Below are positions 1 through 64,000 of a DNA stretch of 64,000 nucleotides, one piece after another. The DNA lies in assembly GCA_030272585.1 (NCBI GenBank), contig BSYQ01000005.1:6169501-6233500 (forward strand). The letters are read 5' to 3'. The translations under genes were made by a program, and so were the position numbers. Within the stretch, counting starts at the first letter, position 1; each line of letters begins with the position of its first letter. The notes beneath the pieces were generated by a model that saw only the letters and a program-made list of their open reading frames with translations, did not search any database and had not been told where the DNA came from. Source of the DNA: Bryopsis sp. KO-2023. Lineage: Eukaryota; Chlorophyta; Ulvophyceae; Bryopsidales; Bryopsidaceae.

Positions 1-93
1 ATTTACGGTAATTTATGGTCGGACAAGTTCTTACTACGGTTACGGTGACCGTGACCGTAAGGTCCTGTCTATGGTCGGAACGGAAGGGCGGAC

Positions 94-166
94 GCCCGAG
101 GAGGGACTCGAACCCTCGGCCACGAGATTAAAAGTCTCGCGCTCTGCCAAACTGAGCTACCCGGGC
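94..166 (-). tRNA. tRNA-Lys (UUU), unit 1
   Basis: The minus strand folds into a full cloverleaf of 73 nt. The 7-bp acceptor stem GCCCGGG/CTCGGGC has one G-U pair. The D arm is GCTC/GAGC, and the anticodon stem CGAGA/TCTCG holds the loop CTTTTAA (anticodon UUU). The T arm is GAGGG TTCGAGT CCCTC. No A-run, which would give a minus-strand T-run terminator, lies just below position 94. Confidence 0.96.
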
Positions 167-272
167 ATATCTCAAGCAGGATCGCGCCGATCTCGTGGAT
201 CCCGATTCCGGGAATCTCGATCGCGGGGGGGCGACCGAGCCTCCACGCAGCGCGCGATCGACTCGTCGTCGA

Positions 273-354
273 GCTGAGATGTCCGAGTGGTTAAGGAGGT
301 GGACTCGAAATCCACTGGGTTCATCCCGCGCAGGTTCAAATCCTGCTCTCAGCG
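273..354 (+). tRNA. tRNA-Ser (CGA), unit 1
   Basis: Class II tRNA of 82 nt with a perfect GCTGAGA/TCTCAGC acceptor stem. The anticodon stem GTGGA/TCCAC holds loop CTCGAAA (anticodon CGA), followed by a long variable arm TGGGTTCATCCCGC. The T arm is GCAGG TTCAAAT CCTGC and the discriminator is G, as expected for serine. A T5 run follows at 368-372. Confidence 0.96.
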
Positions 355-367
355 AGCGTCGAAGTCG

Positions 368-372
368 TTTTT
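368..372 (+). terminator. Pol III T-run after tRNA-Ser(CGA)
   Basis: Five T residues lie 13 bases after the tRNA 3' end, a standard RNA polymerase III stop. The run recurs at the same place in every unit. Confidence 0.7.
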
Positions 373-557
373 CGGAGCGGCAAAAGACAAGGATGCAAGG
401 TGGGCGTGCATGAACCCGGGTCTCCTGCGTGACAGTGACAGGCAAGAATACTCACCGCCGTACTGCAACGACTCGATCACGATGACGAGGCTGACGATGA
501 GGTTGATGACGAGGCGTGCGACGAGGATGGACGACGCGACGCCTCATCACGACGTGA

Positions 558-639
558 GTTGGGGTGTCCGAGTGGTTAAGGAGGTGGACTAGAAATCCAC
601 TGGGTTTGTCCCGCGCAGGTTCGAATCCTGCCCTCAACG
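558..639 (+). tRNA. tRNA-Ser (AGA), unit 1
   Basis: Class II tRNA of 82 nt. The acceptor GTTGGGG pairs with CCTCAAC with one G-U pair, the loop CTAGAAA gives anticodon AGA, and the T arm is GCAGG TTCGAAT CCTGC with discriminator G. Its body is nearly the same as the Ser(CGA) gene 285 bases upstream, so the two look like an old duplicate pair. The downstream flank is GT-rich and has no T-run. Confidence 0.96.
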
Positions 640-695
640 AGGCATGTGTGTGCGTGTGTGTTCGCGAACCGAGGGGGTGACGCGGAAAGGCACGT

Positions 696-778
696 TGTGG
701 TGAGTGGGATTCGAACCCACGCTCGTCTCCGAACTAGAACCTGAATCTAGCGCCTTAGACCAACTCGGCCATCACCAC
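696..778 (-). tRNA. tRNA-Leu (CAG), unit 1
   Basis: Class II cloverleaf of 83 nt on the minus strand. The acceptor GTGGTGA/TCACCAC is perfect. The anticodon stem CTAGA/TCTAG holds loop TTCAGGT (anticodon CAG). The T arm is GTGGG TTCGAAT CCCAC and the discriminator is A, as expected for leucine. No canonical terminator T-run is seen. Confidence 0.96.
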
Positions 779-876
779 ACCATCGTCGCTCGGGAGCCAC
801 CCCCACGAGGGCCCCGCCCCGGACGGGAGTCGCAGGCGACGCCCCCCGAGATCGGCGGCACGGAAATCTTTCCGTG

Positions 877-968
877 GCCTCGGTGGCGCAGTCGGTTAGC
901 GCGTCGGTCTCATAACCTCGTGAGCCATCCGGAGGTCACCAGTTCGATCCTGGTCCTGGTCCGGGGCA
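877..968 (+). tRNA. tRNA-Met (CAU, elongator) with intron and 6-bp insertion, unit 1
   Basis: The acceptor GCCTCGG pairs with CCGGGGC, the D arm is GCGC/GCGC, and the anticodon loop CTCATA|A gives CAU. A 12-nt intron at about 915-926 sits after position 37, where eukaryotic tRNA introns lie; plant elongator Met tRNAs carry an intron at the same site. In units 1 and 2 the T stem is followed by a second copy of CCTGGT, which adds six bases between the T stem and the acceptor strand. Units 3-7 lack it and fold normally, so this copy may be non-functional. Confidence 0.85.
915..926 (+). other. tRNA-Met intron (unit 1)
   Basis: Twelve bases, ACCTCGTGAGCC, interrupt the anticodon loop after the base 3' of CAU. 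Removing them restores a 7-nt loop and a TCGGT/TCCGG stem with the U-U pair often seen in Met tRNAs. The exact ends could shift by one base. The same intron is in all seven units. Confidence 0.75.
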
Positions 969-976
969 ACCAACGC

Positions 977-980
977 TTTT
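977..980 (+). terminator. Pol III T4 run after tRNA-Met
   Basis: TTTT lies 8 bases past the tRNA 3' end and is kept in all units. Confidence 0.55.
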
Positions 981-1016
981 GACGGGACGCCCCACGCCAC
1001 GTCACAAATTCTGACG

Positions 1017-1097
1017 TGTGGCGAGTGGGATTTGAACCCACGCCCTTTCGGACTGGAACCTTACTCCAGCGCCTTGGACCAACTCGGCCATCGCCAC
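1017..1097 (-). tRNA. tRNA-Leu (AAG), unit 1
   Basis: Class II cloverleaf of 81 nt on the minus strand. The acceptor GTGGCGA/TCGCCAC is perfect. The anticodon stem CTGGA/TCCAG holds loop GTAAGGT (anticodon AAG). The T arm is GTGGG TTCAAAT CCCAC and the discriminator is A. The 3' flank, ACGTCAGAATTTGTGACGT on the minus strand, forms an inverted repeat rather than a T-run. Confidence 0.95.
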
Positions 1098-1156
1098 ATA
1101 CGAGAGGAGGGGTCCGCCGCGCGTCTTCAAGCTGGGGTCTCGGACGTCGGTCCGCT

Positions 1157-1163
1157 AAAAAAA
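1157..1163 (-). terminator. Pol III T7 run after tRNA-Gly(CCC)
   Basis: Seven A on the plus strand make a T7 run on the minus strand, 9 bases downstream of the Gly(CCC) gene. It is the strongest terminator in the unit. Confidence 0.75.
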
Positions 1164-1172
1164 GAGCACGAG

Positions 1173-1243
1173 TGCGTTGACCGGGAATCGAACCCGGGTC
1201 TCTACCTTGGGAGGGTAGTATGCTACCACTATATCACCAACGC
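1173..1243 (-). tRNA. tRNA-Gly (CCC), unit 1
   Basis: The 71-nt cloverleaf has acceptor GCGTTGG/TCAACGC with one G-U pair. The anticodon stem CTACC/GGTAG holds loop CTCCCAA (anticodon CCC), the T arm is CCGGG TTCGATT CCCGG, and the discriminator is A. Confidence 0.96.
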
Positions 1244-2544
1244 GGCTCGAGGGATTGCGCGTGCGGAGAGCGTGGTAGGTTCGGGAAGCTGTCGGGAAGC
1301 TGTCGGGGACAAGTGCCGTCGCGCGCGGGAACGAGGTTGCGCCAAAACTTCGGGAGGGTGTTCGTTCGTGGTTAGGACTCGTTTCGAGTTTTTTCATCGT
1401 TGCGATTTTTCCGGGTGCTCGGATTCGGATATACGAGAGATATCGGCAATGGCCCATTTCGTTCGCTCGAATTATCGCGTAAAAGGAGTTCTTCGTTTTC
1501 CATGGGTTTTTGGTGTCTCTTCGAGTTGTGGTGTATTATTATTATTTTTATTTTTTTCTTTCCTCGCAAGAGATCGATTCGTTTCTTTCTATTTTCGTCG
1601 TTCTTTTCTTATTTTTGTGCCGTTCGTTCCCTCCTTTCCTTCCAATAATCTTTCTTTTCTTTTCTTCCCTTTTCCGTGCTTTTCTGCTTTTTCCTTTTTC
1701 GATTCTTTCTCTTTCGGTCCTTTCGAGAAGATTCCATTTCCTTTGCATTCTTCTTTCGCCGTTTCGAAAGGTTTTTTTCTCCCCCTTCGAAATCAAACCG
1801 GTTTCTGTCTATCGTGTTTTCTCTCAAAGTTCATTTTCCTTCTTTCCCTCCCCCTTTTCTTTTCCTTTCTAGCTTTTTCGCTCTTTTCTTCGACCTCTCT
1901 CCCGATTTTCTCCCGAGAGGGATCCCGTGGATGATCCCGGATTACCCGATCGGATGATCCAACAAGGGCGCGGTTGAACCCAGAAACGCCACCAACACGC
2001 CACCACCTGTGCGTTCCGTCGCCACACACGTCAAAACAGAAACGAACATGCTCCCAAGGCTTTTTCGCTCTACTGCCGCTCACCCACGAGCTGACCCACA
2101 CACACTCCACCGCCCGCGCGCGCGCTCACAGGCGCACACTCACCCACACACCCACACACGAAAGATCGTGCCACACCTGAAAACGCTCCCACGGGGTCCT
2201 TTTCGATTGGATGAAGCCAAAAACACCATTTCACCGCTCTGCCCACCTCACCTCAAAAGAACAAACAAAAAACAATCGGTCCCCCAAACCGTCGGAGGGA
2301 CACGTCCCTCGCGCACCTGAAAAACGGATACTTCACCTCCCGGCGTCCGCTTCAAAACGTGTTGCCATCAAACCACCGTGAATACATGCGATCCCTTCCG
2401 AACTCGCCAATCAAGCACGGTTGGGGCCGATCAGTACCGAGATCAGGGATGTCTCAGGAAATCCGGCGGCGGCAACTCGGTGCACTGTTCTTTTTCCGTG
2501 CTTGTTTTTTTTGGGGGCTACGACCGGGAAGAAAAGGCCTTGAG
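1244..2544. other. Gene-free spacer of the repeat unit
   Basis: I see no gene here. A C/T-rich block (about 1380-1915, plus strand) with a short ATT microsatellite near 1533-1550 is followed by a CA-rich block (about 2085-2160). A short inverted repeat, GAGGGAC-AC-GTCCCTC, lies near 2296-2311. No 5S rRNA, U6, SRP or spliced-leader motif was recognised. Open frames of up to 300 codons cross this region, but they start inside tRNA genes and read low-complexity sequence. The same spacer recurs in every unit. Confidence 0.8.
2532..2535 (-). terminator. Pol III T4 run after tRNA-Gly(GCC)
   Basis: AAAA on the plus strand, so TTTT 9 bases downstream of the minus-strand Gly(GCC) gene. Confidence 0.55.
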
Positions 2545-2615
2545 TGCGTTGACCGGGAATCGAACCCGGGTCTCTACCGTGGCAGGGTAGTATGCTACCA
2601 CTGTACCATCAACGC
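2545..2615 (-). tRNA. tRNA-Gly (GCC), unit 1
   Basis: The 71-nt cloverleaf has a perfect acceptor GCGTTGA/TCAACGC, loop CTGCCAC (anticodon GCC), T arm CCGGG TTCGATT CCCGG and discriminator A. It is a close paralogue of the Gly(CCC) gene 1.3 kb away. Confidence 0.96.
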
Positions 2616-2715
2616 CTCGACGAAAATACCCGAGCTTGCTCGATCGGGTAACATGCGTGCGGGGGAATCGGGCCGGAACCGGGCAGAGGACTTTGGTCAA
2701 AATTCGGGTCCGGGG

Positions 2716-2850
2716 TTACGGTCGTGTTACCCGTCGCCGTAATGCGGCCGTAATTGTGTTCCGTAACCGAAAGTTGTTTACTCTCCCGTCATTTACGGTA
2801 ATTTATGGTCGGACAAGTTCTTACTACGGTTACGGTGACCGTGACCGTAA
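2716..2850. promoter_or_regulatory. Cluster of TTACGG/CCGTAA hexamers across the unit 1-unit 2 joint
   Basis: Seven copies of one hexamer occur in 135 bp: TTACGG at 2716, 2793 and 2830, and CCGTAA at 2737, 2748, 2761 and 2845. The last two form a near-palindrome around GACCGTG. A binding-site cluster is an inference; nothing in the sequence shows a function. It recurs at each joint. Confidence 0.35.
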
Positions 2851-2883
2851 GGTCCTGTCTATGGTCGGAACGGAAGGGCGGAC

Positions 2884-2956
2884 GCCCGAGGAGGGACTCG
2901 AACCCTCGGCCACGAGATTAAAAGTCTCGCGCTCTGCCAAACTGAGCTACCCGGGC
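2884..2956 (-). tRNA. tRNA-Lys (UUU), unit 2
   Basis: Matches the unit 1 gene. Confidence 0.95.
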
Positions 2957-3062
2957 ATATCTCAAGCAGGATCGCGCCGATCTCGTGGATCCCGATTCCG
3001 GGAATCTCGATCGCGGGGGGGCGACCGAGCCTCCACGCAGCGCGCGATCGACTCGTCGTCGA

Positions 3063-3144
3063 GCTGAGATGTCCGAGTGGTTAAGGAGGTGGACTCGAAA
3101 TCCACTGGGTTCATCCCGCGCAGGTTCAAATCCTGCTCTCAGCG
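3063..3144 (+). tRNA. tRNA-Ser (CGA), unit 2
   Basis: Matches the unit 1 gene. Confidence 0.95.
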
Positions 3145-3347
3145 AGCGTCGAAGTCGTTTTTCGGAGCGGCAAAAGACAAGGATGCAAGGTGGGCGTGCA
3201 TGAACCCGGGTCTCCTGCGTGACAGTGACAGGCAAGAATACTCACCGCCGTACTGCAACGACTCGATCACGATGACGAGGCTGACGATGAGGTTGATGAC
3301 GAGGCGTGCGACGAGGATGGACGACGCGACGCCTCATCACGACGTGA

Positions 3348-3429
3348 GTTGGGGTGTCCGAGTGGTTAAGGAGGTGGACTAGAAATCCACTGGGTTTGTC
3401 CCGCGCAGGTTCGAATCCTGCCCTCAACG
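3348..3429 (+). tRNA. tRNA-Ser (AGA), unit 2
   Basis: Matches the unit 1 gene. Confidence 0.95.
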
Positions 3430-3485
3430 AGGCATGTGTGTGCGTGTGTGTTCGCGAACCGAGGGGGTGACGCGGAAAGGCACGT

Positions 3486-3568
3486 TGTGGTGAGTGGGAT
3501 TCGAACCCACGCTCGTCTCCGAACTAGAACCTGAATCTAGCGCCTTAGACCAACTCGGCCATCACCAC
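3486..3568 (-). tRNA. tRNA-Leu (CAG), unit 2
   Basis: Matches the unit 1 gene. Confidence 0.95.
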
Positions 3569-3666
3569 ACCATCGTCGCTCGGGAGCCACCCCCACGAGG
3601 GCCCCGCCCCGGACGGGAGTCGCAGGCGACGCCCCCCGAGATCGGCGGCACGGAAATCTTTCCGTG

Positions 3667-3758
3667 GCCTCGGTGGCGCAGTCGGTTAGCGCGTCGGTCT
3701 CATAACCTCGTGAGCCATCCGGAGGTCACCAGTTCGATCCTGGTCCTGGTCCGGGGCA
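3667..3758 (+). tRNA. tRNA-Met (CAU) with intron and 6-bp insertion, unit 2
   Basis: Shares the extra CCTGGT after the T stem with unit 1; possibly non-functional. Confidence 0.85.
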
Positions 3759-3806
3759 ACCAACGCTTTTGACGGGACGCCCCACGCCACGTCACAAATT
3801 CTGACG

Positions 3807-3887
3807 TGTGGCGAGTGGGATTTGAACCCACGCCCTTTCGGACTGGAACCTTACTCCAGCGCCTTGGACCAACTCGGCCATCGCCAC
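3807..3887 (-). tRNA. tRNA-Leu (AAG), unit 2
   Basis: Matches the unit 1 gene. Confidence 0.95.
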
Positions 3888-3962
3888 ATACGAGAGGAGG
3901 GGTCCGCCGCGCGTCTTCAAGCTGGGGTCTCGGACGTCGGTCCGCTAAAAAAAGAGCACGAG

Positions 3963-4033
3963 TGCGTTGACCGGGAATCGAACCCGGGTCTCTACCTTGG
4001 GAGGGTAGTATGCTACCACTATATCACCAACGC
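3963..4033 (-). tRNA. tRNA-Gly (CCC), unit 2
   Basis: Matches the unit 1 gene. Confidence 0.95.
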
Positions 4034-5334
4034 GGCTCGAGGGATTGCGCGTGCGGAGAGCGTGGTAGGTTCGGGAAGCTGTCGGGAAGCTGTCGGGGAC
4101 AAGTGCCGTCGCGCGCGGGAACGAGGTTGCGCCAAAACTTCGGGAGGGTGTTCGTTCGTGGTTAGGACTCGTTTCGAGTTTTTTCATCGTTGCGATTTTT
4201 CCGGGTGCTCGGATTCGGATATACGAGAGATATCGGCAATGGCCCATTTCGTTCGCTCGAATTATCGCGTAAAAGGAGTTCTTCGTTTTCCATGGGTTTT
4301 TGGTGTCTCTTCGAGTTGTGGTGTATTATTATTATTTTTATTTTTTTCTTTCCTCGCAAGAGATCGATTCGTTTCTTTCTATTTTCGTCGTTCTTTTCTT
4401 ATTTTTGTGCCGTTCGTTCCCTCCTTTCCTTCCAATAATCTTTCTTTTCTTTTCTTCCCTTTTCCGTGCTTTTCTGCTTTTTCCTTTTTCGATTCTTTCT
4501 CTTTCGGTCCTTTCGAGAAGATTCCATTTCCTTTGCATTCTTCTTTCGCCGTTTCGAAAGGTTTTTTTCTCCCCCTTCGAAATCAAACCGGTTTCTGTCT
4601 ATCGTGTTTTCTCTCAAAGTTCATTTTCCTTCTTTCCCTCCCCCTTTTCTTTTCCTTTCTAGCTTTTTCGCTCTTTTCTTCGACCTCTCTCCCGATTTTC
4701 TCCCGAGAGGGATCCCGTGGATGATCCCGGATTACCCGATCGGATGATCCAACAAGGGCGCGGTTGAACCCAGAAACGCCACCAACACGCCACCACCTGT
4801 GCGTTCCGTCGCCACACACGTCAAAACAGAAACGAACATGCTCCCAAGGCTTTTTCGCTCTACTGCCGCTCACCCACGAGCTGACCCACACACACTCCAC
4901 CGCCCGCGCGCGCGCTCACAGGCGCACACTCACCCACACACCCACACACGAAAGATCGTGCCACACCTGAAAACGCTCCCACGGGGTCCTTTTCGATTGG
5001 ATGAAGCCAAAAACACCATTTCACCGCTCTGCCCACCTCACCTCAAAAGAACAAACAAAAAACAATCGGTCCCCCAAACCGTCGGAGGGACACGTCCCTC
5101 GCGCACCTGAAAAACGGATACTTCACCTCCCGGCGTCCGCTTCAAAACGTGTTGCCATCAAACCACCGTGAATACATGCGATCCCTTCCGAACTCGCCAA
5201 TCAAGCACGGTTGGGGCCGATCAGTACCGAGATCAGGGATGTCTCAGGAAATCCGGCGGCGGCAACTCGGTGCACTGTTCTTTTTCCGTGCTTGTTTTTT
5301 TTGGGGGCTACGACCGGGAAGAAAAGGCCTTGAG

Positions 5335-5405
5335 TGCGTTGACCGGGAATCGAACCCGGGTCTCTACCGTGGCAGGGTAGTATGCTACCACTGTACCATC
5401 AACGC
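5335..5405 (-). tRNA. tRNA-Gly (GCC), unit 2
   Basis: Matches the unit 1 gene. Confidence 0.95.
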
Positions 5406-5673
5406 CTCGACGAAAATACCCGAGCTTGCTCGATCGGGTAACATGCGTGCGGGGGAATCGGGCCGGAACCGGGCAGAGGACTTTGGTCAAAATTCGGGTC
5501 CGGGGTTACGGTCGTGTTACCCGTCGCCGTAATGCGGCCGTAATTGTGTTCCGTAACCGAAAGTTGTTTACTCTCCCGTCATTTACGGTAATTTATGGTC
5601 GGACAAGTTCTTACTACGGTTACGGTGACCGTGACCGTAAGGTCCTGTCTATGGTCGGAACGGAAGGGCGGAC

Positions 5674-5746
5674 GCCCGAGGAGGGACTCGAACCCTCGGC
5701 CACGAGATTAAAAGTCTCGCGCTCTGCCAAACTGAGCTACCCGGGC
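5674..5746 (-). tRNA. tRNA-Lys (UUU), unit 3
   Basis: Matches the unit 1 gene. Confidence 0.95.
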
Positions 5747-5852
5747 ATATCTCAAGCAGGATCGCGCCGATCTCGTGGATCCCGATTCCGGGAATCTCGA
5801 TCGCGGGGGGGCGACCGAGCCTCCACGCAGCGCGCGATCGACTCGTCGTCGA

Positions 5853-5934
5853 GCTGAGATGTCCGAGTGGTTAAGGAGGTGGACTCGAAATCCACTGGGT
5901 TCATCCCGCGCAGGTTCAAATCCTGCTCTCAGCG
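5853..5934 (+). tRNA. tRNA-Ser (CGA), unit 3
   Basis: Matches the unit 1 gene. Confidence 0.95.
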
Positions 5935-6137
5935 AGCGTCGAAGTCGTTTTTCGGAGCGGCAAAAGACAAGGATGCAAGGTGGGCGTGCATGAACCCGGG
6001 TCTCCTGCGTGACAGTGACAGGCAAGAATACTCACCGCCGTACTGCAACGACTCGATCACGATGACGAGGCTGACGATGAGGTTGATGACGAGGCGTGCG
6101 ACGAGGATGGACGACGCGACGCCTCATCACGACGTGA

Positions 6138-6219
6138 GTTGGGGTGTCCGAGTGGTTAAGGAGGTGGACTAGAAATCCACTGGGTTTGTCCCGCGCAGGT
6201 TCGAATCCTGCCCTCAACG
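6138..6219 (+). tRNA. tRNA-Ser (AGA), unit 3
   Basis: Matches the unit 1 gene. Confidence 0.95.
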
Positions 6220-6275
6220 AGGCATGTGTGTGCGTGTGTGTTCGCGAACCGAGGGGGTGACGCGGAAAGGCACGT

Positions 6276-6358
6276 TGTGGTGAGTGGGATTCGAACCCAC
6301 GCTCGTCTCCGAACTAGAACCTGAATCTAGCGCCTTAGACCAACTCGGCCATCACCAC
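6276..6358 (-). tRNA. tRNA-Leu (CAG), unit 3
   Basis: Matches the unit 1 gene. Confidence 0.95.
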
Positions 6359-6456
6359 ACCATCGTCGCTCGGGAGCCACCCCCACGAGGGCCCCGCCCC
6401 GGACGGGAGTCGCAGGCGACGCCCCCCGAGATCGGCGGCACGGAAATCTTTCCGTG

Positions 6457-6542
6457 GCCTCGGTGGCGCAGTCGGTTAGCGCGTCGGTCTCATAACCTCG
6501 TGAGCCATCCGGAGGTCACCAGTTCGATCCTGGTCCGGGGCA
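6457..6542 (+). tRNA. tRNA-Met (CAU, elongator) with 12-nt intron, unit 3
   Basis: The T arm ACCAG TTCGATC CTGGT runs straight into the acceptor strand CCGGGGC, so after intron removal this copy folds as a normal tRNA. Confidence 0.95.
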
Positions 6543-6590
6543 ACCAACGCTTTTGACGGGACGCCCCACGCCACGTCACAAATTCTGACG

Positions 6591-6671
6591 TGTGGCGAGT
6601 GGGATTTGAACCCACGCCCTTTCGGACTGGAACCTTACTCCAGCGCCTTGGACCAACTCGGCCATCGCCAC
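6591..6671 (-). tRNA. tRNA-Leu (AAG), unit 3
   Basis: Matches the unit 1 gene. Confidence 0.95.
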
Positions 6672-6746
6672 ATACGAGAGGAGGGGTCCGCCGCGCGTCT
6701 TCAAGCTGGGGTCTCGGACGTCGGTCCGCTAAAAAAAGAGCACGAG

Positions 6747-6817
6747 TGCGTTGACCGGGAATCGAACCCGGGTCTCTACCTTGGGAGGGTAGTATGCTAC
6801 CACTATATCACCAACGC
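6747..6817 (-). tRNA. tRNA-Gly (CCC), unit 3
   Basis: Matches the unit 1 gene. Confidence 0.95.
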
Positions 6818-8118
6818 GGCTCGAGGGATTGCGCGTGCGGAGAGCGTGGTAGGTTCGGGAAGCTGTCGGGAAGCTGTCGGGGACAAGTGCCGTCGCGCGC
6901 GGGAACGAGGTTGCGCCAAAACTTCGGGAGGGTGTTCGTTCGTGGTTAGGACTCGTTTCGAGTTTTTTCATCGTTGCGATTTTTCCGGGTGCTCGGATTC
7001 GGATATACGAGAGATATCGGCAATGGCCCATTTCGTTCGCTCGAATTATCGCGTAAAAGGAGTTCTTCGTTTTCCATGGGTTTTTGGTGTCTCTTCGAGT
7101 TGTGGTGTATTATTATTATTTTTATTTTTTTCTTTCCTCGCAAGAGATCGATTCGTTTCTTTCTATTTTCGTCGTTCTTTTCTTATTTTTGTGCCGTTCG
7201 TTCCCTCCTTTCCTTCCAATAATCTTTCTTTTCTTTTCTTCCCTTTTCCGTGCTTTTCTGCTTTTTCCTTTTTCGATTCTTTCTCTTTCGGTCCTTTCGA
7301 GAAGATTCCATTTCCTTTGCATTCTTCTTTCGCCGTTTCGAAAGGTTTTTTTCTCCCCCTTCGAAATCAAACCGGTTTCTGTCTATCGTGTTTTCTCTCA
7401 AAGTTCATTTTCCTTCTTTCCCTCCCCCTTTTCTTTTCCTTTCTAGCTTTTTCGCTCTTTTCTTCGACCTCTCTCCCGATTTTCTCCCGAGAGGGATCCC
7501 GTGGATGATCCCGGATTACCCGATCGGATGATCCAACAAGGGCGCGGTTGAACCCAGAAACGCCACCAACACGCCACCACCTGTGCGTTCCGTCGCCACA
7601 CACGTCAAAACAGAAACGAACATGCTCCCAAGGCTTTTTCGCTCTACTGCCGCTCACCCACGAGCTGACCCACACACACTCCACCGCCCGCGCGCGCGCT
7701 CACAGGCGCACACTCACCCACACACCCACACACGAAAGATCGTGCCACACCTGAAAACGCTCCCACGGGGTCCTTTTCGATTGGATGAAGCCAAAAACAC
7801 CATTTCACCGCTCTGCCCACCTCACCTCAAAAGAACAAACAAAAAACAATCGGTCCCCCAAACCGTCGGAGGGACACGTCCCTCGCGCACCTGAAAAACG
7901 GATACTTCACCTCCCGGCGTCCGCTTCAAAACGTGTTGCCATCAAACCACCGTGAATACATGCGATCCCTTCCGAACTCGCCAATCAAGCACGGTTGGGG
8001 CCGATCAGTACCGAGATCAGGGATGTCTCAGGAAATCCGGCGGCGGCAACTCGGTGCACTGTTCTTTTTCCGTGCTTGTTTTTTTTGGGGGCTACGACCG
8101 GGAAGAAAAGGCCTTGAG

Positions 8119-8189
8119 TGCGTTGACCGGGAATCGAACCCGGGTCTCTACCGTGGCAGGGTAGTATGCTACCACTGTACCATCAACGC
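8119..8189 (-). tRNA. tRNA-Gly (GCC), unit 3
   Basis: Matches the unit 1 gene. Confidence 0.95.
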
Positions 8190-8457
8190 CTCGACGAAAA
8201 TACCCGAGCTTGCTCGATCGGGTAACATGCGTGCGGGGGAATCGGGCCGGAACCGGGCAGAGGACTTTGGTCAAAATTCGGGTCCGGGGTTACGGTCGTG
8301 TTACCCGTCGCCGTAATGCGGCCGTAATTGTGTTCCGTAACCGAAAGTTGTTTACTCTCCCGTCATTTACGGTAATTTATGGTCGGACAAGTTCTTACTA
8401 CGGTTACGGTGACCGTGACCGTAAGGTCCTGTCTATGGTCGGAACGGAAGGGCGGAC

Positions 8458-8530
8458 GCCCGAGGAGGGACTCGAACCCTCGGCCACGAGATTAAAAGTC
8501 TCGCGCTCTGCCAAACTGAGCTACCCGGGC
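8458..8530 (-). tRNA. tRNA-Lys (UUU), unit 4
   Basis: Matches the unit 1 gene. Confidence 0.95.
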
Positions 8531-8636
8531 ATATCTCAAGCAGGATCGCGCCGATCTCGTGGATCCCGATTCCGGGAATCTCGATCGCGGGGGGGCGACC
8601 GAGCCTCCACGCAGCGCGCGATCGACTCGTCGTCGA

Positions 8637-8718
8637 GCTGAGATGTCCGAGTGGTTAAGGAGGTGGACTCGAAATCCACTGGGTTCATCCCGCGCAGGTT
8701 CAAATCCTGCTCTCAGCG
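8637..8718 (+). tRNA. tRNA-Ser (CGA), unit 4
   Basis: Matches the unit 1 gene. Confidence 0.95.
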
Positions 8719-8921
8719 AGCGTCGAAGTCGTTTTTCGGAGCGGCAAAAGACAAGGATGCAAGGTGGGCGTGCATGAACCCGGGTCTCCTGCGTGACAGT
8801 GACAGGCAAGAATACTCACCGCCGTACTGCAACGACTCGATCACGATGACGAGGCTGACGATGAGGTTGATGACGAGGCGTGCGACGAGGATGGACGACG
8901 CGACGCCTCATCACGACGTGA

Positions 8922-9003
8922 GTTGGGGTGTCCGAGTGGTTAAGGAGGTGGACTAGAAATCCACTGGGTTTGTCCCGCGCAGGTTCGAATCCTGCCCTCA
9001 ACG
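8922..9003 (+). tRNA. tRNA-Ser (AGA), unit 4
   Basis: Matches the unit 1 gene. Confidence 0.95.
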
Positions 9004-9059
9004 AGGCATGTGTGTGCGTGTGTGTTCGCGAACCGAGGGGGTGACGCGGAAAGGCACGT

Positions 9060-9142
9060 TGTGGTGAGTGGGATTCGAACCCACGCTCGTCTCCGAACTA
9101 GAACCTGAATCTAGCGCCTTAGACCAACTCGGCCATCACCAC
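9060..9142 (-). tRNA. tRNA-Leu (CAG), unit 4
   Basis: Matches the unit 1 gene. Confidence 0.95.
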
Positions 9143-9240
9143 ACCATCGTCGCTCGGGAGCCACCCCCACGAGGGCCCCGCCCCGGACGGGAGTCGCAGG
9201 CGACGCCCCCCGAGATCGGCGGCACGGAAATCTTTCCGTG

Positions 9241-9326
9241 GCCTCGGTGGCGCAGTCGGTTAGCGCGTCGGTCTCATAACCTCGTGAGCCATCCGGAGGT
9301 CACCAGTTCGATCCTGGTCCGGGGCA
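9241..9326 (+). tRNA. tRNA-Met (CAU) with 12-nt intron, unit 4
   Basis: Matches the uninterrupted unit 3 form. Confidence 0.95.
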
Positions 9327-9374
9327 ACCAACGCTTTTGACGGGACGCCCCACGCCACGTCACAAATTCTGACG

Positions 9375-9455
9375 TGTGGCGAGTGGGATTTGAACCCACG
9401 CCCTTTCGGACTGGAACCTTACTCCAGCGCCTTGGACCAACTCGGCCATCGCCAC
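9375..9455 (-). tRNA. tRNA-Leu (AAG), unit 4
   Basis: Matches the unit 1 gene. Confidence 0.95.
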
Positions 9456-9530
9456 ATACGAGAGGAGGGGTCCGCCGCGCGTCTTCAAGCTGGGGTCTCG
9501 GACGTCGGTCCGCTAAAAAAAGAGCACGAG

Positions 9531-9601
9531 TGCGTTGACCGGGAATCGAACCCGGGTCTCTACCTTGGGAGGGTAGTATGCTACCACTATATCACCAACG
9601 C
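9531..9601 (-). tRNA. tRNA-Gly (CCC), unit 4
   Basis: Matches the unit 1 gene. Confidence 0.95.
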
Positions 9602-10902
9602 GGCTCGAGGGATTGCGCGTGCGGAGAGCGTGGTAGGTTCGGGAAGCTGTCGGGAAGCTGTCGGGGACAAGTGCCGTCGCGCGCGGGAACGAGGTTGCGC
9701 CAAAACTTCGGGAGGGTGTTCGTTCGTGGTTAGGACTCGTTTCGAGTTTTTTCATCGTTGCGATTTTTCCGGGTGCTCGGATTCGGATATACGAGAGATA
9801 TCGGCAATGGCCCATTTCGTTCGCTCGAATTATCGCGTAAAAGGAGTTCTTCGTTTTCCATGGGTTTTTGGTGTCTCTTCGAGTTGTGGTGTATTATTAT
9901 TATTTTTATTTTTTTCTTTCCTCGCAAGAGATCGATTCGTTTCTTTCTATTTTCGTCGTTCTTTTCTTATTTTTGTGCCGTTCGTTCCCTCCTTTCCTTC
10001 CAATAATCTTTCTTTTCTTTTCTTCCCTTTTCCGTGCTTTTCTGCTTTTTCCTTTTTCGATTCTTTCTCTTTCGGTCCTTTCGAGAAGATTCCATTTCCT
10101 TTGCATTCTTCTTTCGCCGTTTCGAAAGGTTTTTTTCTCCCCCTTCGAAATCAAACCGGTTTCTGTCTATCGTGTTTTCTCTCAAAGTTCATTTTCCTTC
10201 TTTCCCTCCCCCTTTTCTTTTCCTTTCTAGCTTTTTCGCTCTTTTCTTCGACCTCTCTCCCGATTTTCTCCCGAGAGGGATCCCGTGGATGATCCCGGAT
10301 TACCCGATCGGATGATCCAACAAGGGCGCGGTTGAACCCAGAAACGCCACCAACACGCCACCACCTGTGCGTTCCGTCGCCACACACGTCAAAACAGAAA
10401 CGAACATGCTCCCAAGGCTTTTTCGCTCTACTGCCGCTCACCCACGAGCTGACCCACACACACTCCACCGCCCGCGCGCGCGCTCACAGGCGCACACTCA
10501 CCCACACACCCACACACGAAAGATCGTGCCACACCTGAAAACGCTCCCACGGGGTCCTTTTCGATTGGATGAAGCCAAAAACACCATTTCACCGCTCTGC
10601 CCACCTCACCTCAAAAGAACAAACAAAAAACAATCGGTCCCCCAAACCGTCGGAGGGACACGTCCCTCGCGCACCTGAAAAACGGATACTTCACCTCCCG
10701 GCGTCCGCTTCAAAACGTGTTGCCATCAAACCACCGTGAATACATGCGATCCCTTCCGAACTCGCCAATCAAGCACGGTTGGGGCCGATCAGTACCGAGA
10801 TCAGGGATGTCTCAGGAAATCCGGCGGCGGCAACTCGGTGCACTGTTCTTTTTCCGTGCTTGTTTTTTTTGGGGGCTACGACCGGGAAGAAAAGGCCTTG
10901 AG

Positions 10903-10973
10903 TGCGTTGACCGGGAATCGAACCCGGGTCTCTACCGTGGCAGGGTAGTATGCTACCACTGTACCATCAACGC
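10903..10973 (-). tRNA. tRNA-Gly (GCC), unit 4
   Basis: Matches the unit 1 gene. Confidence 0.95.
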
Positions 10974-11241
10974 CTCGACGAAAATACCCGAGCTTGCTCG
11001 ATCGGGTAACATGCGTGCGGGGGAATCGGGCCGGAACCGGGCAGAGGACTTTGGTCAAAATTCGGGTCCGGGGTTACGGTCGTGTTACCCGTCGCCGTAA
11101 TGCGGCCGTAATTGTGTTCCGTAACCGAAAGTTGTTTACTCTCCCGTCATTTACGGTAATTTATGGTCGGACAAGTTCTTACTACGGTTACGGTGACCGT
11201 GACCGTAAGGTCCTGTCTATGGTCGGAACGGAAGGGCGGAC

Positions 11242-11314
11242 GCCCGAGGAGGGACTCGAACCCTCGGCCACGAGATTAAAAGTCTCGCGCTCTGCCAAAC
11301 TGAGCTACCCGGGC
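11242..11314 (-). tRNA. tRNA-Lys (UUU), unit 5
   Basis: Matches the unit 1 gene. Confidence 0.95.
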
Positions 11315-11420
11315 ATATCTCAAGCAGGATCGCGCCGATCTCGTGGATCCCGATTCCGGGAATCTCGATCGCGGGGGGGCGACCGAGCCTCCACGCAGCG
11401 CGCGATCGACTCGTCGTCGA

Positions 11421-11502
11421 GCTGAGATGTCCGAGTGGTTAAGGAGGTGGACTCGAAATCCACTGGGTTCATCCCGCGCAGGTTCAAATCCTGCTCTCAG
11501 CG
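11421..11502 (+). tRNA. tRNA-Ser (CGA), unit 5
   Basis: Matches the unit 1 gene. Confidence 0.95.
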
Positions 11503-11705
11503 AGCGTCGAAGTCGTTTTTCGGAGCGGCAAAAGACAAGGATGCAAGGTGGGCGTGCATGAACCCGGGTCTCCTGCGTGACAGTGACAGGCAAGAATACT
11601 CACCGCCGTACTGCAACGACTCGATCACGATGACGAGGCTGACGATGAGGTTGATGACGAGGCGTGCGACGAGGATGGACGACGCGACGCCTCATCACGA
11701 CGTGA

Positions 11706-11787
11706 GTTGGGGTGTCCGAGTGGTTAAGGAGGTGGACTAGAAATCCACTGGGTTTGTCCCGCGCAGGTTCGAATCCTGCCCTCAACG
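11706..11787 (+). tRNA. tRNA-Ser (AGA), unit 5
   Basis: Matches the unit 1 gene. Confidence 0.95.
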
Positions 11788-11843
11788 AGGCATGTGTGTG
11801 CGTGTGTGTTCGCGAACCGAGGGGGTGACGCGGAAAGGCACGT

Positions 11844-11926
11844 TGTGGTGAGTGGGATTCGAACCCACGCTCGTCTCCGAACTAGAACCTGAATCTAGCG
11901 CCTTAGACCAACTCGGCCATCACCAC
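11844..11926 (-). tRNA. tRNA-Leu (CAG), unit 5
   Basis: Matches the unit 1 gene. Confidence 0.95.
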
Positions 11927-12024
11927 ACCATCGTCGCTCGGGAGCCACCCCCACGAGGGCCCCGCCCCGGACGGGAGTCGCAGGCGACGCCCCCCGAGAT
12001 CGGCGGCACGGAAATCTTTCCGTG

Positions 12025-12110
12025 GCCTCGGTGGCGCAGTCGGTTAGCGCGTCGGTCTCATAACCTCGTGAGCCATCCGGAGGTCACCAGTTCGATCCTG
12101 GTCCGGGGCA
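12025..12110 (+). tRNA. tRNA-Met (CAU) with 12-nt intron, unit 5
   Basis: Matches the uninterrupted unit 3 form. Confidence 0.95.
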
Positions 12111-12158
12111 ACCAACGCTTTTGACGGGACGCCCCACGCCACGTCACAAATTCTGACG

Positions 12159-12239
12159 TGTGGCGAGTGGGATTTGAACCCACGCCCTTTCGGACTGGAA
12201 CCTTACTCCAGCGCCTTGGACCAACTCGGCCATCGCCAC
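12159..12239 (-). tRNA. tRNA-Leu (AAG), unit 5
   Basis: Matches the unit 1 gene. Confidence 0.95.
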
Positions 12240-12314
12240 ATACGAGAGGAGGGGTCCGCCGCGCGTCTTCAAGCTGGGGTCTCGGACGTCGGTCCGCTAA
12301 AAAAAGAGCACGAG

Positions 12315-12385
12315 TGCGTTGACCGGGAATCGAACCCGGGTCTCTACCTTGGGAGGGTAGTATGCTACCACTATATCACCAACGC
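12315..12385 (-). tRNA. tRNA-Gly (CCC), unit 5
   Basis: Matches the unit 1 gene. Confidence 0.95.
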
Positions 12386-13686
12386 GGCTCGAGGGATTGC
12401 GCGTGCGGAGAGCGTGGTAGGTTCGGGAAGCTGTCGGGAAGCTGTCGGGGACAAGTGCCGTCGCGCGCGGGAACGAGGTTGCGCCAAAACTTCGGGAGGG
12501 TGTTCGTTCGTGGTTAGGACTCGTTTCGAGTTTTTTCATCGTTGCGATTTTTCCGGGTGCTCGGATTCGGATATACGAGAGATATCGGCAATGGCCCATT
12601 TCGTTCGCTCGAATTATCGCGTAAAAGGAGTTCTTCGTTTTCCATGGGTTTTTGGTGTCTCTTCGAGTTGTGGTGTATTATTATTATTTTTATTTTTTTC
12701 TTTCCTCGCAAGAGATCGATTCGTTTCTTTCTATTTTCGTCGTTCTTTTCTTATTTTTGTGCCGTTCGTTCCCTCCTTTCCTTCCAATAATCTTTCTTTT
12801 CTTTTCTTCCCTTTTCCGTGCTTTTCTGCTTTTTCCTTTTTCGATTCTTTCTCTTTCGGTCCTTTCGAGAAGATTCCATTTCCTTTGCATTCTTCTTTCG
12901 CCGTTTCGAAAGGTTTTTTTCTCCCCCTTCGAAATCAAACCGGTTTCTGTCTATCGTGTTTTCTCTCAAAGTTCATTTTCCTTCTTTCCCTCCCCCTTTT
13001 CTTTTCCTTTCTAGCTTTTTCGCTCTTTTCTTCGACCTCTCTCCCGATTTTCTCCCGAGAGGGATCCCGTGGATGATCCCGGATTACCCGATCGGATGAT
13101 CCAACAAGGGCGCGGTTGAACCCAGAAACGCCACCAACACGCCACCACCTGTGCGTTCCGTCGCCACACACGTCAAAACAGAAACGAACATGCTCCCAAG
13201 GCTTTTTCGCTCTACTGCCGCTCACCCACGAGCTGACCCACACACACTCCACCGCCCGCGCGCGCGCTCACAGGCGCACACTCACCCACACACCCACACA
13301 CGAAAGATCGTGCCACACCTGAAAACGCTCCCACGGGGTCCTTTTCGATTGGATGAAGCCAAAAACACCATTTCACCGCTCTGCCCACCTCACCTCAAAA
13401 GAACAAACAAAAAACAATCGGTCCCCCAAACCGTCGGAGGGACACGTCCCTCGCGCACCTGAAAAACGGATACTTCACCTCCCGGCGTCCGCTTCAAAAC
13501 GTGTTGCCATCAAACCACCGTGAATACATGCGATCCCTTCCGAACTCGCCAATCAAGCACGGTTGGGGCCGATCAGTACCGAGATCAGGGATGTCTCAGG
13601 AAATCCGGCGGCGGCAACTCGGTGCACTGTTCTTTTTCCGTGCTTGTTTTTTTTGGGGGCTACGACCGGGAAGAAAAGGCCTTGAG

Positions 13687-13757
13687 TGCGTTGACCGGGA
13701 ATCGAACCCGGGTCTCTACCGTGGCAGGGTAGTATGCTACCACTGTACCATCAACGC
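13687..13757 (-). tRNA. tRNA-Gly (GCC), unit 5
   Basis: Matches the unit 1 gene. Confidence 0.95.
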
Positions 13758-14025
13758 CTCGACGAAAATACCCGAGCTTGCTCGATCGGGTAACATGCGT
13801 GCGGGGGAATCGGGCCGGAACCGGGCAGAGGACTTTGGTCAAAATTCGGGTCCGGGGTTACGGTCGTGTTACCCGTCGCCGTAATGCGGCCGTAATTGTG
13901 TTCCGTAACCGAAAGTTGTTTACTCTCCCGTCATTTACGGTAATTTATGGTCGGACAAGTTCTTACTACGGTTACGGTGACCGTGACCGTAAGGTCCTGT
14001 CTATGGTCGGAACGGAAGGGCGGAC

Positions 14026-14098
14026 GCCCGAGGAGGGACTCGAACCCTCGGCCACGAGATTAAAAGTCTCGCGCTCTGCCAAACTGAGCTACCCGGGC
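14026..14098 (-). tRNA. tRNA-Lys (UUU), unit 6
   Basis: Matches the unit 1 gene. Confidence 0.95.
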
Positions 14099-14204
14099 AT
14101 ATCTCAAGCAGGATCGCGCCGATCTCGTGGATCCCGATTCCGGGAATCTCGATCGCGGGGGGGCGACCGAGCCTCCACGCAGCGCGCGATCGACTCGTCG
14201 TCGA

Positions 14205-14286
14205 GCTGAGATGTCCGAGTGGTTAAGGAGGTGGACTCGAAATCCACTGGGTTCATCCCGCGCAGGTTCAAATCCTGCTCTCAGCG
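14205..14286 (+). tRNA. tRNA-Ser (CGA), unit 6
   Basis: Matches the unit 1 gene. Confidence 0.95.
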
Positions 14287-14489
14287 AGCGTCGAAGTCGT
14301 TTTTCGGAGCGGCAAAAGACAAGGATGCAAGGTGGGCGTGCATGAACCCGGGTCTCCTGCGTGACAGTGACAGGCAAGAATACTCACCGCCGTACTGCAA
14401 CGACTCGATCACGATGACGAGGCTGACGATGAGGTTGATGACGAGGCGTGCGACGAGGATGGACGACGCGACGCCTCATCACGACGTGA

Positions 14490-14571
14490 GTTGGGGTGTC
14501 CGAGTGGTTAAGGAGGTGGACTAGAAATCCACTGGGTTTGTCCCGCGCAGGTTCGAATCCTGCCCTCAACG
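14490..14571 (+). tRNA. tRNA-Ser (AGA), unit 6
   Basis: Matches the unit 1 gene. Confidence 0.95.
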
Positions 14572-14627
14572 AGGCATGTGTGTGCGTGTGTGTTCGCGAA
14601 CCGAGGGGGTGACGCGGAAAGGCACGT

Positions 14628-14710
14628 TGTGGTGAGTGGGATTCGAACCCACGCTCGTCTCCGAACTAGAACCTGAATCTAGCGCCTTAGACCAACTCGG
14701 CCATCACCAC
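14628..14710 (-). tRNA. tRNA-Leu (CAG), unit 6
   Basis: Matches the unit 1 gene. Confidence 0.95.
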
Positions 14711-14808
14711 ACCATCGTCGCTCGGGAGCCACCCCCACGAGGGCCCCGCCCCGGACGGGAGTCGCAGGCGACGCCCCCCGAGATCGGCGGCACGGAAATC
14801 TTTCCGTG

Positions 14809-14894
14809 GCCTCGGTGGCGCAGTCGGTTAGCGCGTCGGTCTCATAACCTCGTGAGCCATCCGGAGGTCACCAGTTCGATCCTGGTCCGGGGCA
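14809..14894 (+). tRNA. tRNA-Met (CAU) with 12-nt intron, unit 6
   Basis: Matches the uninterrupted unit 3 form. Confidence 0.95.
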
Positions 14895-14942
14895 ACCAAC
14901 GCTTTTGACGGGACGCCCCACGCCACGTCACAAATTCTGACG

Positions 14943-15023
14943 TGTGGCGAGTGGGATTTGAACCCACGCCCTTTCGGACTGGAACCTTACTCCAGCGCCT
15001 TGGACCAACTCGGCCATCGCCAC
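14943..15023 (-). tRNA. tRNA-Leu (AAG), unit 6
   Basis: Matches the unit 1 gene. Confidence 0.95.
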
Positions 15024-15098
15024 ATACGAGAGGAGGGGTCCGCCGCGCGTCTTCAAGCTGGGGTCTCGGACGTCGGTCCGCTAAAAAAAGAGCACGAG

Positions 15099-15169
15099 TG
15101 CGTTGACCGGGAATCGAACCCGGGTCTCTACCTTGGGAGGGTAGTATGCTACCACTATATCACCAACGC
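15099..15169 (-). tRNA. tRNA-Gly (CCC), unit 6
   Basis: Matches the unit 1 gene. Confidence 0.95.
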
Positions 15170-16470
15170 GGCTCGAGGGATTGCGCGTGCGGAGAGCGTG
15201 GTAGGTTCGGGAAGCTGTCGGGAAGCTGTCGGGGACAAGTGCCGTCGCGCGCGGGAACGAGGTTGCGCCAAAACTTCGGGAGGGTGTTCGTTCGTGGTTA
15301 GGACTCGTTTCGAGTTTTTTCATCGTTGCGATTTTTCCGGGTGCTCGGATTCGGATATACGAGAGATATCGGCAATGGCCCATTTCGTTCGCTCGAATTA
15401 TCGCGTAAAAGGAGTTCTTCGTTTTCCATGGGTTTTTGGTGTCTCTTCGAGTTGTGGTGTATTATTATTATTATTATTTTTTTCTTTCCTCGCAAGAGAT
15501 CGATTCGTTTCTTTCTATTTTCGTCGTTCTTTTCTTATTTTTGTGCCGTTCGTTCCCTCCTTTCCTTCCAATAATCTTTCTTTTCTTTTCTTCCCTTTTC
15601 CGTGCTTTTCTGCTTTTTCCTTTTTCGATTCTTTCTCTTTCGGTCCTTTCGAGAAGATTCCATTTCCTTTGCATTCTTCTTTCGCCGTTTCGAAAGGTTT
15701 TTTTCTCCCCCTTCGAAATCAAACCGGTTTCTGTCTATCGTGTTTTCTCTCAAAGTTCATTTTCCTTCTTTCCCTCCCCCTTTTCTTTTCCTTTCTAGCT
15801 TTTTCGCTCTTTTCTTCGACCTCTCTCCCGATTTTCTCCCGAGAGGGATCCCGTGGATGATCCCGGATTACCCGATCGGATGATCCAACAAGGGCGCGGT
15901 TGAACCCAGAAACGCCACCAACACGCCACCACCTGTGCGTTCCGTCGCCACACACGTCAAAACAGAAACGAACATGCTCCCAAGGCTTTTTCGCTCTACT
16001 GCCGCTCACCCACGAGCTGACCCACACACACTCCACCGCCCGCGCGCGCGCTCACAGGCGCACACTCACCCACACACCCACACACGAAAGATCGTGCCAC
16101 ACCTGAAAACGCTCCCACGGGGTCCTTTTCGATTGGATGAAGCCAAAAACACCATTTCACCGCTCTGCCCACCTCACCTCAAAAGAACAAACAAAAAACA
16201 ATCGGTCCCCCAAACCGTCGGAGGGACACGTCCCTCGCGCACCTGAAAAACGGATACTTCACCTCCCGGCGTCCGCTTCAAAACGTGTTGCCATCAAACC
16301 ACCGTGAATACATGCGATCCCTTCCGAACTCGCCAATCAAGCACGGTTGGGGCCGATCAGTACCGAGATCAGGGATGTCTCAGGAAATCCGGCGGCGGCA
16401 ACTCGGTGCACTGTTCTTTTTCCGTGCTTGTTTTTTTTGGGGGCTACGACCGGGAAGAAAAGGCCTTGAG

Positions 16471-16541
16471 TGCGTTGACCGGGAATCGAACCCGGGTCTC
16501 TACCGTGGCAGGGTAGTATGCTACCACTGTACCATCAACGC
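16471..16541 (-). tRNA. tRNA-Gly (GCC), unit 6
   Basis: Matches the unit 1 gene; the last Gly(GCC) in the array. Confidence 0.95.
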
Positions 16542-16809
16542 CTCGACGAAAATACCCGAGCTTGCTCGATCGGGTAACATGCGTGCGGGGGAATCGGGCC
16601 GGAACCGGGCAGAGGACTTTGGTCAAAATTCGGGTCCGGGGTTACGGTCGTGTTACCCGTCGCCGTAATGCGGCCGTAATTGTGTTCCGTAACCGAAAGT
16701 TGTTTACTCTCCCGTCATTTACGGTAATTTATGGTCGGACAAGTTCTTACTACGGTTACGGTGACCGTGACCGTAAGGTCCTGTCTATGGTCGGAACGGA
16801 AGGGCGGAC

Positions 16810-16882
16810 GCCCGAGGAGGGACTCGAACCCTCGGCCACGAGATTAAAAGTCTCGCGCTCTGCCAAACTGAGCTACCCGGGC
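16810..16882 (-). tRNA. tRNA-Lys (UUU), unit 7
   Basis: Matches the unit 1 gene. Confidence 0.95.
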
Positions 16883-16988
16883 ATATCTCAAGCAGGATCG
16901 CGCCGATCTCGTGGATCCCGATTCCGGGAATCTCGATCGCGGGGGGGCGACCGAGCCTCCACGCAGCGCGCGATCGACTCGTCGTCGA

Positions 16989-17070
16989 GCTGAGATGTCC
17001 GAGTGGTTAAGGAGGTGGACTCGAAATCCACTGGGTTCATCCCGCGCAGGTTCAAATCCTGCTCTCAGCG
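16989..17070 (+). tRNA. tRNA-Ser (CGA), unit 7
   Basis: Matches the unit 1 gene. Confidence 0.95.
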
Positions 17071-17273
17071 AGCGTCGAAGTCGTTTTTCGGAGCGGCAAA
17101 AGACAAGGATGCAAGGTGGGCGTGCATGAACCCGGGTCTCCTGCGTGACAGTGACAGGCAAGAATACTCACCGCCGTACTGCAACGACTCGATCACGATG
17201 ACGAGGCTGACGATGAGGTTGATGACGAGGCGTGCGACGAGGATGGACGACGCGACGCCTCATCACGACGTGA

Positions 17274-17355
17274 GTTGGGGTGTCCGAGTGGTTAAGGAGG
17301 TGGACTAGAAATCCACTGGGTTTGTCCCGCGCAGGTTCGAATCCTGCCCTCAACG
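17274..17355 (+). tRNA. tRNA-Ser (AGA), unit 7
   Basis: Matches the unit 1 gene. Confidence 0.95.
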
Positions 17356-17411
17356 AGGCATGTGTGTGCGTGTGTGTTCGCGAACCGAGGGGGTGACGCG
17401 GAAAGGCACGT

Positions 17412-17494
17412 TGTGGTGAGTGGGATTCGAACCCACGCTCGTCTCCGAACTAGAACCTGAATCTAGCGCCTTAGACCAACTCGGCCATCACCAC
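17412..17494 (-). tRNA. tRNA-Leu (CAG), unit 7
   Basis: Matches the unit 1 gene. Confidence 0.95.
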
Positions 17495-17592
17495 ACCATC
17501 GTCGCTCGGGAGCCACCCCCACGAGGGCCCCGCCCCGGACGGGAGTCGCAGGCGACGCCCCCCGAGATCGGCGGCACGGAAATCTTTCCGTG

Positions 17593-17678
17593 GCCTCGGT
17601 GGCGCAGTCGGTTAGCGCGTCGGTCTCATAACCTCGTGAGCCATCCGGAGGTCACCAGTTCGATCCTGGTCCGGGGCA
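17593..17678 (+). tRNA. tRNA-Met (CAU) with 12-nt intron, unit 7
   Basis: Matches the uninterrupted unit 3 form. Confidence 0.95.
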
Positions 17679-17726
17679 ACCAACGCTTTTGACGGGACGC
17701 CCCACGCCACGTCACAAATTCTGACG

Positions 17727-17807
17727 TGTGGCGAGTGGGATTTGAACCCACGCCCTTTCGGACTGGAACCTTACTCCAGCGCCTTGGACCAACTCGGCCA
17801 TCGCCAC
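17727..17807 (-). tRNA. tRNA-Leu (AAG), unit 7
   Basis: Matches the unit 1 gene. Confidence 0.95.
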
Positions 17808-17882
17808 ATACGAGAGGAGGGGTCCGCCGCGCGTCTTCAAGCTGGGGTCTCGGACGTCGGTCCGCTAAAAAAAGAGCACGAG

Positions 17883-17953
17883 TGCGTTGACCGGGAATCG
17901 AACCCGGGTCTCTACCTTGGGAGGGTAGTATGCTACCACTATATCACCAACGC
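17883..17953 (-). tRNA. tRNA-Gly (CCC), unit 7
   Basis: Matches the unit 1 gene; the last intact tRNA gene of the array. Confidence 0.95.
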
Positions 17954-19172
17954 GGCTCGAGGGATTGCGCGTGCGGAGAGCGTGGTAGGTTCGGGAAGCT
18001 GTCGGGAAGCTGTCGGGGACAAGTGCCGTCGCGCGCGGGAACGAGGTTGCGCCAAAACTTCGGGAGGGTGTTCGTTCGTGGTTAGGACTCGTTTCGAGTT
18101 TTTTCATCGTTGCGATTTTTCCGGGTGCTCGGATTCGGATATACGAGAGATATCGGCAATGGCCCATTTCGTTCGCTCGAATTATCGCGTAAAAGGAGTT
18201 CTTCGTTTTCCATGGGTTTTTGGTGTCTCTTCGAGTTGTGGTGTATTATTATTATTATTATTTTTTTCTTTCCTCGCAAGAGATCGATTCGTTTCTTTCT
18301 ATTTTCGTCGTTCTTTTCTTATTTTTGTGCCGTTCGTTCCCTCCTTTCCTTCCAATAATCTTTCTTTTCTTTTCTTCCCTTTTCCGTGCTTTTCTGCTTT
18401 TTCCTTTTTCGATTCTTTCTCTTTCGGTCCTTTCGAGAAGATTCCATTTCCTTTGCATTCTTCTTTCGCCGTTTCGAAAGGTTTTTTTCTCCCCCTTCGA
18501 AATCAAACCGGTTTCTGTCTATCGTGTTTTCTCTCAAAGTTCATTTTCCTTCTTTCCCTCCCCCTTTTCTTTTCCTTTCTAGCTTTTTCGCTCTTTTCTT
18601 CGACCTCTCTCCCGATTTTCTCCCGAGAGGGATCCCGTGGATGATCCCGGATTACCCGATCGGATGATCCAACAAGGGCGCGGTTGAACCCAGAAACGCC
18701 ACCAACACGCCACCACCTGTGCGTTCCGTCGCCACACACGTCAAAACAGAAACGAACATGCTCCCAAGGCTTTTTCGCTCTACTGCCGCTCACCCACGAG
18801 CTGACCCACACACACTCCACCGCCCGCGCGCGCGCTCACAGGCGCACACTCACCCACACACCCACACACGAAAGATCGTGCCACACCTGAAAACGCTCCC
18901 ACGGGGTCCTTTTCGATTGGATGAAGCCAAAAACACCATTTCACCGCTCTGCCCACCTCACCTCAAAAGAACAAACAAAAAACAATCGGTCCCCCAAACC
19001 ATCAGGCACCTGAAAAACGGATACTTCACCTCCCGGCGTCCGCTTCGAAACGTGTTGCCATCAAACCACCGTGAATACATGCGATCCCTTTCGAACTCGC
19101 CAATCAAGCACGGTTGGGGCCGACCAGTACCGAGATCAGGGATGTCTCAGGAAATCCGGCGGCGGCAACTCG

Positions 19173-22100
19173 ACCCCCTTCGTTTTCGAGCCGTGTTTTT
19201 CGAGGGAAGGATCCCTCTCAAAATTTTCCGGAATTTTAAACACAGTAGGGTCTTCGGCATCAAACCATCATGAAGGGCGGGGAGGCGGCAAGAGACATGG
19301 GGTGGCTCCGTTGGGCTTTAATGGGGGGATGGAGACCGGGGGTCACCAGGGGGATTGAAAAGATGGGAGAGTGATGGGGGGCCTTGGGAATATGTTACTG
19401 GGATGAGGCCTCAGCTAGCGAAATCATGGAAGTGTCCTCATTTCGGTCTCAAGTCATCTTACGAAAAGGCCGGCCAACGGTAGCTTGCACTGAAGGGGAG
19501 GATCTTGGGTTTCTGTGAACAATGCTTTGAAGCTGTGGCACGGATTTTTCGAAAAGTGTCTCGTTGAGGATGCAGATGGGCATTTTTGACGGGCTCAGGA
19601 AGTCTTGGTGAACCGTGGTCGCTGAGGAGATGAAGTCGGAATCAAAATCTGTTTCCATGTTTGCATGGCTGCGGGGCCCGAAGAGTTTCCCTTTCTTCTC
19701 GTTTTCTTACAGGTCATTAGGTGTGGGACACGTTCTTCGAAACGTAGCCACTAGTGCACTGAGGATCGACTGAGCAGTGATGGGGAAAGGTCCTCCAAAA
19801 AGGAGTGGAGCTGGAGTCAAAATCTAGTGGGTTTATTTCGTGTAGGTTCAAGCGCTTTCATTTTCTTCGTGTGTGGGCGCCGCCGGCACTGGGCGGGCGT
19901 TTTACACAAATGGAATTGTCTTTTTTTTCCATTTTTATTTCGGGGGCAATCAACTTTTATTGCTGTTCAAAGCCTACCAAGTGTCCCTCCACTCAGTCGG
20001 TTGCATTTCCCACAGTTCCAGTTTCCACATCAAAAGTTAGTTCGTACTTGGCAACCCAATAGATACCATACCGTTCTGACGGTTAGGTGGTCGCTGGAGG
20101 TCCAAGGGGAACTTTGACTGGTTGTAATCACCTTCTCCTTGTGTCGCCACTTGTCGAGTCGACCATTTCCACTCTCGGTTGTGCTATATCGACAGAGAGC
20201 CCTTCAACACTGTCGTTGGGACACGATGTCTGTGTTCTTTTATTTGTACAACGATGGCCTTCGACGTTCTCCTTCTCTGTTTTGGGGGCATCTTCGCTAT
20301 TAATGGTCACTGTTGTTTGGGCGTTGAAAGGGTTTCAGAGATCAGATAGTTTTCTGGGTTTTCTTGTCGTGGACTGTATCTATCCATTATCGGAGCAGCT
20401 TTCCCCTCCACAATAAAGAACACAATTCACCGTCGATCCTGAAGGGATTGATGAGTTTTCCGTTTCTCTCGACATCGAAGTGTGTTTTCTCCAGCCTTGC
20501 TCTTGTGAAAAGTGGATGGTTTTGCTCTTGTGTATTGTAACATCTCAGTCAAGAACCCTTAATCCAACATCCCAAAGCAACTGTTCAGCGTTTTTCAACA
20601 TTTTTATAGGGTTGGGTCCACTGTTCATCAACTATTCTTTTAGGTTCGACCGTTCATTCCATTCATTCATTCAACCAGCATTTTTTCAAGATGAAAGACT
20701 ACAAAAGCTAGCGTCCACGAACAGCAACTCGCCATTCATGAACACAACACATATTTTGTTGTTTTTTTCCCTAGTATCCATCCTCCATCATATCAAAATC
20801 CACTTTTCAACACGAATAGTAACATCAAATCCCATCGCCCGGCTGCTAAAAAAACTTCCAACAGCAAACGAACTCGGTGAGAAAAAAACACACAACGAAT
20901 CCCGAGCCCCCCCCCCCCCCTCACACATTAAATCACCTCGGCACCCCATACTCTTGAAGTCTACGTCATCACCTCAACGGTGGCTCATGGCGTTCAAAAC
21001 AAACCTGATGACTTTTCCAACTCCTCTCACGTGCAAAAAAAAACAAAGAAAGAAAGAAATAAAAATGATTAAAAAGGGTAAGATAATAAGTGACCACAAT
21101 CTGGCTGGATGTCTTTTTTCCTTCCTGTACGCGTCCACCCAACTTTTTTCAGGAACGGGTTTTTTCTCCAGTTCAATTTTTTGTTTTTTCGCCTCTTCTT
21201 TTCTCTTTTTTTTTGCCAAATCAGGTCAATCGAGCGAGCATTTCTTGACCTCTTATTCATCCCAGCTTTTTTTTTTGTCACTCAGCCTGAGCGTCGTCGG
21301 AATCAGATCAAAAACCTCGAAAATCAACTGCGAAATGTCTCAGCATTTACCAGGCCCCCCTTCATCCTTCTGCAGTTCCGTCAATACAAATTAAAATTAA
21401 AAATGGCATGGCACCTTCCCAATGTTTTTTTTTGTTTTTTTTCTTTTGTCCAACCCTCATAAAACAAAGGTCTGGCCTGCACAGATGTTGGTCTGTGGGA
21501 TTTCCTTTTCTGTCGGTCTGACTCATCCCCTGGAACCCCTTCCCCCCTGCCCCCTTTTTCTCTATGCATACCTTCCAACCATATTCATTTCTTTTTTTTT
21601 TCAATTTTTTTTTTCGATATCAATCGCTTTTTTTTCTCCCTCTTGGAAGGCCAAAAGTAGCTTCAGTAAGGCGTAAGGAGCAGGAGGGGGGGGAGGTGGG
21701 GAAAGAGAGACCTCAGACCCGATAATGTCAGAAAATTTGGCCCCCATTCATTTCCTTTTTCCCTCATCCCTGGCAACCCCAAATCTTCTCTTGTATCAAC
21801 CTCCCTTATCTACTTTTTCAAAACATATCTGTTAGGCGTCCCCACATCTAAATTCTTAAAAAAACAAACAGACGGGAATTTCAGCCCCTCCCCCCCCACC
21901 CCCCAAAGAAACTCCGTCTGTCTCACGTACAACAAGCACTAAGCACTGAAATCTAGATCCGATATAATCAATTCTCCTCTCTTTTTCTTTTTGTTTTCTT
22001 TTCTCCCCTTTTTTTTTTTGGTTTTCTTCGGAACAATCCGACTCTCCAAAATGTGAGGTCAGACGTAAAAATATGACCCAGCCAACCCTCCTCTCACTGC

Positions 22101-22760
22101 CCTTTGGAAAAAAAATCGGCATTTGTATCAGAAGCAACACCCCCGTGTTTCGTCCAACTTCAGAACACCCAAACATAAGAAAAGAAAAAAAAAGAAAAAG
22201 CCCCAAAAGTCTTATACAATGCATCATCCCTTCTCACCATTCGCACTGGTGCCGAACAACCCCACACTCAAATCCTTAAATATATGGGTTTCTTGTTCCA
22301 TTTTTTTAAATTCCCCAAATCTTCCTTCTCACTTTCACCCTTAACCCCCTGTGCTCTTCTCTTCTCTTTTTCTTTTTTTTTTGGTTTTTTCTTCCTCAAC
22401 CCCCCAAACAGTCGCAAGCAGATTCCAAGAAAAACAACACAAAAAAGCCAACTCCGGCTGCTCCACAACATCTCCAACTCAAATCGTTAAAACCTAGCTA
22501 CTTTTCCTTTTGTCGTTGCACTATTTCTTTCTTTTTTTTTTCTCTTCATCTTCTTGTTACTCTCCCCCCCACCCCCCTTTCCACACCATATGTTCTTTCT
22601 TTCGTTCAACCCCAATCATACTTCTCTTTTACTTTCTTCTTTCTTTTCCCCCCCTTGGATAAAATATTTATGTTGTTGGTTTTATGTCAGCTTTTTGCTA
22701 TTTGCATTCCAGCCGCACTCTCTCTCTCTCTGTCTTTCACTCACCACCCTGGCTTATTTC
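19173..22760. other. Gene-free stretch right of the tRNA array
   Basis: No gene could be supported. A tRNA-Ser relic lies near 19798-19856. From about 20880 to 22700 the plus strand is strongly C/T-rich with long C and T runs, and the open frames there (one of 304 codons from 20480) are low in complexity with no recognisable domain. A short hydrophilic minus-strand frame at 20128-20310 is the only hint of coding and is too weak to call. Confidence 0.6.
19798..19856 (+). pseudogene. Decayed tRNA-Ser relic
   Basis: The stretch keeps the order of a serine tRNA: AAGGAG, a GGAGTCAAAATCTAGTGGG piece matching the anticodon stem-loop and variable arm start, GTTTATTTCG for the variable arm, and TGTAGGTTCAA for the T arm. 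Pairing is lost and the 3' acceptor is absent. It most resembles the two Ser genes of the array and is probably left from a former unit or a dispersed copy. Confidence 0.5.
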
Positions 22761-23824
22761 TTACGATTCTTGTTGGAAGCATGGACGTCCAGATAGTGAT
22801 GCCCATCCATGGACCGGGTCCTCCGGGAGAGTGGGGGCCGAGGGATTCTGGAGCCCCTGTTGGGATCCAGCCTTAGCGACAAAGAGTTCATCATGGACTC
22901 CGGAGACGGTCTTTCGAAACTGCTTCGAGTGGGAGCTTTTGAGTGAAACGGAGATCTTCGTCCCGATCGATCCGATACGGTTGACCTCGATCTCTGGGAA
23001 AAACTTCCAGTCCTGCCATGAACAGCCGGAAAGATCAGGGTCGTAAGTGCGACCGCACCTACAGCTGAAAGTTTCCAGTGGTGTGAAATCTCTAATTTTT
23101 GTAAGCTGCCCACTCTACTAGACCTACTCACATCAAGAGGGAGATTGGCTTTTTTTTGCGTTTCCACCAGATGAATGGAAGGTCAGATGTTTAACAGGAA
23201 GGAAGGAAGGAGACAGCTGCATGCTAAATTTAGATGATGACCTATTCCATTCTGAGTCAGAAGATCTTGGAAGAATGTGCCACCTGCAAAGGTCGTCCCC
23301 CTGCGCGCTGGGGCATCGATTGTTTGCGAACTCCGTGCTGACGTCAGACAGGCCATCGAGTTGATTGTCGTGTTCCACTGACTTTCCTTCGAGCTCAGCA
23401 ATTAAGGCATCACGTTGGATCACTTGCTCCTTGAGATTGTCAGACAGAAGCTGCAGCTGCCTGAGCTCCAACGCGGAGTTGTCGTTCTCGGTCGCCAAGT
23501 CGGAAGCGATCTGGTACACCTGTTTCGGGAACCACCTCGTCTCAGCTCAGGATAACGTCCGCATCCGTGAGCGAGGTCCAACGACTTCTCTGGGCGATGT
23601 TGTATGTTTGTACTGTGGGATACCTGCAAAAAGTGCTCGGTTAAGTCGCTCATCGCGGCATCCTTCTCCTCCAACTTGGCAAAGGTCGCTTTCACGAAAC
23701 GCTTGGCTTCGATTAGCTGCGCCATCAAGTCGATCTCGTCGCCTTCTCTGGGCGTTTTCAAAGAGAAGCCTTCCAGCTCCGGAACTCCATGTTGAGATAC
23801 CTCTTCGCTGATCTTGGTCGACAT
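22761..23824 (-). CDS. Coiled-coil protein with Cys-rich tail, unknown function (3 exons)
   Basis: I do not recognise this gene. Exons are 23624-23824, 23284-23519 and 22761-23058. All junctions are GT-AG with matching phases, and the total encodes 244 residues. Residues about 30-125 are rich in A, E, K, L and Q with heptad-like spacing (KATFAKLEEKDAAMSDLTEH; LRQLQLLSDNLKEQVIQRD) and probably form a coiled coil. A Cys cluster spans the exon 2-exon 3 joint (RCPSAQGDDLCRCGRTYDPD), about residues 136-155, spaced C-x8-C-x-C-x9-C, so a metal site is conceivable. The start ATG at 23824 opens the frame after an A-rich leader. No signal peptide or membrane segment is seen. Without the second intron the protein would end earlier, at 23133. 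Confidence 0.6.
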
Positions 23825-24998
23825 GTTTTAGTTTCCTCTCTTCTTTTTCTCCTTTCGACAGTTTGCCTACTAAGATAAACTGGTACTTAGCACAGCAAAT
23901 AGTGTCACGACCTGTTCTGTATCTATGAGTAGCCGTTTCAGTGGTGAGAATCCACAACAGTGCGCAAACCAGTAGAGCCCAGTCCTTCTTGTACCTTTCT
24001 GAACATGGAAATTGTCAAGCACGGAACAGTAATGACATGTGACCTTACTAACACACAGTGCCCAACGAAACGGTCGAAAGGCCCACCAGGCTATTCCCGT
24101 TTTGGGGGTGAAAGAACCCATGTGTTGTTTGATGCTCTAAGGCGACTGATGACAGTTCTACGGGGCTGGGCGCGAAGACGCCAACCTCGCTTTGATGTTG
24201 TATTACAGCGGACTGGCTTCATGAATGTTCGTGCCAGTGTCGTTCCGATAACAGCAATTGTGGCTCCTCAGGTCAACAGAGGCGGCTGCCAGCAGGCAAT
24301 GTTGATGTCGGCACTGGCTACTCAAATGATAGGTACCACTGACAGCTTGATCAGCCGTTCTCCTCGTTTTGATAGGCATACTCGCCTGGCTCCCCCGAAG
24401 GTGCGAGCTCTTACTGGAAAGGACGTGTGTTTTGAGTGTGCAAGAGAGGTTGACGTATAAGCAGGGGCGGGATGAGAAATACGTCCCTGTGTGGAGCCCG
24501 CTATATTCTCCGAGACCCTGTTGTGCATGCGACCAGATGTCCTTCGGACGGTGCGAGTTTGTCGCTTGGTGGAGCTACAAGAGACTTTCTGAAACGAAAG
24601 TCATCACGACAAACCAAAGGTTTTTTCCGTTAAACGCTGACGTCCACGTTGATTGACGCTGTAACCAGTTCAACCAATTGGTTGCATTGCAACGCGAAGC
24701 AAGCCCGAATACATGCCTCTCCAAGCGAGTTCCCCAAACCCCTCAATCAATGAGACCTCCACCTGAACAGCCATCGATCATCTCTATTGATTATTGCAAA
24801 AGGAAGGGATTTCGCAAGGGGGGCGAGCTTATCATCATCTTCCAGAGGACTGAAGTCGATCTTCAGAAGTCTTGGAAACTCGGAGAATTGGGACCTAGTG
24901 CAGCCAAGAGATTTTTCAAGTTTGGCAGAAACTTGGTGTCAAAACTCGGCATGGACAAGGAACCCCTGCTCTATCGGAGCATGGAAAATGCTACGGAT
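23825..24998. other. Intergenic stretch, no supported gene
   Basis: It lies between the 5' end of the coiled-coil gene and the 3' end of the LRR gene. Several frames of up to 179 codons are open, but those overlapping the LRR exon are its antisense. The minus strand at 24863-24964 could be an alternative last exon of the LRR gene. Nothing else was recognised. Confidence 0.5.
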
Positions 24999-26733
24999 TC
25001 AATCGCACCTTTTGTAGGGCAAGTCTTGGAGTTGGACGTAATCACACTGAAATATCGACAGCCTGCTCAGCCTCGAGGCGCCCTCCAGCAGCTTCGATAT
25101 TCCTTTGTCTGTGATTCTAGTCGACCAGGCGATACCCACATGGTCCAAGTTTGGCAAGTGCCGGAGGACCCCCAAGCCTTCGTCAGTAACGCCTCCTCCC
25201 AATGTGAGCTGCGTTAGAGAAGGCACAGCCGCCAGGCTTTTCAAACCCTCATCCGTTATTTTGTTGCAGCAGTCAAGATACAGACGTCTTAAGTGAATCA
25301 ATCCTGAAAGAAATATAGATGACGTTAAGGACAGCCCTTGGTGCTCGGTAAAGTAATCAGAATCTGCAGCTTGTGGTTGTGGCACTAACAATTCACAACA
25401 CCTGACTCTCAACTCAAATAGCTGGGGGTTACTGTGTACCTGACATATTTCCCAGTGCTTCATCTGAAAGCTGGTAGCACCCTGTCAGATCCAGTAACCG
25501 CAATTTCCTGGTGCTCTTGAGAAACCCAAAGCCAGACCCTTTCACTCGATGGCAATGAGTGATTCTCAAAGTAGTTAGTCGTGATAGAGAAGACAAACAC
25601 AGCAGACCGGCGGACGTAATCCAGTGGGCCGCACGAATATCCAGGGCGGTAAGGTTTGTCAGCCCTGCAATTAATCTGAGGCCCTTGTCTTTCAAATTGC
25701 GTTTGGAGAATGACAACGACGCATTCAACAAAGACAAGGACACGAGACTTGGGAATGATTCCAACGCCACCAAATCACTATCCATCGAGTCTTCGAGACA
25801 CCACTCCAAATGCGTCAACTGCTGGAGGGCTGTGAGTGGGCTAAGCCCGTCCCCCGATATGCTTGGGGGCAGATACATCCTCCTTAAGCTCGACATCGTT
25901 AGCAAGTGATCGATCGCCACGTCTGTTATTCCCCAGATGCCCCTCCGTTGATGATCAGACATTTCCAGGCAAGTCAGGAGTGTCAAGCACGAAATAAAGG
26001 ACAACCCTTTGTCGCTCAGGTGCCATACCCCCCTGATTGACAAGTGCTCGAGCCATATCAAATTGCTGATATGCTTCAGACCCATATTCGTCAACTTGTC
26101 GCATCTATTCAGATCCAGTTGTCTCAGTCCCAAGAAGCAACTCAGTTGATCCATGCCATCATCAGCTATCTCTTTGTTGTCAGAGATGTCAAGGTGTCGA
26201 AGAGCCATCAAGTTCCGAAAGGCTGTCAAAATATTTCCAGTGATAGCTGTGCTTGTCACAGAGAGGTGCGTGAGGTTAGTAATACCAGAAATTTTGGCTA
26301 TCAGGCTTGCGTCGTATTCCTTCCCCCTGAGGGACAAGCTCCCCAGATTGGGGAGGACTCCGAGGCAACTGATCGTTGGCGGAACACCAAGCTCCAAGCT
26401 ACAACCGGAAAAATCAACTTTTGTAACGTGGGGGAAGTGCGAAATGGCGGCTTCGATGACGTCTTGAACCAATATGTTATTTCCAGGGATGGGCTGCAAG
26501 CAGGTTGTCCTTCTGTTCATCACACTGCACCAATGGCTGTTCACCAGGCGGGAGCATCTGCGTGTGTAGCATCTGAGGGCGCTGTCTTGAATTTTCTGCA
26601 TGATCCGTGTCAATATGTGACGGTCCAAACCTCCCCAATCTTTGATGGACGACTTGGAATTCTGGAGAAAGGGGAAAAGAACTTGATGAAAACTAGCTGC
26701 AAACATTTGTTTTGTTTGCTTGAGACAGATCAT
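24999..26733 (-). CDS. F-box-like leucine-rich repeat protein (FBXL/AMN1 type)
   Basis: Exons 25440-26733 and 24999-25303 are separated by a 136-bp intron (donor CAG|GTACAC, acceptor TTTCTTTCAG) with matching phase, giving 532 residues. Residues 33-80 (LDRHILTRIMQKI, then a basic stretch ending SRLVNSHWCSV) look like an F-box. From about residue 100 to the end run cysteine-containing LRRs of the type L-x-x-L-D-L-x-x-C-x-x-I-T-D-x-G-L, for example LRQLDLNRCDKLTNMGLKHI. Proteins of this plan are usually substrate receptors of SCF ubiquitin ligases; here the substrate is unknown. ATG 26733 is the first in frame, though an upstream exon is possible. A 43-nt intron near the end (25007-24965) would give an alternative C terminus that stops at 24863. 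It is longer than AMN1 and closer to FBXL20-like proteins. Confidence 0.8.
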
Positions 26734-27449
26734 ACAACAGAATACTAGTGCTCAAAATTGCATGTTAAACTACGTCATTGGTGTTGTGTATTTCAACACA
26801 AAGACATATTGCTGCACGAATTTTTTTAAACCATAAATGTTGTTCACAGGCATCTCACAATTCAGTCACTGTTTCCTTGTTTTAAATAAAGTTTGACATT
26901 TCTTGCACTGAGTTCCCAATCCCTCCTTCAATATCACTCAACCCGTTTCTACCACCGTAGATAGAATTTTCTCAGGGCAACCGAAAAAGCCCGTTCCACC
27001 CAAACTCCGCGTGCCTAGTTAGTCTTACAACGCCTCTGCCCATCTTAAAAATATAAAATCTAGAGCTATCAGACCTCGAAAAAGCTAAATCCATTGAAGG
27101 TCGCTTATCTTGCCTTGTGAAGCATTTTGTAGTGATTATCTGCCACCTTACCCCTGCATCCGCCCTAAAATCTTGCAACAACGCTAGCATCGACCCCTCC
27201 GCCGTCGAGCGGCGATAGCGCCCCAATTGCATTACAATACTTCCGTGGAACACTTCGTTCGAGCGAGGCGATGCCGACAAGTGTGAGTTTTATATCAACA
27301 GGACCCCTCTCTCGAGCCACAAGCTCAAGTGTGTACTGAAGTCACTAAAAACACAAGGTGCATCGAAGTGCCTGAGAACAAGCCGCGCTCACTTCCCTCA
27401 ATTTGCGAACCGTCTCCCCAACGGTATCCGAAGCAAAGTATCATAATTA
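26734..27449. other. Intergenic stretch upstream of the LRR gene
   Basis: AT-rich to about 26930. A 102-codon minus-strand frame at 26972-27280 has no recognisable domain and no second line of support. No RNA gene was seen. Confidence 0.5.
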
Positions 27450-28151
27450 TCAACACCCTGGCAAACCGCTCAAAGCCAATCCACATGCACGAAATAGGGA
27501 CCCCACATCCAGGAAAGGCTCCAGCTCGCACATCGCTCTCTGAGAGCAGGTACAAGCCTGAAATTCGTTCCAGTCGTTCCCTGCTCTCTTCTCCTTTAGG
27601 AAAGTACAGCAGCCATCGCTGGAGTGGATATAATTCTCGGAGCACGTCGTCAGATACACGTTTCTCACAGCAACGTAGCTACCACAGGAGTCTTGGGCAT
27701 CCTGTGGAGGTGGGCACATATCTTTGGAGGTCTTCGCCCCCAGTACTCGTTCGAATTCGCTTGGTTCTGGTGCTTGCTCCCAAAAACTTGCGAACAGGTT
27801 CTCAAAGGTTCGAGGAGCAAGAAAATCGCTCGCCTCACTGTCGGCTTCGCTTTCTTTCACCCTTTTAACCGAGCTGTTTCGCTTTCGACTGGCACTGGAC
27901 CCAACACGAGTATCGCGAAAGCCATCATCGTCATCTTTTCTGTTTTTTTCCGCGTCACCGAAGCTGATAGAGGCATCTTCACCATCCAACGAGAACACGA
28001 GAATTTTTCGATGGCGCTGACACCCAACGACCCAGTCCCCGCCTCTAGTACAATTTCTATCGCCTTGGAAATCGAAGCCACGAACCCCCCATGCCCCGCA
28101 TATCAATAGCAAGTGGCAAATGAAGCTCCCCCGCAATCCCACGGGATACAT
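27450..28151 (-). CDS. Possible secreted Cys-rich protein, unknown function
   Basis: Single-exon frame of 233 codons starting at ATG 28151. It opens with a convincing signal peptide: a short basic start, then GSFICHLLLICGAWGV, with a likely cut near VRG-FDF at residue 25. The middle (about 60-140) is very charged, with a DDDD run and many S, K, R and E. The C-terminal 90 residues hold about eleven Cys, including paired CC and C-x-C, as in disulfide-rich secreted domains. No family was recognised. Frames on the other strand are also open, so this could be chance; further exons cannot be excluded. Confidence 0.4.
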   Translation of the reverse strand: MYPVGLRGSFICHLLLICGAWGVRGFDFQGDRNCTRGGDWVVGCQRHRKILVFSLDGEDASISFGDAEKNRKDDDDGFRDTRVGSSASRKRNSSVKRVKESEADSEASDFLAPRTFENLFASFWEQAPEPSEFERVLGAKTSKDMCPPPQDAQDSCGSYVAVRNVYLTTCSENYIHSSDGCCTFLKEKRAGNDWNEFQACTCSQRAMCELEPFLDVGSLFRACGLALSGLPGC

Positions 28152-29933
28152 TTTCCCAATCCTGGCGATCTGGCGGCGCTTCCACTCTCACCCAGCTTTG
28201 AATCAACAATGTAAACTTTCCACAAAAGAAACCGTTCCGTTCTCAAAAGCGGTGCGAATCCTCGTCGAGGTATGAAAGTTGTGTTTCGTGTCAGTTGGTC
28301 CATGGCGTGGGGTTGCCATTGTCTTGGATGAGTTTGTCCGTTGAGGATGGGGAGTTCCATCAGGTATTGTTGAACTCAGCTGGCAAGGAACACAGTGTTC
28401 GATCCAGTTTTGGGACTGTCCAAGAAACACCCCAGTGCGGATATCCCCCACCGGTCCCCGAGCCGCACTCACACGAAAAATGTACAACCCTGGTCTTGAA
28501 CGTGACCTTGTTTCGAGTTTATTTGTTTATCAGTGTTTGTAGATACGGACCGGTGTAATAAAGTTTATTTGACTTGATGCCGCAAGGTCCATCGTTTGGA
28601 ATCGAATGAGTTGAACCATTTGGTTTGTTTAGAAAAGTGCTGTCGCCCGAGATTTTATGCCCAACTTGGAGGGAGTGGCGATAACGATCCAACTTGTCTT
28701 GAATCTTTGTGAAAACTTTCCTTTCCTTGGAGGATGAGTTTCACCAAATTCTGGTTTTTCCTAGCAACCTCTTTGTCGTATCTCTTCATCCTGAACAAGC
28801 ATGCGACAGTACTGTGACTGGTGTTAAACTAGGGCTCCCTTTCCACGGCCAAACCACCTTTGTCCACATTGAAAAACGCAGTCGCAATAAATATTGTATG
28901 TTAGATCTTCGGCCTGATGGCCAAACGGGCTTCTGTGGCCCTTCGTTCCTGCGAACCCACCAACTTCCAATGGAGTCCCCTATTGTACAGATTTTTCTGC
29001 TTTCCTGATGCTCGGTCTTATCATTAATATCCGTGGGAGTACGCTTCTGTCCCCCAAAACAAGTGCCGAAATTTCTTCATCTGGATTTTCGCCGCCAGAG
29101 CAGAAGGAGGCTTGTTTGAGCATTGTGGACGAGTCTTGACATTCTATTGTGCCATTATCTTGTTACTGTTTTTGGCTCAAATTCAAGAAAGGAATGGAAT
29201 TAGTTCAGTGTACAACTAATCCAGAAAAGAAAGTAGACTGGGATTTTGGAGCAGAAACAACTTTCAACATTACTCAAGAACAGTGTCAATTGGTTGTGGG
29301 GGCCATCATGGTTGGTATCCAATCCTCACATGAGTTCCTATCGGAACAGTCCCTGATTGTTCGATCCTAGAAAGGGTTCTCAAAGAAACACAATACCTCA
29401 GCACTACAACTAAACAAAAGCAATAAACAGAAACAACTACTATGCTGAAGCCTCCATCAAAAAATTTAAGGACCTGTGAAAACTGACAAGTGGCCCAAAA
29501 TTTCGTTTGACAAAGAAAACCAACATTTCGTACAATCATCCAACGAACAGAAACTTTCTTCTCCTTCTTCCCCCCCATCCCCTTCCCCCCCCCCAAAAAA
29601 AAAAAATAAGAGAACAAAAAATTCAGTGGTTTTGAAACAAGGACTTCAGGTGCAACGATGTTTTGAGGAAAAAAAAACTGCTGAAACCAGCACAACAAGA
29701 AGAAAAACGCATCGCTTGCATAAGAACATCCCAAATCTAATTAATTCAAAGAAGGAGCAAAAAAATGGCTCATGTCTCCGAGAATCGATCCTCCTAAAAA
29801 GAGTGAGGACAGATATGACTCACAGGGAATCCATTCTCACCAAAAAGAGTGAGAAAATCAATGGCTCATGCCCCAAAAAGAGTGAGGGCAACAATGGCTC
29901 ATGTCTTGGAGAAGCGAGGCCTCCCAGCTGTTG
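28152..29933. other. Intergenic stretch with short 3'-side repeats
   Basis: No gene was supported. A C10A12 composite tract lies at about 29588-29608. Between 29765 and 29903, directly downstream of the minus-strand RAP gene, ATGGCTCATG and AAAAAGAGTGAG each occur three times. Confidence 0.5.
29765..29903. repeat. Short interspersed repeats in the probable 3' UTR of the RAP gene
   Basis: ATGGCTCATG occurs at 29765, 29861 and 29894; AAAAAGAGTGAG occurs at 29796, 29842 and 29875. The gene is on the minus strand and stops at 29934, so these copies lie in its 3' flank. Confidence 0.6.
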
Positions 29934-32380
29934 CTAGCATATCATTTCCAGCTTCTGTCTAAGATGAGCAACCCTCGACTTTGCTGGCAGCCTGTTCCAC
30001 TCCGTGCAATCCACCCTCAATATCACCAGTCCCTGAGCTTCCAGAATTCGCATCGCCCAAGACCTCGGCCCTTTCAGCCGCCCCTTGTTGTTCATAAAAT
30101 AATGAGTAGGCAAGCTGACCTCGACCGCAACTCTCACCCCCTCCACAGTCACAGCACTGTCCACCACGTATGGAGAATACTCAGACATGTAGCGACATTG
30201 GCTGACTAAACCCATCTTCTCTAAAGTCAGAAGCACGGCCAGAGCGATCGGATATACCATTTTCTGTTCTTGCCCTTGTTGATATGCATCTCGACACATT
30301 TTCTCCCCCTTGGTAGACATTAAGCTGGCGACATCCCTGGAAGCCAACCCACAAAACACACAGAGGTGCATCAAGCATTGATACATTTGCCGACGCTCCG
30401 GACCTCCCATGTTTTCGATCGACAACCTCTGTTTCGACTGAGCAAGCTCCATCGCCCCAGTGAACGTCTCGACGTCCAAATCGTCCAGCGTAGCCAGAGC
30501 CCACATCAAATTGCACAGTTCCTGACTGCTGAACGATCGGCCCCGTTGGGCGAAATAAGATTTCGCAGCCGATGTCAAATTCTCGGACGGCTCTCCGAAG
30601 ATGGCGTACGCATACAGCACATTTGCCACATGCTGGGGTCTGAATAAATGCATTCGGCTGACCACATGCTCCGTGATCATTTGCAGGGCTGAGCTGGACG
30701 GTAAGTACCTGAGTTTGGACAGGGCCCATAGCAAATTGGACATCCCTTGCGAAGTCAAGCCATGCAGCCTGCCCTTCATTTCCTCCACAACCAAGTTATA
30801 AAATCGCACAGATCCGTTTTCATACCCCAATTTCGCCAAGCCCCACACAAAGTTAGACAGCTGCTGATCGGAGACCTTGCCTTTCCTCAGCCAACCGTAA
30901 AACTTTTGCTCGAATCGAATTATCAGGCTCCAATCGGTGCCGAACTTATAACCTATCCTAGCGATGGCCCACACGAAATTCGCCACCTCTTGGGGGTTGA
31001 ATTTATCCGCTTTCTGCAGAGCGACAGAAACCAGCCGGTCCAGCAAGCACTTGGACGTCTCCAATTTGAACCCTAGATTAACCAGTCCGATAATTACGTT
31101 GGAAATTTCTTGTGCCCTCAACCCGCTCGCCTCTCTTTCCGCTTTCTGCATTAAGCCGGACAACACCACAGGAAAACTCGCTCCAGGGCTGCTCACCATC
31201 AACAGCCTCCTGCCCAATTTCCCAAAACCCCAAATCACATTAGCAACATGCCTCGGCTCCAGCATCGCTTCCCAGGTTTTGACCCCTCGCACCAAGTTCT
31301 CTATCAATCCAGCCCGCTCGGTCAATACGCTCTCAACAATACCAGCTTTCGTGGCGATCACTGCCGTTCGATGGACTAGAGTCGATATATTGACGTGGCT
31401 GAGCGTCTCCGGTCGTTTGCTGATAGATTCGAACTCTAACAGCACTTCGTTTACTTTCCATTGGGCTTTTCTGTGCCTTGGTCCGTTTGCTTTAATGGTC
31501 TCGAGGGCGTTTCGTGCCAATCCAGTGATTCGATTGTTTCTTTCAATGAAATTGACCGCTGGGAGGGCTGAGGTGGAAGTGGACGGCTCGCATGAGGCTT
31601 CCCTGTAGGGCACCCTCAATTCGGCTGCATCTTCCACCAATGTCTGAAAAAAAAAAAAAAAAAGATTCAACACATCTCTTGTGAGGTTGACCGAAAATCA
31701 TTCCACGATAAAAAAAAACACAGAACTGCCAGTGGAATTTGAATGATACGTTCTTTTTGTAAGGCTTTTAGGTGAGCAATCACACCTCGAAGATCCTCTG
31801 GGCCTTTTTTTCTGTTTGTTCTTCTGGTGGGTGGCTGCCGGATGCTCGATTGATATCATCCCTCACATCTGCCCCACATTTCATTCTCGTTCTCCTGAGT
31901 GAACAAAAAATCCAATTCAATCCAAGGAAGACATAAAGATCATTCTTTGTGTGAGAAAAAAAAATACACCTCATGCAGCATATCATTGTAAAATTTCCAC
32001 CAGGCGATCTGTTTGCTGGGTGGGCATTTTCACCCCAAGAATAAATGTCTTTCTTATTCTCTGCCCAATTTGTTACTATTTTTTATGTTTAATCTATCCT
32101 TTTCTTCTTATTTTTCTTATATAATTTTCGTTTTTTTTTTTGGGGGGGGGGGGGGGGGGCGCAAAACACACACAGGGTCTACTAAAGTGGAGCCATGTTT
32201 TTCCTTTTTTTCCTGTGGCCGAAAGCCGTCGAAAGTGGAATACATGATATTGCATAGACTGGAACAAGCGAGAAAAGTGATGGAAACTTCCCCCTTTTTT
32301 TCCACGATTATTTTTCACCTCCTGCGAGCTCGCGTCTGGTGGCTCAACGAGCCTACTTGTAGGACCAGAGGCACCAGCAT
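29934..32380 (-). CDS. RAP-domain protein with helical repeats (organelle RNA-binding type)
   Basis: Exons are 32319-32380, 31786-31894 and 29934-31643, with GT-AG sites and closed phases, giving 626 residues. The first exon encodes MLVPLVLQVGSLSHQTRARR, a hydrophobic then Arg-rich leader of the mitochondrial or plastid targeting kind. Residues about 190-500 hold at least six repeats of about 38 residues with the signature xxN(F/V/L)(V/L)WAxAxLG, for example VANFVWAIARIGY, LSNFVWGLAKLGY and MSNLLWALSKLRY, like OPR/FASTK-type alpha repeats. The last 75 residues are a RAP domain, recognisable from VRVAVEVSLPTHYF and GPRSWAMRILEAQGLVILRV. Such proteins bind organelle transcripts and steer their processing or stability; the target here is unknown. 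Intron 1 contains a T/G composite homopolymer at about 32131-32160. Its start lies 355 bp from the divergent SDR gene. Confidence 0.88.
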
Positions 32381-32735
32381 CTTTTTTTCCTTCCAAAAGA
32401 CCCAGCGATCAAATTCCTACGGTGGAAAAATAAAAAAGAAATATTTTCCTCCACCCAGCCCACAAGCGGTCCAACGATTTCAGGTACGAAAAAGGCCAAA
32501 AACACGTGTTACTAAGATTTCATTTTTGTTACGCATTTGGCCGAGTCACCGCCAACGGGGATAGCGTAACACATTGGTGGCTTTTTCTTCCAGACCCGCC
32601 CACGTTTAACAAACTGCGCTCTTTGGGTTTTCCGTCCAGTTTGTCGCGTCTGAGAACAGGAGTTGAAACGAGCATCCATATATTGCGTTTTCTCGATATT
32701 TCCTGGCTTCGTGCTTTTTGATTTATCAGCTCGCC
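32381..32735. promoter_or_regulatory. Divergent intergenic region between RAP and SDR genes
   Basis: 355 bp separate two start codons on opposite strands, so both promoters and both 5' leaders must fit here unless unseen upstream exons exist. No TATA box was recognised. Confidence 0.45.
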
Positions 32736-35290
32736 ATGGAGGGAACCGGTTTGATGAACAGATTCGTCGCGCCTGTGCGCCCAACCCCGCTGACGTCAAA
32801 CAGGCTGGCATTTCGAAGTCCTTGTGCTCGCCGCTCCGAGAGAATCAACAGCGTTGCTGTGAACGCGTCCGTTGTGGTAGGCATTCTTCTCATTCCCGGA
32901 AAAAGAGCCATTCTTAACAAATCACGCGAGCTAAGCAACAGGGCGTGTGAACGCGCGCGTGGAAATGGCAAGCTCTGATGAAAAAGAATGCTGTCTGTGT
33001 GTTTTGTCGAATTCAAACTTCTCCGGTGCGAGTTTTTTTTTTCAGGTCGTGTTTTGTTTTTCCTTGAAATCTCCTAGGCGCCAGGTTCATCCGTTTTGGT
33101 TGCCGGAGCTGCAGGCGGCGTCGGGCAGTTGGTGACGGCCAGACTTCTTGAGGTGCGGTCAAGGATTTTGGCACTTTTCTGGGGCACTTTTTTCGGTGGA
33201 TTCGATTGCGCTTTTGTTTTTTTCTATGGGATTACGAACTTGGATTAAAAAAAATAAAGGCATTCACAGTCGCATTACAAGCGCGCCCCACGTTCGGCTA
33301 GCGTGTGCAATCGCGACTTCTCTTGAACACATATCCAACAGCTCCCACATTCAGCTGCGTTCTGTACAAGTCTGCAAGCATTTGTTGGGGAATTTGCTGT
33401 GTGGGTTGTTGCTTCTTTTCTGTTGTTGGCAAGGTGGAAGTTGTTTTTGTTTGGCTGAATTTGTTCCCTGTTTTCAGAGTGGATATCATGTCAAGGCGTT
33501 GACCCGAGATCTTGAAAAGGCTGAGCGATTTTTTGGAAAGGACACGGAAAATTTGGAGGTGAGTACATGCACACACATGAAAGCTCCACATGCATGCTGA
33601 ATTAGTCACCACCAACAAGGTTGGCGGTTGGCTTAGTATGTGGCGAAATATTCGTATTCAACCAACAGCATTAATCAAATCCTATTATTTACAGTTAATG
33701 AAACAAGGCGGGAATGACTGTTCTCCAGAAATGGAGAATCCGTTGGATTGCTGTCAAAAGAAAGTGAAGTGCGATGTTGTATTTGAGGAATATTGGATAA
33801 CATTTTGCTGTGTTGGTGGTTCTTTTTCTTTTTTTCAGATTGTGATTGGGGATTTGAGGGATGCTGATAAAATTAAAGATTTCACTGAGGGAGTGGATGC
33901 TGTTTGCTGCGTCGTGGGCACCACAGCTTTCCCAAGCAAAAGGTAGGGAGTTCGATCCATTGTTCGAAACCCCATCAAGAAGTCTCAGAGAGCAACACAA
34001 TCTGTTGTTCGTTTTTTTTTCCTAATATGACACTCCCACTTTAGAAAAAGTTCATGTTGCATTCTGTTGAAAGAAAATTTGACAGCTGGAAGTTGTGTTT
34101 TCATTTTTTCCCTTGTTCTCTTCTTGGTGTGCGCGTTTCCCTTCATGAAACTAACTTCTCATTTGCTTTTCTGGGGGTGGTTGAAATGTGCTGAGATGGT
34201 TTGTTTTGGTGCTCGTTGTGTTTTTTTGGTTGAAGGTGGGATGGAAACAACTCCTGTGAGCAGACGGACAAAATTGCGGTGGGAAATTTGATCAAAGGCA
34301 CCCCAAAGGACGTCAAAAGATTTGTTCTCACAACTTCGGCAGGAGTCACCAGAAGTGACAAATTTCCATTCGTCTTGATGGATGTATTCAGTGAGTTTGA
34401 GTTTGTATTTTCTTTTTTTTGAGCCCCTCCCCCAAAAAAAGTAGAAATAAAACTAGAAACTCAGTTTTAAAAAGAAATAATAATATTGAAAAAGTCTTCC
34501 AGTTGCAGTTTTTCGTTTCCTTTCCGTTCATCTCTTTTTCAGCCATTTCTGATATTTTTTTTTCCTTAGTGTTTTTGGGTTTTTCAATTTTGTTTCAATC
34601 TCATGTTCATCGGTTTCTGATTTTAATTTTTTTTTGCAGATGTGCTGACATACAAAAGGATGGCGGAAAAAATGCTGATGTCTTCCGGGTTGCCTTACAC
34701 CATTTTCCGACCCAGTCGATTGACCGATGGGCCTTACACCTCTTTCGATCTCAACACTGTGCTCCAAGCAACTCGTGGCAGCAGAAGGGATGTCCATCTT
34801 TCCTTGGAAGACAATTTCTCCGGGGAGGCTTCACGAATTTCCATCGCTGGTGGGTAAAAATGATCTTCAACTTCTTATGCTGCTGACAATCCCTGCATGC
34901 AATTTTCAAAAATTCGCTGTCATTCGCTCGATTTCTTTTTTTTCTTTTCGTCTTCTTTTGAAAGATAGCGATGCTTGTTTTTTCCTCTATCTGTTGTTTG
35001 TTTCTTGTTTCCTCCTAAAATGACACTCCCATTTTGAAGAAAAAGTTGCATTCTGTTGAAAGAAAATTGATAGCTGGCCCCTGTTTTCTTTTTCTTTCTG
35101 TTTCAATTGTTGTTTTTCGAAAGGTCGTGATCGTTTGACTTTTTGTTTTTTTTTCGCAGAGGCAATTGTTCAATCCCTGAATCTGCCAATTGTCGAGAAT
35201 CAGGCTTTCGCCATTGAGAGTGTTGAGGGGCAAGGTCCAGAGCAAGACTCCGAAAAATGGGAAGAGGTTTTCTCTGCTGTAACTTGCTGA
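32736..35290 (+). CDS. Atypical short-chain dehydrogenase (NAD(P)-binding, NmrA-like), probably organellar
   Basis: Seven exons: 32736-32876, 33078-33152, 33478-33558, 33839-33942, 34236-34390, 34640-34849 and 35160-35290, all GT-AG, with phases that close to 298 residues. Residues 1-47 are rich in R, S, T and A without acidic residues before position 36, like a plastid or mitochondrial presequence. A Rossmann nucleotide-binding motif G57-A-A-G60-G-V-G63 follows beta strand VLVAG. Then come LTRDLEKAERFFG, the acidic strand end GDLRD, and VDAVCCVVGTT. The helix with YKRMAEKMLMSSGLPYTIFR (Y190, K191) and FRPSRLTDGP are typical of the atypical SDR group related to plant chloroplast proteins such as the TIC62 dehydrogenase domain and At2g37660. 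The reaction cannot be told. The 3' end (about 35400-35460) is G-rich. Confidence 0.87.
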
Positions 35291-36658
35291 AGGGGGTGCT
35301 TGTTTTTGCTTTCGTTTTTTCTCACTCCCCCAAACCCTCCCTTGTCTGACCCACAGCCCTTCTTTTTTCTTGTTGGCATTCATATTATCATTTTTCCGAA
35401 AAAAAAAATCAAATCTTCAGAAGGGGGGGCGGTGGGGTAAGGAGGGGGGGGGGGGGGTTGTGCGCGAAAACAAATTAAAGCAGATCTCGGTGTGGGAAAT
35501 ATATCAAAAAAAAAACACCACCAAAAAAAAAAGGTATGATTTCGACTTTATGTCAACGAACGAAGTCCAACGATGTTTTGTTGGAAGTTTTTGAGGAAGA
35601 AGATAAGCAGTCGTATTTTTATTTTCTGAGTGTTTCTTTTCATGCACATATATTCTTCTTCTTCTGCTACTTCTTTTTCTTTTCCTTTAGTAAATCTTTA
35701 TCTCTGCTGTCGATTTGAGAGTTTTATTCAAAAGGGAGTTTTATTTGAGGGATGTTAGAAGCACATTTTTCTGATTGCAAACATTTCTGTTTGCAAAACA
35801 TACTGGAAAGATGTGCTTTTTTTGTCATGTGCTTTTTTTTTCTTGTCTTTTTTTGGAGGGGGGGCTTTCTCTCCGCCCCCCACTTGACCAGAATTTCAAA
35901 GTGGACGTCTTTGGAGGAGCAAGAAGTGCTGCTCTTTCTATTTATATGTTATTTTTGTATTGTTGTGAGGGGACGTGTGCGGGTGCATACACACACATAT
36001 ATGTGCTAAAATCCTCGAGAGAGGCCGGTGAAAAATTTTTGTTTGGTGTTTTTTTTGGGGTGATTGGGGAGGGACATCTACTGAGTGCTTATGTACGTGT
36101 GGGTTTGATTGCACAGACAATTGAATGGACATCGAATCCCAACTTTGGTATGGATCGTTTTTCCTTTACTGTTGGGTTGATTTTTCGTGGATTTGTGTTG
36201 GCTTTTATTGTAAGAAAACATGCATGGGATTCGATGCTGTGGGAGATTCCTGTTGCATTGATTGTTGTGTTGATTGTGGGTGGCCTGTGATAGGATCTTC
36301 TCTGAAAGTCGTTCATTGGGGTGGTCGTTGCCTGGTTTGAACTGAGAATAAATAATCAAGCACGCACACCACCACCATGAAGAAACGACAAAAAAAATGC
36401 ATGGAAACAACAACAATCATCAAAAGATGATCGAAGGAACTGTACGTTTCGCCAAGATTTTGATGAGAAGAACACCTCCCGACACCATCCGTGATTCGCT
36501 TTTCTTTCCTTCAGGGATCCCCACCCTAAACAGTGCGGTAGAAGACAACACAAAGCCCCAGAAACGCCCCCAACTCCCCTTACCCAACCAAACGGCACCA
36601 CCCCTGAAACGACGCCCGTGCGAGAAATCGAAACGAAAAGCGGCGAATCGATCGCGCG
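35291..36658. other. Intergenic stretch, no supported gene
   Basis: It has G- and T-runs and a CA/TA microsatellite near 35985-36002. Frames of up to 171 codons are low in complexity. A frame at 36397-36780 overlaps the next entry in another phase and has no domain. Confidence 0.5.
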
Positions 36659-36868
36659 ATGCCAGAAACCAAAAGGAGACCAGGGTCCCGGAGGTCGTCC
36701 GCTCGGTCGTCAAAGAAATCGTCGATCGCGTCGATCTCCTTGTCGGCCAAACAGGCGTCTTTGGCGTCCGCAATGGCTAAGAAGATGTATCCTCCACCTC
36801 GACAGCTCGTGGAGCCCGAAATCCAAGAGGCACGGAAAACATGCGATCGATTCTATCTCGATTCTTGA
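36659..36868 (+). CDS. Hypothetical basic ORF, possible first exon of the RSPH10-like gene
   Basis: 69 codons, rich in S, K, R and A, then PPPRQLVEPEIQEARKTCD. It lies 1.3 kb upstream of the first MORN exon, and basic Ser-rich N termini are usual in RSPH10 proteins. No canonical GT donor in this frame joins it to that exon in phase; a weak phase-0 donor after PPPRQL is the best option. It could equally be chance. Confidence 0.25.
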   Translation: MPETKRRPGSRRSSARSSKKSSIASISLSAKQASLASAMAKKMYPPPRQLVEPEIQEARKTCDRFYLDS

Positions 36869-36933
36869 TGTTGAACTGGACGTCGCCAGTGGGTAGGGGA
36901 CTGATATTCGCGGCGTTTTGTTTTGCTGAATGT

Positions 36934-37935
36934 TCAATAGCCAGACCACTTTATTTCGGGCACACGCCCGAAATACCAGAAATAGCTTGTTTTGGGCCTC
37001 AGCCCAAACCTTATTTTGGGGAATCTTTTTCTTTATCAAATTACGTCGATAGGATTAGCTCAGCACAACATATATTGTATCTAGTGTAATTTTTTGTGCG
37101 TATTAAGTGTTGCGTGGGTTTATTTTTTCCCTGGACTAACTTTTGCAATCTGATTGGATGGCAAAAATTAGTCCAGGGAAAAAATTAGGCATTCGCAGAA
37201 AAAAAGCAATGCACAAATAATGCACAAAAAAATGTGTTTCTCTCAAATCAGCAACTGTTGTCGACACAAAAAATCTGATAGCACGTGTAAGCTTATCGTG
37301 TCTGTAAGCTTGCAGACACCATTGGATCGATGGATAGAAACACCAAAGCCCGTTTATTGTCCCTGAAAACCAATCCCAGTCAGCCGCCGATATGTGACGC
37401 ATTTGACTAAGACTACCCGTTCTCTGAAAACCGATTGAAGGCAAACAACCAAGAACAGCAAAAGGGGTTCTCCACCCCACCCCTTGTGCCGGACTACAAC
37501 CCCAACTCTTCGAACTCGCCAAAACATTGTGAATCCTCCCTGTGCTAATTTCACAACACAATAGGGAGCTTCTTTGCTTTCGTTGGGAATTCTACGCATT
37601 CTACGCATATAATCATATTCTTGTGTGTGTGTGCATTGGTGAAATTTTAGCGTGCGCTCATCGTTTTTGCAGTGCATTAGTTTTTCCAGCACGAACTTTT
37701 ACAAATTTTTCCAACAAAAATTAGTTTAAGGCAAGAATTACCTTATCTAAGGTACTAACAAAGAATGCACACTGAGATGGCCGCATCCAACTCAGATGTG
37801 ACAGTTTTGATCCTTATATTAGATTACATCTCCAAAAAAATTGAAGTTAATTTTGGGCACGGCCGCAAACCTTATTTTGGGCGCATGCGCCCAAAAAATC
37901 GTAAAAAGCCCGAAATAAAGTGGCCTGTCAATAGC
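36934..37935. mobile_element. hAT-like non-autonomous DNA transposon with 8-bp target duplication
   Basis: The element proper is 36942-37927 (986 bp). Its ends are inverted repeats, CAGACCACTTTATTTCGGGC on the left and the complement of CAGGCCACTTTATTTCGGGC on the right (19 of 20 match). They are flanked by identical 8-bp repeats TCAATAGC at 36934-36941 and 37928-37935. CAG ends with an 8-bp duplication fit the hAT superfamily. Subterminal regions hold small palindromes (TTTCGGGC-ACAC-GCCCGAAA; TTTGGGC-CTCA-GCCCAAA; a TTTTGGGCGC-AT-GCGCCCAAAA type near 37875). A larger hairpin lies at 37122-37185. A 141-codon minus-strand frame at 37136-37561 has no transposase motif, so the copy depends on a partner elsewhere. 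The near-perfect ends suggest a fairly recent insertion. It sits just upstream of, or in the first intron of, the RSPH10-like gene. Confidence 0.8.
37122..37185. repeat. Internal hairpin of the hAT-like element
   Basis: Arms 37122-37146 and 37161-37185 are 25 bp with one mismatch, around a 14-nt loop; the core is CCCTGGACTAA/TTAGTCCAGGG. Confidence 0.75.
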
Positions 37936-38206
37936 TGAAAAAGAAAGAAAAGAGAAAGAGAAAGAGAGGAAAAGAGGACACATGCAAGCCTGTGGGCATG
38001 GAAAGATATGATTGATGTTCCAACCATTGATGTTTCTCTACGGTTTACAGAATTCTTTTTCCACAAAAAAATATAATAATGTAACGAAGGCTGTTTTGCT
38101 CGAGCTAAACACGTTGACCAAACCTTTGGCTTATCACAAAGACCTCCGATTGCTTCAGTCCACAGAGTGACGTGTTTTTTCTTTTTCCACCCCTTTTTTG
38201 TTGTAG

Positions 38207-41200
38207 ATAGTGGTGTCTGAATACGATGGAGAAAGATCCAGTTGTGGTTTGTACGATGGACGCGGCCGAGCGATTCTTTCCAGTGGACACATGTACAATG
38301 GAGATTGGGCGGCCGGGCAAATGCATGGACAAGGAACCTACACTTTCAATGATGGGATTTCGTACGAAGGGGAATTCTTCGAAAACACGATAACAGGAAC
38401 CGGGGTAAGCAGATTTACAGCATTCACAGTTGATTCTTTTCCTCTCTATATATATTTTTTTTTTGGGGGGGGGGGGGCAAGGGGGGGTCATGGTTCCAGG
38501 TTTGAATCAAAGGCAGTTCACCCAAATGGCATTAATCCAAAAATTTATGTCAAGAAATGAGATAGATCGCCACTTGGTTGCATAATCGTGCCATCATTTT
38601 TTTTTTCTCCGATAGAAAAACAAATGCAAACAAATGATTCGAAATCGAGTAAGGGTTTTGAAGTTTTCTTCCTCTTTTTTTAAGACAGAAATTTGACTGC
38701 ATGTGCAAAAATATGAAAAAAAATATCAGGTCTACAGATGGACGAACGCAGTGTACGAAGGGGAGGTGGAAAAGGGTATGAGACACGGAACTGGAAAATT
38801 ATCATTACCAGGCCGTCGCATTGAATACAACGGAGAATGGTGGAGGGGGAAGCGACACGGAAAAGGAACACTCAGATTTTGGTTTCCCGATGGATCCGAA
38901 ATGATTTTCGAAGGTAGGTCAGAAACCCCACAGAATTTCCTTCCCTTTTGTTTTTTATTTTCCTTTAAATCTAATGTAATTGCAAATAATTAATGAGAAT
39001 TGATTATTAATAATCATTTGCTCTGATGTAATGTAATACGTATTCTCAACAAATGGAAGAATTTCTGATTCCATATGATAAAGTTTCTGTGGAATAACTA
39101 CCCTTCAAAAAAGCAATAGTACTTCAAAGTTAGAGAAAAAGACCACCGCGTACAGAAACACATTCATTCAAGGTTCAATCTGGAGTTCTTTCCTCCACTT
39201 GAAATTTGCTCTGAATACAGGTGATTGGGAGGATGATCGAAAGCGTGGACGCGGTCAACTGAAGTATTGCAGCGGAAATGTGTACGATGGGGAATTCGTG
39301 GATGATCGAAAAGCGGGCTATGGGGTCATGCATTGGAAAGATAGAGGGGAGCGTTACTCAGGCAACTGGAAAAACGACAAGCCGAATGGCCTGGGAGTCC
39401 ATGTTTGGCTGGACAACGGAAATCAAAAGGAAAAGAAGGAAAATCATCATGGAGTGTACATCATGTACAACAGGTGAGAGGTTTGTACGTCAGGGGCCAA
39501 ATTTCTGAACCCCTGGTGTTTTTATTTTTTTTTTAAATTCTAAATCTTCAATTCTTAGATTTTCAATAGATACTCACTCTCCGAAGAATCAGTGTTTATT
39601 TCTCTGTTTAAAAAAAAAATACCAAAAAGAGCTGAGAAGCTGCTGGGTGGCGGATTTCCCCCCCCCCCCCCCCCCGCGCCAACCAGTCGATTAGAATCTG
39701 ATAGGAACACAGAAAATGATGTCAGTCAATTCAAAGCCATGTGAGCAAAAAAATGTTTCACAAATCTTGATTTCTGTTTTGGTGTTTTTTTTTTCTCTTC
39801 GCCATTCCAGATATGAGGGGATGTTCAGAGATGGACGCAGACATGGGGAGGGCGTTTTGTATTATGCAACCGGAGCTCGCTACGAGGGGGAATGGGAAAA
39901 CGACTCCAAAGAGGGCGATGGAATATTCATTTTCGAGGATGGCTCCGAATTCCACGGAACTTTTCATAACAACAAGCCGGTGTTGATGGATCAGGAGAAA
40001 TTTGGACCCAAGAACAACGGCAGCATTCATATTCACATCGACGATGTTTTGAGGGAGGAGCAAAGTCCAGAAAAGGCTGGAAGAGGGGTGAATAATGTGC
40101 TGATGTGCCACAATACGGAGTTGCGAAACCTGTATGAAAAATACTGGTGAGTATGGAGTGTTGGCGTTTTGACAGCCAGGGGGGGGGGGCAAGGGAAAAG
40201 AGCCTGAGTTTTAAAAAAGAACAGTAACCATACATTATGCATGTAACTTTTTTGTTTATTTTTTCAAGTTAGAAAAAATGTTGGATGAGACTTTTTACAC
40301 TGGTGATCGATCGGAGGATATCCACAGCAAAAGTCATTTTGAAAACAATGAAAAAAAAAGAGATTAGCAATAGTCAAAAGAATCTATACTTTTGAGAGGA
40401 AGAGAACTTTTGAATGTTTATTTTTTATTTTATTTTTTTTTGGGGGGGGGGATAAGGGAGAGGCCATTCACCGGGAATTTCGAATATGTTTACCTGAATG
40501 GGTGTCACGTGGATTTCTGTTTCGTTTTCTGTTTGCAGTCAATCAGCCCAAGCCAATTCAAAAGTTTCGGATCGAACGAGCTTCACTCTTTTGCTGTCTC
40601 AGTTTTGGGAGCTCTGCAGGCATGCAAGATTGCCCTCCACCCAGATGCCCCTCGTCAGAATTAACCAAGTCATCAGAAAAGCAATGCAGCCCTCTCCACT
40701 GGTCACCAGGAGGCGCGAAAAAGTAAAGCTTTTTCTATTTCAAAAAACGGCCTCAAGAATATGAGTGAATGAAACATAAAGCTTGCGGTAGAACTTTCAT
40801 TTTCAAGAAACAGAAACAACGGATGCCCAATTGAACCCCACCCGAATGAAAACGAAAAATGTCACTTGTGTGTGTGGTATACTATCAACACTTGGACAGA
40901 AAAGCGAAAGTTATCCTTTTTTTCAACGCGTGCAAGAAGTACAGTGAAAATTGGTCAGGGAAAAGCAGCCATTACACACAAATCCTGTTTTTTGTTTGTT
41001 TTAATGCACAGGTTCTCAACTCAGTCAATGCCAATGGAGTTCCGAATGACAGCTACAGCGTGCACGACCCCAACAACGAAATTCTTTACACCGAATTCTG
41101 CGAATCTCTGGTGAGAATTGCACAGATCAGATACCTGCACCTGGACAAAATCGAGGAACGCGTGCATGCACTCGTCAACAAGGACATCCTTCCATTGCTA

Positions 41201-42239
41201 GCCAGAAAAAAATCCCAAAATCAAGAGGGAACCCTCCAAATCAATCAAGAAACTCAAGCGTAAGGGCTGCTCCTGACCGTTGTTCTTGATGCAACTCTCT
41301 TGCAAGGTTACTCACTGCCACTGCTCGTTTTCATGAATTGAAACCCTTCTCTGAAAAATATATGGTGCTTGTGTGTTTTTTTGCCATGAACTCTCTCAGA
41401 TACCTGGCCTCAATCGACCACGTGATACGGAGTTTGTTTTTCATTTTGGCCGGAGTGGATTTGGAGGATCGGGGCCCTGAGTCTGACTGGAGAATCGTGT
41501 ACGAGTACCACATCACTCACAGGGACGTGTTGAAACTTTTCCATGACTGTGAATTGATAAGCGACAGCTTGACGTCGGCTGACGTGATGCGAGGATGTAG
41601 AGAAGCCTGCTTTGCAGAGCTCAGAGGGTATGATATATTCACACAACCCCTCTTTATTGCCTAATTTCCCTAATTTTTCTGCAGGATTTTGCACACATGC
41701 ACCCTTCCCCCACAGAAAAATAAATACATAAGAAAGTCATACTAAAAAACAGAAGGACAAAAGGCCTGAAATCTTCAAACATCATATTTTTATGTGCGAT
41801 TTTTTACTTCTGATACATTCTGATATAGAAACACCAATGTTCTTATCTTACAAAAAATGATGCAAAAAGAAAAAAGTGGTGAATTGACTCGTTTTTTCTT
41901 TCCTTTTCCCATGCCAGCCCTCCTGACTCCACCCCCAACGAAAACAGCGCACTGAACTCCAGTCCACAAGGCGTCGATTTGCTGTGTGCAGACACAGAAC
42001 TCACGTACCCAGAATTTTCTGATGCCATCGTGCTGATTTCCAAGAGAGCCTACGAAAAGAAAAACCGAAATGCTGGCAGCGGAAACGGGATCAGGTCATT
42101 CTTGACCAGAAAGAACGGCTTCCTCACCAAAATCTCAAAACTGTATGGAATCGTCATTCCACCGGCACCTGCTTTAGGGGGGGATGGTGGAGCAACGGAT
42201 GCAAACAGCGTTGCACCTCAAACAGATGTCGGAGAGTGA
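38207..42239 (+). CDS. RSPH10: MORN-repeat protein, radial spoke head 10 (RSPH10)-like
   Basis: Eight exons were resolved: 38207-38404, 38730-38913, 39221-39473, 39811-40146, 40539-40722, 41012-41259, 41400-41627 and 41918-42239. All are GT-AG and in phase, giving 650 residues. At least one 5' exon is missing from the model, because the first exon starts in phase 0 without ATG. The N-terminal 300 residues are about ten MORN repeats, such as YNGDWAAGQMHGQGTYTF and YEGMFRDGRRHGEGVLYY. The C-terminal half has the F-W-x-L-C and EFxxxLVRIAxIRY blocks (LLLSQFWELCRHARLP; LYTEFCESLVRIAQIRY; YPEFSDAIVLISKRAYEKKN). These match the RSPH10B plan, a subunit of the ciliary radial spoke head, so the cell probably has a motile flagellum. 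Another MORN scaffold protein is the main alternative. A coding-like stretch at 38056-38146 (KAVLLELNTLTKPLAYHKDL) may be a further exon, but it cannot be joined in phase. Confidence 0.82.
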
Positions 42240-42693
42240 TGAGGACGAAAAAGAAAAAAACTAAAAAAGGCTGACAGGATTCTGCCAGTCAGTCTGAACA
42301 TTTTCAAAATATAATGTTTAAAAAAGGAAAAAGAACTCGCATGATTTTATCAATGGATTGCTTCTCGATTTAAGTTGGGTTGGTTTTTGGACCAACTCCT
42401 TTAACACCTAGGGCCAACTTTCCAAGACTTGAGTTTAAACTTATTTTGAAACTGGAACGAAGTTATGACCTCCCACCCACCCCACCCCCAAAACCCTGCC
42501 CACGATTCAAGCATCCAATTTTGACATTTGGTCATTGCAAATTTACACACTTCCCGATACAAACCCCCCCTCTCCCACGAAATAAAGCACTCCTCCGTCC
42601 TGCCTACCACGAATAAAATTGCTTTTTTTTTTCCTCTTTATTCTCGGATGTTTTTTGTTTTCTTTTCTGGTTCAAATTAAAGCAGGGGAATTT
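42240..42693. other. Convergent intergenic region
   Basis: It lies between the 3' ends of the RSPH10-like gene (+) and the DNAJC9-like gene (-). It is AT-rich with a C-rich patch at 42470-42500. No gene was seen. Confidence 0.6.
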
Positions 42694-45600
42694 TTACCCC
42701 CCCTTTCTCTTCTTTCCCTTCTTCTTTTTCGGTGGAGCTAAATCCTCTTCATCGTTTTCCTCCGATCGCCGCTTTTTTTCCTCCAGCCTTTCTCTAGCTG
42801 CCAGGAAATCTTCTTCACTGATTTCGAGATCCTGAAATCAGCAAAAAAAGCAAAAAGAAACTCACACACTGTCACTACAAAAATCAGTGTCAGCAAAAAA
42901 AAACAACAAAAAAACAGAAATCGCACAGGAGAAGTAGCACAAAAAACATGCAATAGGAGCGTGCCTGCCTATTGTTGTGATATCAACCAGCACGTGATTG
43001 ATTGGATTTTTTTTTATTGCTGCTTATGAAACAAAAAAAAACTAAAATTCCAATCAATCAACCACAGCATTCTCAGTCCAACGGATCACATAAAATAATC
43101 AGTCCAGTTCAATGGTTTGCTCGCCTTTTCTTTTTTCTTTCTTGATCTCCCCTTTCGTTTTTCACCTCCTGCATACTTTTCTGCGAGTCGATCTATGCAA
43201 TTGTCTAGAGCATTGGGCTGTGGAAACCACACACACACACACGTAAAAACAGTAACTGCAAAACTCAAACAAGCTTTCTTCTTATATATTTTTTCAATCT
43301 TGACAATTTGCTTTGCTTTCCATGCTTCTTTTCTCCCATCGGCGTTTGCATTTTGAGAAAAAAATAAAAAACAGCGAAAAAAAGTGGGGGGAAAGGAGAA
43401 AAAAGGGGGGGAAAGGGGAAAAAAACCCATTATTGATACATGCCTCATCTTTTCGAGTGTTTCTTTTTTTTACTACACACCTTTCTTCGTTTTTGCATCA
43501 TGGCAATCAATGAATTCATATCATTCGGGTCCGAATCCCGTCCCCGTTCTTCCAAAGGATTTTCCGGCCTGGGCAATTTCTTTATCTTTTCTGCCCATTT
43601 CGTATAACGTTTGTACTCCTTCAACGCACCTGATTAAGAAATTCAAGACACTACAAGAAATGAGGGGAGAAAAACTAAATTGTGGGATGTTGATATGTTA
43701 GCTCCGCTTGGCCAATAATTTAGAACAAGCAAAACTCCCGAGAAAAAAACAATGCTCCTATTCAACCTTTCCCCAGCAAGCAAAAAAAGTTGAGTTAAAA
43801 CAAGCTGGCGGGTTAACAGCAATACAGTCAGTTCCTTCCTATTTCTACTTCAACTTTTTTTGGGAGAAACAAACAACATTCCACACAAACCATATTCCCA
43901 GAACAGAAAAAAAAGTGGCTACCATGGAGGGCAAGCATAATTAAAAAATAAATAATTTAAATGCATTGAAAACACAAAAACTACTAAAGAAAATTCTTGG
44001 TTTCCTCGTTTTTCGTGAATTGTCGTACCAGCTTCGATCTCGCCATCCAGAATATCCATGAATCGATGTGAATCAATTTCATCACTGCTGCAAAGCATGA
44101 ATTCGAAAGCCTGTCGTTTTTTTAACAAAAAAGAACAAGCGAAAAAACATCCCCACGTCAGCAGTGAATAAATGAGCCTGACACAACACCCGGTTCTTGA
44201 ATTTTTTCACACTTTTGATCTTTTTTTTATCCTTTTAGGGAAAAAGACACACATGGGGCCTTTTGGTATTCCCGACTGCAAGTTCATCAAATAAGTAGAT
44301 AAGTAAACATGTAAACAAATAAATAAATGAATAAATAAAAATCACCTTCAAATGGGTATGCATCGAAACTTTGCCAGGGGAAAAAACCCACACCCATCTT
44401 CCATAATTGTAAACAAAGGAAATAGATTATCATCTTCGATCTTCACGGATCCAAACAAGAGGGCTCTGCATTCTTTCACGAAACTCCTCCATGTCATGCA
44501 TAAAATGCAAAAAAACATCTCACCAGTTTCATATCCCCCTTGTACTGTTTGTACAGCCTGAGCAGCTCTGCTTTTTCTTCTGACGATCCAAGATAACCCT
44601 TTTCGAAGTTTATGACATCCTCGACGGTCAACTTTCCGAAATACTTTTTCAAGTCATCCCTGTCGCTCACCAGCTCCTCGGAATCTTCCAAACTCCCAGT
44701 TTCATCGTACATTGTCCTCCTGTCATTGGGTTTCCATCAACCCCAAGAAATCAAATCAGCCCAGTCAACAAAAATTTCCCTGAGAAATTAACCTAAGGAA
44801 TCTGCCTTTCACTATTCAGCAGATTAAAAGAGAAACAAAAAGCCCCTGTTGATCGAGGCATGACAGTTTTCCGCACTAAAGTAGTTTTACCCAATCGCTT
44901 CCTGCCTTATATCGTTTTCTTCTTTTTCAACACTTCCAATTTTTCGACATCATTTTAATCACAGATTCCACATTGAATTAACCAAACGTATCCACCACTT
45001 TTTGCCTTTTTTAATTTTTATCGAATTGTCCTGATATGTACCTTTCTGGGTTGCTCAACACCGCGTACAATCTTTGGAGATCTTGAAACTTTTCCTTTGT
45101 ATCCTGTTAAAATAAACATATTAAAAAAATAATAAAAATCTTTCATGCATGCCTTTTCTTGTACACATTTAAAACGACTTCTTTGAATCCAGCGAATTTA
45201 CACTGATCTCTCCGTAGCATTCCAACAAAAATTTCCATTCACAATGTTGAACATCTCAGACCCAGCCACCAGCAATTTGCTTTGAATTCATTACATTTCG
45301 TTCAAAAAATATTTTTTGTCAACACACGGACATAAACCAGGAATTCTGTTGGAACATATTGCATGGCCCCACCTCATCGGGATTCTTGTCTGGATGCAAC
45401 TTCAAAGCAAGCACTCGATAGGCTTTTTTTATGTCTGCCTAGTAGAAACAAAATAACTTCCCTCTTGACACTCTGCCATAGCATATTTCTTTAAGGAAAA
45501 AAAGAATACAGCAGAAGAAGCTCGGAGGATTGACGCAAGGTTTGCTTTTCTCAAACACTGCCCAGTATTTCCAACCTGCGAAGCATCAGGCTCGACGCCT

Positions 45601-46007
45601 AAAACCTGAAAGAAAAGAAAAAAACCAACACATGACGTTTATAAGCGTCACTCACGGACGTACATACATAATCCTGCACAACTGAAATCTTTTCCTTATT
45701 TCATCAAACAGTCTGATATACACAATCCTCCATCGGGCGGGCCCCCCCCCCCCCCCCCCCCTTTCCAAGAGAACCCGCAGTAAACTGAACCTGGTCTCGC
45801 GCCATCGAAAAGAAGAAAGTCGTCACCCAGCGCACTCAAGAACGTTAACCAGAAAGAAAGAGCACCGAAGTGAAATTCGGAATGCGAACATTGTTTTCGA
45901 GACCTGGCGGACGAGATATTGGTTCTTTCCGAAAGGGATGCGCAGGGAGTTGTTACAATAACGCAGTCGAACACTCCAGTTACCTCATAGAGCGAGGGTT
46001 GGGCCAT
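42694..46007 (-). CDS. DNAJC9: DnaJ homologue subfamily C member 9-like co-chaperone (9 exons)
   Basis: Exons, 5' to 3': 45984-46007, 45576-45605, 45373-45438, 45042-45103, 44524-44719, 44029-44110, 43481-43629, 43125-43217 and 42694-42831. Phases close to 279 residues. The J domain starts at the N terminus (LYEVLGVEPDASQADIKKAY) and has H33-P34-D35. After it come the DNAJC9-type blocks KLTVEDVINFEKGYLGSSEE, KAELLRLYKQYKGDM, KEYKRYTKWAEKIKKLPRPE and DLEISEEDFLAARERLEEK, and a basic tail PPKKKKGKKRKGG. In animals DNAJC9 is a nuclear histone chaperone that recruits HSP70. Exon 2 is only 10 codons. The last intron seems to be GC-AG (donor AAG|GCGAGC); no GT donor keeps the frame. A good acceptor just upstream of the start suggests a 5' UTR intron. 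A C20 tract at 45741-45760 lies in intron 1. Confidence 0.88.
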
Positions 46008-46605
46008 ATCGCACTCGATATAAAACACGTGCTCGTGCGGAATCGGCAACTGGGAAAAAAAAAACGCGAAAGAAGTCTATGAACCACTCAGGTGGTGTCT
46101 TTGGGCGGAAGTTTCAACCCACAGTTTCTGGAAACCATGACAAACCAATATGTATCATCGATCGATATATATCGCACAATTACCATAAAATTCACGCTAA
46201 TAATGTGATGGCAATGCGATTGTACTGGAGCGGTGCTGGGTAGTTGATTCTGGACATAATCTCCTCTGAACTTGAACATCTGGCTGCCATAGATGTCCAT
46301 GGATCCAACAACATTGTATTTTGTGGGTGCATCTCTGTTGTGTTTTTTGTTTTTGTTTTTTTTAAACCAATAGTTGGTCTCACCATGGGAACCATTTCCC
46401 ATCGTTTTTGCACAGTGTTGTTTTCCTTCTATTCACAATGTCGATTCCTGACCCCACTGTTGTCACTGCTTTAACTTGCAATCTTACATCACCTAATCAT
46501 TTGTACGCTCCATCAACCGACAAGGGAGGAAACTACCATTTCAAACAGAAGAGACATAAATATGGATAGCATTGGACCTTGGTTGTTCTGATGGTCTAAT
46601 TGTCT
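46008..46605. other. Intergenic stretch between DNAJC9-like and PPTase genes
   Basis: Both neighbours are on the minus strand; this holds the DNAJC9-like promoter and the PPTase 3' end. No gene was seen. Confidence 0.6.
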
Positions 46606-48882
46606 CTACTTGTCTTGCAGCAACACCATGTATGCTTCTTTTTTATTGTCTGGGATGATGTCAGAAATTCCGAGGTATTTGAAGGTAGGGTTCGGCACCT
46701 CCAGAAATTCCTGCAAAGAAACATTTCAACATTTAAATGCTCATCCGCCATTCATCCCTTTCCCCCCCCCTCAGTTTGATCAGCCTTTGGAATCGAAAAG
46801 GTCACGACACTCACCTTCAGGATAGCTTCATCGATTATTGGCTTTTGAAAGGTTGCGGTAAATTCCTGCAAATTATGAAAAGACCTATGTCACTTGAAAC
46901 ATCCAATATGGACACAGGAGGTTAAGAGAGGAGTGGTGGGCGTTGAATCAGGAAAATCAACTTCGAGATTCGAGGTGGGTTTGAAAAGAGATCGAACGTT
47001 CTTGGATCAAAGGGCTTGTATGTCTGACAGGAGGGGACCCGTGTTCAAGAACAAAATAGAAGAAAAAAAATCCAATTGGAAGATTTGTCAAACCCATTAC
47101 TGGTCTTTTTTCTTTTCAAACCTTAGGTTGAGCAATCAGGGAATTAAATAGAATAAAGAAGAAAAAGGAAACTGTGCTTTGGCCTCGATGCTGGCAATCT
47201 TTCAGGGACCTGACTGTTTATCTGTGGATGTTGGATGGCATGATCCAGGGCAGTCAGTACCTTGTTAGCATCGACAGCAGCTTCCGGGGGCCCCCTGGCA
47301 ACAGAAACCCAATGACCACCCCTCAGCTCCTCCAAATGGAATCGCCACCTGGAGCATATTTAACAACTGTAGGTAAGAATAGGAACCTATCGATCGATTT
47401 GCCATAGGTCTTGTGAAACTTGAAAGGGGAAACAGAAAAAACAAACAAACAGGATGGCAGTGAATCGCGCACCTGGTTTGGAAACTGCCATCAATGTACA
47501 GCGTTGCAGTGTTTTGCCAGAGTCCTTTCGGGAAACGAAACTCACAGCTTTGCAGAGGAAATCCGAGGCCATCACCTCTTGCCTTGACAAAAGCCTATCC
47601 CCCATATTTAAAAACAAGACAAAAACACACACAAAGTAAGGAAGGTTTCGATGGCACCCGTATCACTCATTTGCATGAGACTTCAACCTCCGTGCCATCG
47701 ATTTGGCCAGCGAAAACAAGCGGAGCAAGAACATGGGAATTTTTTTCACCAATGGCTTGCAATGTGCAGCGGATAACGATGGGATGCTATTTTCTGAAGG
47801 GAAAATCGTCATGGAGGGATGGCCCACCTCCTTCAAGCTCCAATGTCTTTGAAACGTTCGCTCCATATCCTCCTCGGACATCGCGGCTTCCAGGCTGCTC
47901 CACTAACAACAAACACCAAAACAAGCGAAAGCCTTTTCTATTGGATCATTTCTTGCTGCGTCGAAAACAAAGTGGATAACCCCTTGTGTCCAACGTCCAA
48001 TGCTGGGGTCATTTTTTTTGCCCCAACAAGACCTGGAATTTCATTGGGCTGTTGACTATCTACCAATAGATTAAAGGGCAGCACTGAATTACCTCATGAG
48101 GTGTCAATTGGCTTCTGAAGGCCTCCAATGCATTTCTGATGGATGTTCCAGGCTTTCTCCTCAATTGGCCTGGGGCGGCCACATCCACCCCACATAAACA
48201 AAGAGGCTCCGATATCAAAACAACGAAGTCCCCCTGTGAGCTCAGCAAAACACCATCAATCGTGGGCTGCATGCAGCAAGTTGCATGAGATATCCGTAAG
48301 TACATTCCATATATGATCAAAGGTAAAAATTTGTTGCATGGTCTCAACAGTGCTTTATGAGGATATCAGGAAAATGCTGAATTCACAACAAAAACACCTT
48401 TTGTTTTTAAGAAGCTTTTGAAGGTCCATGAAGCAACTTCGATGCCTTTCTCATTTGCCGATATTTCCCATCATGAGAGCATGACTGATCAGAAATCGAT
48501 CGACAATCAACACACGATCCGATGCATCTGTGTGGCGGTTCAAGACGTCGACCACGGCTGAACAAAGCGCAGCACCCACCTCGTGCGATACATTGAAGTT
48601 GAAGTTTGGACAACGTGCTTTGTCCGCAGTTCCGGCGAAGAAAGGCTTCTTTCCCTTCGTTCGTTTGATCACCACGTGATCGAATTCTACACCCAACGCC
48701 GCCACACATGCACTTCTCTGGAGCAGTCGACTCACGAGGGCTCGTTTCTGATCAGCCCTGAATTTGAACCCCACGCACGCTTGCGCATCCTCACGCGGAA
48801 TCAGCCCCAACAAGTAGTCGAACTCCGACTCGCTGGGTTCCCAACTCGCGATATCGATCGCCCAGCGCAAAGTGCAGTCCAT
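46606..48882 (-). CDS. AASDHPPT: 4'-phosphopantetheinyl transferase (AASDHPPT type, 7 exons)
   Basis: Exons: 48580-48882, 48093-48233, 47828-47902, 47473-47594, 47261-47348, 46815-46865 and 46606-46710, GT-AG throughout, giving 294 residues. The enzyme moves the 4'-phosphopantetheine arm of coenzyme A to a serine of acyl or peptidyl carrier proteins. Family hallmarks are RWAIDIASWEPSESEFDYLL at the N terminus, TKGKKPFF, PNFNFNVSHE (about 93-101), GVDV (116-119, with D118), and WSLKEAFVKARGDGLGF (169-185, with E173). D118 and E173 are the expected magnesium ligands. WRFHLEEL and HWVSVA match the C-terminal strands of the human enzyme. It is of normal length; the last two exons extend it by about 50 residues, as in AASDHPPT. 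The single-copy Sfp/AASDHPPT class usually serves several cytosolic or organellar carrier proteins. Its start lies 463 bp from threonine synthase on the opposite strand. Confidence 0.92.
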
Positions 48883-49345
48883 GTCACTCTTTCCACCCCC
48901 AGGAAATATCCTGTTGATTTGAATTCCAGTTGTACGGAGGAGGCTGTTGGTGTGGCCGGAAGCCCTTCATTGGACGGGGGGTGGAAGAGGGGGGAAGCTG
49001 GAGGGTTGGGTTCGGCCAAACCCACTTCTTGACCTTGGAAATGAGAAGGATGCGCTGAGATGCATTCCTTTTTTCTGAAAAAGGAATCGATCACACTATG
49101 ATGACGTGAGTCCCAAAATTTTTGATTTGTTTCGAGGTGGGTGTGCGGGAAAAACTTCCTATGCACGAGTTCGTATTGCCCAGTTAGCCCAGTCCGCGCG
49201 CCTGTGCGTGGTTTCCCGCTCGCCGCACGCTCGATTGCTGCTCCGAGCAGATTTGATCGGAACACCTGGGTTTCTGCCCCATCTTGTGCAAGTTGCTGTT
49301 GCCTGTGGAGCCCTTCGCTTGTGAGTGCGTTCGCTGTAGAAGAGA
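48883..49345. promoter_or_regulatory. Divergent region between PPTase and threonine synthase genes
   Basis: 463 bp lie between opposite start codons. A strong donor-like GTGAGTGC at about 49320 could end a 5' UTR exon of threonine synthase. A minus-strand frame crosses the region but is a continuation of the PPTase antisense frames. Confidence 0.45.
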
Positions 49346-52523
<3,178 letters not shown>

Positions 52524-53145
52524 GGAAGGAAATGAAAAGCGAAAGAATACAAAACGGGGAACTTTTGGATGATTCTTAGGTTTGCTATAAGCCATAGACT
52601 TATTCCGTGTTTTTTTCGGGGGGTGGGGGGGGTTAAAACCAAAAAAAAGAAAGAGAAAATTAACATGGGTACCAGAATTCGTTGTTTTGGGTAAGGAAGG
52701 TGGCATCCTTTCTATTGAAGACAAGAAGTGGGACGGTGGAAGTGGGTGTTTCGAGGGACTGATGGTGGATACGTTGGTTCTGTTGATTTTGAATGATTGG
52801 TTGGTTGTTTGCGATATGTCCGGGTCCTTGATGTAGGATGAAATTCCTTTGTTTGCTTCTGGCTTAGCACTAGCCGATAGTTTTTGTAACGCCCTGAAAT
52901 CCCAAAAGTGAACCAGTATCTATTATGATCGAGAATCTTATGATCCGGCTCTTTTGACACTGAAAATCACACCATCTATCGTTCTGCAGAAAAAGTTTCA
53001 GCGAATCCTCTCAACACTCTTGCATTTGGATATCGACCCGAACTACCAAAAAAACCGAACTGGTGTTTACAATGGATCCCCCCCCCTTGTCCACTGCCCA
53101 CCAACCATCAGCAACACTCCAACAGTCCTTCAACAGCCCCCTATG
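52524..53145. other. Intergenic stretch, no supported gene
   Basis: G-rich and C-rich patches (52617-52633, 53077-53086). Open frames are under 90 codons and show no domain. Confidence 0.5.
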
Positions 53146-53463
53146 TCATGGTTCGATGTGACAGATCTCGCTGTGTGGGGGCTTTTTCGCGTGTGTGTGT
53201 GGTGTGCAGTAGGAAAGTGAGCCTCTGATGTACCCAATCTGCTCGTGGAGGTATTTTCTTGCTCCCCTAGCGTTTTCCGTTTCCACTTTAATCACAGCCA
53301 TATCCCTCGACACCTCGATCGCTTTTTCCTCGATGCTTGACATTCGCGAGGTTACTGCATCCAGTTTTCTTTCTATGCGAGCCAACGCCACGAGAACTTC
53401 GTTGACTGTGTCGATATCCATCTCCCGCTTATGGGGCGCCGCCAGTTTCAGGTGGTCGAACAT
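53146..53463 (-). CDS. Small coiled-coil protein, unknown function
   Basis: 105 codons from ATG 53463, which follows a good 3' splice site (TGTCCACAG), so a 5' UTR intron is likely. Residues 14-80 are charged with regular hydrophobic spacing (TVNEVLVALARIERKLDAVT; RMSSIEEKAIEVSRDMAVIK) and should form a coiled coil. No family was recognised. The last 25 residues (CTPHTHAKKPPHSE) are unlike the rest and may be a read-in of an intron. Confidence 0.5.
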   Translation of the reverse strand: MFDHLKLAAPHKREMDIDTVNEVLVALARIERKLDAVTSRMSSIEEKAIEVSRDMAVIKVETENARGARKYLHEQIGYIRGSLSYCTPHTHAKKPPHSEICHIEP

Positions 53464-53763
53464 TGTGGAGGCTCGGGGGCTGTGGACACTTTTGAATTTC
53501 TGGTCTCTTGCGAGAAAGAAACACATGCGGATTCTACGCTCAGGGCAATTTGGCAGGTCGCTGAAGTTTGCTGGTGGCCAACTGGTATAACTAAACCCAA
53601 CATATTTCCTCTGTGTGGCTTGGCATTTGTGCTCAAAAAGCAGCGAACTTTTGTTTCGTTTATTTTCTTGTGTCCACCTGTGTACACTGAAACCTGCCTG
53701 CTGGCTGTAGCGACAGCAATTGGTTGTTTAATTGTGGGGTACTCCGAGATAGAGAGCAGGAGT

Positions 53764-53994
53764 ATGGATGTTCTTTGTGCCACGAAAACGCTGAAGGGCA
53801 CGCTGTGTGTCCTGGAAACAAAGCTGAGCGACCTATGCAATCGCGCCGAACAGTTGGAGGAGAGTCTTGACAGCCTATTGGAGGAGATTGCCGCAAGGAA
53901 AAGAGAGGCTGAATTCTCATGTGGAGAGAGGATAGGGATGCTAAAAGAGCTCAATGAGTTGAAAGCAACCGTGAAAACTCTGGAGGAGCTTTAA
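53764..53994 (+). CDS. Small coiled-coil ORF, possible membrane anchor, unknown function
   Basis: 76 codons from ATG 53764; the frame is open further upstream and encodes a hydrophobic stretch LLAVATAIGCLIVGY before this ATG, so the true start or an acceptor (GGCTGTAG at about 53716) may lie upstream. The visible part is a coiled coil (CVLETKLSDLCNRAEQLEES; LLEEIAARKREAEF; LKELNELKATVKTLEEL). It lies opposite the previous gene in strand. No family was recognised. Confidence 0.45.
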   Translation: MDVLCATKTLKGTLCVLETKLSDLCNRAEQLEESLDSLLEEIAARKREAEFSCGERIGMLKELNELKATVKTLEEL

Positions 53995-54490
53995 GATTTA
54001 TGAGCGAACTCTCGCCAAGCTGATAATTCTGAAGTATTTTGGGCAATCTGCAAGTCCCAGCCCTACTTGTGTCGGGGATTGCGTTAAGGCAGTCTGCATG
54101 TTCATTTGTGGAGTTAAATCGATGGGATTTGTGAGTTTGGAGGAATGCCAGGAGCGGTCGAAAGACTGGATTTTTTTGAAGAGAAAAGAGACTGTTATTT
54201 TGTCCCGACTTTTTGAGCAGGAGGATTTTGTAAAGTAGTTGGAAATGAGTTTCTTGTCCTTGGTTTCTGAATGGCGCACATACCCGTGTGCGCCTGATTT
54301 GAGAACACGAACAACCTCAAGTTCTGAGCAATTGCGCAGTTATTACAGTTTCAGTCGCAGCAAATACTGAATTTATCGGAACCTGGGCCAAAATGGCAAC
54401 AAGTTTGTGTAGGCGTGGTTCCTCAATTGTGCCGAGGGTCAAGGGAGCGTCGAAGCCCCACAGTGGCCGACGCTTTTGTACATTTGAAAC
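53995..54490. other. Intergenic stretch upstream of the IQ gene
   Basis: No gene or repeat was recognised. Confidence 0.5.
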
Positions 54491-57400
54491 ATGACAACGC
54501 GGGGTGCAAAGTCCAGACACGGATTGGTGATAGAAGCAGGAAAGAAGGGCAAAGCTCAAAATGTGGCGAAGAGCAAGGCGAGTGGCGACGCCGACGTTCG
54601 AGCCATAAAAAAATCAAGGTGGGAAGCCCTGTCACAAATGCTGCTAAATTCTGGTTTCCCCTACTTGGTCTGGCACAGACCATTTTGCGCAACGCGGACA
54701 GCTGCGTAGAATTCGACTTTTCTTATTGCATCGAAAGACACGCCTTCACAGACACCGCTTGTCATCCATTCACAAGTATTTGGCTTAAATTGAGAATTGA
54801 TTGTAACGAACGAAGGGCCGCAGCGATAGGGGCTGCTGTCACTGAGATATCCAGGTCGGCCAGTAGCGCAGCCCGACAGCGGGTCTTTCCACCAACGAAA
54901 GACACGCCGCATGGTGGTTTCTCACCATCTCCATCGTCGCATGTACTTCGATCTGCCCTTGCATCTCATGTGTCCAGAGCTGGACAGCTCCGGCCTGCTC
55001 CCAGCTGGAAATTGAAGTGCAAAACAGACTCGGGGAAGGATGTAGCACAAAAGAAGGTGCAGTTGATGGGTGTTGCGCTGGACGCTCTATTGCAAGAGGC
55101 AGTTGCCTCTTTCATATACCAACCAAGCGAAAACCTTGCCACTGGAGCATCGCTTGACCGACTTCTATGGCTCCTGTTGTTGAAATATATTGAAATTTCT
55201 TTCAGATTGAAGGAAAGCATCAGCCAACAGTGTGGACTTCAAGCCCAAGGTACAGTTTCAGCGGACTCTTTGTACGGTGGCCCTAAGTCATTCGAACGCA
55301 TGAATTCATTCCTGAGTTTGAAGCTTTTTTGGTTCATGTCCAGGCGCCTGGTGTTCCTAAGGGAAAAGTTCGACCTTCCAGCGAAACAAGATGCTGCTTC
55401 TGTCATCCAGCGGCACTACAGACGTCACCTTGCACGTGCACTTCGGAAAAGAATGCTACAGGTTTGGATCTTTTTTCTTTGCCATTCAGCTTGGAAGAAA
55501 TTTCCAAATTTTCACTTGTCGAAACCACTGATTTTTTTTTCTATTTTATCACCGATGGCAGGATCAAACAAAGGCGGCAGTGGCAATCCAGGCGACAATC
55601 CGTGGATTTCTTGCTCGTAGCGCTTTGAACCACGCGTCAGAATGCGCCAAACTTGTACAGTCTGCTTGGCGTGGATATCAAGCGAGGAAAAAAACCAGGT
55701 GCGGATTGGTTCAAAGGTTAATGACGGAAGGGCAATATCTCCCAGAAAACAACCTTATGCGTGTTGTTACAGGGAGCTCAGAGAAGCAAAGAGTAAAGTA
55801 GCCGCAGCAAAAGCCATTGAAGAGCAGCGGAAGCAAAGTGAGGCAGTTGCCACTATATCGAAGCACTACCAAGCATACAGGTCATACTTCTATACCGTGT
55901 CTCCTTGTGTATCATTTTTGGTGGGAACACGTCTGAAAAAAAAATGACGACAGGGCGGGGAAAAACGAAACATTCCGATGCAAAAGCGGACCTCCAGAGA
56001 ACAAGTGCGCTCCAACAACGCCGCAAACATCCGTTCCGGAAGGAGGTAGTTCAGTTTCAAGGGTGGATTCCGATGCATCTATGGAGGCAGACTTGGCTCC
56101 AACAGATAGTGCACCAACACAAGACCCAGACGCACAGTTGTCTGATTCTATCGGGACTTGGTCTACCAAACGAGCTTCACATGAAAGTCAGAGTCAGGAC
56201 ACGGAAAAGACGGTGGCCACCTCCGAGTCGATAGGTCTACTGGAACAGCCGGCGTGGGATCACAACGATGCAGTCATTACCACGGTCATCTCCGAGACGG
56301 CCGTATCCGTATGCGACGAATCGTCACATACGGCAGGTGTTGAGCTGATAGAAGCATGCAAACTGAACAGCGATGGAAATGCAAACGAAGATTGGGAGGC
56401 CGACACCACCAAGTGTGAGCCCGAATCCGTATCGAGCGGAACGATACAAGATCTCACTGCTGATGAGGTGGAACAGGGGGCCTCTCTAGCAAGTGATGGG
56501 GTAGCAACAGATATTGCCACAGAGTTGGAGGTGTGTTCAATTGAAAAGTCGGTGGACGGCGGTGAACGACGAGCTGAGGAGCCGCAAGTTGATGAAGAAT
56601 GCACAGGACAGGGACACGTTTATGTTCCTGATGCCTCGAGTAATGAGGATGAGGACGCAGTGTTTGAAGAGTACGCATCTTTATTCATCCTACACCTCAA
56701 CCCTTTCTCACCTGTTTCTAGACGGAGATACTGAAATTGTTGACGTCCTGGCAGGTATATTGAGGGAGAACGAAATGATTCTAATCCCGTTCGTACCTAC
56801 GGAATTAGCTATACTGTTGTGACTTCCACCACGCTGCCTGCCAAAGAGAGCACTTCAGACGATGAAAGTGGCGTCTCATCGGTGGATGCTGTCAGAGAGG
56901 CGCGCATTGAGGCAGCCACAAGGGCACAAGCGGCAATGGCTTTCAAAGGTCCAGGAATGGACGGAGCGAGCAATGTTGATGTTTGTGAAAATGATCCAAC
57001 GAGGTAAGTTCGTTGATATCTTTTTGTGTGCTGACCCTCTCGATCGCATGAAAACTCATCGCCCACAAGCCATCGCGGAGAGAACTGTTTTTACAAGATG
57101 TATATTCGGCAGCTTGCCCAGTTTGTCTTGGTTTGATACAGCACTTCAACGGAGTTCCCCTTGCCCAAGTACATGTCTCCAAGGATGCAGAAACGGCAAA
57201 TGCGACAGATGCAGACTCAAGAACACTTCGTAGCCGCTCGTCAGGACGAACCTCATCGAACTTCCATTTCACCAGTCGGTCAGCCACTGTCAGTGAGCAG
57301 AAAGTCAACCGAGGTATGTGGTTTGTGGATCATCGCTAGAAAACACTTTCGTCCTGGACACGCAGATGCTTGCGATTTCTGACTTCCACACGCTCTGGTA

Positions 57401-57561
57401 AACGCTCCCCCAAGTGAATACCTGTGATTTTGTGCATGTAACGTTTGCAGAAGCCTAGAGTGACCTTGAACGAAGAGCAACAAGCACACTTCTCGGTCGA
57501 ATCTGGTGCTTCCCCAACAAACGAAGGGGCTCTGATGCAGCCTTCCCGCATTCGCAGATAA
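54491..57561 (+). CDS. IQ-motif (calmodulin-binding) protein, unknown function
   Basis: Exons: 54491-54618, 55344-55461, 55562-55698, 55773-55880, 55954-56670, 56755-57003, 57184-57313 and 57451-57561. Phases close to 565 residues if exon 1 joins exon 2 directly. The 725-bp gap between them stays open in one frame and may hide another exon. Exons 2-4 hold four IQ-like motifs: SVIQRHYRRHLARALRKR, VAIQATIRGFLARSAL, KLVQSAWRGYQARKK and ATISKHYQAYR. IQ motifs bind calmodulin or myosin-type light chains. The rest, encoded mainly by the 717-bp exon 5, is acidic, rich in S, T, D and E, probably disordered, with no domain. A basic start (AKSRHGLVIEAGKKGKAQNV) and a Gln-rich piece (MQKRQMRQMQTQEH) are the other traits. 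The donor of exon 4 (GTCATA) is weak. Confidence 0.68.
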
Positions 57562-58542
57562 TGAACAGTGATGCGAATGTTTTTCTTGTCACATCAAGGG
57601 AGGGGGATGGAGTTGAGGCAGGGATGCACTTTGAGCAAAAAAAAAGAAAAGAAAGAAGATTGGGCAGTGATGTATTTTTGTATTTTTACTCCTACTTATG
57701 GCTGTGGTTTGGGCTCATTCAATTTGAGAGTTTCTAACACACAGATGCCACATCGAACCTAAGTATGTTTCCTCCTGGGACAGCAGATATTCCCAATTCA
57801 AAGAAGCCTGCATACCCTTAAACATGAGGCCAGCGGCCAAGACTGACATCTCTGGAAGGTCATTCCAGAAGGCCCGTCCCAGTCCTAACCCCCAAGAACA
57901 CACACAATTGATTTACCACTCGATTCAATGTCCCCCCAGCTCCTGGAAGTTACAGATCCCGGCGTAACGCCGCCAATCCCTCAACCACAACTCATCTTTC
58001 CACGATTCTCCTCTCACACGTCCAGGCTCCTGTGTTCCAAGGCCCCCCACCAGCCCTCTCGAGCGCCGTCGATCGTCCCATCAGCTGGGATGGACCTGCT
58101 GAATTGGTTTGTTCTTTGTCAGGTGTGTTGGACGAGTGCAGAGACAGCCAGCCCCCTCAACACAATGATCCACGTGCCCTAAATCTGTCGCAAAGCTGAT
58201 GTCTCCCTCACTGGAAATCATACTTTGTATTTGGTTTTCTCAGTTGGACTGGCAAAAGTTTCGCTTTTCTTTCCTCCACCGGCTCTTTCTCCACCGGCGC
58301 ATGGCTGCAAGTTGAAGCTTAGCGGTCTTTATTTTCTTGGGGCGGGTGTTGTTGTCGTAAGCACGTCGTCGGAGAAGAGCGCTAGTTCTTGCATTCCCGA
58401 TCGAACCTGCTCTCCACGCGCTGGGGGTAAGAAAACAGGAACGAAAAAAACCAGTTTTTCACGCTTGGATACGAAAATAGGAAGGACGGTGGTTTTCGTG
58501 AGGGCGTGAGCGCGGGACGCAGGAGTGGAATGAAAATCTGTT
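57562..58542. other. Intergenic stretch, no supported gene
   Basis: A 62-codon minus-strand frame at 57715-57903 is the only compact one; it has no motif that would identify it. The part next to 58543 should hold the WDR26-like promoter. Confidence 0.5.
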
Positions 58543-61500
58543 ATGGAAAGGCCCCGAACTCGCGCTTCAGTCCGTGACAAACGACCACAGTCGGAAATCT
58601 CACTCGTGAGGAAAAGAGCTAGGGTGAACAGCTCGGAAATCGTAGACGTGGTGATGACGGAAAACGGAGGGATATCTAATGGGAGCGCTTCGGCGCACAG
58701 CGTTGGGAAACTCGGTCGGAAGGGGTGGATAGACAGGGTGGAGTTCATCAGACTCATGGAACAGGGGCTGTATTCGCTGGGATATCGCGACGTGGCAGGG
58801 CAACTGGAGGTCGCGTCTGGAATTCCGCACGAAGAGGAGCACGTTGTTAGTTTCAGGGAGGCAGTGCACCAGGGGAGTTGGGAAAAGGCTCTGGAACTTC
58901 TGGAGAGGTTGGGTATCGACGGGGAGGATAAGCTCAAGCAAGCGAAATTCTTGGTGTTGGAGCAGAAGTTTTTGGAGGTGGGGAGGGAAACCTAAAAATA
59001 ATTATTGACCCTTAGGAGATGTTTTTCTTTTTTTCCCAATGTTTTGCATGATGCATCCATGTCGTATGGGGTTGCCTGTCTTTTCCTCTTTTTTGTTTTT
59101 TTTGGGGGGGGAGAGGGGAAATTGAATGCTGTGCCCCAGCAAGGTGCAGCAGGAGGTTCAATTCTGAACGTACTTCGTACATGGAAAGAAAACCACCATA
59201 TTCTTTTGTTTTTCGGTCATATATTTTTTCATTCAATGGGATTTTAGAGCTGTCAGGAGTAAGCTGGACTTTACATTCAAGCCAACAACTCAAAAATTGT
59301 TGAATCGGTAAAAGTATCGATTATTCTCAATTTGCAGGCAGTGGAGAGGAAACAATGGAAAATTGCCCTGCAGCACTTAAGACTGGAGCTTGCACCACTA
59401 GAAGTGAATTTGACAAGGTACTGTGACCACTTCAGGCTCTTTCACAGCACTATGAACATCAAAGTGTTCACCTAGTCTATTCCTGAAGTCATTTGATGCC
59501 TTCGCTGCCAATGTATGTTTAAGAAATGTTCTCCCTTCAATTCGGAGCTTGAATGGTAGTTCACTGTCCGTTTCCTCAAAACACAGAAGAATCACAGTTC
59601 TCTCCTGGGTGTTGTTTTCCTTTAGTTATACCATGCTTCAACCCGATCGATAATTCGTTTTTTTTTGTTTTTGGGCACATTGCCACGTGTGTTGACTGTG
59701 TTCTATCTCCCTTGGATGAGTTGTGAGTTTTTCTTTCTTCCATTTCCGGAAGGTTACACGAACTGGCTTCGTGTTTGATGTGTCAAGACTTGGATGATTT
59801 GAAGGAAACAGCTCGATGGGATGGAATTGGTGGACATTCAAGGGGCAAAGTCTTGCTCGCTTTACAGGTAAGGCTCCATCACTTTGACAGAACAGTGACA
59901 GAGATGGCTGTGGTATTTTACCGGAAAATAGCACCATGATTAATGACAAAATGCTAGGATTTCTGTGGAGGACATGAAGCCACATGTAAATGATTTGCAC
60001 AGCAGTTGGGCGACATGAAGCTTTCAGCATCGATGTAGTTCAATTGAAAAAATTGGCAGTGAAAGGTTGATGATGGGGCACCCATTCTTCTCCAGGATAT
60101 AATCCCTCCCGAGGTCATGCTCCCTGATGATCGGTTGCTGGGGCTGTTGGAGCAAGCGCTCGAATCTCAGCTCAACAAGTGCGTTTATCACAACTCCAGG
60201 ACCGCGGTGCCCTCCCTGCTGTCGGATTACACCGTGGGGGAGGAGCAAATCCCTTCCCAGAAACTCCACGAGCTCTGTGCACATTCTGACGAAGTCTGGC
60301 ACTTGCAGTTCAGTCACGATGGGCGAAGGCTGGCTTCGTGTTCGAAAGATGGAGTGACTATAATATGGGTGGTGAGTTTTCTGTGATGGATTTTTACCAA
60401 GCTGGGGATGGGCTGGGTCACTGAAAAAAAGCAACATTGGTAGTTAATCGCAGCTTCATTTCCTGCAAACCACTGGCAGAAAAACATGGAAGACATGGCT
60501 GTGCTTTCGTTCACGCACTGGCATAACGGAGATGCACTACCTTGACCAGTGCTTTTTGTGGATTGATCACAGATTCATAGCAGGGAGAATGTAGAGAAAC
60601 AACATGAATTAAGGGGGCACAGCGAAGCTGTGGTTTACCTTGCATGGAGCCCCGATGATCGGTACCTAGCCACTGCTAGTGAGTGTCGCATCCATAAATG
60701 CACCCCCTGAAAATCGCATGTCGTTTGCCTGAGTTGTGGATTTGTTGTGTTGAGATGAGTCGATGTCTGAGTTGGCTTTTGTGGGTTTGCCACCAAGGTT
60801 AGGTCAGGATAGGACTGTGCGAGTGTGGAACACGATCACCGGGAAAGTTCACTCCAAAATAGAGGAGCACAAAGATGTTTGTACGTCGGTGGGTTGGCTC
60901 CCAGATAGCAAGAGGTTGGTCAGCGGCGCGAATGACTCCCTCATGGTGAGTCATGCAACCGATATATTTCTGCACCCGCTTTTTTTTTTGTTCTGCTAAT
61001 CTGTACGTTAACGTCCCTGCTCTCTGGTTTCGTTAAAGAATAGTGTTTTTTTTGCGGATCCTTTTGTGGTTTTTCTGAATCATTGTCCCTTTTTATCAGT
61101 ACATGTGGAACTTGGAAGGGAAGAAGCTTCGCACCTGGGATTCCAGTCGAGTTCAAGATTTGGCCATTTCTAAGAACGGGGATCGGCTTATTGCTCTGGG
61201 CAGCGACAAGAAAATTCGAATCTATGATCTGGAAGGGGACGGTTCTGAGTTTGGGATGATTGAGTATGAGATTAACGTCAGTGCGGTCACTCTCTCTGAC
61301 GATGGCTCCATGCTCCTGGTAAAGTGGTGTTCGTCGCCCAGCCAGTCTGAAAAGAACCATCATCCTTTCATCAAAAAAGCCCCAGTTTCAGAAACATAGC
61401 CCTGCTATGTGTTTGCAGAATCGAAAGCAAATCACGGAAGAAATCCCATCAACATTATGGTCCATTGTGCCTTTGTTGCAAATCTCATGATGAAGTCTTG

Positions 61501-62018
61501 AGAATTCATCCCTGTTTTGTTTTTTTTCTTTAGGTGAGCACTCAGAAGCATAAGATCGATCTTTGGGAGTTGAATAACTCGATTGGCCCACAGCCAAGCG
61601 GTCCCTCCATCGTCTACAAGACAGACGATGCCAACTCCCAACAGAAATACATCATTCGCACATGCTTTGGTGGAATTGACGAAGCTTTTGTGCTCAGCGG
61701 ATCAGAGGAGTGCAAAGTGAGTTGATGGATAAGGAAATCAGTCCAGGCAACCTGCCTTTTTTTACCATCTGTTTGTATTGGACGAGCTACACAACTATGC
61801 TTTTTCCTCTTCCTCTCTAACTGGACCATTTTCAGGTGTATGTCTGGCACCGTCGCACTGGGGAGCTGTTGACGGAATTGGAAGGTCATTCCGGAACGGT
61901 GAATTCTGTCAGCTGGAATCCTATGGATCCGTATATGTTCGCTTCGGCCAGCGACGACAAAACCATTCACATCTGGGGGGTCTCAGAAACAGTTGCCAAG
62001 CAAGCTGGGATCTGGTGA
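58543..62018 (+). CDS. LisH-CTLH-WD40 protein, WDR26/GID7 type (9 exons)
   Basis: Exons: 58543-58977, 59338-59417, 59753-59867, 60096-60371, 60573-60678, 60803-60945, 61100-61318, 61534-61716 and 61836-62018, all GT-AG, phases closed, 579 residues. A basic, Ser-rich leader is followed by a LisH motif (about 64-96, [20 protein letters not shown]) and a CTLH region (about 100-155, [20 protein letters not shown]). Then comes the family-specific linker [11 protein letters not shown] and [14 protein letters not shown]. From about residue 270 run seven WD40 repeats (for example [45 protein letters not shown]). WDR26 and yeast Gid7 are parts of the GID/CTLH E3 ubiquitin ligase and help build its supramolecular ring. 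Length and order are normal for the family. Intron 1 contains a T/G composite tract at 59093-59109. Confidence 0.93.
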
Positions 62019-63115
62019 CATGCAGATGGATATCCAGTCAGACATATGCAGGCAGGCAACTCCGTGACTAAAGAGAGAGTGAAAAAAAAGCACACGTATG
62101 CTCACGTTTTCAAATGCAGGGCTTCGATAGGGTGAAAAAAGAAGAGTTTGGGGGGGGAGGGGAAAATGCATTTTGGTCGACTGACGAGAGTATCTACGTC
62201 AACGGATACCCAGGGTTATCCTCTTTGTGTTGTTTTCTTTTCCTTGAAGAGATGGTGGGGGGGTGGTTTGCTGTGTGTGTGTCTGGGTTTGCGTCTGATT
62301 TCACTTCATATATTGTTGAATATATGTTGCAGTTTGACGAGGCAATGAGAAAGAGATGAGACTCAGGGGTGGGGGGTGGGGGGGTGTAGAGTCTTCGGGA
62401 AACATTTGTGAGAATGTGTCTGGTGTAACAGTAACAGCCAGATTTGTAATTTGATGGGGACTGGTGAAATTGGCTTCACCACCCCCAGAATGAACTCATC
62501 ATCGAAAAGGGTATTGAACTGGAGAATGGTGTTTGAGCAGATATGCAAATGGCCTTTTCGTTGGTTTCTGAGAGTTCTTTGTGACAAGCAATGATACCTG
62601 TTCCACAGTGCACCTGATGTAAATCTTCTTGCTCCAAACAGAACACCAGTCGCTGCGGCAAAGTTAAGAATGGCGAAGGTGTATCGTGAAAACTTGGCAG
62701 GATAGTGGAGGTGGGGTGGCCTCCTGAACGGCATGAGCCAACGAGGTTTTGCGGGGGGGGGAGGTGTTGTTAAACCAGGTTGAGATTGGGGGAGTTGTGA
62801 TTTAGATTGGTGGTATGGGACAGCAGTCTTTAGGATCAACAGGATTAGAGTTAGATCGAATGGCGTTTTCGAGAGGAAGTGGCGTTTCGTCTGACGACAG
62901 AAACTCAGCCCGCGTTTTTCTGGCAAGTGGCGTTTCGCCTGAACAGTTAGGATATTAAGGGGAGAAACGGAAAGGAAAAGTTAGAGTGTTTGTAAAAGAC
63001 TATATTACAAGGATCGGGTTGGAAAGTCCCCGATCAGGTCTCGCCTACACACAACACGTTCGCGTCCCCCCTGCGAACGAGGCAATCTCCAAGCACAACT
63101 TCAAACTCTATCAAC
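62019..63115. other. Intergenic stretch before the Gag-like ORF
   Basis: G-rich runs near 62148 and 62370, and no supported gene. An 18-bp direct repeat, AAGTGGCGTTTCG(T/C)CTGA, lies at 62877 and 62925. If the following ORF belongs to an LTR element, its 5' repeat should lie here, but I could not delimit one. Confidence 0.5.
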
Positions 63116-64000
63116 ATGGTTTCGGAGCTCCGTAAGATTCTGATGAAGCACAAGCACGTAACGACGCTGGTCGCGTTCCTGGTACTCACTGTTTTGGAAG
63201 CAACACCGCTTACTGATAAGGAGGTAGTTGCGCAGCTGAGTGACCACCAGGAGATCACCAAAGAACACGAAAAAATACAAAAACAGGTGGAACTATTACG
63301 GGCAGAGTGGACGGATCTAGCAGCTGCTAAGAACAACAACCTCCGGCCACCCAAGCCTACGCCACCTCTGGAAGAAACACCGAAGAAGGAGATAACTATT
63401 CAAAGGTCGACGGAGAGCGGATTTTTCACCTGGCTACGACCCCGCGAAAAAATTTATGTGATCGAAGGGTGTTCGTCCGTCTTTTGCTGCGTGCGAATGG
63501 TGATCGGCGTAGGCTCTCACCTGCTCGAGAAAGCTTTTCAAGCAACCGTCGCTTTTTTCGTCGATCCAGTGACGACCATACATGACGTCTGGGATCGTCT
63601 GCAGGAGATCACGCAGGATGGTGCGATTTGGATTTCGCAGGCGCTGGGTATACTGCTTTTTGTCGGTCTGTTGAACCTATTTGCATATTGCTACCTCTAC
63701 ATTCAACACGTTTTGGGATTCCTAAAGAAAGGTTTTACGCTGTTGGAGCGCATCCCTCTTTGCCGTTTGGTAGTGATGATAGGAAGCAAAGTTTGGCGTC
63801 TACTGAAAGTCACACTTCAGGAACCTCGGGTGGATACTTCGAGGGACCAGGAGTTCAAGGAAATGAAAGCAACACTGGCGGATTTACTTAAACGAAATCA
63901 AGCCGACAACGACAAAAGGTGCACAAAGTGCGGAAAGTTTGGTCATGTCGCCAGGCACTGTCATTCACAACGTCCACTGAGAGCGGACCCACCCTCCGAT
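63116..64000 (+). CDS. Gag-like zinc-knuckle ORF, probable retroelement (cut by window end)
   Basis: 295 codons are open from ATG 63116 to the window edge, and the visible part looks whole. A hydrophobic segment (15-27, VTTLVAFLVLTVL) is followed by a charged coiled-coil-like region (36-75), a Pro-rich linker (77-88), a Cys-rich hydrophobic patch (119-130) and a likely membrane segment (about 174-200, SQALGILLFVGLLNLFAYCY). Near the end of the visible part is a CCHC knuckle, C269-x2-C272-x4-H277-x4-C282. Such a knuckle after a coiled-coil region is typical of retroelement Gag proteins; membrane segments are not. No protease, reverse transcriptase or integrase is in view, so the family cannot be named. 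A host CCHC protein is the alternative. Nothing in view gives its age. Confidence 0.55.
   Translation, partial: MVSELRKILMKHKHVTTLVAFLVLTVLEATPLTDKEVVAQLSDHQEITKEHEKIQKQVELLRAEWTDLAAAKNNNLRPPKPTPPLEETPKKEITIQRSTESGFFTWLRPREKIYVIEGCSSVFCCVRMVIGVGSHLLEKAFQATVAFFVDPVTTIHDVWDRLQEITQDGAIWISQALGILLFVGLLNLFAYCYLYIQHVLGFLKKGFTLLERIPLCRLVVMIGSKVWRLLKVTLQEPRVDTSRDQEFKEMKATLADLLKRNQADNDKRCTKCGKFGHVARHCHSQRPLRADPPSD

Follow-up and report, generated by a model that had tools for sequence, protein, structure and literature searches.

A tandem array of units with eight tRNA genes and a 5S rRNA gene in the green alga Bryopsis sp. KO-2023

The window, that is, the 64,000-nucleotide stretch of Bryopsis sp. KO-2023 DNA analysed here, opens with about 19 kb of closely similar units rich in tRNA genes, which raises the question of what kind of array this is and what it does for its host. 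Our analyses indicate that it is very probably a multigene tandem array on a nuclear chromosome, composed of RNA polymerase III genes. It would supply 5S rRNA and tRNAs, evolve in concert and have been shaped by internal duplications.

Extent and gene content of the array

The array covers positions 1-19171, with the final 89 bases of a unit cut by the window (positions 1-89), then six complete units and a truncated one. Its left end lies beyond the window, and its right end is immediately 3' of a 5S rRNA gene. The units are arranged head to tail; units 1 and 2 measure 2790 bp and the later ones 2784 bp, and 500-base blocks are 0.998-1.0 identical at unit offsets, apart from those at a change of offset or at the end of the array. 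The unit count is that of the assembly. Rfam returned 62 matches over the window, of which 55 were tRNA genes (all within 93-17953) and seven were 5S rRNA genes. A tandem tRNA array of at least seven units, ending at 19172 and with eight tRNA genes per unit for five amino acids (Lys, Ser x2, Leu x2, Met, Gly x2), had been proposed in a preliminary description, and Rfam and ARAGORN bear out that tRNA set, in register, over six full units and, without its last gene, in a truncated seventh; the proposed end coordinate is sound as well. What that description overlooked is the 5S rRNA gene, which is found once in each of the seven units, as in a tandem 5S rDNA array. The array, its reference unit and the genes of that unit are as follows.

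1..19171, no strand assigned: tandem array, unit 2790/2784 bp, left end beyond the window
16806-19171: truncated last unit
8454..11237, no strand assigned: unit 4, taken as reference, 2784 bp from the Lys gene start
8457..8530, minus strand: tRNA-Lys(TTT), Rfam 70.0 bits, ARAGORN; other starts 93, 2883, 5673, 11241, 14025, 16809
8637..8718, plus strand: tRNA-Ser(CGA), Rfam 61.5 bits, ARAGORN; other starts 273, 3063, 5853, 11421, 14205, 16989
8922..9003, plus strand: tRNA-Ser(AGA), Rfam 56.9 bits; other starts 558, 3348, 6138, 11706, 14490, 17274
9060..9142, minus strand: tRNA-Leu(CAG), Rfam 60.7 bits, ARAGORN; other starts 696, 3486, 6276, 11844, 14628, 17412
9241..9326, plus strand: tRNA-Met(CAT), putative 12-nt intron after position 37, Rfam 51.6 bits; other duplication-free starts 6457, 12025, 14809, 17593
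9375..9455, minus strand: tRNA-Leu(AAG), Rfam 55.3 bits; other starts 1017, 3807, 6591, 12159, 14943, 17727
9531..9601, minus strand: tRNA-Gly(CCC), Rfam 60.0 bits; other starts 1173, 3963, 6747, 12315, 15099, 17883
10718..10836, plus strand: 5S rRNA gene, Rfam RF00001, 76.9 bits, full-length; other starts 2360, 5150, 7934, 13502, 16286
10903..10973, minus strand: tRNA-Gly(GCC), Rfam 64.2 bits, ARAGORN; other starts 2545, 5335, 8119, 13687, 16471
19053..19171, plus strand: edge-unit 5S rRNA gene with two substitutions, 74.8 bits

All 5S genes align with the family model over its full length, at 74.8-76.9 bits compared to a gathering score of 38. One scan each with exact 5S patterns gave no match in viral contigs (45 nt) or in genome contigs (25 nt). 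Seven tRNA genes are present in seven copies each, while Gly-GCC has only six because the truncated last unit stops before it. ARAGORN called 53 tRNAs, having missed the two Met copies that carry a 6-bp duplication, and it labelled the other five Met copies 'tRNA-???' with the anticodon 'cata'; the Met reading therefore rests on our own placement of the 12-nt intron. We take this Met gene to be of the elongator type. Single-sequence folding yielded cloverleaf-like structures for Lys, Ser-AGA and the spliced Met form, but not for Ser-CGA, both Leu and both Gly genes, all of which are supported by the Rfam family model that scores structure. A box B pattern of our own matched seven of the eight tRNAs and missed Met, the T-loop of which looks near consensus by eye.

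In a permissive Rfam search of one unit, 10 of the 18 matches were tRNA or 5S genes. The eight weak ones (seven plastid-element models and one tymovirus tRNA-like element) all lay on or opposite tRNA genes and below their gathering scores, and we regard them as side effects of the tRNA sequence. When one unit was searched against phage records, 51 records matched; in the 20 listed, the matching stretches are phage tRNA genes, over about 69-77 bases.

Three amino acids are served by two genes each. Ser-AGA and Ser-CGA are identical at 73 of 82 positions (90% alike over 86 nt), Leu-AAG and Leu-CAG in 70 of 83 aligned columns, and Gly-CCC and Gly-GCC at 66 of 71 positions (87% alike over 92 nt, 3' flank included). 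These pairs look like duplications inside the unit, which would have grown partly in this way, with changes of anticodon.

Variation among units, base composition and the right flank

Apart from the right-hand edge, the units differ from one another by only one base, which lies in a spacer, and one 6-bp duplication, and the spacers are as uniform as the genes. The variants occur in blocks, with the duplication in units 1-2 and a T-to-A change in units 6-7. The right-most unit is divergent, with a 17-bp gap and five substitutions near its end. Uniform spacers together with a divergent outermost unit fit an RNA polymerase III gene array that evolves in concert, in which unequal sister-chromatid exchange and gene conversion would keep the copies alike and the copy number would drift as in other rDNA-like arrays. 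The ordered variants and divergent edge make this locus a useful case for the homogenisation of such arrays.

The 6-bp duplication falls within two Met genes:

877..968, plus strand: tRNA-Met variant of unit 1, 6-bp tandem duplication in the T-arm/acceptor region, 36.2 bits, Rfam-aligned part 877-962
3667..3758, plus strand: tRNA-Met variant of unit 2, same duplication, 36.2 bits for 3667-3752

By model score, two of the seven Met genes appear damaged, while the predicted folding energy of the duplication-bearing form is no worse (-29.5 vs. -28.3). The variant is probably poorly functional, and the array is also useful for studying the spread, from unit to unit, of a tRNA allele that is probably defective.

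The preliminary description of the unit as GC-rich, with a polypyrimidine block and a hexamer cluster, agrees with the measured composition. The G+C content is 0.554 in the array compared to 0.457 in the flank, and 0.543 in the intergenic regions of the reference unit. Intergenic pyrimidine in that unit is 0.545 overall, with one local block of 0.81 in 300 bp; 300-bp blocks elsewhere in the window come close, at up to 0.77.

9854..10303, plus strand: polypyrimidine block, C+T 70-86% per 100-bp step, without a match to any RNA family
8290..8424, no strand assigned: seven TTACGG/CCGTAA hexamers between Gly-GCC and Lys, copy of unit 3

The sequence to the right of the array comprises about 45 kb with gene-like frames. 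Among the 20 of 44 listed frames that were searched against Pfam, the first ten gave seven with family matches and the next ten only one, which was weak; the families include RAP/FAST, LRR, MORN, phosphopantetheinyl transferase and WDR26. We read the partial-gene matches as probable exons of nuclear genes, and the flank matches suggest a nuclear eukaryotic genome. Close to the array lies a probable relic:

19807..19851, plus strand: probable decayed tRNA-Ser fragment outside the array, 35 of 45 bases, E 3.7e-4

This fragment begins 636 bp beyond the array end, and its alignment score is 40, whereas 300 simulated flanks reached no more than 34. The first 1000 bases beyond the array were tested for remnants with seven queries on both strands (14 tests), and the two Ser tests on the plus strand stood out, with scores reached in none of the 300 simulations (p of about 0.003 at best, prior to allowing for the 14 tests). 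A 5S match in the same 1000 bases and a 14-base Met match at 19336-19349 were equalled by 12 and 5 of the 300 simulations, respectively, and were not counted. The best two of the ten rows of a wider search were again the Ser fragment, and the other eight were pyrimidine-rich or T-rich stretches.

Comparison with known tRNA arrays

In Xenopus laevis, a 3.18-kb tandem repeat present in many copies has eight tRNA genes in each unit, for amino acids other than those of the Bryopsis unit. To our knowledge, it has no 5S gene. Large tRNA clusters arose many times according to a 2010 survey, and Entamoeba had been put forward as the nearest case to the Bryopsis array. That comparison is sound, as Entamoeba arrays consist of tandem, near-identical units with several tRNA genes and, in some, a 5S gene (PMC2652664), and the likeness is closer given the 5S gene found here and the E. 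invadens [VMEDR5E] unit of six tRNAs and a 5S gene in 2364 bp (PMC2652664). The Bryopsis unit differs in having eight tRNAs and a 5S gene in 2784 bp, and in the amino acids concerned. Its spacers, as had also been pointed out, are a real difference, with 54% G+C compared to about 80% A+T in E. histolytica, and their one-strand pyrimidine content is 0.545 rather than the 70.8% reported for that species (PMC2652664). The Entamoeba type is further characterised by having nearly all tRNA genes of a genome in arrays. It should be noted that this pyrimidine bias is described as essentially absent in E. terrapinae, so that it is not strictly defining, and that short tandem repeats between all genes are ascribed to E. 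histolytica and E. dispar only (PMC2652664).

Entamoeba is not, however, the sole precedent. At human 1q23.3, the repeat unit is GC-rich, 7.3 kb long and holds five tRNAs, with Leu and two Gly among them, on both strands; 9-43 near-identical copies, 98% unit identity and CTCF binding are described (PMC4041453). The Bryopsis array is likewise GC-rich, unlike those of Entamoeba, and has tRNA genes on both strands; in contrast to it, no 5S gene is mentioned in the account of the human unit, which also calls homogeneous tRNA tandem repeats uncommon outside Entamoeba (PMC4041453). Phytophthora infestans, a microbial eukaryote, has long arrays with thousands of tRNA genes, the copy number of which was checked by read depth, although the units described hold one, two or three genes (e.g., 513 and 850 nt; PMC9584435). 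Given the human and P. infestans precedents, this kind of array is not confined to Entamoeba. In Hydractinia and Nematostella, 5S arrays and tRNA arrays occur in one genome, while mixing of 5S and tRNA genes within one unit is not part of the description (PMC11067881). Thus, the general kind is known in other eukaryotes, while no description of a unit with eight tRNAs and a 5S gene was found in the literature searched, which covered few subscription-journal papers. The locus thereby adds a large mixed unit to the tandem tRNA arrays described so far. A wider view, in which most tRNA and 5S genes lie in large multi-gene tandem arrays independent of those of Entamoeba and this unit is among the most gene-rich known, is possible but rather doubtful.

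Role of the array and rival explanations

Near identity of the units is what would be expected if the assembly had multiplied, as an artefact, a unit that is single or low-copy, but the ordered blocks of variants, the edge changes peculiar to the last unit and its unique flank would not readily arise from copying of one unit; we consider this explanation very unlikely. It is also very unlikely that the array consists mostly of non-functional satellite copies, with tRNA and 5S genes present by chance. Consistent with that idea are the two Met genes with a duplication in the T-arm region, spacers no less uniform than the genes, and the absence of a nearby TTTT from four of the nine genes: it is found within about 15 nt downstream of five, whereas the two Leu genes are followed by no more than TTT, at 5 and 7 nt, and Lys and Ser-AGA lack even TTT over 100 nt. 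The other 53 tRNAs, however, score 51.6-70 bits, and the end-to-end 5S matches and box B pattern likewise argue for functional genes.

A mainly chromosomal array, serving as a boundary, a replication pausing site or a chromosome-end structure with tRNA supply secondary, would be compatible with an RNA polymerase III gene array, yet seems unlikely as its main role. Such roles have been proposed for the Entamoeba arrays and the human 1q23.3 repeat (PMC2652664, PMC4041453), and TTACGG/CCGTAA occurs seven times within about 135 bp in each unit, a frequency equalled by some hexamer in 8 of 1000 simulated sequences. Against this, the pyrimidine block is near the levels of other parts of the window, and the function of the Entamoeba arrays is called obscure even in the paper that describes them (PMC2652664). 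The subtelomeric position suggested earlier finds no support within the window, where five common telomere repeats gave no run of at least two copies and gene-like sequence extends to the right; the left side falls outside it.

The array most likely serves simply to supply 5S rRNA and a subset of tRNAs, and a high tRNA dosage is plausible. In a codon count of four uncurated frames, which the gene set did not match, the commonest Leu and Ser codons were TTG (68) and AGC (28), neither of which has a gene in the unit.

Gene content and repeat structure

A search of the whole window with Rfam identified 55 genes for tRNA and seven for 5S rRNA, all inside positions 1-19171 (the array), and ARAGORN recovered 53 of the 55 tRNAs, the two missed being tRNA-Met copies with a duplication. 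The tRNAs of the preliminary description are correct, but the 5S gene, present in seven copies by Rfam, had been overlooked there. Gene order and orientation are constant from unit to unit.

Features of the array and its right edge
Unit order, first five genes: Lys-TTT (-), Ser-CGA (+), Ser-AGA (+), Leu-CAG (-), Met-CAT (+)
Unit order, last four genes: Leu-AAG (-), Gly-CCC (-), 5S (+), Gly-GCC (-)
877-968 and 3667-3758, +: Met variant with a 6-bp tandem duplication, common to two adjacent units
8290-8424: TTACGG/CCGTAA cluster (seven hexamers), located in every full unit between Gly-GCC and Lys
19807-19851: probable remnant of a tRNA-Ser gene, decayed, outside the array (35/45 bases, E 3.7e-4)

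In a self-comparison of the sequence, 500-base blocks were 0.998-1.0 identical at an offset of 2790 in the first units and then of 2784. Six units are complete, and a seventh breaks off at 19171, immediately 3' of its 5S gene. The tail of one more unit occupies positions 1-89, and the left end of the array lies beyond the window. Alignment of all seven units, the end of unit 7 left aside, revealed only two differences: a 6-bp insertion confined to the first two units, and a single-base T/A change, with T in units 1-5 and A in the last two. Near its right end, unit 7 has a 17-bp gap and five substitutions, two of which fall in the 5S gene.

The hexamer cluster reported previously is indeed present, with seven copies of TTACGG/CCGTAA in about 135 bp per unit. 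The array holds 45 copies, which are one cluster repeated, compared to 4 in the 45-kb right flank. Some hexamer was equally frequent in 8 of 1000 simulated sequences, and the signal, from a region chosen on the pointer of that description, is modest. The polypyrimidine block is also real (0.81 C+T in a 300-bp window) but not exceptional for this sequence, because the flank reaches 0.77.

Gene condition

Rfam scores of the tRNA genes ranged from 51.6 to 70 bits, except for the two Met copies that carry the duplication (36.2 bits each). Between its positions 37 and 38, the Met gene has 12 additional bases that we read as an intron; ARAGORN left its identity undecided ("tRNA-???", anticodon "cata"), and without the 12 bases the RNA is predicted to fold close to a cloverleaf. 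In the predicted fold the duplication enlarges the T-loop; alternatively, it would split the T-stem from the acceptor stem. Reduced function of the variant may be inferred, although its predicted folding energy is no worse (-29.5 vs. -28.3), and the duplication is possibly a defective allele spreading through homogenisation. The 5S gene matches its family model end to end, with 74.8 bits in the right-most unit vs. 76.9.

TTTT occurs within about 15 nt 3' of five of the nine genes (Ser-CGA, Met, Gly-CCC, 5S and Gly-GCC), and TTT follows the Leu genes after 5 and 7 nt, while no TTT was found in the 100 nt downstream of Lys and Ser-AGA. For Ser-AGA (8922-9335 region, unit 4) the first TTTT, 331 nt downstream, is that 3' of Met. 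Given that Ser-AGA has no TTTT before it, a joint Ser-Met transcript, antisense to Leu-CAG, is conceivable. Opposite the Gly genes (9531-9601 and 10903-10973, unit 4), the model of a plastid ycf2 element matches weakly, below its gathering score, which is probably a by-product of tRNA sequence.

Upkeep, origin and function

Concerted evolution, in which unequal exchange or gene conversion would keep the units alike, fits the array, since spacers and genes are equally uniform, neighbouring units share variants, the outermost unit is divergent and a probable decayed Ser fragment lies outside. In one of 14 tests, that fragment had an alignment score of 40, the highest score across 300 simulated flanks being 34. 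The ordering of variants along the array makes a simple assembly artefact less likely.

The Ser, Leu and Gly pairs are identical at 73/82 positions, 70/83 aligned columns and 66/71 positions, respectively, and the likeness of the Gly pair extends into the 3' flank (87% over 92 nt). This suggests that the unit may have grown by internal duplication with anticodon change, an inference, as isoacceptors may be alike for older reasons.

On the simplest reading, the array would serve to supply 5S rRNA and eight tRNAs. A mainly structural chromosomal role, in boundaries, replication pausing or chromosome ends, with tRNA supply secondary, is unlikely, though not exclusive of it; no run of at least two copies of five common telomere repeats was found anywhere in the window. 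Codons counted in four frames give no clear support for a match of the tRNAs to demand. AAA exceeds AAG (39 vs. 22), in agreement with Lys-TTT, and CTG is frequent (53), but the commonest Leu and Ser codons, TTG (68) and AGC (28), have no gene in the unit. As these frames are uncurated, the evidence is weak in either direction.

Known arrays and genomic surroundings

The array belongs to the known class of tandem tRNA/5S arrays. The Xenopus laevis repeat has eight tRNAs. Large tRNA clusters arose independently many times among eukaryotes, according to a 2010 survey. Almost all tRNA genes of E. histolytica are described as arrayed, in 25 unit types, some including 5S, and the largest unit in the same 2007 paper is that of E. 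invadens, with six tRNAs and 5S in 2364 bp (PMC2652664). The human 1q23.3 repeat has a GC-rich 7.3-kb unit whose five tRNA genes are spread over both strands, and its authors state that homogeneous tRNA repeats are uncommon outside Entamoeba (PMC4041453). For P. infestans, 7,519 predicted tRNA genes are reported on chromosomes, about 64% in one-gene arrays and 36% in arrays whose unit has two or three genes (PMC9584435); Hydractinia and Nematostella possess 5S and tRNA arrays (PMC11067881). The present array is distinguished by its large mixed unit and its GC-rich spacers.

Seven of the ten right-flank frames scanned first matched Pfam families: RAP/FAST, LRR (two frames), phosphopantetheinyl transferase (N-terminal part), MORN, IQ (at its cut-off) and WDR26. 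The next ten yielded one match, HAUS1, weak and below the cut-off. We read the flank as apparently intron-bearing nuclear genome. The 579-codon ORF at 29934-31673 contains FAST-kinase-like and RAP domains, and its product is probably an RNA-binding protein of an organelle.
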